NCBI GenBank assembly: GCA_947585795.1
Contig: CANPXG010000016.1
Coordinates: 1 to 43,269 of the forward strand
DNA length: 43,269 nucleotides
Source: an uncultured Clostridia bacterium
GTDB taxonomy: Bacteria; Bacillota; Clostridia; UBA1381
Direction of reading: 5' to 3'
The notes beneath the pieces were generated by a model. That model was given only the letters and a program-made list of their open reading frames with translations, was not told the origin of the DNA and ran no database searches. The position numbers and the translations under genes were made by a program. Below, piece after piece: positions 1 to 43,269 of the stretch. Within the stretch, counting starts at the first letter, position 1, and each line of letters starts with the position of its first letter.

Positions 1-79
1 ACCGCCTTTGAGGCGGTGAGCAAGAGCTGCCCCTTATAGGGGCTGAGCAAACCACCGGTTTACCGGTGGTTTTGATTTT
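1..79 (+). repeat. array of three hairpins separated by GAGCAA
   Basis: Three palindromes follow each other. The first is ACCGCCT-TTG-AGGCGGT (1-17), the second GCCCC-TTATA-GGGGC (29-43) and the third ACCACCGGT-TT-ACCGGTGGT (51-70), followed by TTTTGATTTTA. The hexamer GAGCAA occurs between hairpins 1 and 2 (18-23) and between hairpins 2 and 3 (45-50). The last hairpin with its T-rich tail could terminate a plus-strand transcript arriving from outside the window. The regular arrangement also resembles the subterminal hairpins of IS200/IS605-type elements or a REP-like repeat. The tail CCGGTGGTTTTGAT recurs at 33487-33500. Confidence 0.65.
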
Positions 80-81
80 AC

Positions 82-1068
82 TTATTTGGTTTTGGCTTTT
101 TTCGGTATAAATTTTAAGATAAGCTCCGTCAGCGCCGGTGCAGCCGCTACGAAGTAGAATACGCGAACAAATTCCGCGAGCGCCTTTGTAACGCCGGAGC
201 TCCAACCCGCCGCGATAAGCGCGTCCGTGCCGACTCCCACGAAGTGATCGAGCATGGTGTACGTGAACACGCAGAATATAACTCTTATGACATTCACTGT
301 GTTATCGTCGGTCGAGAACTTTATAAACCGTCTTTCGATGAACCAGCCTATGAAAAAGCCTATGCCCATACCGGCATTTTTAAACGAATCCACAGCCATT
401 TTCGAGCCCTCGACTATCACCGAACCGTCGGCGGCATAATCCGTCGGGTACGACTTTAAAGCTGCGTAGAGTATAAGCAGCACGCAAAGCGCCACACCGC
501 CGACCATCACCCATATATCCATGTTCGGACGCTCGTCTATCATAGGCATGAGCTTCGCCATCAAGAACAGCACCGCCACGCCTATAACGAGAGCTACCAC
601 TACGTCCTGAGGCGTGTGCACTCCGAGGTAGTTCCTCGAAAACGCTATAAGCAGCACGAGTATTATCAATACGACGGAGAACCATTTGGGAAGCGCCCTG
701 CTTCTGCCCTTACCCTTAACCGCAAGACCGCCCCATACGCTCACCGCGTTCGCGGTGTGACCGCTTGGGAACGAGTAACCCGTCGCGTCCGCCTGAGCTT
801 CGGGCACAGGCGTAATACGCGCGTCGCGTATCCAAGGACGGTACACGCACGCCGTTATTTTGATAAAACCGTTTATTATTCTGTTTGTGTAGAGCGAGAA
901 CATTAAATATATTCCGCGCCTTTTGCTGATGCCCCAGTACACCAAGCCGATGAAAAATACGACAGTAGACGTTTCACCGAGCTTTGTGATAAGCTCCATA
1001 AAAACGTCGAGCACTCCGCCCGTCGCCTCACGCAGGTTCTGCAGCATAAGTAAATAATTAATATCCAT
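82..1068 (-). CDS. PAP2-family membrane phosphatase
   Basis: This is a 328-residue integral membrane protein of the phosphatidic acid phosphatase type 2 / undecaprenyl-pyrophosphate phosphatase superfamily. All three PAP2 motifs are present: K70-x6-R77-P78, PSGH with H104, and S144-R145-x5-H151-x3-D155. The known family chemistry is hydrolysis of lipid phosphates or pyrophosphates at the membrane face; the actual substrate cannot be read from sequence. Hydrophobic segments flank the motifs, and about 170 further residues follow with several more membrane spans. This tail is longer than in minimal PAP2 enzymes. The ATG at 1068 was chosen because AAAGGAGAT lies just upstream; an in-frame start at 1089 has no comparable site. 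The gene is transcribed divergently from the STAS-kinase gene. Confidence 0.9.
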   Translation of the reverse strand: MDINYLLMLQNLREATGGVLDVFMELITKLGETSTVVFFIGLVYWGISKRRGIYLMFSLYTNRIINGFIKITACVYRPWIRDARITPVPEAQADATGYSFPSGHTANAVSVWGGLAVKGKGRSRALPKWFSVVLIILVLLIAFSRNYLGVHTPQDVVVALVIGVAVLFLMAKLMPMIDERPNMDIWVMVGGVALCVLLILYAALKSYPTDYAADGSVIVEGSKMAVDSFKNAGMGIGFFIGWFIERRFIKFSTDDNTVNVIRVIFCVFTYTMLDHFVGVGTDALIAAGWSSGVTKALAEFVRVFYFVAAAPALTELILKFIPKKAKTK

Positions 1069-1096
1069 AATGATCTCCTTTCTTATCACTTACTAT

Positions 1097-1125
1097 ATAT
1101 TACCACATCTTCACACGCGTGTCCA
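1097..1125 (-). promoter_or_regulatory. promoter of the PAP2 gene
   Basis: On the minus strand TGGACA (1125-1120) is followed after 17 bp by TAATAT (1102-1097), preceded by TGTGG. It lies about 30 bp upstream of the ATG. The stretch around the -35 box, GTTATGGACAC, is identical to that of the divergent promoter at 1213. Confidence 0.65.
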
Positions 1126-1212
1126 TAACGTTTCGTGTCATTTACGGCGCGTTTTATGCCAAAATTCACACATATCAAGCACGAATTGTATCTTTTTCGG
1201 CGTGAAATGTTA

Positions 1213-1241
1213 TGGACACAACTTGGTTTTTATGATATAAT
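1213..1241 (+). promoter_or_regulatory. promoter of the partner-switching cluster
   Basis: TGGACA (1213-1218) is followed after 17 bp by a perfect TATAAT (1236-1241). The upstream bases CGGCGTGAAATG (1199-1210) recur almost exactly upstream of the giant SLH gene promoter near 24936. The promoter should start transcription near 1248 and read into the gene at 1304. Confidence 0.75.
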
Positions 1242-1249
1242 AACCTCAC

Positions 1250-1279
1250 GGTGTTACCAAAATCAAAGATTTTGACACC
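1250..1279 (+). promoter_or_regulatory. 5' leader hairpin
   Basis: GGTGT (1250-1254) pairs with ACACC (1275-1279), and AAAATC pairs with GATTTT inside it. The hairpin would sit at the very 5' end of the transcript, 11 bases before the ribosome-binding site. It could stabilise the mRNA or tune initiation. There is no T-tract, so it is not a terminator. Confidence 0.45.
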
Positions 1280-1303
1280 TGAAAGAACATGGAGGTAAAA
1301 CCA

Positions 1304-2479
1304 ATGGACTACATATCAAACGACGCTGATTTAACAGCCAAACTCCCGAAAAGGATCGACTCAAACAACGCGTCCGACGTTGACAAGGAACTATTTACAC
1401 TGATCGACGAACACGGCGCGAAAAGCGTCACGCTCGACGCCGCCGACACGGAATATATCTCGTCGGCGGGACTGAGAGTTATATTAAAGCTCAAAAAAAC
1501 CATTACCGACTCAAAAATAATAAACGCCTCACCCGAGGTTTACGACATTTTCAGCATGACGGGCTTTACCGACATTATCGACGTAAAAAAAGCCTTCCGC
1601 GAAATTTCCGTCGACGGCTGCGAAATAATAGGCAAGGGCGGTCACGGCACCGTCTACCGCCTTAACGGCGACACGATATTAAAAATGTACTCCGAAACGG
1701 AACCGCTTGCCGAAATAGAACGCGAAATAGAGTACGCGCGAAACGCCTTTGTCGCCGGCATACCCACGGCTATCGCCTTCGACGTAGTCAAATGCGGCAA
1801 CTGCTACGGCTCCGTATTCGAGCTCATAAACGCCGACACGCTCGGCAACCTACTTGCCGCGAACCCCGACAAATACGACGAATATTCAAAAAAATACATC
1901 GACCTCGTGAACACGCTCCACACCACCGAGGCGGACACGAACCGCCTTTCCGACATAAAGGATCTGTACAACCAATGGGCGGATGAAATGGCACAGCTTC
2001 TCACTGCTGACGAGATAGCCATCCTCCACGAGATAATAAACAGCGTCCCCGACCGAAACACCTTTGTCCACGGCGACATCCACCCGCAAAACGTAATGGT
2101 GCAGGACGGCGAGCTCGTATTTATCGACCTTGCCGACATGACCTACGGACACCCCGTTTTCGACTACATGGGCATGGCACTCACGCACGTTATCGCGGGC
2201 AGCAGAGCGCCGCAAAGGTCGGTACAGATAATGGGCATCGACTACGAAACGGGCGTAAGACTGTGGAACGACCTCGTAAAAGCACGCTTCGGCTCCCTCG
2301 GCGACGACGGACTTAAAAAAATGAACGGACTTTTGACGGCATTCGGCATGATGAAATTCACCGTCGCCTCAGCCGTGAACAAGAACAACCCGCAGCAATT
2401 AAAGGAAAGACTTATCGGTATAAGCAGACAAACCTTCTTCCCGAACGCGAAAAATTTGATAGGCGCGGTAAAATTCTGA
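1304..2479 (+). CDS. STAS domain fused to an APH-type kinase
   Basis: This 391-residue cytoplasmic protein has two parts. Residues 1-100 form an anti-sigma-factor-antagonist (STAS) domain with the signature YISSAGLRV; S54 aligns with the serine phosphorylated in RsbV/SpoIIAA. Residues 105-391 form a protein-kinase-like/aminoglycoside-phosphotransferase fold: glycine-rich loop GKGGHGTVYR, an ILKMY segment with the likely ATP-binding lysine, catalytic HGDIHPQN (256-263) and metal-binding IDLAD (274-278). The kinase part resembles the TIGR02172 paralogous family; its substrate is unknown. The ATG at 1304 has GGAGGT seven bases upstream; the ATG at 1289 overlaps that site and is not credible. It heads the cluster of partner-switching genes and may be a phosphorylatable switch or modify a partner. 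Confidence 0.85.
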   Translation: MDYISNDADLTAKLPKRIDSNNASDVDKELFTLIDEHGAKSVTLDAADTEYISSAGLRVILKLKKTITDSKIINASPEVYDIFSMTGFTDIIDVKKAFREISVDGCEIIGKGGHGTVYRLNGDTILKMYSETEPLAEIEREIEYARNAFVAGIPTAIAFDVVKCGNCYGSVFELINADTLGNLLAANPDKYDEYSKKYIDLVNTLHTTEADTNRLSDIKDLYNQWADEMAQLLTADEIAILHEIINSVPDRNTFVHGDIHPQNVMVQDGELVFIDLADMTYGHPVFDYMGMALTHVIAGSRAPQRSVQIMGIDYETGVRLWNDLVKARFGSLGDDGLKKMNGLLTAFGMMKFTVASAVNKNNPQQLKERLIGISRQTFFPNAKNLIGAVKF

Positions 2480-2549
2480 CTGTACCCCAAACCACGTATT
2501 AAATTTATATTATATAATTTAATTAATAAAAAATAAGGAGAGATTTACA

Positions 2550-2846
2550 ATGACGATCAAACAAACAAACGAATACGGCAAATTAACACTCGCGTTATCG
2601 GGCAGACTTGACACGGTAACGGCTCCCGATCTCGAGGCGGCTCTCGACGCATCGCTTAGCGGCGCGACGGAGCTATGCTTCGACTTTACCGACCTCGAGT
2701 ACATCTCGTCGGCGGGACTTCGCGTGCTCTTAAAGGCGCAGAAGATAATGAACACAAAGGGCAAGATGACCATTACCGGCGTCAACGAAACGATTATGGA
2801 GGTCTTTGACATAACCGGCTTCGCCGACATTCTGACGATAGAGTAA
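2550..2846 (+). CDS. STAS anti-sigma factor antagonist (RsbV/SpoIIAA-like)
   Basis: A 98-residue single STAS domain, the normal length for RsbV or SpoIIAA. The phosphorylation loop is YISSAGLRV with S54 as the likely target, and the fold ends with the usual MEVFDITGF segment. In this family the dephosphorylated form binds the anti-sigma kinase and frees a sigma factor or other target. AAGGAGAG precedes the ATG. The next gene encodes both a matching PP2C phosphatase and an RsbW-like ATPase, so kinase and phosphatase for this protein are probably both on that receptor. No sigma factor gene lies in the cluster, so the final target is not known. Confidence 0.92.
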   Translation: MTIKQTNEYGKLTLALSGRLDTVTAPDLEAALDASLSGATELCFDFTDLEYISSAGLRVLLKAQKIMNTKGKMTITGVNETIMEVFDITGFADILTIE

Positions 2847-2871
2847 TTTTCGATAAAAGGAAGTGTACCAC

Positions 2872-5703
2872 ATGGTTTTTACACTCATACTGACGGCTCT
2901 GTACAACGCGATGCTGGCGGTAGCCATATACATCGCCGAGAAAAAGACCGCCTTCGGACGGATAGAATATAAGAAAAAACAGATAATCATAGGTATTCTT
3001 TTCGGCGCGATGGCGGCATTCGCGAGCACGAAATTCGCGGGCGTGGACATCGGCGACGGCACTATCATGAACGTGCGCGACGCGGCTCCGCTGTGCGCGG
3101 GACTTATATTCGGCGCGCCCGCGGGCATAATCGCGGGTATCATAGGCGGACTTTACCGTTACATATCCGCGTTTTTCGGACTGACGGGAACGTACACGCA
3201 GCTTGCCTGCTCCATATCCACGGCACTTGCGGGCTTTATCGCGGCGGCGCTTCGGAAATTCATGTTCGACAACAAAAAGCCGGGCTGGATCTACGGCTTG
3301 GGAATAGGCATGCTGTGCGAGATCATACATATGCTGATGATTTTCTTCACGAACGCCAACGATCCGAGCACCGCGTTTAACTTCGTAAAAATATGCTCAC
3401 TGCCGATGATGCTCTGCAACGGCTTTTCGGTCGGCGCTGCTGTGCTCGTAATATCGCTGCTCGGCAAGGACAAGGATGCCGTGCAATTCGGAAAAAGGCA
3501 CATTTCACGAACGTTCCAGATGTGGCTCTTTATATGTATCGTCGTGGCATACGTCTTAACGAGCACGTACACGTATATGCTCCAGAGCCAAATGTCAAAC
3601 ACCGAAACGGAAACGGTAATAAAAACGAGCATTGACGACGTCAACCAAGACATACACGACACGTCGGACGAAAATCTGCTGAATAAAACAAACCTTGTAA
3701 AGAGCGATTATTTGGCTTCGAGCGATAAAAGCGAGGCGTTTCTGCAGACGCTTGCCGACAAGTACCACGTCGCGGAGATCCACATCGTTGACGACAACGG
3801 CATAATCGTGAACACAAACGCTCCGCGTTACCTTGGCTTCGACATGGCAAGCGGCGAGCAGTCGGCGGAGTTCCTTGTGCTTTTGGACGGCACGCATAAG
3901 TCGTTCGCGCAGGACTACCGCCCGCAGTCCTACGACAGCAGCGCAGCGTACAAGTACGCGGGCGTGACGCTCCAAGGGGGCGGATTTTTACAGGTCGGCT
4001 ACGACGCGAGCGAGTTTCGGGCTGATATTGACAGCACCGTCGAAAAAATAGCGACGAACCGCCACATAGGGGAGAACGGCTTCATCGTGATATGCGACGA
4101 CGAGTGGAACATCGTGAGCGAGGGCACGGATTACACCGGCTATAACCTTGCCAGCATCGGTATCAGGATAGATCCCGAAAAGAACGCCGAAAACACTATA
4201 TTCAGCACCGACTTTAACGGCAAGCCGCACCTCGTGGAATACGAGTACGCGGAGGGCTATTATATCGTCGGAGTTATCGGCGAGGAAGAGGCGCTGTTTA
4301 TGCGCGACGTTTCGGTATATCTGAGTTCATTTATGGAGGTGCTGATTTTCGCCGCACTGTTCATATTGGTTTACTTCCTCATAAAGAAGCTTATCATCGA
4401 CAATCTGATGAAGGTAAACCGCGCGCTCTCGAAAATCACGAACGGCAACCTTGACATTACCGTTGACGTCCGCGCGAACGAGGAATTTGCGTCGCTGTCG
4501 GACGACATTAACTCAACCGTAGACACGCTGAAGCGCTACATTTCCGAGGCGGAGGCGCGTATCGACGCGGAGCTTGAGTTTGCGAAGCAAATTCAGCATT
4601 CGGCTCTGCCGTCCGTATTCCCGCCGTACCCAAACCGCAAGGAATTTGACATATACGCGCAAATGGACACGGCGAAGGAGGTCGGCGGCGACTTCTACGA
4701 CTTCTACATGCTCGACGACTCAACGATCGCCTTCCTTATCGCCGACGTATCGGGCAAGGGTATTCCGGCGGCGATGTTCATGATGAAGGCTAAGACTATT
4801 ATAAAAGACCTTGCGGAAAGCGGCTTGGAGGTAAACGACATATTCACGCAGGCGAACGAGAAGCTTTGCGAAAATAACGACGCGGGCATGTTCGTGACGG
4901 CGTGGATGGCGATAGTCGATTTAAAAACGGGCGTAATGAGCGTCGCGAACGCGGGACACAACCCGCCCGTCTTAAAGCGCGCGAACGGCAAATTTGAGTA
5001 CGAGAAACAGCGCGCGGGCTTCGTTCTTGCGGGTATGGAGGGGATAAAGTACAGAAAAACCGAAATACAGCTTGCACCGGGCGATGAAATTTATCTTTAC
5101 ACCGACGGCGTTACCGAGGCGACCGACAAGGACGACAAGCTCTACGGCGAGGACAGACTTACCTACCTTTTAAATTCACTCAGCGATACCGATGTAAAAT
5201 CGATTTGCGAGGAGGTAAAGAAGGACATAGACCGCTTCGTAGGCGACGCACCGCAGTTTGACGATATTACGATGGTGAGCTTCCGCTTAAACTTCATAAA
5301 GGGTGACGATAAGCTCTCGTTCATACCGGGCAAGGACGCGGGCACTGCCGTGAGTGATTTCGCGCAGCAGCTCACGTCGAAGCTCGACGTGCTCCCAAAA
5401 ATTTCGAGCAAGGTAAGTATAGCGATAGATGAGATCGCCTCGAATATAATCAACTACAGCAAGGCAAAAACCGCCGAGATTTCTTATTCGATAGAAAAAA
5501 ACAAGCTGAATTTGATGTTTGAGGACGACGGCAAGCCCTACAATCCGCTTGAAACCGAGGATCCCGACATAACTCTGTCAGCCGAGGAACGGCAGATAGG
5601 AGGTCTTGGCATTTTCATGGTCAAGAAAATGACCGAGAGCATGGATTACAAATACGAAAACAATAAGAACATTTTAAAGCTCGTAATGGCTTTAAATTCA
5701 TAA
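2872..5703 (+). CDS. membrane receptor: 5TMR-Cache-HAMP-PP2C(SpoIIE)-HATPase fusion
   Basis: A 943-residue sensor. Residues 1-205 hold about five membrane helices like the LytS-type 5TMR module. A sixth helix near 213-233 leads to an extracellular Cache-like domain (about 235-475). A further helix (483-507) leads to HAMP (about 505-560). A SpoIIE/RsbU PP2C phosphatase follows (about 575-800) with GGDFYDF, ADVSGKG, AGHNPP, YTDGVTEA and FDDIT carrying the metal-binding aspartates. The end (810-943) is an RsbW-like ATPase with N-box DEIASN and glycine box GGLGIF. The protein therefore carries opposing activities toward a STAS partner, most likely the gene just upstream. The ATG at 2872 has AAAAGGAAG at proper distance; a GTG at 2863 overlaps that site. 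Confidence 0.9.
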   Translation: MVFTLILTALYNAMLAVAIYIAEKKTAFGRIEYKKKQIIIGILFGAMAAFASTKFAGVDIGDGTIMNVRDAAPLCAGLIFGAPAGIIAGIIGGLYRYISAFFGLTGTYTQLACSISTALAGFIAAALRKFMFDNKKPGWIYGLGIGMLCEIIHMLMIFFTNANDPSTAFNFVKICSLPMMLCNGFSVGAAVLVISLLGKDKDAVQFGKRHISRTFQMWLFICIVVAYVLTSTYTYMLQSQMSNTETETVIKTSIDDVNQDIHDTSDENLLNKTNLVKSDYLASSDKSEAFLQTLADKYHVAEIHIVDDNGIIVNTNAPRYLGFDMASGEQSAEFLVLLDGTHKSFAQDYRPQSYDSSAAYKYAGVTLQGGGFLQVGYDASEFRADIDSTVEKIATNRHIGENGFIVICDDEWNIVSEGTDYTGYNLASIGIRIDPEKNAENTIFSTDFNGKPHLVEYEYAEGYYIVGVIGEEEALFMRDVSVYLSSFMEVLIFAALFILVYFLIKKLIIDNLMKVNRALSKITNGNLDITVDVRANEEFASLSDDINSTVDTLKRYISEAEARIDAELEFAKQIQHSALPSVFPPYPNRKEFDIYAQMDTAKEVGGDFYDFYMLDDSTIAFLIADVSGKGIPAAMFMMKAKTIIKDLAESGLEVNDIFTQANEKLCENNDAGMFVTAWMAIVDLKTGVMSVANAGHNPPVLKRANGKFEYEKQRAGFVLAGMEGIKYRKTEIQLAPGDEIYLYTDGVTEATDKDDKLYGEDRLTYLLNSLSDTDVKSICEEVKKDIDRFVGDAPQFDDITMVSFRLNFIKGDDKLSFIPGKDAGTAVSDFAQQLTSKLDVLPKISSKVSIAIDEIASNIINYSKAKTAEISYSIEKNKLNLMFEDDGKPYNPLETEDPDITLSAEERQIGGLGIFMVKKMTESMDYKYENNKNILKLVMALNS

Positions 5704-5728
5704 AAATAACAGAAAGAGGGAATAAATT

Positions 5729-6343
5729 ATGAAAACCGATGTTTGCACAATATCAAGCGACAAGGCTACATTCAACGCGATATTTAAGGAGGTTGAAAAG
5801 TCAGCCGAGTATAACAAGCTCCCCAAAAAGCAGGCGCTGCAGCTAAGACTCCTCGCGGAGGAGCTTGTAGGCATGCTGCCCGAGCTTTTGGAAGTGGGGG
5901 ACGGCAGGTTTTGGATTGAGAACGAGGGAAACGACTTCGCGCTTACCGCGTCGATAAAGGCGGAGCGCCTGTCGATGTTCGACAAGGAGGACATACTTTC
6001 TCTGTCAAAATCGGGCAAAAACGCCGCGTCAAAGGGCATTATAAATAAAATACGCCTTGTCGCCGAGGGCATGCTCGACGGATATATGGAAACGTCAAGA
6101 ATGACGGGCGGAGCCGAGTACTACGACTTCTACGACATGGGCGCGTGCGCCGCGAACATGTACGACGACGGCTGGCTCCACGCATGGTCACTGAGCAGCT
6201 ACAAGGATTGCGCCGGCGGCAACAAGGAAACTGAGGCATGGGACGAGCTTGAAAAGTCCATAATCGCAAATCTTGCGGACGACGTTATCGTTGGCGTTAT
6301 CGGCAAGAAGGTCGATATTGTGATAAAAAAGAAATTCGCTTAA
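5729..6343 (+). CDS. uncharacterised protein, possible degenerate GHKL ATPase
   Basis: A 204-residue soluble protein that I do not firmly recognise. Residues 35-80 read like the start of an RsbW-type ATPase: a helix QLRLLAEELVGM resembling an N-box helix, then a strand pattern GRFWIENEGNDFALTASI. The metal-binding asparagine is not obvious and no clear glycine-rich ATP lid was seen. The middle has an aromatic and acidic stretch (EYYDFYDMG). AGAAAGAGGG precedes the ATG, 25 bases after the receptor stop, so it is probably co-transcribed with it. A role as a partner in the same switch is likely from position only. Confidence 0.55.
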   Translation: MKTDVCTISSDKATFNAIFKEVEKSAEYNKLPKKQALQLRLLAEELVGMLPELLEVGDGRFWIENEGNDFALTASIKAERLSMFDKEDILSLSKSGKNAASKGIINKIRLVAEGMLDGYMETSRMTGGAEYYDFYDMGACAANMYDDGWLHAWSLSSYKDCAGGNKETEAWDELEKSIIANLADDVIVGVIGKKVDIVIKKKFA

Positions 6344-6362
6344 AAACCGCGAAAAAAAGACA

Positions 6363-6917
6363 TTGGAAAAGATTTTATTTATAAATACCTGCGTCCGCGA
6401 TGGCTCCCGAACACTAAGACTTGCAAAGCGCCTTCTCGAGCGCCTTGACGGCGAAGTGACCGAGGTACGCCCCGACTTAAACGGTCTTATGCCGCTTAAC
6501 GAAAAGTCGCTTATGCGGCGCGGTGAGCTTCTTGAAAAAGGCGCGCTTTCCGCGCCCGAGCTACGCGCTGCGCACGATTTTGCCGAAGCGGATATAATAG
6601 TGATCGCCGCGCCGTACTGGGACCTGACCTTTCCGTCACTTTTAAAGATATACCTTAAAAACGTCACCGTATGCGGCGTGACGTTTGTCTACACGCCTGA
6701 AGGCATCCCGAAGGGAATTTGCCGCACGAAGCGGCTCTATTACGTCACTACGTCCGGCGGACCTATCATACACAATTTCGGCTTTGATTACGTTCGGACG
6801 CTGGCGCGGGAATTTTACGGAATAGACGATACACGCTTTGTTTCGGCAGAGGGACTTGACATAGTCGGTGCCGACGCCGAGAGCATACTTAATGACGCGA
6901 TGCGCCGCCTTAACTAA
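6363..6917 (+). CDS. flavodoxin-fold NAD(P)H-dependent oxidoreductase
   Basis: A 184-residue protein of the flavodoxin_2/azoreductase-like superfamily. The first strand and FMN-phosphate loop are KILFINTCVRDGSRT; a second conserved segment is APYWDLTFPSLLKIYLKNV; the FMN-contact region is YYVTTSGGP. The family transfers electrons from NAD(P)H through FMN to quinones, azo compounds or similar acceptors; the acceptor is unknown. The likely start is a TTG at 6363, because translation from it begins exactly at the first strand of the fold. No ATG fits and the upstream ribosome-binding site is weak. It follows the previous gene by 19 bases. Confidence 0.8.
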   Translation: MEKILFINTCVRDGSRTLRLAKRLLERLDGEVTEVRPDLNGLMPLNEKSLMRRGELLEKGALSAPELRAAHDFAEADIIVIAAPYWDLTFPSLLKIYLKNVTVCGVTFVYTPEGIPKGICRTKRLYYVTTSGGPIIHNFGFDYVRTLAREFYGIDDTRFVSAEGLDIVGADAESILNDAMRRLN

Positions 6918-6927
6918 GCGGCGCATC
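6898..6927 (+). terminator. hairpin spanning the oxidoreductase stop codon
   Basis: ATGCGCCGC pairs with GCGGCGCAT around a nine-base loop that contains the stop codon. The stem is strong but is followed by CAATTCTAAAAAA, not a T-tract. It may attenuate transcription or protect the 3' end instead of acting as a full terminator. Confidence 0.4.
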
Positions 6928-6954
6928 AATTCTAAAAAAAAGGGGGGTGAAGAT

Positions 6955-8508
6955 GTGAATACAGCGAAAAAAAGACAGTACATATTCGGCGCACTTGTCG
7001 TTCTTGCCGCCTTGACGCTTATAGTGTCAACATTTACGCTTCTCAGCAGAACGAACATCCGCGACGTATCTATGGATCCCGGCGCCACCGACTGGACTTA
7101 CGAGCTTATCTCCGGCTCCGCGGCAAGACCTGCCTCACCGGAAATAATCGACGACTTCACCGTCGCCTTTACCGGCGAAAGCTGCCGCGCCGTCGCGGCG
7201 AAACGCACGCTTACGGAAAAACTTGACGGCGCACAGCTCGGCGTATACTTATACGACGCTGTATGCGGCGTCGACGTGCTCGTGGACGGAGAAATGATTT
7301 ACACAAGCTTTACCGGCGCACCGCGCGACGAAGGCGGCTTTGCCGTCACCGACGGCTTCCCGCCGTCAAAATCCGAAACGATCGAGGTATACTTACCCGA
7401 GGACTACCTCGGCAAAGAACTCACCGTCGTGACCTACTTCACATCGGAAACAACGGACATAATCCCCGTTTTCCCCTACCTTTGCACCGTAGACACACCT
7501 TTCGCACTCACTTCGGTCGAGGACGTTCTACCGATTTTCCGCGTCACCCTTTGCGCCATTCTCGCATTCTTAACGTCACTCGTCTACCTCTTGGACGTAT
7601 CCAACGGCAGAGCCGACAAAAAAGTACTGCTCCTGACGCTCTTTTACGCCATGCTCACCGTGGACAAGGCGTTCATGTCACTCGCCGGCTCATACAGCCT
7701 CTTCACCGAAAAACTGAACGCGCTTGACTTCGTCTGCGAGCTCTACATAGCGCCGCTGATGATGTTCACCGCACTCTCACTGACCTCGTGGCGGCGATAC
7801 GCACTCGCCTCGGCGACGGGACTGTGGTTCATATACGACTTCGTCAGACTTATCCGCTGCCGAATAATTTACGGACCGTTTTTCGCGCAAGCGACCGCGC
7901 CCGTAATACTCATACTCTACCTACTCGCGCTGACGCTCATAATACTCGAGATGAAGCACAACAAGGAACGCCGACCGCAAAAATCGAGCGTCATACTCTA
8001 CGCACTCATCGCCGTGACGGCGGCAATATGCCGAATAATCATATCGAGCGCGGAGTGGGGCGGCGACATCGGCATGTACATGCGCCAAATCGTGCTGGAA
8101 CCGTTTGACGGCTACTTCTACCCGCTGATGCTCTTTGTAACGTACATATTCGCGTTCACCGCGACAGCGGCTGTTACCATCGAGTTTGTAAAACGAACCC
8201 TCTACACAAGGGAAGCGATAAACGTCCTTGCGACGCAGAACCGTTTGGCGATGGAAAGCTACAGACGAATGGCGGACGCGTCGGACGCGACATACGCTGC
8301 GCGCCACGAAATGTGCTACCTTTTCATAGGCTGCACAAACAGCGCCCCGCCGTTTAAAGAGGAAACAAAGAAAGACCGAACTCACGGTTACGGCTTGGAG
8401 AACATGAAACGCATAGCCGAAAAATACGGCGGCGTTGTAAAGCTTGAAAGAAGCGACAGCGAATTTTCGGTAAAAAGCGACCTTTACATAGGCGCTAAAA
8501 ATACATGA
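6955..8508 (+). CDS. membrane histidine kinase with a collapsed catalytic domain
   Basis: A 517-residue membrane protein. One helix (about 10-28) is followed by an extracellular beta-rich domain (30-185), about seven membrane helices (192-412) and a short cytoplasmic tail. The tail begins as a GHKL kinase would, with a helix and an H-box-like RHEM (H451), and ends with an ATP-lid glycine box GYGLEN and KYGGVVKL. Only about 27 residues separate H451 from the glycine box; about 150 separate them in the related kinase at 41972. The N-box and most of the ATPase fold are missing, yet the frame stays open. It is probably catalytically dead, or an in-frame deletion. The start is GTG at 6955 behind GGGGGGTGAAG. 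Confidence 0.75.
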   Translation: MNTAKKRQYIFGALVVLAALTLIVSTFTLLSRTNIRDVSMDPGATDWTYELISGSAARPASPEIIDDFTVAFTGESCRAVAAKRTLTEKLDGAQLGVYLYDAVCGVDVLVDGEMIYTSFTGAPRDEGGFAVTDGFPPSKSETIEVYLPEDYLGKELTVVTYFTSETTDIIPVFPYLCTVDTPFALTSVEDVLPIFRVTLCAILAFLTSLVYLLDVSNGRADKKVLLLTLFYAMLTVDKAFMSLAGSYSLFTEKLNALDFVCELYIAPLMMFTALSLTSWRRYALASATGLWFIYDFVRLIRCRIIYGPFFAQATAPVILILYLLALTLIILEMKHNKERRPQKSSVILYALIAVTAAICRIIISSAEWGGDIGMYMRQIVLEPFDGYFYPLMLFVTYIFAFTATAAVTIEFVKRTLYTREAINVLATQNRLAMESYRRMADASDATYAARHEMCYLFIGCTNSAPPFKEETKKDRTHGYGLENMKRIAEKYGGVVKLERSDSEFSVKSDLYIGAKNT

Positions 8509-8511
8509 CAC

Positions 8512-8546
8512 AAAAAAAGCGGAACGTTTAAAACGCTCCGTTTTTT
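8512..8546. terminator. bidirectional terminator between convergent genes
   Basis: AAAAAAGCGGAACGTTT pairs with AAAACGCTCCGTTTTTT. A-runs and T-runs flank the stem on both sides. It serves the kinase gene from the left and the response regulator gene from the right. Confidence 0.85.
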
Positions 8547-8547
8547 A

Positions 8548-9267
8548 TTACACGATACTCGTTGTTTTATCGAGATAGTCCAAAAACTCAAGGTGAATTT
8601 TGCTATACAGCGCGTGGCTTATGGGGATGACCTCACCCGTTGTTATCTTTAGATTATAATGCGTTATCTCCGTGATATAGCCGAGGTTCACCAAATAGCT
8701 CCTGTGCGGGCGTACAAACGTATTTCCGGGGAGCTTCATTTCTATATCCTTGAGCGTGCCGCGCAGCTCCTCACTCGTTCCGTCCTTCTTGCGCACGCAG
8801 ACGCGGTGACCGTAGATCTCGAAATAGAGAATATCCGAGAGATTGATTTTTACCGGTCCGAGCGTCGTTTTAAGATTTATGTAAGTTGACACGCGCTTTT
8901 CGAGGAAACGGTTGAGCGCGGCTCTCACCTTGTCGTAGCTCACGGGCTTTAATATGTAATACAGCGGCTCCGCGTCGTAGCTTTCGATGGCGTAGTCGCG
9001 GCAGGCGGAGATAAACACAATATCGAATTTGTGCTTTTGCGCGCGCAGATGCTTCGCGTAATCCATGCCGTTGCCATTTTCAAACAGAATATCGAGAAAC
9101 AGCAGATCGTACTCCTCACCCTTGTCCAAAGCCGCGTCAAGGGAATGCACGTCTTGGAATACGGTCACGGAGAACTCTGTTTTTTCGGCTTTAAAAAAAT
9201 TGGTCACAAATTCTTTGAGTGAGGCGGCAAAGTCAACGTCATCGTCGCATATCGCAAACCTATACAC
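8548..9267 (-). CDS. LytTR-family response regulator
   Basis: A 239-residue cytoplasmic regulator. The receiver domain (1-120) has the acidic cluster CDDD (7-10), phospho-acceptor D59 in LLFLDI and K107 in LKPVS. The LytTR DNA-binding domain (about 135-235) has the family signature FVRPHRSYLVNLGYI. LytTR proteins bind 9-bp direct repeats 21-22 bp apart. The GTG at 9267 was chosen because GGGAGGG lies seven bases upstream and the receiver begins immediately after it. The gene converges on the degraded kinase at 6955, so the two may once have been a pair, although LytTR partners are normally in one operon. Confidence 0.9.
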   Translation of the reverse strand: MYRFAICDDDVDFAASLKEFVTNFFKAEKTEFSVTVFQDVHSLDAALDKGEEYDLLFLDILFENGNGMDYAKHLRAQKHKFDIVFISACRDYAIESYDAEPLYYILKPVSYDKVRAALNRFLEKRVSTYINLKTTLGPVKINLSDILYFEIYGHRVCVRKKDGTSEELRGTLKDIEMKLPGNTFVRPHRSYLVNLGYITEITHYNLKITTGEVIPISHALYSKIHLEFLDYLDKTTSIV

Positions 9268-9304
9268 GTCATATCCCTCCCATATCATCGCAAACTTCAA
9301 ACCC

Positions 9305-9332
9305 ATTGTATCACAAATTTTTAAAAAAACAA
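9305..9332 (-). promoter_or_regulatory. promoter of the first LytTR regulator
   Basis: On the minus strand TTGTTT (9332-9327) is followed after 16 bp by TACAAT (9310-9305). It lies about 40 bp upstream of the GTG start. Confidence 0.5.
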
Positions 9333-9364
9333 CCGATTTGTTTAATTTAAGAGAAAAAAAGACG

Positions 9365-9397
9365 AAAAAAGCCGGTAACAATGCGTTTTCCGGCTTT
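9365..9397 (-). terminator. terminator of the V-ATPase operon
   Basis: Read on the minus strand, GCCGG, a 14-base loop and CCGGC are followed by TTTTTT (plus-strand A-run 9365-9370). It lies directly after the stop of the D subunit gene, the last gene of the operon. Confidence 0.85.
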
Positions 9398-9404
9398 ATA
9401 TTTT

Positions 9405-10067
9405 TTACTTTTGCGCGTGCTTCGCGTCGTAATTTTTCTTTATCACCATGTCCTTGACCTTTAAAAGTCTTATTTGCGTGCTTCGCTCGTTCTCATCAAG
9501 CTTCATCGTGATATAGTGGATTTTTTCCGTATAGTCGGGGATCATAACGTGCTCGAGCGCGTTCACGCGTCGGCGCGTTTTTTCTATCTCCGCCGCCATC
9601 AGCGCGCAGGACTTTTCCACCTCCGCGAGTCGTAGCATATCGGGGAACACCTTCGCGAGCGACGATACCGCCGTATCGAGATCCGCCGACGTTGACACGT
9701 AGCCGTACGAGAAAATATCGCTTTTGTCCGCCGTTCTCGTCTTGTAGTCGAACACCGGCACGTTGACGCTCATGACGTTTTTGCTCGACGCGTCTACCGA
9801 CACCGACTGCTTCGGCGCGAGCAGCGCCGTTTTAACGGCTTCGCTCCCCATGACCGCCTCCGCGAGCGCGAAGCCCCTGTTCGCCTCAGCGATTCCTTTT
9901 TCGACCTTGAGGCGGAGCTCCTTGTTCTCCTTTACAAGCTCCAGAAAGCGGCGCATCAGCTCGTCGCGCTTATCCTTTAAAAGCTTGTGACCGCGCCTCG
10001 CCGTCACGAGCTTTTTTTTAAGCCGCGTAAGCTCCATACGGGTGGGGTTCACATTTGTTGCAGGCAT
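9405..10067 (-). CDS. atpD: V-type ATPase subunit D
   Basis: A 220-residue protein forming the long coiled-coil central rotor shaft that couples the catalytic A3B3 head to the membrane K ring. The N-terminal helix NPTRMELTRLKKKL, the basic RRGHKLLKDKRDELM stretch and the C-terminal helix are typical of the family, and the length is normal. The ATG at 10067 follows AAGGGGGTCA at about 8 bases. It is the last gene of the operon, 15 bases after subunit B, and is followed by a clear terminator. Confidence 0.95.
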   Translation of the reverse strand: MPATNVNPTRMELTRLKKKLVTARRGHKLLKDKRDELMRRFLELVKENKELRLKVEKGIAEANRGFALAEAVMGSEAVKTALLAPKQSVSVDASSKNVMSVNVPVFDYKTRTADKSDIFSYGYVSTSADLDTAVSSLAKVFPDMLRLAEVEKSCALMAAEIEKTRRRVNALEHVMIPDYTEKIHYITMKLDENERSTQIRLLKVKDMVIKKNYDAKHAQK

Positions 10068-10082
10068 ATTCCGTGACCCCCT

Positions 10083-11453
10083 TTATTCCTCGTAATACTT
10101 GTCAAGATACTCGTCCTTGATACGCTTAAGCTCCGTTCGCGGCAGTATCCGCAGCAGCTTCCAGCCTATGTCAAGCGTTTCCTCGATGCTGCGGTTTACG
10201 TTATATCCCTGTGACACGTACTCTTTCTCGAACGCGTCCGCGAACTTCGCGTACTTTTTATCTATATCCGTAAGAGCCGCTTCGCCCAATATCACCATTA
10301 ATTCCTTCGCGTCCTTACCTCTTGCGTACGCGGAGAAAAGCTGATTCATCGTGTCCGCGTGATCGGCGCGCGTTTTGCCTTCGCCGATACCCTTGTCCTT
10401 AAGACGCGACAGCGACGGCAGAACGTCGATTGGCGGAGCGATATTTTTTCTGTAAAGCTCACGCGACAGAATTATCTGTCCCTCCGTGATATATCCCGTA
10501 AGGTCGGGGATAGGATGCGTTTTGTCGTCCTCAGGCATCGTTAAGATAGGTATCATCGTGATCGAACCCGTCTTGCCGTGCTGTCTGCCGGCTCTTTCGT
10601 AGAGCGTCGCAAGGTCGGTATACATATATCCGGGATAACCGCGCCGTGACGGGACCTCCTTACGCGCCGCCGACACCTCACGAAGCGCGTCCGCGTAGTT
10701 TGTAATATCCGTCATAATTACCAGCACGTGCATATTCTGCTCAAACGCAAGATACTCCGCCGCCGTGAGCGCCATACGCGGTGTTGCGATACGCTCGACA
10801 GCCGGATCGTTCGCGAGATTTATGAAAAGCACCGTTCTGTCGATAGCACCCGTTTCGCGGAACGACTGAATGAAGTAATCGGCTTCCTCGTAAGTTATTC
10901 CGAGCGCCGCAAAAACAACGGCAAACGCCTCGTCCGTGCCGCGCACTCTTGCCTGACGCGCTATTTGCGCCGCGAGCTGAGCGTGGGGAAGACCTGAAGC
11001 CGAGAAAATGGGAAGCTTCTGTCCTCTTACGAGCGTGTTAAGTCCGTCTATCGCGCTTACTCCCGTCTGAATAAACTCCTGAGGATAGCTTCTTGCCGCG
11101 GGGTTCATCGGCAGACCGTTAATATCCATTCTCTTTTCGGGCAGTATTTCGGGACCGTTGTCTATCGGTCTGCCCAAGCCGTCGAATACGCGCGAAAGCA
11201 TATCCGCCGACACTCCAAGCTCCATAACACGTCCCGAAAAACGCACCTTCGAGGTTTCGGGATTTATGCCCGTGGCGCTGTCGAAAAGCTGAACGAGCGC
11301 GTTCGAGCCGTCTATCTCGAGCACCTTGCAGCGGCGCTTTTCGCCGCTTTCAAGCTCTATTTCGCCGAGCTCGTTATACGTTACGCCCGACACGTCGCGG
11401 ACGAGCATCAAAGGACCCGCGACTTCTTCTATCGTTTTATATTCTCTGGGCAT
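10083..11453 (-). CDS. atpB: V-type ATPase subunit B
   Basis: The 456-residue non-catalytic nucleotide-binding subunit of the A3B3 head. It keeps the RecA-like fold but has SASGLPHAQ where the catalytic subunit has its P-loop, as expected for B. Other family landmarks are [15 protein letters not shown]-like [11 protein letters not shown] and [20 protein letters not shown]. The ATG at 11453 overlaps the last base of the TGA of subunit A (TGATG), suggesting translational coupling; AGGAG lies nine bases upstream. An in-frame TTG one codon earlier is less likely. Confidence 0.97.
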
Positions 11454-13213
11454 CAATCATCACTCCTCGCAATTATTTCGTCGATTTGACGCTTCATTTC
11501 GGCGCGCACTCTCTCAAATCCCGCGTCAATGTCGTCTGTCGGAAGATATTTAAACCTGCCTATATCCTCACGCGCCGCCATCGCCGAAAGCGCCTCAACA
11601 TCCGCGCCCTTTTCTATCGCGTCGGTCGCCGCGTCGTAATACTCCAATATAAGCTTCATCATGAGATACTGCTTTTTGGGCGGCGTGTAAGTGTCCGTTT
11701 CATGGAACGCGTTCTGATGCAGATAGTCCTCACGTATCGACCGCGCCGCCTCGAGCTTCATTCTGTCAAGCGGCGAAAGCGCGTCCATACCGACCATTTT
11801 TACTATCTCGTCAAGCTCCGCCTCCTCCTGCAAAAGCAGCATAAGCCTTGCCCGAAGTTCCATCCAGTCGGACGCGACGTTCTTTACGAACCAGCCCTCC
11901 ACGGTATCGGTATAGAGCGAATAGGAATTTAGCCAGTTAATGGCGGGGAAGTGACGCTTATACGCAAGCTCCGAATCCAGTCCCCAAAACACCTTGACAA
12001 TTCTTAATGTCGCCTGCGATACAGGCTCCGAAATATCGCCGCCCGGCGGCGACACTGCTCCTATGACCGAGAGCGCGCCCTCTTCGCCGTTAAGTCCCGT
12101 AACGCGTCCTGCGCGCTCGTAAAACTGAGCAAGACGCGAACCGAGGTACGCGGGATAACCCTCCTCACCGGGCATTTCCTCAAGTCTGCCCGACATTTCT
12201 CTAAGAGCCTCCGCCCAGCGCGATGTGGAATCCGCCATAAGCGCCACGGAATAGCCCATATCGCGAAAATATTCCGCTATCGTGATGCCGGTGTATATGG
12301 AAGCCTCACGCGCCGCCACCGGCATGTCGGAGGTATTTGCTATAAGCACCGTTCTCTCCATAAGTGACTTACCCGTTTTCGGATCGACAAGCTCCGGGAA
12401 CTCGTTCAAAACGTCGGTCATCTCGTTACCGCGCTCACCGCAGCCGATGTACACGACAATATCCGCCTCCGCCCACTTCGCGAGCTGATGCTGAACGACC
12501 GTCTTACCGCTTCCGAACGGACCGGGCACCGCCGCAACGCCGCCCTTCGCGATGGGGAACAGCGTATCTATAACTCTCTGACCTGTTATAAGCGGCATAT
12601 CCGGCGACAATTTACTCTTATACGGTCTGCCCTTACGCACCGGCCACTTCTGCATAAGCGTAAGCTCATGCTTCACGCCGCCGTCACTTAGCACGCACAC
12701 GACCTCATCTACCTTAAAGCTTCCGCTTTTAATTTCCTCCACCGTTCCCGACACATTTGGCGGCACGAGAATTTTTTGCGTCACTATCTCCGTTTCACGC
12801 ACCGTACCTATCACGCTTCCGCCCGACAGCGTATCACCCTTTTTCACGCACGGCACAAACTCCCACACTTTATCGCGCTTAAGCGACGCGACCTCTATTC
12901 CGCGCGCCAAATTATTACCTGAGATCTTCATAATATCATCCAACGGACGCTGTATTCCGTCAAAAATACTGCCTATAAGTCCCGGACCAAGCTCCACCGA
13001 CAGCGGCATACCCGTCGACACGACCTCTTCACCCGGTCCCAGTCCCGACGTTTCCTCATACACCTGAACCGACGCAAGCTCACCGTGAATTTCAATTATC
13101 TCACCTATAAGCCGTTCCTTAGAAACACGCACCACGTCAAACATATTCGCGTCCTTCATACCCTCGGCTATCACCAAGGGACCTGCGACCTTTTTAATTA
13201 CTCCATTACTCAT
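11453..13213 (-). CDS. atpA: V-type ATPase catalytic subunit A
   Basis: The 586-residue catalytic subunit. The Walker A motif is GPFGSGKT (231-238), the Walker B/arginine region lies around [21 protein letters not shown], and the non-homologous insertion of about 90 residues typical of V/A-type catalytic subunits is present (about 100-195, PPNVSGTV). Length is standard. The protein hydrolyses or makes ATP, driving rotation of the D/F shaft. TAAGGAGTT precedes the ATG. The gene follows subunit F by 11 bases and overlaps subunit B by one base. Confidence 0.98.
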
Positions 13214-13224
13214 AGCCTAACTCC

Positions 13225-13533
13225 TTACACAATATCGCTTCCGACCGCCTTAATGACGGACTCGTTTACCGCCTTCATACCCATACCGGTATTTCCGTAC
13301 ACACCGGGAATAGGTATCACCGCCGGCAGCGGTGCCTCACTTATACGCGCAAGCTCATCCTTCACAAGCTCCGCAAGCTGTTCGGTGATATATATAACCG
13401 CCGCACCGTCGTTTTCCAACCTTCTGATAAGCTTTTTCGCCTCATCCGCCTCCGTGACGAAGTACGTGTCAAGACCGAGCGCGGCAAAACCGTACACCGA
13501 CGCTCTGTCACCTATCGCAGCCATCTTATACAT
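13225..13533 (-). CDS. atpF: V-type ATPase subunit F
   Basis: A 102-residue small protein with the Rossmann-like fold of the V/A-type F subunit. Recognisable parts are the N-terminal AAIGDRASVYGFAALGLD, the central AAVIYITEQLAE and a C-terminal GVYGNTGMG-containing tail. F binds the D shaft and regulates rotation. The start at 13533 overlaps the end of subunit C by eight bases; an ATG three codons later is an alternative. The overlap suggests coupled translation. Confidence 0.92.
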   Translation of the reverse strand: MYKMAAIGDRASVYGFAALGLDTYFVTEADEAKKLIRRLENDGAAVIYITEQLAELVKDELARISEAPLPAVIPIPGVYGNTGMGMKAVNESVIKAVGSDIV

Positions 13534-14476
13534 ACGTTTCCCGCACCCTCTCTCTTATCATTTCATCGCCGAGCCTATTCATCTTACCCGAAAGTATAAG
13601 CCGCACGGCGTTTATTTCGGCGGTTTTCGCGTAATGATACGCTATAATCGGCGCACTTGAAAAGCTTTCATACCGAGCCTTCTCCATAAAATGCGTTATC
13701 TCATCCGCGCACTGTCTTTCAAACGACGCGGCGCTCACCTTCATACACTCCGCGCAATCACTGTATGCCGTAGCCTCTGCAAACTCCGCGAGCGCGTCCA
13801 CACCGCTTGAGGCGGCTTTTTTAAGCGCCGACGTATTCAGCGTGCCGCCATCGTATACGGCGTTTTCGATAAACGACAAATTCTTTTCCGACGCCGCGCA
13901 GCGGTACGCCGTTTTCAAATTCGACGTGTCCGCGACCAAATCGGCGTACTTTTTCAAAAACGCGTCACCGCTTTTCTTTGCGGCGTCCTCTATTGCCGCG
14001 AGCATCGCCTTATCGATATAAATATCGCAAAGCTGACCGTCCTGAGTTTGATTTAAAATCGTGACGGCTTCCTCACAGACTTCGCCTATACGCTTGCCAA
14101 GCTCCTTAAACTCACGCGCTTTCACGCAGGTATAAATTTCGTTTTTATCCTCCGTACCGCCGCCTAAGAGCAAGTCCTCACCGTCTATACCGGAAAAAAC
14201 CGCCTTGACCGACGCTTTAACGTTGTGATAGTCTATCGGCAGACGCAGGACCTTCACCGTTTCCTCATCCGCGACCTCTTCGATAAACGACCAAAGCTCT
14301 CTTTGCGCGCCGGCGAAAATATCCTCACCGCCATCATCGCGGTAACCGTGATCGCGCGCGAAGCGCAAAGCCGCGTCGTAGCTGTCGGCGCTCAAAAGCT
14401 GTTCTATATCCTGCCTCGTCATAAGCGACGTTTCCTTCGCTCTCACGCGGGCAACGCCGTAGGTAAATTCCTTCAT
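13526..14476 (-). CDS. atpC: V-type ATPase subunit C (central stalk, V-ATPase d-like)
   Basis: A 316-residue, mostly helical subunit that forms the socket between the D/F shaft and the membrane K ring. The N-terminus FTYGVARVRAKETSLMTR and the internal IDYHNVKASVKA are typical of the family. The ATG at 14476 has GGGGTGA five bases upstream; an in-frame GTG at 14485 overlaps that site. It follows the E subunit gene by 12 bases. Confidence 0.92.
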   Translation of the reverse strand: MKEFTYGVARVRAKETSLMTRQDIEQLLSADSYDAALRFARDHGYRDDGGEDIFAGAQRELWSFIEEVADEETVKVLRLPIDYHNVKASVKAVFSGIDGEDLLLGGGTEDKNEIYTCVKAREFKELGKRIGEVCEEAVTILNQTQDGQLCDIYIDKAMLAAIEDAAKKSGDAFLKKYADLVADTSNLKTAYRCAASEKNLSFIENAVYDGGTLNTSALKKAASSGVDALAEFAEATAYSDCAECMKVSAASFERQCADEITHFMEKARYESFSSAPIIAYHYAKTAEINAVRLILSGKMNRLGDEMIRERVRETYV

Positions 14477-14488
14477 CGCGCTCACCCC

Positions 14489-15064
14489 TTAACCGAACAG
14501 GAAGCTGTTTACCGCGTCATGCAGACGGTCTTTTTCCGACTCCGTGAGCGCCTTTACAGAACAGTTTTCCTCGATGTCGCCGTAGGAGAGGATAAACCCT
14601 CCGTCAATGGGACGCGTCGCGTCCGATATTTTAAGACCGAGTTTTTGCGCCTCGTCCTTAAATTCGGCGCTTATGCGTTTTTTGTCTTTTTCCGAGAGGA
14701 TGATCTCACCGCCGCTTTTTGTCGCGTACTTGGCGAGTAGCTTCGAGAGGAAAGCAAAATATTCCTTGTCGTCAAGACCGACGATCTTCACATACGCGTC
14801 GTTTAAAATACCGTCTATTATACGCTGCTTTTCCCGAAGGAGCGCGCTTTTTTTCGTGATTTCTCCCGCGGACTGCGCACGCGCGATAACGCGCTTGTAT
14901 TCAAGCTCCGCCTTTGCCTGCGCTTCCTTGAGCGTGTTTGACGCTTCCTCACGCGCCCTGTCCGTGACGCGCTTCGCCGCCGCCTTCGCCTCATCCGTTA
15001 CGCGCGCGGCTTCCGCGTTCGCGTCGCTTGCTATCTCCTCTATAATTTTATCCAATCCGTTCAA
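14489..15064 (-). CDS. atpE: V-type ATPase subunit E (peripheral stalk)
   Basis: A protein of about 191 residues. The first 100 residues are a charged coiled coil rich in Ala, Glu and Lys, and the rest is the globular domain that binds the A/B head. Together with the small G/H-like coiled-coil protein at 17606 it forms the peripheral stalk that stops the head rotating. The start is uncertain: a TTG at 15064 lies behind AAAGGATGTGA and is preferred; another TTG at 15088 would add eight residues but has no convincing site. Confidence 0.88.
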   Translation of the reverse strand: MNGLDKIIEEIASDANAEAARVTDEAKAAAKRVTDRAREEASNTLKEAQAKAELEYKRVIARAQSAGEITKKSALLREKQRIIDGILNDAYVKIVGLDDKEYFAFLSKLLAKYATKSGGEIILSEKDKKRISAEFKDEAQKLGLKISDATRPIDGGFILSYGDIEENCSVKALTESEKDRLHDAVNSFLFG

Positions 15065-15094
15065 AGTATCACATCCTTTACGGGTCAATTCAAA

Positions 15095-17588
<2,494 letters not shown>

Positions 17589-17605
17589 AAATAATCACCC
17601 TCTCT

Positions 17606-17917
17606 TCAGCTTACAAGCGCGTCTATAACCATCTGTGCAGCCTTTTCGCGCCCGTTTTCGGCGTTTTTCAAAAGAGCCGCGCTTTGGGCGCGGGCGTCGG
17701 AAGAGGCGTCCTTTTCTATCGCTGACGCGGCTGATTTAGCCTCGTCCACGCGCGACGCTATGATTTTTTTCGCCGCCTCGTTCGCCTCCTCGAGGATTTT
17801 TTTCGCCTCATCCTGTGCGGCTCTCATGATCTCCTTGCTTTCGGCTTCTGCTCGCGACAGAGCCTCGTCCGCCAGCTTCTCCGCCTCGACGATACGCATA
17901 ATGGATTGCTTAGCCAT
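17606..17917 (-). CDS. V-type ATPase peripheral-stalk coiled-coil subunit (G/H-like)
   Basis: A 103-residue protein, almost entirely one Ala/Glu/Lys-rich helix, of the size and composition of the archaeal/bacterial H (G) stalk subunit that pairs with E. GGAAGG lies upstream of the ATG at 17917. It is the first gene of the operon; its place before subunit I is the usual gene order in Clostridia. Identification rests on composition and position because such helices carry little family signature. Confidence 0.85.
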   Translation of the reverse strand: MAKQSIMRIVEAEKLADEALSRAEAESKEIMRAAQDEAKKILEEANEAAKKIIASRVDEAKSAASAIEKDASSDARAQSAALLKNAENGREKAAQMVIDALVS

Positions 17918-18013
17918 TTACATCAGACCTTCCGTAAATTTATTTCAAGTTGTTATTGCATAATAATTATATTCACTATGTAAATTATTATAAAAACTCA
18001 AAACTACGCTACC

Positions 18014-18042
18014 ATTATACCACAAAATCCCTAAAATGTCAA
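18014..18042 (-). promoter_or_regulatory. consensus promoter of the V-ATPase operon
   Basis: On the minus strand a perfect TTGACA (18042-18037) is followed after 17 bp by a perfect TATAAT (18019-18014), preceded by TGTGG. The 5' leader of about 90 bases is AT-rich; I see no riboswitch-like structure in it. Confidence 0.9.
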
Positions 18043-18083
18043 TACAGCCGTCCTCGTAACGAGCCGAATGGCAATAAAAACGA

Positions 18084-18112
18084 TTGACTTAAAATATTTG
18101 AGGGTATATAAT
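18084..18112 (+). promoter_or_regulatory. promoter of the peptide-export operon
   Basis: TTGACT (18084-18089) is followed after 17 bp by a perfect TATAAT (18107-18112). It points away from the V-ATPase promoter; the two -35 boxes are about 40 bp apart. The resulting leader is over 200 bases long and contains the tandem repeat array. A weaker TTGACA (18141-18146) has no good -10 partner. Confidence 0.8.
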
Positions 18113-18175
18113 GTAAATATAACGTGTTTTTTAGGTCATTTTGACAGTAAAAAACGTTGCTTTTACAGAAAAAAA

Positions 18176-18332
18176 CACGCAAAATAAGGTAAAAAAGCGT
18201 GCAAAACTGCGTAAAAAAGGCGCAAAACAGTGGAAAAAAGCGTGCAAAGTAAGGGAAAAAACGTGCAAAGCAAGCGGAAAAAAGCGTGCAAAATGAGGAA
18301 AAAAACGTGCAAAACAGTGGAGGAAAACGATG
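18176..18332 (+). repeat. tandem ~22-bp repeats resembling RBS plus start codon
   Basis: Eight units occur in the leader. The GCAAA anchor starts at 18179, 18201, 18222, 18244, 18265, 18288 and 18309, and the ATG of the next gene occupies the same place in the eighth unit. Spacings are 21-23 bp. Each unit has a purine-rich core (AAGGG, GCGG, GTGG, GAGGA or GGAGG), an A-run of four to seven, then CGTGC. The units therefore look like diverged copies of the true start region GTGGAGGAAAACGATG. Several GTG codons open short frames: 18199-18252 (17 codons plus stop), and 18286-18333, whose TGA overlaps the ATG at 18330. A-runs phased at two helical turns should also bend the DNA. Confidence 0.85.
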
Positions 18333-19472
18333 AAAAAGATATATTTATTTTTACTTATAACGGTATTATTATGCGTTCTTGCGGGCTGTGAGGACGATAG
18401 CTCGCACACCGTAAAAATAGCCGTAATGGGCAACGAAGCCCAATTTTATCCCGGTTACAAGGAGGGCATCGAACGCGCCGAACGCGATTTAAACAGGGAA
18501 TACGCGGATTTGGGTTACAATGTCGAGTGCGAATTTTACGGCGACGACGGCAACTACGAGGAAGCCTCCGCGCGCATCGACACGATAGCCGCGGACGAGA
18601 GTTTGACTGCGGTTATAGGCTCGATGGACATGGACACGAGCAAGACCGCGGCGTATGTTTTCGACAGCACGGGGAAGCTTTTCGTCATGCCGTACTTCCT
18701 CTATGACGACGTGTACGAGGACAACAATTACAGTATGGTTTTCTCGCTGTGCGATTCGGCTGAAAACGTCGGAGAAACGTTAAGGCTCGCGGGCGAAAAA
18801 ACAACGGCGAAGCGCTGGGCGGTCTGCGCCTCCGACGCAAGCGAATTTGCACAGGCGGAAATGACGGGCTTTCTGCAATGCGAAACGGACAGTTCAATGA
18901 AGGTGGTCGACTGCGTCAACATGTCATCATTGGAAACGAATTTTGATGAGATCTACAAGCGCTGGGAAACTCTCGGAGTCGAAGGAGTGATAATGTTTCC
19001 CGAGGTGGGCAAAGGCTTTGACGTGTTAAAAAAGCTTAAACAAAGAAATCCGAACCTTATATGCGGAGGCGACACCGCCTTTGACAACAGCACGCTGCTT
19101 ATGAGCGATAAAGAGCTGCTGCGCGCGATGACGGGATTTATTATAGTTACCGAGGTAGTGATCGACGGCATAACGGAAGAAGAAGCTGACAGATTTAAGG
19201 ATATGAAAGACGAGTATATGAAGAATACGGGAAAAGAAATCGATCTATGGTATATTCAAGGATATAACGCCGTGAGGATCATCGCCGATACGGCGATCAA
19301 AAACGATACCGTAGACCCTGTGAAAATAGCGGAGATCTTACATAAGGACGGCTATGACGGCTTTGTGCGTGATTTCAGCTTTGACGAAAAAGGAGCCCAG
19401 AATAAGCAGGTCTATAAATACAACATATTTAACGCTGAAGGAATCGTAGAAGAATTTGAGATAAAGAAATAA
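18330..19472 (+). CDS. type-1 solute-binding lipoprotein (LivJ/Peripla_BP_6-like)
   Basis: A 380-residue lipoprotein. The signal MKKIYLFLLITVLLCVLAGC has lipobox LAGC, with C20 as the lipid anchor. The mature part has two lobes of the type-1 periplasmic-binding fold: the first strand KIAVMGNEAQFYPGYKEGIERA, then TAVIGSMDMDTSKTAAYVF, and a late WYIQGYNAVRIIADTAIK. In this family the protein binds amino acids or other small ligands for uptake or for sensing. No matching permease is nearby; it is instead first in an operon for peptide export. GGAGG precedes the ATG, which is the last unit of the repeat array. A role in sensing or holding a peptide or amino acid outside the cell is speculation. 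Confidence 0.85.
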   Translation: MKKIYLFLLITVLLCVLAGCEDDSSHTVKIAVMGNEAQFYPGYKEGIERAERDLNREYADLGYNVECEFYGDDGNYEEASARIDTIAADESLTAVIGSMDMDTSKTAAYVFDSTGKLFVMPYFLYDDVYEDNNYSMVFSLCDSAENVGETLRLAGEKTTAKRWAVCASDASEFAQAEMTGFLQCETDSSMKVVDCVNMSSLETNFDEIYKRWETLGVEGVIMFPEVGKGFDVLKKLKQRNPNLICGGDTAFDNSTLLMSDKELLRAMTGFIIVTEVVIDGITEEEADRFKDMKDEYMKNTGKEIDLWYIQGYNAVRIIADTAIKNDTVDPVKIAEILHKDGYDGFVRDFSFDEKGAQNKQVYKYNIFNAEGIVEEFEIKK

Positions 19473-19482
19473 GGAGGCGGAA

Positions 19483-20364
19483 ATGAAGAATTTATTCAGA
19501 GAAGAGGCGCTTAACAGCTTTTCTTCACATTCGGAAATGAACAAAGGAATACGCGCTATCAATATCCGCACGCTCATTTTTGCTATTTTTCTGTTCATAT
19601 GCGCGGCGATATTCGCGCTGTGGCTGTTCTTCGGAACGATCTATGAAACGGTCACGGTGGAGGGCATAATATGGCCCGCGCAGATGGGCGGGGAGGTTTA
19701 CGCCGACGCGGAGGGGTTCATATCCAAGACGACCGTGTCGGAAGGAAGCGCGGTCAACGCGGGCGACATATTGGCGGTCATCCCGCAGACGGACATCCTC
19801 GAGAAAATAGAATCGGGCAAGGCGGGCAATATCACGGACGAGCAGCTTAACAGCCTTTACAACGAGTACGACTTAAAATCTACGGTGCGCTCAAACATGG
19901 ACGGCTTCGTCACGTATATCGCGAACGAGAACTCCTACATCAGGGGAGGCGACAAAATAGCGACGATAGTTCCTTACGACCAAAGCGGCGACAACAAGAA
20001 GCTCACCGCGTTTATTCCCGCCGAGAACGGCGGACTTATCTCTCTCGGCACGGAGGCTCAGGTAATGCCCGACTTTGCGCCGCGCGAGCAGTACGGATAC
20101 ATAAAGGCTTACATATCCGATATTGCGTCTTATCCCGTCACGGGACAGAGCATAAAGGAAACAAACAGCGAGCTGTTTTTGCCGACGCTGAACGAAAGAG
20201 AAAGCTATTTGCGTATAGAGATAACGCTCATGCCTGATGCGCAGTCGCAAAGCCGCCTAAAATGGTCAAATCCGAGAAGCGGCAGCGTCGACGTCGCGAT
20301 GGGAACGCTGTGCGGCGCGGACATAGTAATCAAGGAATGCCATCCTTACGAGTGGTTGTTTTAG
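19483..20364 (+). CDS. HlyD-like adaptor of an NHLM-type peptide export system
   Basis: A 293-residue protein with a cytoplasmic N-terminus, one membrane helix (about 28-51) and an extracellular barrel-sandwich region. The N-terminal FREEALNSFSSHSEMNKGIRAINIR resembles the start of NHLM bacteriocin-system secretion proteins (TIGR03794-like). A lipoyl-like half is seen in VYADAEGFISKTTVSEGSAVNAGDIL and its partner in VRSNMDGFVTYIANENSYIRGGDKI. The long coiled-coil hairpin of Gram-negative HlyD is absent, as expected for a Gram-positive cell. AAGGAGG precedes the ATG, ten bases after the lipoprotein stop. Confidence 0.85.
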   Translation: MKNLFREEALNSFSSHSEMNKGIRAINIRTLIFAIFLFICAAIFALWLFFGTIYETVTVEGIIWPAQMGGEVYADAEGFISKTTVSEGSAVNAGDILAVIPQTDILEKIESGKAGNITDEQLNSLYNEYDLKSTVRSNMDGFVTYIANENSYIRGGDKIATIVPYDQSGDNKKLTAFIPAENGGLISLGTEAQVMPDFAPREQYGYIKAYISDIASYPVTGQSIKETNSELFLPTLNERESYLRIEITLMPDAQSQSRLKWSNPRSGSVDVAMGTLCGADIVIKECHPYEWLF

Positions 20365-20373
20365 GAGGGCATT

Positions 20374-22515
20374 ATGAAGAAGGTAAAGAAGATAACTCCG
20401 GTGCTTCAAATGGAAGTGACCGAATGCGGCGCGGCTTCGCTGGCAATGATTTTATCCTACTACGGTAAAACGGTAACGCTCGAGGAGCTGAGGCGCGAAT
20501 GCGGCGTTTCGCGTAACGGCGTGAACGCCAAAAATATCGTGCAGGCGGCGAAGTTCCACGATTTGACCCCGAGAGCCTTGCGCGTAAGCATCGAGGGCGC
20601 CCGCGAGGTGAAGCTGCCGGCTATTATACATTGGAACATGGACCATTTTCTCGTGCTTTGCGGATTTAACAAGAAGGGCGCGGTGCTCGCGGATCCCGCT
20701 TACGGCATAAGGACGGTGTCCGAGGAGGAGTTTTCAAAATCGTTTACGGGAATCGCGATCGAGTTTACGCCCGACGCGGATTTTAAAAAGGACAAGGGCG
20801 GAAAAACCGAAAATAATTATATAAGGTCATGCGTGATGGCGTTTTTGCCGAATACGCTGTATTTTGTGCTGCTTGAAATATGCGCGCTTATCGGCAGCGC
20901 GGCGGTACTGTTTTTAAATTCCGTGTTTATCGACAAAATTTTGATAAGCGGCAACACGAGTAATTTGAGGATAATATTGCAGGTTATCTTATGCGCGGGA
21001 CTTATAAGCGCGACGGCTGCCGCGTTTAACACGCATATAAGGTACCGCATAGGCAGGCAGATAAATATGCGCATAAACTCCGGCTTTATGATGCATTTAT
21101 TGCGCCTCCCCATAGAATTTTTTGCACAGCGAAGCGAGGGCGACCTTGCGAACCGCCAAAACACAAATATGGAAATGGGTGAGAACCTTGTGAGCATGCT
21201 CGCGCCTATCCCCGGATACGCGCTGCAAATACTCGTGTATTTTATACTTATACTCGCGTTTAACGTGCATATCGCGCTGGTGGGCGTATTCTGCGCCGCC
21301 GCGAATGTCTGCGCGATGCTTTTGAGCCAAAGGAAGTACGAGGATGAAATGCGCACGCACATCCGTGACCTCGGCGCGCTGCAAGGCGATATTTCAAGGG
21401 CTATCGACCTTGCGGAAACGATAAAATCCTGCGGGGCGGAGGACGCTATGTTTGTGCGTCTTACAGCCGCGGGAACGCGAGCCGTGAACACAAAAACGGG
21501 CATTGACAAAATCGGAGTGCACACGCGCGAGCTGTTTTGGTTTTTAAACGCGCTCGGTTCGGGCGCGGTGCTTATTACAGGAGTGTGGGAGATACTGTCC
21601 GGCAATCTGACTGCGGGTATCATAATAGCAATGCAGTCGCTTGTCGCCGCGATGCTCGAGCCTTTGGGCAATTTTGTAAACAACGGCATAGCGATGCAGA
21701 CGCTTAAAAGCGAAACGGCGCGTACGAACGACGTTATGCACTACGGAGAGGACGATAAATTTCTTGACGACTCCGAGGAGCATACGAAAAGCATCGACGG
21801 CGACATATCGCTTACCGATGTGACCTTCGGCTATAATCCGCTTGACGCTCCGCTTATAAAGGATTTCAATCTGACCGTCAAAAAGGGCGGGAGCGTCGCG
21901 ATCACGGGCGGAAGCGGAAGCGGCAAATCGACCGTGGCAAAAATCATAGCGGGACTTTACCGCGAGGACGGCGGACTTGTCCGCTTTGACGGCACGCCGA
22001 GAAACGAGATAAACCATTTCTATTTTTACTCAAAAACAGCCGTTGTGAGCCAAAATATCAGACTGTTCGAGGGTACCGTGCTCGACAATATAACGATGTG
22101 GGACGATACCATTCCGTATGACGAGGTCGTCGCGGCGGCAAAGGCGGCTTGTATTCACGAGGACATAATAAGCCGCAGGGACGGCTACCGCGAAAAAGTG
22201 TATGAGAACGGTAAAAACTTCTCCGGCGGGCAGCGGCAGCGCATAGAGATCGCCCGCGCGCTCGTCAAAAAACCGTCCGTGCTCATAATGGACGAGGCGA
22301 CAAGCGCGCTCGACACGGACACGGAGGAAAAGGTCATGAACAATATAAAAGCGCTCAAAATTACGAGAATAGTCGTCGCGCACAGGCTTTCGACCATCAT
22401 GGACAGCGACGAGATAATCGTTATGGACAACGGAGAAATTGCGGAGCGCGGAACGCACGACGAGCTTATGGCGAAAAACGGCATATACAGCTCGCTGGTA
22501 AGGAGCGTGAGTTAA
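20374..22515 (+). CDS. C39 peptidase-ABC exporter (PCAT, NHLM type)
   Basis: A 713-residue bifunctional exporter. Residues 1-140 are a C39 cysteine protease with catalytic C18 in TECGAASL, H91 in NMDHFLVL and D107 in LADPA. Six membrane helices follow (about 150-440), then an ABC ATPase with Walker A GGSGSGKST, signature FSGGQRQR and Walker B VLIMDEATSALD. Known members cut a leader after a double glycine and export the remaining peptide. The protease triad is intact, so a GG-leader substrate is expected; a candidate lies at 33217. AGGAGGG precedes the ATG, nine bases after the adaptor gene. Confidence 0.95.
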   Translation: MKKVKKITPVLQMEVTECGAASLAMILSYYGKTVTLEELRRECGVSRNGVNAKNIVQAAKFHDLTPRALRVSIEGAREVKLPAIIHWNMDHFLVLCGFNKKGAVLADPAYGIRTVSEEEFSKSFTGIAIEFTPDADFKKDKGGKTENNYIRSCVMAFLPNTLYFVLLEICALIGSAAVLFLNSVFIDKILISGNTSNLRIILQVILCAGLISATAAAFNTHIRYRIGRQINMRINSGFMMHLLRLPIEFFAQRSEGDLANRQNTNMEMGENLVSMLAPIPGYALQILVYFILILAFNVHIALVGVFCAAANVCAMLLSQRKYEDEMRTHIRDLGALQGDISRAIDLAETIKSCGAEDAMFVRLTAAGTRAVNTKTGIDKIGVHTRELFWFLNALGSGAVLITGVWEILSGNLTAGIIIAMQSLVAAMLEPLGNFVNNGIAMQTLKSETARTNDVMHYGEDDKFLDDSEEHTKSIDGDISLTDVTFGYNPLDAPLIKDFNLTVKKGGSVAITGGSGSGKSTVAKIIAGLYREDGGLVRFDGTPRNEINHFYFYSKTAVVSQNIRLFEGTVLDNITMWDDTIPYDEVVAAAKAACIHEDIISRRDGYREKVYENGKNFSGGQRQRIEIARALVKKPSVLIMDEATSALDTDTEEKVMNNIKALKITRIVVAHRLSTIMDSDEIIVMDNGEIAERGTHDELMAKNGIYSSLVRSVS

Positions 22516-24645
22516 ATGGCGGTAAACATAAAAGAAGAAAACGAGCGCATACAGAGCAAAAACCGTGAGGCTCGGCAAAAAATATACGAAAATATGGAGT
22601 CGGTCTTAAACGAAAAGACCGACTGTGACGGTATCAACGCCATACTCAAATTTTTGAACGAGAGAGAGCGCGTGGACACGGAGCTCCCTATGTCGGAACA
22701 GCTTCGCCACATCGAGGATAAGCTTTTTATAAAAATACGCTACGTGGAGCTTGACGAGGATTGGTACGCCGCGTCGGTAATTCCGATGCTCGTAAAAACC
22801 GTAAGCGGTCACTGGATCGCGGTAACGCCGAACGCCGACGGCAGCTGCGACTACATCGAGAACGGCAAAAAGAAGAGGATAACGCGCAAAAACGCGGATA
22901 TGTTCACAAATAACGCGATGTATTTTTATAAGGTGATGAAAAACGGTAAAATCACGATGCGCGACCTGCTCGTGTTTATGCTTAAGTGCAGCTCGAAGCG
23001 TGACAGAGTTACCGTGCTCATGACAGCGGCGCTCGCGACTGTCGCGGGAATGATGCTGCCGTGGGCAAACAGCTTTATATTTTCGGTGATAGTGCCGTCG
23101 GGTGAGCTTTCCGGCGCACCCGCAGCCGCCGCGCTCGTATTTTCGGCGGTGCTGCTTTCCGCGCTGCTCGGACTTTTACGCTCGCTGATTTTGACAAACA
23201 CGATGCTCCGCGCGACAACGTATGTGCAAAGCGCCGTATTTTCGCGTATGCTTTCGCTTAAGCCGGACTTTTTCAAAAACGTGAAGTCGGGTGAGTTGTC
23301 GCGAATGATAATGGAGTTTTCGGACGTGACACAGATAGTGTCGGTCGAGGGCATAAGCGCCTGCATAGGTATCGTGTTGTCGTTTGTGTACCTGATACAG
23401 ATATACATCTACGCGCCGTCGCTGTTCGCTCTTATCGTCATAGTCACTGTAATTCAGGACGCGATGATGATCGCGGAGGGTGTTTTAAATTCGAGGTGGA
23501 TGAAAAATTACTCCGCATCGTTGTCGGGCATGTCGGGTTTTTGCTACGAAATGTTTTCGGGTATCGAGCAGATAAAGCTCGGCGGCGCGGAAACACGTAT
23601 AATGCGTCGGTGGAGCGAGCGTTACGCGGACGCGTCGCAAAAGGAGATAAAGCCGTTTCTCGTTAAGTACGCCGACGTGATCTACAAGCTTATAAGGGTG
23701 CTGTCTACCGCCGCCGTGTTCTTGCTCGGCGCGTCGCTTCGTGCGCCCGACTATATCGCGTTTTCAGCCGCTTACGGTGCGTTTACCGCCGCGAGCGCGG
23801 GCGCGTCGGTCATTATACGTATGGTGGCGAGCTTCCGTTCGTCGTATCTTTTGATAAAGCCTATGCTCAGCGCGGAGTGCGAGGAGTACGGCGCGAGTAA
23901 AAAAAGACCTGATAAGCTGCGCGGTGATATTACGGTGACGGATGTGCATTTTCGCTACAGTGAGGAAACGCCGTATATTTTGAAGGGATTGTCCGTGCAG
24001 ATAAAGGCGGGTGAGAGCGTGGGTATTATCGGTGCGTCGGGGTGCGGTAAGTCGACGCTTATCAGGCTTCTACTCGGGTTTGAAACGCCGGATGAGGGCA
24101 GTATATATATAGACGGGTTCGATTTGCGTGAGCTCGATTTGAAGAGCTGCCGTAAAAAGATCGGTGTTGTGCTGCAAAATTCGGGGCTTATAGCGGGTGA
24201 TATTTATTCAAACGTTACGGTGACGAAGCCGAATGCGAGTATGGAGGAAGTGGAAAAGGCTGTGGAGATGGCGGGGCTTAAGGAGGATATAGAGGCGCTG
24301 CCGATGGGTCTGCATACGCCGATAAGTCAGGATAATTGTACGCTTTCGGGCGGTCAGAGGCAGCGGCTGCTTATTGCGCGTGCGATCATGAATAAGCCGT
24401 CGATACTTATTTTTGATGAGGCGACGAGTGCGCTCGATAATATTACGCAGAGTAAGGTGATAGAGGCGATAGAGGGGCTTGAGTGTACTAAAATTATAGT
24501 GGCGCACAGACTGTCGACGATCGAGAGCTGTGATAAAATTGTTGTGATGGAGGACGGTGTTGCCGCCGAGGTGGGCGCGTACAGTGAGCTTAAGGAGAGT
24601 GACGGCTTGCTTAAGAGGTTCGCAAAAAGACAGGTCGCGGGGTGA
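22516..24645 (+). CDS. second NHLM-type ABC exporter subunit without protease
   Basis: A 709-residue protein whose ATG directly follows the stop of the C39 exporter with no base between, implying coupled translation. An N-terminal cytoplasmic region of about 150 residues replaces the protease and has no catalytic Cys/His pair. Six membrane helices follow (about 155-440), then an ATPase with Walker A GASGCGKST, signature LSGGQRQR and Walker B ILIFDEATSALD. The layout matches the second ABC protein of NHLM systems (TIGR03797-like), which is thought to work together with the C39 exporter. Confidence 0.9.
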   Translation: MAVNIKEENERIQSKNREARQKIYENMESVLNEKTDCDGINAILKFLNERERVDTELPMSEQLRHIEDKLFIKIRYVELDEDWYAASVIPMLVKTVSGHWIAVTPNADGSCDYIENGKKKRITRKNADMFTNNAMYFYKVMKNGKITMRDLLVFMLKCSSKRDRVTVLMTAALATVAGMMLPWANSFIFSVIVPSGELSGAPAAAALVFSAVLLSALLGLLRSLILTNTMLRATTYVQSAVFSRMLSLKPDFFKNVKSGELSRMIMEFSDVTQIVSVEGISACIGIVLSFVYLIQIYIYAPSLFALIVIVTVIQDAMMIAEGVLNSRWMKNYSASLSGMSGFCYEMFSGIEQIKLGGAETRIMRRWSERYADASQKEIKPFLVKYADVIYKLIRVLSTAAVFLLGASLRAPDYIAFSAAYGAFTAASAGASVIIRMVASFRSSYLLIKPMLSAECEEYGASKKRPDKLRGDITVTDVHFRYSEETPYILKGLSVQIKAGESVGIIGASGCGKSTLIRLLLGFETPDEGSIYIDGFDLRELDLKSCRKKIGVVLQNSGLIAGDIYSNVTVTKPNASMEEVEKAVEMAGLKEDIEALPMGLHTPISQDNCTLSGGQRQRLLIARAIMNKPSILIFDEATSALDNITQSKVIEAIEGLECTKIIVAHRLSTIESCDKIVVMEDGVAAEVGAYSELKESDGLLKRFAKRQVAG

Positions 24646-24723
24646 TGTGTGAAGAAAGAGTCAGTGGTGCGGAGGGCGGCGGGGGTGAGTGATGAGGCAA
24701 TTTTTAGTATAACTTGTGCTCTA

Positions 24724-24770
24724 AAAACAGTCTAATGTGCCTTGAATTGTGGCGGTTGGGCTGTTTTTTT
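24724..24770 (+). terminator. probable terminator of the export operon
   Basis: AAAACAG (24724-24730) pairs with CTGTTTT (24761-24767), extended inward by weaker and G-T pairs, and is followed by a run of seven T. It lies about 80 bases after the last exporter gene. Confidence 0.6.
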
Positions 24771-24920
24771 GTTGGGGAAAGCGCGAAGGGGAGGGGGTGA
24801 GGGTTTTACGGCGTGGAGCGCGGGGTTTGGAGTGTATTTTTGGGGATAAGAGAGCGTGGAGGGGAGAGAGAGAGAGCCCTTGGTGCGGAGCGCGGCGGGG
24901 GCGTGAGAGGGGGGGAGCGT

Positions 24921-24944
24921 GAAAGTCAGTTTAGACGGCGTGAA
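24921..24944 (+). promoter_or_regulatory. copy 1 of a shared 24-bp box
   Basis: GAAAGTCA, five bases, then GACGGCGTGAA. It matches 21 of 24 positions with the box at 41132-41155 and has the same orientation toward its downstream promoter. It ends six bases before the -35 region of the SLH gene. It is a candidate operator for a common regulator. Confidence 0.6.
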
Positions 24945-24950
24945 ATGACA

Positions 24951-24978
24951 TGGCAATTTTAAAAATGTGTGGTATAAT
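24951..24978 (+). promoter_or_regulatory. promoter of the SLH protein / GG-peptide unit
   Basis: A perfect TATAAT (24973-24978) with a TGTGG extension. The -35 region is poor (TGGCAA at 24951, 16 bp away), as in promoters that need an activator. The 5' leader is about 55 bases. Confidence 0.65.
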
Positions 24979-25036
24979 AGTTGTAGCATACTATATGTAG
25001 TAAAAAGCAAAAAAAATATAACACAAGGAGGGTGCC

Positions 25037-28000
25037 ATGAAAAGGACAATTTCAAAACTCAGAAGGGGGATAAGCGTGATTTTGACAGCAGCGCTTATCG
25101 CTCCGGCAATCACATTGCCCGTGCACGCGGAAGCGACGGACGTGTACATACCCGAGCTTGAAATGGAGGAGGGTATATTAAACAGCGACGTATTCTACCT
25201 TACCGCTTCGAGCGCGCAGCTTAAAGAGGGCGCGAACGAGCGCTATCTTCTGCGCCTTGCAAGAGGCGGAGAGAGCGCTACGGATTCCACGGCTACAATT
25301 AAAATCGCGGACTTAAGCGCAAGATACGGCAAGGACTACAAAATATCCGTCGTAGGCAGCGACGCGGAGGTAGACGATCCCTCGGACAACGAGTCGCTTA
25401 TCGAGCGAATGGAGGGGGAGGAGTACACCGAAACCGAATTAAAGACGGAGGAGGAGTATTCCGACATGCTTGAAAACGACGAGGAGCTACAAAAAGCCAC
25501 AGAGCAGGGCGTGCAGGACGCTATAGACTACCTCGAGGACGCAAGCGGAGTGCTCAGCACAGAAGCGGCAAGCGAGGGCGAAGCAGCTCCGACCGACGGA
25601 AAAGAAACGGTCAGCACCGACCCGCTTCAGCAGGCGCGCGCAACGTTTACCGGCGTTGAGGGCGAGCCGCAAAACGTCACCTCGACGACCGACACGATGC
25701 AGCAGATACAGCAAATGGCGAACGTTATGACGAACGCCGTTGTCGGCGCGACGCTCAAGGTGGACTTCGCTGCGGGCGAAAGTGAAAAGTACATAGCCAT
25801 TGACGTTAAGGACAACAACGACGGCGACGGTTACAGATACTTCTTCCTCATGCTCGGCGCGCCCGAGGGTACGACGACGAACAGCGCTTCTTCAAGCTGC
25901 GCGCTGACAATCGTTGACGACGAGGAGCAAGCGCCCGCTAAGGTCAGCTTTACGGAAAGCGCGTACAACGTTTCGGAGGACAGCGTGACGGTTGAAATCA
26001 AGCGCGACAGCGCGCTCAACACGATAAGCGCCGCGCACCTCACCACGGAAAACGGAACGGCACAGGCGGGACGTGATTTTTCACCCGTCGATATGGACGT
26101 TGTATTCCCGATGGGTATCGACACGCGCAAAATAGAAATACCCGTAAGGCGCGAATACATAGCGGGAAGCGCGGACTTTAAGCTAAAGCTTACGGCGGAC
26201 GAGATGTGCGAAATCGACGGCGGCGAGGCAACAGTCACTATAAACGGCACAATGGGCATAGTCGATGACGATGATGATACATCACTCATGGCAATAACGG
26301 AAAGCTACAGCGTGAATGATATCGTGCTCGGCGAACCGCTAGACCTCTCAAAAACCGATACCACAGGCGCATCGGACCATTCGGACTCAAGCAACTATTA
26401 TGATACCAACGAAAAAACTTATAAGCTGAGGTGGCAGGACAATGTCGGCTGGCCCGAATCGTGGATCCACTCCTACTACGGTGCCGCCGGCGCAAGGTGG
26501 ATTTTGGATTCCGATTACAGAGGCGCGCATCTTGCGGGAGTGCAGATCAATTGGGACAGAACCGGAAGCTGTGCGGAGATGAAAGTCGGTTTTGTCGGCT
26601 CCTATTCCAACAATTACGGTTGGTCACAATTTGACGGCGGCGACGACATAAACCAACGTTTACCATACCACAGCTACGCTGACTTTGACAGTCAAAATAC
26701 AAATGTTTTCTGTACTTTCTGGGATCCCAAACGCATAGGCATACTAAATAATGGACACTGCGAGGGCTGTGACTATTTATCGATAGCGAAGATAACGCCT
26801 ATTTACAGACCGTTTGTTATAAATCTTAACGATTCGGACGACCTCAAATTCCTTAACGAGAACGGAAACTATGTAAACGGAAGAGATGACAGGTTCTCGG
26901 ATGCGACATTTCTTGCTCTTTACGGCGCGATAAACTCGGACAACAAACAGGTAGTCCGTTTCGCCAAGGACGGCATGAACAGCATCACCGTTACGCAGAC
27001 CGTCGGAGAAAATACAATAACTCCTTACACATATCTTAAAGGTCTCTCGCTTGTAAAGGACGGCGTCAGCCCAAAGCAAATCGCGTCTTACGGGGACGAC
27101 GGCAACAGTTCGCATACGATTACGATGACGCCGGAATGGATTTACAATAATGAGAACTCCATGTATTTTGAGACAAACAACGGCAGCGACACGTGGAAAA
27201 ACCAAAGCGGTTCGTTCGGTATGCGCGGAAGAATAGAATTAAAGCCGGAGTTTGGCTACCGCAATGCCAAGGTCCATATAAACGTACCCACAGGCAACCT
27301 CGGTTATCTTGTTTTAAGCGGCAGCGCAAAGCAAATCACCACGCCCACGGACTATACATATCACCGCGGTGACGTTATAAGAATTTCAGCCGAAATGTAT
27401 GAAAAAAACAAGAATTTTTACAAGGCGGTCGGCGTTAAAGTAAGATATAAGAAAAACGAGAGCGACACCAACTGGTCCACGACCAAAACTCTCGAATTTG
27501 ATTCCAACGGCTACGCGTATCTTGACGAAGGTAAAGATCACAGACTTCAGTACGGCTACTACGAGATAGAGCCTGTATTCCAAGCAAGAGACGGAGTATT
27601 GGCGCTCGACATCAAGGAATCGGATTTGTCAAAATTCGACACAAGCTACGGCTATCTCGCAAAAGCTACGCGCAGAGAGATAGAAAAGGATAAAGTAAAG
27701 TATTATGAGTACGCTTTGGAAACAGAGCCGTTACCCGGAAAGATATACGCGGTAGCCGTACGTATGGCGGCGGACGCCGGCGCAAACATCTATCCCGTAT
27801 GGAAAGATAACAAAAGCGGCGACAAGACATACTGCGGCGAGGTATTTTTCCATGAGGCAGGTTCGAAGAATGACGACAACATCATAACACTGTCTTACGA
27901 AAAGGGTTCCGTAAATGACGCGTATCAGACGATAAAGGGCAGCGTGGTCACGCCAAGGTACAATATGCTTACAGGCGGTGTTGATATGGAAAAAAGCGGC

Positions 28001-31000
28001 GCGATGCCCGCAAACGGAGCAGTTGTAAACTTCGGCGGACAATTCGCCCTTGTCGGCGAGAACGGCGAATTTACGGTTCCGCCGTTCAGGGCGCTGGGCA
28101 ACACATCATCGCCGAACGAGCAGCGTTATATCAGATACGTAATATCGCAAAATGAGCATGATCTTCTTAAAGAGGTCGAGCTCACAAACATGATGTATGA
28201 AAATCAGGAAATCATGATCGTGAACGCAGCGGACGGCGCCAAGTCCACAAAAACAGCTCCCGTATATACGCAAAATGTGGGAGAACAGCAGATAAACACG
28301 GAAAACGGCAGCATTATAAATCATATAAACATCACGGTTACCGATCCCGACACTGAGGGCGAGAAGCTTAGTCAAGGCAATATCGTCGTAATGAAAGGCG
28401 ATAACGCTCTTGTAACGGCGAGCTTGGCGGATAAGGTCACGTATACAAAGTATACGCATGATAAGAAGTCGGGTACTGTCACGACCACGCCAAATACCGC
28501 CGAAAATATCAAAGAAATTGAATTTGTGGTATACAACCCCACAACATATAAGGAGACCGCCACATATAAGGCGGAGGAGCAAAAGGACGGCTCTTTCCAG
28601 GCAAAGATACCTCTAAACGAGGTACTGCCCGGCGAGACTCTGCTTATGAGAGTGACGACAGACCGTTCGCACGGAATAACGGGTATAACGGCGAAGAATT
28701 TGTCGGATTATTACGACGAGAAAAAGTACTCAGACGCTGACAGGGAAGTCATCGACAAACGCGAGGAGGAGCTCAGTACGACGGTATATCCCACAGTTTA
28801 CACGGGATTCAGCTTCATCGAGAACTCGGTGAAAGTGGTGCCTGTAATTCAGCACATTGAATCGCCGGTGAACATGGATTTTGAAGCGCTTCCGTTCCTC
28901 GGTAACACGTCGATGCGCTTTGACCTCCCGTTTGTATCGGTAGGCTCGATGAAAACGCCGACAGGTTACAGAATGTACGTGGGATTCAGCCCGCTGCAAA
29001 TCTCTGACGCAATCAGCGGCATGCACGCGACAAAGTTCGCGGGTGATACGGGCGCGTACTTCCAGGATATGTTCAAAATAACAAGCCCGATACAGACCTT
29101 CAAGGAAGGTTTGGCAGCGTCGTATAAGGAAGCGTTTAAGAACGTGCCGGAAAATAATTTAACGGGCGGCGCGGCGCTCGGCGGACCGACGTGGAAAATG
29201 GACGTTCAGGTAGGATTCTATATCGACTTTACGTACGCGAGAATCGTAGATCCGAACACAGAGAGAAGCAACACGTCCGCCGTGCTGACCGGCGCAGGCG
29301 CTTATGTGGGCGTGAGCGCGGGATTCCGAATGACGTGGTACACAATTCTGCCCGTGGTATTTATACCCGCGTACTTCGGTATCGAGATAAACGGTAACGT
29401 GCTCGGATTTATGGGTGCGCAGAGTAATATGAATGCAATGGATGTAACTTATGATAAGGCGAAAAACGCTACGGTCACGTTTGAAAATTACCTCGGGGAG
29501 TTCCACGGCTCCGTTCAGATGGCTGTGTCCGTCGCGATATACGTCGGTATAGGTCTTGCAGGTACGATAGGTATACGCGGCGGAGGTACGTTTACCGCTA
29601 TGGGTATGTGGTACCCGACGGATCTCGTTTCCGACTTCGGCGCGGATCTTGTATTCGAGGCGGGAATTTGGATAGATTTGTTCCTGTTCACGGTACCGCT
29701 GCAGTACAAGTTCCCGGATATAAAGTTCGGTTCGTTTAAGGAATACGAAGAAATGCCTCCGATAAAGCCGGAGGTGTCGGGCGGCGACAAGGATGACGGC
29801 AAAGACAAGGGTGACGGCGACAAGGGTGACGGCGACAAGGGTGACGGCGACAAGGGCAACACAAACGCCGCTTCTCTCACAAGCGCGGAGGATAAGCCGT
29901 CGCTTACGGTGAGAGAGCCGTATTCGAAGAAGGACAGCAAGTGGCTGCCGGACGGTGATGCGTCGCTTATGTCGGCGTTCGGTGAAAAGACGACGCAGAC
30001 TATCGTTGAGGGTGCGTATGAGCACCCAGACACGCAGCTTTTGAAGCTCGATGACGGAAGCGTATTTATGGCGTTCATTGACAATGACACGTCGAGAGGT
30101 GATACGGAAAGAACGGTGCTTAAGTATGCCGTATATAAGGACGGCAGATGGAGTGATCCTGTGGTCGTACAGGACGACAGTACAGCCGATTATCAGCCGA
30201 GCGTATGCGTCGCGGGTGAGGGTAAGGTCATGATTTCGTGGCTGTCAAGAGACCCTAAAAAAGCTACAACTGCCGACCCCGCCGATTATCTGAAGGGTAT
30301 GGAAGTGTACACGACGGATATTGACGTGGCGACCGGTAAGATTGACGACATAGTGCAGCTTACGACCGACGACTATTACGATTACACCCCGACGAGCGTC
30401 TATGACGAGGCGACGGGTGATAAGATGGTTTACTACGTAAAAACGTCCGCGTCGCGTACGACGGAGGAAATGATAAACTCGTACATGAACGACTGCGTTG
30501 TGGTATATATGCTGTACTCGAAGGAAAAGGGCTGGATGTTCGACGAGTATTACCCCGAAGAACTGTCCGATAGTAACGGAAGCGGAAGTACGGATGACGA
30601 GGAGCAAGAGCTTGTAGATAACTGGCACGGTCAGAGATTCTTGTCGTCGCCGCTGCCCGAACTTGGTATGGACGTTCCGAATATATCGGACTTTACCGCG
30701 ACGTCGTATAACGGTATAGCCGTGTACGCGTACACGATCGATCAGGATTCGTCGAACGATACCACGTACGATAAGGAACTGTTTATACAGTGCTATGACT
30801 TTGAGAAGCATAAGACGTATGTTCCGATAAGGTTGACGGACGACAGTGTGAGTGACGCTCTGCCGCAGTTCGTAAGGACAGAGGGTAAGACAGAGGATAT
30901 ACCTGCCGGAGCAACCGAAATAACAAAGGCGGATATGGCGTCAACAAAGCTGTTCTGGTACAGAGATGAAAAAGAGGTCGACTACATTGATATATCGTCA

Positions 31001-33196
31001 CTCGTAAAAGAGGGCATTGATGACGACGGTCACATCAAGGAGGATTACTTAAAGACCGCGAAAGGTGACGAGGTATTGGGAATTGATTCGCTTTACAAGC
31101 AAGTTGCAGTTCCGGCTGAAAATCCGAGTGCGTCGAGGTACATGGCTGACTTTAAGCCGGTTGTAGACGGCGATGATATTTACGTCGTTTGGACGCAGCC
31201 CGCGTCAACGAATGAAACTGACGAGGACGGTAATATCATTCAGTGCCGCGAGGTATACGCGACGGCGCTTGTCCAGGACGAAAACGCCGCAGCTCCCTCA
31301 GAGGGTGAACCGGCGGACGGTGCGGGCTGCTCGTGGGCGTCGCCGTACAGGCTGACGAATACGAACGCATTCACCGACGAGCCGAACGCGGTAGTTGACA
31401 GTAACGGTAACCTTATGGTACTTTATAACAGCTTTAATCAGGAGCTTACGGACGATGCGGAAAATCCTGTTGAGATAACCGACTTCAATCTCATGGCTTC
31501 GTACATGGAGCCTTGCGGTGCGGTTGACGTTACGGATATACAGTCGCTTAACGAAACGCCCTTGCCCGGTGAAACTGTTGAGGTAAGAGTAGACGTTAAA
31601 AATAACGGTCTTACCTACGCCGACGGCTATGACTTAAAGGTATACGCGGCGAAGAACGGTCAGAAGCAAGGTGAACCTGTATTTACGAATGCAGAGGGAA
31701 GCGACAGCAAGCTGCTTCCCGGAAATACCGACACGTATATGTTCAAGTGGACGGTTCCCGAGAGTGGCGTGGACGGTATGAGCTTTATCGCCGAGGTGCA
31801 GGAGCACAATATGACAAACGTTTCAAACTACGAGAGTGAGAAGTTTGAGGAAAAGCCGGTATATACCGTTGACAACGTAGATTCGTATCAGGATGCCGCC
31901 GGTTACCACGTTAAGTACAATATCACGAATACAGGTAACGCTCCCGCAAATTCGGGAGATAAAATGAATGTAATATTCAGCGGACCTTACGATATGGCGA
32001 TAGGTTTAACGCCCGAGGAATGTGACTGGGGCAGTGCCGAGATAGGCGCGTTGAACGTGGATGAAACAGCGTCGTACAAGGTAGACTTGGACGTTATACC
32101 CGAAAAGTTTGACGAGATAGGCTTTGTTGACTGCCTGCTCATAGGCAAGGACAAGGAAGGTCACTACAACACGGCGGGCGAAAATATACGTCTTTTGTCG
32201 GTAATGCCGACGAAGCTGCTCCTTAACGGCGAAGAGTTCCCCGAAAAGATAGAGCTTACCGAAGGCGACACGATGGAATTTAACATAACGTGCGAGCCAA
32301 GCTCACTGAGTGAAGGTATGGACGCACTCCTCGGTACGGAGGACACTTCAATAGCGACATTTGACGGTACAACGCTTAAGGCGATCAGCGAGGGTACGAC
32401 AGTTATACACGGCAACGTAACGCCGTACGGTAACGCGATACCTGAGATAACAGTGACCGTAAAGCCGAAGGAGAGCAAGACTGATAATAAGAAAAAGCAC
32501 TCATCCTCATCGTCATCGTCAGGCTCTACGCCGAAGCCCACAGCGGCTCCCGAAGCAACGCCTTCACCTGAGGCTACAGCGTCGCCCGAGAGCACGCCCT
32601 CACCCGATACGCAGCAAAGCGGCATAATAACGGGTGAAACACACACGTATAACGATGTAGCTCCGAGTGATTGGTTCTCCGCAAGCGTAAACTACGCTAC
32701 GGAAAAAGGCTACTTCTCAGGTGTAAGCGACACGGAATTTGAGCCGTACACGAATATAACGAGAGGTATGCTCATAACGGTAATAGGACGTATGGCGCAA
32801 GCCAAGCCCGAAAATACGGATATGACGTATACCGACGTAGACAAAAATATGTACTACGCTCCGTATATTGCGTGGGGTACGGAAAACGGAATAGTATCGG
32901 GTTACAGTGATACTGAATTTGCACCCGATGAGCTTGTAACTCGTGAGCAGGTAGCGGCTATGCTGTATCGGTACGGACAGTATATAAACGTGGACATATC
33001 GATAGGGGAGAACACGAATATATTGAGCTACAAGGACGCAAGCGATGTAAGTGAATACGCTGTACCCGCGATTCAGTGGGCGTGCGGTTCGGGCATTATG
33101 AGTGGTTACACCGACGGTACGTTAAGACCGCAGAATAACGCCACACGCGCCGAAGCGGCAGCGCTTACGGAGAGATTTGACAGTAAAATAAAATAA
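25037..33196 (+). CDS. giant secreted SLH-anchored surface protein
   Basis: A 2719-residue protein. The signal peptide covers 1-31 (cut after VHA). A Calx-beta domain lies at about 299-415. Residues 1376-1572 are unusually hydrophobic and glycine-rich for a secreted protein. A DKGDG repeat linker (1584-1608) leads to repeated WSDPVVVQ-type segments like a beta-propeller (1650-2155), a CARDB-like region (2160-2380), a Big_2-like Ig domain (2390-2477), a Ser/Pro linker and three SLH repeats (2536-2719) that bind secondary cell-wall polymer. No catalytic site was recognised. AAGGAGG precedes the ATG. It has its own promoter, and the GG-peptide gene follows it directly. Confidence 0.9.
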   Translation: MKRTISKLRRGISVILTAALIAPAITLPVHAEATDVYIPELEMEEGILNSDVFYLTASSAQLKEGANERYLLRLARGGESATDSTATIKIADLSARYGKDYKISVVGSDAEVDDPSDNESLIERMEGEEYTETELKTEEEYSDMLENDEELQKATEQGVQDAIDYLEDASGVLSTEAASEGEAAPTDGKETVSTDPLQQARATFTGVEGEPQNVTSTTDTMQQIQQMANVMTNAVVGATLKVDFAAGESEKYIAIDVKDNNDGDGYRYFFLMLGAPEGTTTNSASSSCALTIVDDEEQAPAKVSFTESAYNVSEDSVTVEIKRDSALNTISAAHLTTENGTAQAGRDFSPVDMDVVFPMGIDTRKIEIPVRREYIAGSADFKLKLTADEMCEIDGGEATVTINGTMGIVDDDDDTSLMAITESYSVNDIVLGEPLDLSKTDTTGASDHSDSSNYYDTNEKTYKLRWQDNVGWPESWIHSYYGAAGARWILDSDYRGAHLAGVQINWDRTGSCAEMKVGFVGSYSNNYGWSQFDGGDDINQRLPYHSYADFDSQNTNVFCTFWDPKRIGILNNGHCEGCDYLSIAKITPIYRPFVINLNDSDDLKFLNENGNYVNGRDDRFSDATFLALYGAINSDNKQVVRFAKDGMNSITVTQTVGENTITPYTYLKGLSLVKDGVSPKQIASYGDDGNSSHTITMTPEWIYNNENSMYFETNNGSDTWKNQSGSFGMRGRIELKPEFGYRNAKVHINVPTGNLGYLVLSGSAKQITTPTDYTYHRGDVIRISAEMYEKNKNFYKAVGVKVRYKKNESDTNWSTTKTLEFDSNGYAYLDEGKDHRLQYGYYEIEPVFQARDGVLALDIKESDLSKFDTSYGYLAKATRREIEKDKVKYYEYALETEPLPGKIYAVAVRMAADAGANIYPVWKDNKSGDKTYCGEVFFHEAGSKNDDNIITLSYEKGSVNDAYQTIKGSVVTPRYNMLTGGVDMEKSGAMPANGAVVNFGGQFALVGENGEFTVPPFRALGNTSSPNEQRYIRYVISQNEHDLLKEVELTNMMYENQEIMIVNAADGAKSTKTAPVYTQNVGEQQINTENGSIINHINITVTDPDTEGEKLSQGNIVVMKGDNALVTASLADKVTYTKYTHDKKSGTVTTTPNTAENIKEIEFVVYNPTTYKETATYKAEEQKDGSFQAKIPLNEVLPGETLLMRVTTDRSHGITGITAKNLSDYYDEKKYSDADREVIDKREEELSTTVYPTVYTGFSFIENSVKVVPVIQHIESPVNMDFEALPFLGNTSMRFDLPFVSVGSMKTPTGYRMYVGFSPLQISDAISGMHATKFAGDTGAYFQDMFKITSPIQTFKEGLAASYKEAFKNVPENNLTGGAALGGPTWKMDVQVGFYIDFTYARIVDPNTERSNTSAVLTGAGAYVGVSAGFRMTWYTILPVVFIPAYFGIEINGNVLGFMGAQSNMNAMDVTYDKAKNATVTFENYLGEFHGSVQMAVSVAIYVGIGLAGTIGIRGGGTFTAMGMWYPTDLVSDFGADLVFEAGIWIDLFLFTVPLQYKFPDIKFGSFKEYEEMPPIKPEVSGGDKDDGKDKGDGDKGDGDKGDGDKGNTNAASLTSAEDKPSLTVREPYSKKDSKWLPDGDASLMSAFGEKTTQTIVEGAYEHPDTQLLKLDDGSVFMAFIDNDTSRGDTERTVLKYAVYKDGRWSDPVVVQDDSTADYQPSVCVAGEGKVMISWLSRDPKKATTADPADYLKGMEVYTTDIDVATGKIDDIVQLTTDDYYDYTPTSVYDEATGDKMVYYVKTSASRTTEEMINSYMNDCVVVYMLYSKEKGWMFDEYYPEELSDSNGSGSTDDEEQELVDNWHGQRFLSSPLPELGMDVPNISDFTATSYNGIAVYAYTIDQDSSNDTTYDKELFIQCYDFEKHKTYVPIRLTDDSVSDALPQFVRTEGKTEDIPAGATEITKADMASTKLFWYRDEKEVDYIDISSLVKEGIDDDGHIKEDYLKTAKGDEVLGIDSLYKQVAVPAENPSASRYMADFKPVVDGDDIYVVWTQPASTNETDEDGNIIQCREVYATALVQDENAAAPSEGEPADGAGCSWASPYRLTNTNAFTDEPNAVVDSNGNLMVLYNSFNQELTDDAENPVEITDFNLMASYMEPCGAVDVTDIQSLNETPLPGETVEVRVDVKNNGLTYADGYDLKVYAAKNGQKQGEPVFTNAEGSDSKLLPGNTDTYMFKWTVPESGVDGMSFIAEVQEHNMTNVSNYESEKFEEKPVYTVDNVDSYQDAAGYHVKYNITNTGNAPANSGDKMNVIFSGPYDMAIGLTPEECDWGSAEIGALNVDETASYKVDLDVIPEKFDEIGFVDCLLIGKDKEGHYNTAGENIRLLSVMPTKLLLNGEEFPEKIELTEGDTMEFNITCEPSSLSEGMDALLGTEDTSIATFDGTTLKAISEGTTVIHGNVTPYGNAIPEITVTVKPKESKTDNKKKHSSSSSSSGSTPKPTAAPEATPSPEATASPESTPSPDTQQSGIITGETHTYNDVAPSDWFSASVNYATEKGYFSGVSDTEFEPYTNITRGMLITVIGRMAQAKPENTDMTYTDVDKNMYYAPYIAWGTENGIVSGYSDTEFAPDELVTREQVAAMLYRYGQYINVDISIGENTNILSYKDASDVSEYAVPAIQWACGSGIMSGYTDGTLRPQNNATRAEAAALTERFDSKIK
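29786..29860 (+). repeat. 15-bp in-frame tandem repeat (DKGDG)
   Basis: The unit GACAAGGGTGACGGC occurs at 29804, 29819 and 29834. A variant precedes it at 29786 and a partial copy follows at 29849. It encodes a charged DKGDG linker between the hydrophobic domain and the propeller-like region. Such exact repeats readily change copy number by slippage; the unit length keeps the frame. Confidence 0.9.
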
Positions 33197-33216
33197 AAAT
33201 TAAGGAGGATATAAAA

Positions 33217-33360
33217 ATGGCTGAGAACGAGAAAGAAAAGAAGAACACTCAAGAGGTAGATTTGGAGGATTTGGAGCAAGTGACGGGCGGCGGCGCGTTT
33301 GACAACGTACCGCGCGTACCGGAGCACAAGGTTGACGACTCTTTGAGAGGCAAGATATGA
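33217..33360 (+). CDS. double-glycine leader peptide precursor
   Basis: A 47-residue peptide encoded 20 bases after the SLH gene behind a strong TAAGGAGGA, six bases before the ATG. Residues 1-25 form a charged leader ending in LEQVTGG. Counting back from G25, V22 is at -4, L19 at -7 and V14 at -12, the spacing C39 proteases recognise. Cleavage would release 22 residues starting GAFDNV, with RVPEH in the middle and RGKI at the end. A third glycine (G26) makes the cut site ambiguous by one. The core has no Cys or Thr and a single Ser, so lanthionine or thiazole formation is unlikely; it looks like a linear pheromone or unmodified bacteriocin-like peptide. The exporter at 20374 is the obvious processing partner. 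Confidence 0.85.
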   Translation: MAENEKEKKNTQEVDLEDLEQVTGGGAFDNVPRVPEHKVDDSLRGKI

Positions 33361-33788
33361 TTTGCCGTAAAGCGGGCAAATAAATCTTCACGTTGATGAT
33401 TTTCCCCCTTCTGATGTATAATACATCGGAAGGGGGAATTTTTATGTTTAGCCGCGCTTTCAGATAGAGAAAAAGGCCGGCTAAGCCGGTGGTTTTGATC
33501 TATGGAGAAATTTACTTTGGGTTTTATCATAAGGCGGCATTGTTTGTTCCGCGCTTACAGTGATTTGCGGTTGAGATCGGATAACAGGAGAGGGAGATTG
33601 GGGTCCAAATGGAGGGCTGTGACCTTAGAAGCGACAACAGAGAGTACATTTGTGTATAAGTTGCCTGAGTGTAAAATTGGATTTGGTTAGGTGGCTGTTG
33701 GGGAGATATGTCTGTTCAAAATCCCATAGAAACAGAGCTACAGACAATACGTGACGCAAATGGTTTGAATTGAAAAATAATTACCTCA
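33361..33788. other. non-coding gap with hairpin repeat
   Basis: This stretch of about 430 bases holds the terminator at 33404 and a hairpin CCGGC-TAA-GCCGG at about 33477-33489 followed by TGGTTTTGAT. The hairpin's tail CCGGTGGTTTTGAT equals that of the third hairpin at the left window edge, which suggests one dispersed repeat family. I see no credible gene; a 62-codon frame at 33502 has no ribosome-binding site and no recognisable product. Confidence 0.5.
33404..33444 (+). terminator. terminator of the SLH / GG-peptide unit
   Basis: CCCCCTTCTGATGTAT pairs with ATACATCGGAAGGGGG (one G-T pair) and is followed by AATTTTT. It lies 43 bases after the peptide stop codon. Confidence 0.9.
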
Positions 33789-33827
33789 TAAAAAAATCCG
33801 CCCGCATAACGCGGGCGGATTTTTTTG
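33789..33827. terminator. bidirectional terminator after the second giant gene
   Basis: ATCCGCCCGC, a short loop and GCGGGCGGAT form a near-perfect stem with A-runs before and T-runs after. It ends minus-strand transcripts of the giant protein gene and would also stop plus-strand read-through. Confidence 0.92.
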
Positions 33828-33829
33828 CT

Positions 33830-36800
33830 TTACAGCATTTTACTTGCTGCCGTGATAGGCGACATATCGCTAAGTCCGTTCCATATCATTAATTTTATTG
33901 AGCCTACCGAAACGTTTTCCGGTATGGTTATCGTCTTTTGGAATATGAAGCTTGTGTCCGACAAGTCGGCTTCCATCATATTCATCGACGCAAGCGCGCC
34001 GTTTCTGTCATATACAGCGAGGATAATATTCGCTATCACCGGTGAATCCGCGCCTTCGACCTCGTCGATCGTCAAGCTCGCGTCAACCTCGCCACTCATA
34101 CTACTTGTATCGACCTCGTTTCCGTCCTCGTCGGAAAATACCGCGTCGGCGGATACCTTTATGTCGGGAGTCAGGAGAGTGATCGCGCCGTTTGATGTTT
34201 TAACATCGCAGTACGCGTCCTCGGTGATAACTACCGCGCCGCTTACCGCCAACTCGCACTCGCCGTCAGCCGCGCCGTCAAGCGCCTTGAAGGCGATTCG
34301 GCATACTTCTCCGCCTTTTACCGCGTCGCTGCCGTTATAAAGCACCGTAACGCTGTTTTCACCAAGGGAGGTGAATATATCTGTTGCCGCCGCGCCGTCG
34401 GGCGACGAGATCGACGCGCATGCGAGCTTTGTATTGTCAAACGTCAACGTGAAACGGTAATCGGTTATGCTGCTGTCCGCGCCTATGTACACGGGCACGT
34501 AAAGCGTGTCGCCCGCCTTGCCGCTTGCAGAGCCAATCGATATATCGGCGGTGCCCGCTGTGCGTGCTTTAACGGTGTAGCTTGCCTCGCGTACGTCGCT
34601 CCAAGCGTAACCTTCTTTTACAGCCGCCGCTTTTATCGTCATATCTTCCGTTACGACTATCGAGCCGTCACAGAGAGTGCCGTTTTCCGCTGTCGGATCG
34701 GTGCCGTCTGTCGTGTAGTAAATTTTCGCGCCGCTTGTATCGCTTTGGAGCGTTATAACCGTGCCTGCTTCAATTTCGCCGCTGTCGGCGCTAAGCGTCG
34801 GCGCTGCAGCCTTGGTCACCGATATTTTACCGCTTGCGGTGCGGCTTTGCTCCATGCCGTCCTTAACTGCTATCGCCTTGACGGTGGTCGTCGCCGTTAC
34901 CTTAAACGGCTCCGTGTACGGATTTGACGCCGCTGTCGGAACGGTACCGTCGGTGGTGTAGTAAATTTTCGCGTCCGCCGAGGCGCACGTGAGCGTCACC
35001 GTCTTACCGCCGTAATAGCCACTTGTTTCTATAACGGGCGTTTCGACCGTTCCGGTAGGCGCGGCTGTTTCCGTGACCGTTACCGTAAATTCAGCCGTGA
35101 AGCCGCCGTACGTGACGGTTACGGTCTGTGTGCCGACCGTCTGCGCCGAATAGCCTTGCGTGGTGTAGTCCGTTACCTGCGCTTCGGTGCCGTTATTGTA
35201 CGACGCGGTCACGAGCATGCCCGCCGTGTCAAGGCTGTCGCCCTTATTGTAAAGGCGTTTGTCGGGCTTTTTGGTGATCGTGATGCCGGTAAGCTCTTTT
35301 GCGATGACGGTTATGTTAAACGTTACCTTTTTGTCGCCGTATGTGACAGTTACGGTCTGTGTGCCGACTGTGGAGGTGCCATAGGTCAATTTGCAGTCGT
35401 GAGTAACGTTGGCGGTGGAGGTGTCAGAGTAGACAGCTTCGACTTCAAGTCCCGTTACGTCGAGCGTCATACCCTCCGTGACAGTTGTGACGGTCGGTTC
35501 GGAAATTATGCGCAAATCCGATACGATGAGCTTCGGGATGGTTTCGGTTACTGTGCCGTACTCCGATTTATACTCCTGTGAGCCGTCCTTGTCGGGTGTG
35601 GGCGGTACGTATTTGCCCTTTGTCCATACTGTATCATCCGACAATTCCGCGACCACCGCCGTGTCGGGGGAGGCATTGTCCTCACTTAGACAATTACGCT
35701 CCGCCGCGCCTTTTTCGGTTTGCGTCGGCTCGTCGGTAAGCGTCCACTCGTCCCAGTTATGCGTTATTTTAAAATCATCCGTTACCGTTACCGACTTATA
35801 ATTTCTCGTTTCCGCGAATACCGCCTTGACTGTGTACTCAGTACCCTCCGTCGGTTCGCCCGCCTTTGTCGGCTTTTCCTCGACGTACTCGTTCGCGTCC
35901 TTTACCGAATACGTGTACGTCACATCATTTATACCGTTCGTATCCGACTCGGGGAGGGGAGTTACGCTGTCGTCGCCGCACTTGTAATCATTCATTGTGA
36001 CGGTTGCGGTGCCGTTTGCCTGAGTTATGTTAACCGCTTCCGTGAGGGTGACGTTATCCTTACTGCTATCTACGCTGTAATAGTTTGCGTCCTCGCCGTC
36101 TACCTTGATTTCGGTAAGATTTACCGTTTGGTAGCTGTCAACATCCGCCGCCGCGACATTACCGACCGCCGTAAGCGTAACATTGTCCTCATCGTTGTTT
36201 GTCGGCGTGAGCGTCACATTTACCAGCGTTGTTTTGTTATACTCTCTGTCTGTTGCCGTTACATTATACGTAAGCGGCTTTTGATTCATCGTAACGGTGA
36301 TCGAGTTGTTTTCACTGCCGTTAAGATTGACGCTGCCGCCGTACTCCGCGCGGATTGTGTTCGCGCCGACCGCGAATTTCTTGTCAGCCGTAACTTCCGC
36401 CGTAGCCGTACCCGTATCGGAGAACGGACCCTCATATACGACGTTCGCCGACTTAATAAGCGTTTCGCCAAGATAGAAATCTACCGTATCAACCGCCGCG
36501 TTTATACTGAGCAGATTTGACGGCGATTTTGCGACTGTCGCGGTAAGCGTAAGCGTATCGCCGTAGGTTACCTCACCGCCGTCAACCGCAAGCGTGGAAT
36601 CTGCCTTATTGATTTTAACGTTATCCACCTTTTGAGGCGTGCTGTCCTCGTGGTTACCGTCGCCCTCGACCATGTACCAAACCTCGTACGCCTTCGCCTC
36701 GGTACCCGTCGGAACGGTTTCTTCGTAGTCGCCTTCCTGTTCCGTGGCATATTTAAGCGTGCCGTCATTTGTTGTGCCCGTCACAAGTTCTTGTGCCGTG

Positions 36801-39800
36801 CCGTTATACGTCAAAACATTTGCCTTTACCGTTGCGGTCGGCTCCGCCTTTGCGATGGTTATATTTGGAATTTCGACAGGCTCGGTGTCGTTATGGTTTT
36901 TGTCGCCCTTAACCTTGTACCAAACCGAATATGTGTCCGCGTCCGTTTCCGTGGGAATATCGGACGAATAGCTTTCATTGTCCGTGCTGTACTGTACCTC
37001 GCCGTCCTCTGTTTTACCCGCTGTGACAAGCGCCTGCGCCTCGCCGGTGTACGTCAAATCCGTATTTGCCGTCGGCGCCTCGGTGATTGCCGAATCCGCC
37101 TTTTCAATATTCACCGTGACATCGCCTGTCGGAGCGTCTGCCGCCTTATAATATTTTGCGTCGTCGCCTTCTACGGTAACGCCTGTCACCGTAACACTCT
37201 TGCCGTTACCCGCGTCCGCGTCGTCCATCGTTCCCGTTCCCGTTAATGTTACAGTGTCGCCATTGGCATTTGTCGGCGTAAGACTTACTTCAACGGTCGT
37301 GCCGCCGTCATATTTTCTGTTTGTCGCCTCAGCCGTGTACGTAAGCGTTTTTTGTTTCATCGTAACGGTGATCTCGTTGTTTTGACTGCCGTTAAGGTTT
37401 ACGCTTCCGCCGTACTCCGCGCGGATAGTGTTTTCGCCGATTTCAAAATCCTTGTTTGCGGTGATTTCAAGCGTCGCGGTGCCGATGCTTTTTAATTCCC
37501 CGTCTGTATATTCTACATTAGCCGTGCCGAGGGATTTTTCATTAATAAAGAACTCGACTTTATCTAAAGCTACCGCCGCTAAACGTATACCGTTCGCCGC
37601 GCTGCGCGTAACGTTGGCGGTGAGCGTAATCGTCGAGCCGTATGTTACCTCGCCGCCGTCAACCGCAAGCGTTGAATCTGCCTTATTGATTTTAACATTT
37701 TCCACCTTTTGCGGCGTGCTGTCCTCGTGGTTACTGTCACCCTTAACCTTGTACCAAACATCGTAGTCTTTCGCCTCAGTACCCGTCGGAATAACGTTTG
37801 TATAATTGCCCTCTTGCTGCGTAGCGTACTGCACCTCGCCGTCCTCTGTTTTACCCGCTGTGACAAGCTCCTGCGCCTCGCCCGTATACGTCAAATCCTT
37901 TGCCGTCGGAGCGCTCTCTACGCTTGACGCGGCTTTTTTGATTTTAACGTCTTCAACCTTTGTAGGATCTATATCTTTATGGTTACTGTCGCCCTCGACC
38001 TTGTACCAAACCTCGTAGTCCTGAGCGTCTGTGCCTTTCGGAACAGTTTCGCTGTACACGCCGTCCTGCGATGTGGCATATTTAAGCGTACCGTCCTCTG
38101 TTTCACCCGTTACAAGCTCATGCTCATTGCCGTCATAAGTTAAATCCGCCGCTTTCACCGTCACGCTCGGCTCGGCTTTCGCTATGCTCACCTTAACCGT
38201 GAGCGTCACATCGTCCGTGCCGTAGCTGTCAAAGCTCATAAGCGAATACTGCGGCGTTTTTTCATGTGCCGTAATCGTAATCGTATGTTCGCCCGCATTA
38301 AGCCCTGGTTGTACTGTCAGCGTATTCTCGTTTATACTTGCATCTGTGTCACCTTGGTCGCTTATTTCGTATGTAAACTTGCCCTCAGCCTCAACACTTT
38401 TGTTCGCGTACGCCATATATTCGTTCAAATCCGCCGTGATCGGCTCTTTGTAGCCGTAAGTATCATTCAGCGTGATGTTACTGTCGCCGCCGAAATGGTC
38501 GCGTCCGACGGCGTACACGGTCATATCCTCCGTAACGCTCGTATTCTCGTCAAACTTTTCGCCGTCGCCCTGTGTCTTTGACCAATTCTTAAACGTATAA
38601 TTATTCCTTTTAGGCTCACTCGGCAGCGCTACCTTTCCGTTCGGATTTGTATACTTCGCGTCGTACTCCGTTTCATTTTGAATGAACGCTACTTTCAGTA
38701 CCTTAGCTCCCGCAGCACTCGTCAGCACGGGGTAATCGTCAGCACCGTCGCCGAGCTTTTGTCCCCATACCTGTGTATCGGGCGAAGTCTGACCTTTCTG
38801 CAAAAGCCATGTTACCGCACCGGAATTAAATTCGTCCTCTGTTTTTGACTCTGTTTTTTCCACCGTGTTAGTACCTGATGTTGACGTAAATCCAACGCCT
38901 TTTAAGCCATCTGTTCCAAGATAATAGCAATTTTTTACCGTGCTGTTGTTTTGAAGTTGCCCCGTAATGGCGCCGAAGTAGCTAACCGACGCTGTTGCAG
39001 TAATGTTTCCGTTTGTATTATAGCAGTTTTCTATTGTGCCTCCGTCACAATATCCAGCGATACCGCCTACGAAGTTTCCTCCCGAAATACTGCCCGTATT
39101 ATAACAGTTCTCTATTTTACCTTTGTTTTGTCCGGCAACGCCTCCATAACCGACGTTACCTTTACCCACTAAATTTACACCGCTATAACAATATGTTATG
39201 GTTCCTTCGTTTTTTCCCGCTATGCCGCCGCTGTAGTTATATGCGGTAACGGAGCCTTCAACGCCGAGATTTTTAACTGTTCCCGTCGTGCCTATATATC
39301 CGAACAAACCTTTAGACTCGTTTGAGGTCTTTATATAAAGTCCGCTTATTTTATGCCCGTCACCGTCGAATGTGCCTTGAAAAGGCTTCTCCGTGGAAAC
39401 AAGCTCAGGGAAAGTTGCTGGCTCGTATATTCCAATCGGCGTCCATTGTTCTCCATCGCTGCCGTCAAGATTTATATCTGCCGTCAGCTTAAAATGTTCG
39501 CCGCTGCCGCCGTCATCATCATCGTTAATATAATTGCGTATCTTTTCAAGCGTCGGCTTGTCGGGAATCGTGTACGGTGTAGCCTCCTTACCGTTGCCGC
39601 CCTCAGGCGCAGCGGTGAGTATAGGTCTTTTGAGGAAAGAGGAATCCTCCCATGCACTGCCCGAGTCGCCGTTAAGTGACGATGCAAGCTTTTTAAAATC
39701 ATCGGCATTCTTTACATCGACCGTACCCGGAGTGTCTTTATCTGTGCCGCCGATACCTTTCTGCGCCATATCCTTAAGATAATAGCAGTTCGCTATTGTA

Positions 39801-40999
39801 CCGTTGCTGTTTGTTCCCGCAATGCCGCCGGCATTGGTACTGCCGCTTATCTCGCCCGTATTATAGCAGTTTTGTATCTTATCGCTGTTTGTACCGGCGA
39901 TACCGCCCGTGGCTGTAGTGCCGCTGATTTTCGCCGTATTATATGAATTTTCTATTGCGACGGTGTTTTTGCCCGCAATGCCGCCGGCAGCATCGCTCGT
40001 AGACGTGATATTGCCTAAGTTATATGAATTTTTTATGCTGCCGGTGTCTGCGGAGTTTTGGTCGTTACTGCCCGCGATACCGCCCGTGGCTTTATATCCG
40101 CTGATGGTTGCCGTATTATATGAATTTTCTATTGCGGCGGTGTTTTTGCCCGCAATGCCGCCGGTGAAAGACTCTGTACCGCTGCTCGTTATGATTTCGC
40201 CCGTATTATAGCAGTTTTCTATCTTTCCTTGGCTGTTATTGCCCGCAATGCCGCCGGTGGGGGAGTCGCCATCGGCTGTAAGAGTCACGCTGCCCGCGTT
40301 ATGGCAGTTTTGTATCGTTCCGCCGCCGCCTTCGCCGTTGTTATCGCCCGCGATACCGCCCGTTCCTGAGAATCCATCCGAGGTGCTGCTTGTAATATTG
40401 CCTGTATTATAGCAGCCCTTTATCGTTCCTTTGTCATTCAGTCCCGCGATACCGCCGATTGAACAGCTTCCGTTAATATCTACGTCGCTGTAACAATTTT
40501 CTATCGTACCGCTGTTCAGTCCCGCGATACCGCCTATATCGACTGTACCACCGTCTATTGAACCCGATACGCTGAGATTTTTTACAGTACCGCCTTCACC
40601 GATGCCCTCAAATAAGCCCCCATAAAGGGAATCGCCTATATACAGTCCTTTTATCGTATGACCTTTTCCGTCAAACGTGCCTTTAAACGGCTTTGATGAA
40701 AACACATCGCCTATCGGAGTCCATGATTTGCCGCCTTCGTCGCCTTTATCCGCGCCGTATGTGTCGGACATATCGATATCCGCCGTAAGCTCAAAGTACT
40801 TGCCGGTTGTGTCGTTTGTGGCAGCATAAGTGCTAAGCTCTTCAAGGTCTTTTAGGTTTGCGATTATGTAAGGACTGCTCACTTCGCCCGTTCCGCCCGA
40901 GCCTTCAAAACCCTCCGCGCGCGCGCTCAAAGAAAACGCGCCCGTCATGGAAAACACCATCGCAAGCGCTACTGTTAAACTCACAATTCTTCTTTTCAT
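33830..40999 (-). CDS. giant secreted GLUG / Ig-like / cohesin-like repeat protein
   Basis: A 2389-residue secreted protein. The signal peptide covers 1-28 (cut after ARA). Two blocks of GLUG-type repeats follow (about 34-434 and 467-707) with GGIAG and NCYNTG signatures. An InlB-type B-repeat lies at 767-830. Tandem MBG/YDG-like modules run from about 850 to 1750, then two Big_3-like Ig domains (1827-1977), two chitobiase C-terminal-like domains with YYTTDGT (1990-2147), a cohesin-like domain (about 2147-2277) and a final beta domain. There is no LPXTG, SLH or membrane anchor at the C-terminus. GGAGGAATG precedes the ATG at 40999; the frame upstream to 41140 spans the promoter. Confidence 0.9.
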   Translation of the reverse strand: MKRRIVSLTVALAMVFSMTGAFSLSARAEGFEGSGGTGEVSSPYIIANLKDLEELSTYAATNDTTGKYFELTADIDMSDTYGADKGDEGGKSWTPIGDVFSSKPFKGTFDGKGHTIKGLYIGDSLYGGLFEGIGEGGTVKNLSVSGSIDGGTVDIGGIAGLNSGTIENCYSDVDINGSCSIGGIAGLNDKGTIKGCYNTGNITSSTSDGFSGTGGIAGDNNGEGGGGTIQNCHNAGSVTLTADGDSPTGGIAGNNSQGKIENCYNTGEIITSSGTESFTGGIAGKNTAAIENSYNTATISGYKATGGIAGSNDQNSADTGSIKNSYNLGNITSTSDAAGGIAGKNTVAIENSYNTAKISGTTATGGIAGTNSDKIQNCYNTGEISGSTNAGGIAGTNSNGTIANCYYLKDMAQKGIGGTDKDTPGTVDVKNADDFKKLASSLNGDSGSAWEDSSFLKRPILTAAPEGGNGKEATPYTIPDKPTLEKIRNYINDDDDGGSGEHFKLTADINLDGSDGEQWTPIGIYEPATFPELVSTEKPFQGTFDGDGHKISGLYIKTSNESKGLFGYIGTTGTVKNLGVEGSVTAYNYSGGIAGKNEGTITYCYSGVNLVGKGNVGYGGVAGQNKGKIENCYNTGSISGGNFVGGIAGYCDGGTIENCYNTNGNITATASVSYFGAITGQLQNNSTVKNCYYLGTDGLKGVGFTSTSGTNTVEKTESKTEDEFNSGAVTWLLQKGQTSPDTQVWGQKLGDGADDYPVLTSAAGAKVLKVAFIQNETEYDAKYTNPNGKVALPSEPKRNNYTFKNWSKTQGDGEKFDENTSVTEDMTVYAVGRDHFGGDSNITLNDTYGYKEPITADLNEYMAYANKSVEAEGKFTYEISDQGDTDASINENTLTVQPGLNAGEHTITITAHEKTPQYSLMSFDSYGTDDVTLTVKVSIAKAEPSVTVKAADLTYDGNEHELVTGETEDGTLKYATSQDGVYSETVPKGTDAQDYEVWYKVEGDSNHKDIDPTKVEDVKIKKAASSVESAPTAKDLTYTGEAQELVTAGKTEDGEVQYATQQEGNYTNVIPTGTEAKDYDVWYKVKGDSNHEDSTPQKVENVKINKADSTLAVDGGEVTYGSTITLTANVTRSAANGIRLAAVALDKVEFFINEKSLGTANVEYTDGELKSIGTATLEITANKDFEIGENTIRAEYGGSVNLNGSQNNEITVTMKQKTLTYTAEATNRKYDGGTTVEVSLTPTNANGDTVTLTGTGTMDDADAGNGKSVTVTGVTVEGDDAKYYKAADAPTGDVTVNIEKADSAITEAPTANTDLTYTGEAQALVTAGKTEDGEVQYSTDNESYSSDIPTETDADTYSVWYKVKGDKNHNDTEPVEIPNITIAKAEPTATVKANVLTYNGTAQELVTGTTNDGTLKYATEQEGDYEETVPTGTEAKAYEVWYMVEGDGNHEDSTPQKVDNVKINKADSTLAVDGGEVTYGDTLTLTATVAKSPSNLLSINAAVDTVDFYLGETLIKSANVVYEGPFSDTGTATAEVTADKKFAVGANTIRAEYGGSVNLNGSENNSITVTMNQKPLTYNVTATDREYNKTTLVNVTLTPTNNDEDNVTLTAVGNVAAADVDSYQTVNLTEIKVDGEDANYYSVDSSKDNVTLTEAVNITQANGTATVTMNDYKCGDDSVTPLPESDTNGINDVTYTYSVKDANEYVEEKPTKAGEPTEGTEYTVKAVFAETRNYKSVTVTDDFKITHNWDEWTLTDEPTQTEKGAAERNCLSEDNASPDTAVVAELSDDTVWTKGKYVPPTPDKDGSQEYKSEYGTVTETIPKLIVSDLRIISEPTVTTVTEGMTLDVTGLEVEAVYSDTSTANVTHDCKLTYGTSTVGTQTVTVTYGDKKVTFNITVIAKELTGITITKKPDKRLYNKGDSLDTAGMLVTASYNNGTEAQVTDYTTQGYSAQTVGTQTVTVTYGGFTAEFTVTVTETAAPTGTVETPVIETSGYYGGKTVTLTCASADAKIYYTTDGTVPTAASNPYTEPFKVTATTTVKAIAVKDGMEQSRTASGKISVTKAAAPTLSADSGEIEAGTVITLQSDTSGAKIYYTTDGTDPTAENGTLCDGSIVVTEDMTIKAAAVKEGYAWSDVREASYTVKARTAGTADISIGSASGKAGDTLYVPVYIGADSSITDYRFTLTFDNTKLACASISSPDGAAATDIFTSLGENSVTVLYNGSDAVKGGEVCRIAFKALDGAADGECELAVSGAVVITEDAYCDVKTSNGAITLLTPDIKVSADAVFSDEDGNEVDTSSMSGEVDASLTIDEVEGADSPVIANIILAVYDRNGALASMNMMEADLSDTSFIFQKTITIPENVSVGSIKLMIWNGLSDMSPITAASKML
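34170..34560 (-). other. cohesin-like domain within the giant protein
   Basis: The encoded segment begins ADISIGSASGKAGDTLYVPV and contains YRFTLTFDNTKLACASI, VTVLYNGSDAVKGGEVCRIAFKA-type and SGAVVITEDAY-type strands in the cohesin order. In the known family cohesins bind dockerin domains to assemble multi-protein complexes. No dockerin is encoded in this window. Confidence 0.65.
36300..37720 (-). repeat. internal duplication of ~1.07 kb in the giant gene
   Basis: The segment around 36340-36680 reappears around 37390-37760. Both encode STPQKV-(D/E)-NVKINKADSTL followed by EVTYG and an IRAEYGGSVNLNG stretch. DNA identity is about 90% over the best 100 bases. It indicates a fairly recent duplication of a block of Ig-like modules, with slower drift elsewhere in the copies. 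Confidence 0.7.
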
Positions 41000-41039
41000 C
41001 AGACATTCCTCCGTAAAGTCACAAAATATTCCTACCGTA

Positions 41040-41068
41040 ATTGTACCACAAACAGCGTAGATCCTCAA
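41040..41068 (-). promoter_or_regulatory. promoter of the second giant surface protein
   Basis: On the minus strand TTGAGG (41068-41063) is followed after 17 bp by TACAAT (41045-41040), preceded by TGTGG. It lies about 40 bases upstream of the ATG. A phased direct repeat sits 12 bp upstream of the -35 box. Confidence 0.7.
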
Positions 41069-41080
41069 CACGCTTACCCT

Positions 41081-41115
41081 GATTTTCACGAAGTGAAACT
41101 TGATTTTTACGACTT
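41081..41115 (-). promoter_or_regulatory. candidate LytTR operator (21-bp-phased direct repeat)
   Basis: GATTTTCACGAAGT (41081-41094) and GATTTTTACGACTT (41102-41115) match at 11 of 14 positions and start exactly 21 bp apart. Pairs of direct repeats two helical turns apart, just upstream of a -35 box, are the known layout of LytTR-regulator sites. A palindrome TTTCAC-GAA-GTGAAA (41084-41098) overlaps the first copy. The LytTR regulator gene at 41243 is divergent from this promoter. Confidence 0.5.
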
Positions 41116-41131
41116 CATAGGGCATGCTTGC

Positions 41132-41155
41132 GAAAGTCATTTCTGACGGCGTGAA
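41132..41155 (+). promoter_or_regulatory. copy 2 of the shared 24-bp box
   Basis: GAAAGTCA, five bases, then GACGGCGTGAA, 21 of 24 positions equal to 24921-24944. It lies 16 bp upstream of the -35 box of the regulator gene, 11 bp farther than copy 1 lies from its -35 region. Confidence 0.6.
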
Positions 41156-41171
41156 CGACGCGCGCTGTCTA

Positions 41172-41200
41172 TTGAAAACGGCGAAGGGTTGTGGTATAAT
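41172..41200 (+). promoter_or_regulatory. promoter of the second LytTR system
   Basis: TTGAAA (41172-41177) is followed after 17 bp by a perfect TATAAT (41195-41200) with a TGTGG extension. It lies about 40 bases upstream of the regulator start. Confidence 0.85.
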
Positions 41201-41242
41201 TAGTGTGTATAGTGGAATAATTGCGAAAATGGGGTGAAGTTA

Positions 41243-41959
41243 ATGCGGATCGCGGTTTTGGATGATGACTTGAGGGAGAGGGAGCAGTTTGAAGAAGCCC
41301 TGCACGGCTGGGATCCGACGCGGAGTGCGGAAGGGTTTGAAAACGGCTCCGCTTTGCTCGACGCCGCGCGTTCGTCGCCGCCTTTTGATATAGCGTTTTT
41401 GGATATTTATCTGCCGCGGGAGGACGGTATGAATATAGCGAAGAGCCTGCGGGAGGCTTCGCCCGAAACGGAGATAGTGTTCGTCACGACGAGCACGGAG
41501 CACGCCGTTGACGCGTTCTCCGTCCGTGCGCTGCACTATATTGTAAAGCCGGTGACGACCGAAGACATAGTCGAGTGCTTTCACCGTCTTGCGAAGCGGC
41601 GCCGCGATAGGCGTGGGCGCGTGACGCTCGCGGTGGGTTCGGAGAGGTATACGGTGTTTTTGGATCAAATTTGTCTTATTGAAAGTGATAATCACACGGT
41701 CAATGTGTCGCTCGCCGACGGGCGGAGCTTGAAGGTGCGTATGTCCTTTAAAGAGGTCGAGGCGAAGCTGAACGAGAATTTTTTGAGGATAAATCGAGGT
41801 ATAGTGGTGAATATGGATTATATCGCGCAAATGCGGGCTGACGCGTGTATTTTGCAAAACGGTGTGCAGCTGCCGATAGCGATACGACGCAGTACGGCGA
41901 TACGCGCCGCGTATGACGATTATGTGTTTGACAGGCTTTCGGAGCGTAAGGAATTTTAA
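41243..41959 (+). CDS. LytTR-family response regulator (AgrA/ComE-like)
   Basis: A 238-residue regulator. The receiver domain (1-115) has the acidic cluster DDD (7-9), phospho-acceptor D54 in AFLDIY and K102 in IVKPV. The LytTR DNA-binding domain (about 130-232) has FLRINRGIVVNMDYI. The ATG at 41243 has GGGGTGA seven bases upstream; a GTG at 41234 overlaps that site. The kinase gene follows in the same operon. The gene is divergent from the giant secreted protein and shares its intergenic region, which makes that protein a likely target. Confidence 0.93.
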   Translation: MRIAVLDDDLREREQFEEALHGWDPTRSAEGFENGSALLDAARSSPPFDIAFLDIYLPREDGMNIAKSLREASPETEIVFVTTSTEHAVDAFSVRALHYIVKPVTTEDIVECFHRLAKRRRDRRGRVTLAVGSERYTVFLDQICLIESDNHTVNVSLADGRSLKVRMSFKEVEAKLNENFLRINRGIVVNMDYIAQMRADACILQNGVQLPIAIRRSTAIRAAYDDYVFDRLSERKEF

Positions 41960-41971
41960 GGAGGGTGGGCG

Positions 41972-43269
41972 ATGAACGCTTTTGTGAGAAACGCGCTTGG
42001 CTTCTTTGTGCAGTTTTTTCCGTGCGCGGTCATGCTTTTTTTCTCTTTCCCCGAGGAGGATTATCGGTTTCGGCGTAAATGGGTTTTTGTCGGAATGACG
42101 ACAGCCGCGGTGGCTTTGGCGGCGCTGTTTCCCGCTGTGATACGTATTGAGGTGGGCGGGAATGTGGCGTTTGGCGCGAATGTGTTTATGTTTTCCGCGA
42201 TATTTCTTGCGCTTTTGTCCTACATTTTTTTGGTACGTGAAATATTGATAAAAAAGCTTTTGGTTTTCTTTGTGGTACTGTTTTACGGAACGATGCAGTA
42301 TTGTTTGGTGAACGCGTTAAACGGATTTTTTACGGGATTTTTGAATATTACCCAAACGTATGAGGAATGGTCCGTGTACACGCCGCACGGGTTGGCGCTG
42401 TACATAATAACGACTGTTTTGCTGCTGCCGCTGATGCTGACGTTTGTGTCGCGCACCTTGCGCGAGTATATCGTGGAGGTGGAAACGAGCGACATGCGGC
42501 GTGAGTTTTTTGTGCTTATCATATCGACGGCGGCGCTCGTTGTAATGATGATTTGTGTTGATGTTACGTATTATTATTTGGAGTATAAGGTGTATTTGCT
42601 TATTTTAGCGTTGCTTTTTGTGCTGTTACTCTATCAAATGATAATATGCTGGCTTATTTTCAGGGAGTCGGTGCGCCGTAAGCGTGACAATGAGCAGCGG
42701 CGTACGCTTGAAATTCAGCGGTTCCAGTACGAGAAAATCGCGGGTGATATGGAGAATACGCGGCGTATGCGTCACGATATGCACCACCATTACAACGTCA
42801 TGAGCGATATGCTCGGCAGGGGTGAGGTGGAGGAAACGCGGGAGTATATTTCCGGTATGATCGGGGCGACGGTGAAGCGGGAGAGTGAGGTATACTGTAA
42901 AAATATGACGTTAAACGCGCTCCTTCAGTATTATGTGGGGCTTGCGCGTGACGAGGGGATAACGTGCCGCGTGCAGGCAGAGTGTGAGGAGCTTACGATC
43001 GAGCCCGCCGACCTTACGATACTGTTCGGTAACGTCATGGAGAACGCAATAAAGTCTTGTAAAAAATGTGCGGACGATCCGCGTATAACGATACGCGTCG
43101 GTACGGTGCACAGTTCGCTCGCGATCGAGATAACAAATTCCTGTGCGGGTGTGCGCCTTAACAGACGCTTCCAATCCGACGACGGATTTTCACCCGCCGA
43201 AGCGTTTATAAGCGACCGTCCCGTCGGCGGTCACGGTCTGCGCAGTATAGCGCATACAGTGCAAAAATA
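41972..43269 (+). CDS. AgrC/ComD-like sensor histidine kinase (cut by window end)
   Basis: The frame is open from 41972 to the last base, 432 codons, so the C-terminus is missing. About seven membrane helices fill the first 230 residues with no large extracellular domain, typical of peptide-pheromone receptors. The GHKL kinase part has H-box RMRHDMHHHYNVM (H268), N-box LFGNVMENAIKSC (N358) and glycine box GGHGLRSI near 418, all intact. AAGGAGGGTG precedes the ATG, 12 bases after the regulator stop. Family members of this shape sense secreted peptides and phosphorylate a LytTR regulator; the ligand here is unknown. Confidence 0.92.
   Translation, partial: MNAFVRNALGFFVQFFPCAVMLFFSFPEEDYRFRRKWVFVGMTTAAVALAALFPAVIRIEVGGNVAFGANVFMFSAIFLALLSYIFLVREILIKKLLVFFVVLFYGTMQYCLVNALNGFFTGFLNITQTYEEWSVYTPHGLALYIITTVLLLPLMLTFVSRTLREYIVEVETSDMRREFFVLIISTAALVVMMICVDVTYYYLEYKVYLLILALLFVLLLYQMIICWLIFRESVRRKRDNEQRRTLEIQRFQYEKIAGDMENTRRMRHDMHHHYNVMSDMLGRGEVEETREYISGMIGATVKRESEVYCKNMTLNALLQYYVGLARDEGITCRVQAECEELTIEPADLTILFGNVMENAIKSCKKCADDPRITIRVGTVHSSLAIEITNSCAGVRLNRRFQSDDGFSPAEAFISDRPVGGHGLRSIAHTVQK

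Follow-up and report, generated by a model that had tools for sequence, protein, structure and literature searches.

A double-glycine peptide gene paired with a giant surface protein gene beside a putative LytTR control circuit in an uncultured Clostridia bacterium

In 27 of 29 copies, distributed over six families of genomes, a gene for a small peptide with a double-glycine leader lies immediately behind the gene for a giant surface protein (gap of -1 to 100 bp), and the types of the peptide core follow the giant, not the exporter. The window in which this arrangement was analysed is a stretch of 43,269 nucleotides from an uncultured Clostridia bacterium (contig CANPXG010000016.1), and its features are collected in Table 1. 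The favoured reading is that the peptide is an extracellular partner of the giant, and a pheromone role is its close rival.

Table 1. Features of the peptide, giant, export and control genes in the window
Feature	Position	Strand	Basis
Peripla_BP_6 lipoprotein (SBP), gene 1 of the export operon	18330..19472	+	Pfam PF13458, 2.7e-17; lipobox by eye
HlyD-type adaptor	19483..20364	+	TIGR03794, 121.9 bits, below cut-off 156.2
C39 peptidase-ABC exporter	20374..22515	+	TIGR03796, 752.5 bits, below cut-off 853.3; PF03412
Second ABC half (ABC2)	22516..24645	+	TIGR03797, 584.6 bits, below cut-off 709.4; no C39 recognised by Pfam
LytTR-like direct-repeat site before giant 1, 28 bp from TATAAT	24918..24944	+	0 mismatches to pattern
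Giant 1, 2719 aa: signal-peptide-like start, Calx-beta, CARDB, three C-terminal SLH	25037..33196	+	
Double-glycine peptide, leader to G25, predicted core GAFDNVPRVPEHKVDDSLRGKI	33217..33360	+	
Intrinsic-terminator-like hairpin, end of giant 1-peptide operon	33402..33438	+	strong; 17-pair stem followed by a T run
Giant 2, about 2389 aa: GLUG, Big_3, YDG, chitobiase C-terminal-type domains	33830..40999	-	Pfam; start by RBS
LytTR-like site before giant 2, 39 bp from TACAAT	41085..41111	-	1 mismatch
LytTR-like site before regulator gene, 39 bp from TATAAT	41129..41155	+	3 mismatches
LytTR response regulator (RRb)	41234..41959	+	PF00072, PF04397
Polytopic GHKL sensor kinase (HKb), cut by contig end	41972..43269	+	PF14501; hydrophobic segments; RHD box

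An earlier note on this DNA had described two surface proteins of more than 2300 residues, and both were recovered. The open reading frame of giant 2 (33830-41140) encodes 2436 residues, and the start at 40999, which is preceded by a ribosome-binding site, gives the shorter length in Table 1. SLH matches are confined to giant 1, which corrects the earlier note; Pfam gave none in giant 2. Compared with PDB sequences, giant 1 matched the S-layer protein Sap and the Calx-beta of a Na/Ca exchanger, and beyond the SLH and Calx-beta parts nothing was found except one chance-level row. The double-glycine peptide gene reported at 33217 is also present. It starts 20 bp behind giant 1 and encodes 47 residues, with the ribosome-binding site AAGGAGG and GG at residues 24-25; the leader consensus quoted in the available part of PMC12184118 places the predicted cut after G25 rather than after G26. 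Neither NCBIfam nor Pfam gave a match to the peptide at E up to 0.01. Its own profile matches 17 of 70 genomes of the family and 9 of 391 genomes of the class at E 4e-4 or better, and for this reason the gene is not regarded as a chance reading frame. The class count leaves out G149, G291, G411 and G434 (E 0.0047 or weaker; reading frames of 147-387 aa). Also left uncounted was another match in G265, the third in that genome, which covers just the leader (E 8.5e-4) and has no adjoining giant in L192. Weak early matches in reading frames of about 350 aa were dropped and replaced by the profile search. In viral_contigs, none of 600 pattern matches was confirmed by the profile, so this collection gave no sign of phage carriage. 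An Agr-like cyclic peptide was ruled out, since the window peptide contains no cysteine.

The exporter with an intact C39 protease was borne out, within a larger set than the earlier note had given: the window operon is NHLM-like, with two ABC proteins, an HlyD adaptor and a Peripla_BP_6 lipoprotein. The C39 domain (Pfam PF03412, 2.2e-35) contains Q12, C18, H91 and D107, placed by motif against the PCAT residues named in the accessible text of PMC12184118. In a search of the same draft genome, this exporter was the only match spanning the C39 part. The gene order HlyD, C39-ABC, second ABC is kept in relatives, as is the operon position of the SBP, whose relatives also adjoin other NHLM exporters. 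The NHLM/NHLP triad, as presented in the excerpt of PMC2887384, likewise comprises HlyD-like, C39-ABC and second ABC genes, and the best profiles agree (TIGR03794, TIGR03796 and TIGR03797, respectively). In contrast to the triad of that excerpt, all three window genes score below the curated NCBIfam cut-offs, the SBP lipoprotein is an addition, and the precursor is neither nitrile-hydratase- nor Nif11-like. At least 80 loci were listed from genome_contigs by Walker-type patterns, many of them unrelated ABC transporters; annotation of 10 of them turned up divergent NHLM exporters, and a giant paired with a peptide was absent. The earlier note had named a lack of conservation beside such exporters as grounds against its proposal. 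The peptide passes this test, because the exporter is present in all 17 peptide genomes of the family. Export of the 47-residue peptide would very probably run through the SBP-HlyD-C39ABC-ABC2 set, with cleavage after G25.

Peptide and giant remain adjacent in genomes that encode the exporter at another locus (G023, G008, G265, G113) and in those without HKb. The cores were assigned by eye to types A, B and C, with G034 left untyped and the remnant in G023:C27 left out of the type table; among the kinase genomes, G008 alone has a type B peptide. On the giant tree, core type changes twice, which is the minimum, and none of 200 shuffles was as low; this tree was built without the G021c and G050 fragments and carries long-branch warnings for G113, G446 and the G265 pair. 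The exporter tree requires six changes, a number reached or undercut by 21 of 200 shuffles, and its well-supported branches force at least three for type A; the SBP tree requires five (40 of 200). The SBP tree lends no support to the SBP as a type-discriminating receptor. When type A is compared with type B, mean identity is 0.63 over the final 12 residues of the leader and 0.20 over the cores.

These comparisons also bear on two other explanations. The peptide might serve the exporter or the SBP in maturation, gating or retrieval, its tie to the giant reflecting a common need for secretion. SBP-like lipoproteins do accompany several NHLM exporters, and most copies, apart from G265a, resemble one another at the C-terminal end of the core; however, of the 382 genomes of the class that lack an accepted peptide match, 15 have an exporter match, and core type follows neither the exporter nor the SBP tree, which makes this role improbable. 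Alternatively, the peptide might be a bacteriocin or another released effector that shares the operon by chance. Such a product would suit a double-glycine leader and a C39 exporter with NHLM-type profile matches, but it is hard to reconcile with a core that is conserved across families and steadily linked to the giant. Moreover, the window core lacks cysteine, core charges range from -5 to +3 (28 copies), and no immunity or modification gene was found among the 10 window proteins scanned. A released effector is, consequently, thought unlikely.

The AgrC/ComD-shaped kinase and the LytTR regulator were confirmed as a polytopic GHKL protein with about seven hydrophobic segments, an RHD box and a GHKL domain (HKb), and as a receiver joined to a LytTR domain (RRb). 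A second kinase-like/LytTR pair lies in the window at 6868-9381. Rfam and tRNA scans of the window found nothing. The direct-repeat sites upstream of giant 1, giant 2 and the regulator account for three of the four pattern matches in the genome. These candidate sites are 9-bp repeats 12 bp apart, with the spacing given in the portion of PMC6193735 that was available and with different repeat letters. In relatives with HKb, the site lies 28 or 39 bp before the -10 box. From these sites and their distances to the -10 box, RRb and HKb are predicted with high confidence to turn on three units through a common direct-repeat site, namely the giant 1-peptide operon, giant 2 and the RRb-HKb operon. 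The earlier note had expected the output to be the cell surface; to this extent the sequence pattern agrees with it, since a LytTR-type site before both giants and the regulator would make surface proteins the output, with autoregulation.

The same circuit can be read as a pheromone loop, in which HKb senses the trimmed peptide, RRb activates the giant 1-peptide operon, giant 2 and RRb-HKb, and the population autoinduces surface remodelling. ComCDE and Blp are double-glycine pheromone systems of streptococci. In the available text of PMC7595303, they share with the window a double-glycine leader, a C39 exporter, a polytopic GHKL kinase, a LytTR regulator and direct-repeat sites (here by pattern) before the peptide and kinase operons, whereas the window peptide gene is tied to a giant, apart from the kinase, and the kinase is not conserved with it. 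Since the peptide and kinase operons have a common site, positive feedback would be closed if the peptide is the ligand. The sensor half of HKb is 37-42% identical in the nine pairs with G008 and at least 45% in the other 36 pairs, and the kinase half in the G008 pairs shows an ordinary 65-73%; this divergence is, however, a single switch. GHKL kinases adjoin the SBP in G040 and lie directly behind the peptide in G048, and a LytTR protein adjoins the SBP in G037. Peptide and HKb (presence at E up to 1e-40) occur together in seven genomes (Fisher p 0.001, kinship ignored). Nevertheless, HKb is absent from 10 of the 17 peptide genomes, and three of the 10 kinase genomes (G004, G026, G007) have no detected peptide, two of them (G004 and G026) having no exporter either; in all three, a narrow regular-expression scan found no small GG reading frames near HKb or the sites. 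In the window, the peptide and HKb are 8.6 kb apart rather than adjacent; across genomes they are not co-inherited, and the steady neighbour of the peptide gene is the giant instead of the kinase. Second giant-peptide copies in G025 (C2) and G022 (C16), where the upstream end is visible, have no site, and the core stays similar from one family to the next, whereas pherotypes change fast. The peptide-signalling proposal of the earlier note is thus supported by the conservation of the peptide beside its exporter and by the putative site before the giants, and is weakened by the scattered occurrence of kinase and peptide; a pheromone is possible rather than probable.

In the preferred partner reading, the freed 22-residue linear peptide would act outside the cell with the giant from the same transcript, and it may bind the giant, for example, helping it to fold, assemble or engage the envelope. 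HKb would then respond to a different stimulus, or would sense the peptide in some lineages only. This reading is preferred because of the steady adjacency, the agreement of core type with the giant, the exporter in every peptide genome of the family, and cores that diverge more than leaders; such a surface cassette is plausible, at slightly less than even confidence. Several points count against it. No peptide binding site was found in the giant. A linear peptide of about 22 residues has the size of a pheromone, and we know of no structural partner as small as this. The tracking of the giant by core type may be linkage of neighbouring genes and no more. Some more distant giants (G017:C12, G017:C527, G034:C97, G049:C79, G014:C7, G000:C26, G025:C12) had no GG-type reading frame found behind them. 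In G000, two giants that are 32% identical over the best stretch, with the same last 30 residues, have peptides that are 93% identical, and in G027 two SLH ends are 97% identical; the peptide is therefore not finely tuned to the whole giant.

The partner reading also draws on a precedent. According to the accessible part of PMC12184118, MAM of Faecalibacterium duncaniae is an envelope protein whose double-glycine leader is of the type handled by C39 exporters; one of these is believed to cleave it and to deliver it to the envelope. MAM has 135 residues and itself forms a lattice, with the leader motif MMMPAN and a helical cargo of about 113 residues, whereas the window precursor is shorter and without MMMPAN, and has a putative giant partner, of a kind that the excerpt does not mention for MAM. 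The small double-glycine EbfG proteins of Synechococcus elongatus are similarly secreted, with a cysteine-peptidase transporter, and are needed for biofilm; no giant is tied to them in the available text of PMC4997328. In pneumococcus, the receptors of double-glycine peptides without a two-component neighbour are unidentified, as stated in the excerpt of PMC7595303. No published description of a giant-peptide-LytTR gene set was found in the literature. It is tentatively proposed that a class of double-glycine micropeptides serves as dedicated extracellular partners of giants, encoded on the same mRNA, exported through C39-ABC and Sec routes, respectively, and reunited outside, and that in this lineage the arrangement is LytTR-driven and autoregulated. 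Across several families of genomes, the members of one peptide family are steadily accompanied by a giant, and a readable control site is present as well; this allows for a clear test of whether the peptide talks to the kinase or to the giant. Either answer would show how a group of uncultured bacteria builds or times its surface layer.

A giant surface protein of the giant 1 superfamily is encoded immediately upstream of 27 of the 29 double-glycine peptide genes examined, with a gap of -1 to 100 bp, in a count that takes in some giants cut by contig ends. The exceptions are a 960-aa ORF that separates giant and peptide gene in G034 and a peptide remnant with neither start codon nor giant in G023 (contig C27). 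The exporter can be located elsewhere in the genome, away from the giant-peptide pair (G023, G008, G113, G265). The anchor of the giant also varies. In G446 the C-terminus is hydrophobic and carries a charged tail, and the similarity of the G102 giant to giant 1 ends ahead of the SLH part. Because of these differences the peptide appears independent of SLH. The converse does not hold, and giants of a more distant kind occur without a GG-type ORF behind them. No such ORF with an RBS was found within 500 bp downstream of the distant giants of G017, G034:C97, G049, G014, G000:C26 and G025:C12; three further distant giants in that set run off their contigs.

Features of the window and candidate direct-repeat sites
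Feature	Position	Strand	Description
STAS-kinase and SpoIIE-like genes	1289-6343
Second kinase-like ORF and LytTR regulator	6868-9381		side by side; the ORF is membrane kinase-like
V-type ATPase operon	9405-17588		identity assigned by eye
21-bp tandem array	18168-18316		about 7 copies, CGTGCAAAA-rich
Export operon	18330-24645		Peripla_BP_6 lipoprotein (SBP), HlyD-type adaptor, C39 peptidase-ABC exporter, second ABC half without C39
Site before giant 1	24918		0 mismatches
Giant 1	25037-33196		2719 aa; Calx-beta, CARDB, three SLH
Peptide gene	20 bp 3' of giant 1		47 aa
Terminator-like hairpin	3' of peptide gene
Giant 2		opposite to giant 1	about 2389 aa, counted from an RBS-preceded start
Site before giant 2	41085		1 mismatch
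Site before RRb	41129		3 mismatches
RRb	41234-41959	+	LytTR response regulator
HKb	41972-43269	+	polytopic GHKL kinase, cut by contig end

The earlier note had placed the peptide with a C39 exporter, and this association is borne out in related genomes. The peptide profile matched 17 of 70 family genomes, and all 17 have the exporter, which was present in 22 (E up to 1e-120). The exporters of four of the five family genomes without a peptide match (G003, G005, G017, G067) are at most 41% identical, and that of the fifth (G007) is located on a 7-kb contig. The peptide was accepted, at E 4e-4 or better, in 9 of 391 class genomes. Eight of these have an exporter match at E up to 1e-120; in the ninth (G204), pieces of the exporter lie at a contig end and run into a giant. 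Among the remaining 382, 15 genomes match the exporter. Fisher tests of joint carriage, in which kinship is ignored, gave p = 3e-12 for the family and 3e-10 for the class. The peptide accompanies more than one exporter branch, because G113, G446 and G265 have a divergent exporter kind (39-44% identity).

The window corresponds to contig C16 in a draft genome, G000, of 2.54 Mb in 130 contigs (completeness 86.5%). The best match of its three export genes was the known NHLM/NHLP set, with scores under the curated cut-offs, and the C39 part was covered by only one of 28 matches in this draft, the C39-ABC of the window. SBP-like lipoproteins (22-28% identity) also adjoin NHLM exporters at loci L087, L209, L210, L221 and L222, including Clostridium homopropionicum. 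Such a lipoprotein appears to be an accessory of the set that goes unmentioned in the accessible part of PMC2887384. The 21-bp array is flanked on one side by a promoter-like sequence, recognized by eye, and on the other by the start codon of the SBP; the 204 bp preceding the SBP of G027 contain no such array. The period of the array matches the spacing of the LytTR repeats, which may be coincidence. The second kinase-like/LytTR pair adjoins the V-type ATPase operon. Relatives of the STAS-kinase and SpoIIE-like genes adjoin divergent NHLM exporters in other genomes (L074, L085, L188, L191, L220), which suggests a separate phosphatase-linked export system.

The window peptide, written as leader-core, is MAENEKEKKNTQEVDLEDLEQVTGG-GAFDNVPRVPEHKVDDSLRGKI. 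Given a cut after G25, which is our placement, the leader agrees with the consensus quoted in the accessible part of PMC12184118 (I/L/V at -12, E at -8, L at -7, V at -4, GG), with D replacing E at -8. A second copy in G000, behind another giant on contig C61, is 93% identical across 46 residues. Cores of 28 copies were called by eye as type A (P[RH]VP, 16 copies), type B (C-terminal [ILV]SxxT, 8) or type C (LPPTVPEN, 3), with one untyped. Between types A and B, mean identity is 0.63 in the last 12 leader residues and 0.20 in the cores. Other GG-leader ORFs adjoin divergent NHLM exporters (L225, 5804-6034; L220, 15440-15703; L090, 6434-6688), and one of them has several Cys, unlike the window peptide.

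Mapped on trees of the exporter (31 rows, 20 of them typed) and of the SBP (18 rows, 16 of them typed), core type required 6 and 5 changes, levels that 21 and 40 of 200 shuffles, respectively, also reached. On the tree of the giants (27 rows, all but one typed), which carries long-branch warnings, it required the minimum of 2, reached in none of 200 shuffles. Since core type fits the giant tree and not the other two, giant and peptide appear to move jointly past a shared exporter, and linkage alone could explain this joint travel. The G000 giants on C16 and C61 share 32% identity in their best stretch, yet have the last 30 residues in common and nearly the same peptides. The two SLH ends of G027 (C54, C21) are 97% identical over 239 aa. 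In both genomes the giant copies have diverged bodies yet almost the same SLH ends and peptides, as though recombination had homogenised the 3' end. Fine tuning of peptide to giant is disfavoured for this reason, as the copies differ while their ends or peptides match. Residues ~1380-1570 of giant 1 form a conserved Gly-rich hydrophobic stretch, beta-strand-like by eye, before a propeller-looking region, and had no match among PDB sequences.

A direct-repeat pair with a 21-bp period was seen by eye in upstream regions, and the pattern CGTRAAADTCRNTTTNNNCNKCGTGAA was derived from G000, G023, G024, G025 and G027. The G000 draft contains four matches at up to 3 mismatches, three of them in the window locus; a shuffled window averages 0.02, and the reversed pattern gave none in G000 and one in total in 16 genomes. 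At 0-2 mismatches, these 16 genomes gave 18 matches, distributed over 10/10 with HKb and 0/6 without it (9 matches, 5/5 against 0/6, after removal of the five source genomes). The 3-mismatch level takes in chance matches, since the six HKb-free genomes give 9. Ten of the 18 precede giant 1 or giant 2 (G000, G008, G023, G024, G025, G027), one precedes RRb (G022) and seven lie elsewhere. Twelve promoters have a -10 box at one of two exact distances from the pattern: 28 bp for giant 1 in five genomes, and 39 bp for giant 2 in four genomes, for RRb in G000 and G022 and for giant 1 in G008. The two distances differ by 11 bp, about one helical turn. Sites with 4 mismatches, which the scan reported only when the spacing fitted, show the 39-bp spacing in front of the RRb genes of G027 and G024 and upstream of the G008 HKb; a 3-mismatch site with the 28-bp spacing precedes another SLH protein of G008. 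The spacing is missing at the elsewhere-located sites of G007 and G026.

Among the upstream ends covered, no site precedes either the second giant of G025 (C2) or that of G022 (C16), and none occurs in the loci of G032, G062, G031, G040, G048, G021, G282, G102 and G265. Because no site was detected at these second copies and other loci, the predicted direct-repeat control belongs to the HKb-bearing lineage and, within each genome, to one giant copy; it is not general to the cassette. LytTR sites are described in the accessible part of PMC6193735 as a pair of 9-bp repeats with 12 bp between them, close upstream of a promoter; the candidate sites here are alike in arrangement, but their repeat letters are other than those listed. 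Given the hairpin behind the peptide gene, we take the peptide to be under the same putative control as giant 1. The window scan found no site before the export operon. The wiring of the locus, as predicted from sequence, is well supported.

The target of the peptide is less well supported. Were the peptide the ligand of HKb, a closed loop like that of ComCDE would result. G008 is alone among the kinase genomes in having a type B peptide, and the sensor half of its HKb (residues 1-225) shares 37-42% identity with those of the other nine; the other 36 pairs reach at least 45%; kinase halves in the G008 pairs are 65-73% identical. However, this divergence is one switch, and the pairs are mutually dependent. 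A GHKL kinase also adjoins the SBP in G040, and one directly follows the peptide in G048; G037 has a LytTR protein next to the SBP, and G021 has another type of two-component pair; the remaining four of ten neighbouring proteins scanned are not such genes, or are a receiver-only protein behind the peptide (G021:C206). HKb (E up to 1e-40) is present in 10 of 70 family genomes, seven of which have the peptide, but it is missing from 10 of 17 peptide genomes. Conversely, the drafts of G004 and G026 (completeness 84% and 90%) contain HKb but yielded neither exporter nor peptide, and in G007 both HKb and the exporter are present with no peptide detected. Action of the peptide with its giant outside the cell is our tentative preference, held at somewhat below even confidence; a pheromone role towards HKb comes next, not far behind, and other roles take the rest.

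No description of the giant-peptide cassette was found in the literature searched, where most subscription papers fell outside coverage. The profiling table in the accessible part of PMC2887384 includes, for one organism, an S-layer-homology protein among co-occurring matches of the NHLM/NHLP set, a faint echo. Cell-surface architecture as the output, as pictured in the earlier note, fits a peptide that partners its giant and a peptide that signals to HKb alike.
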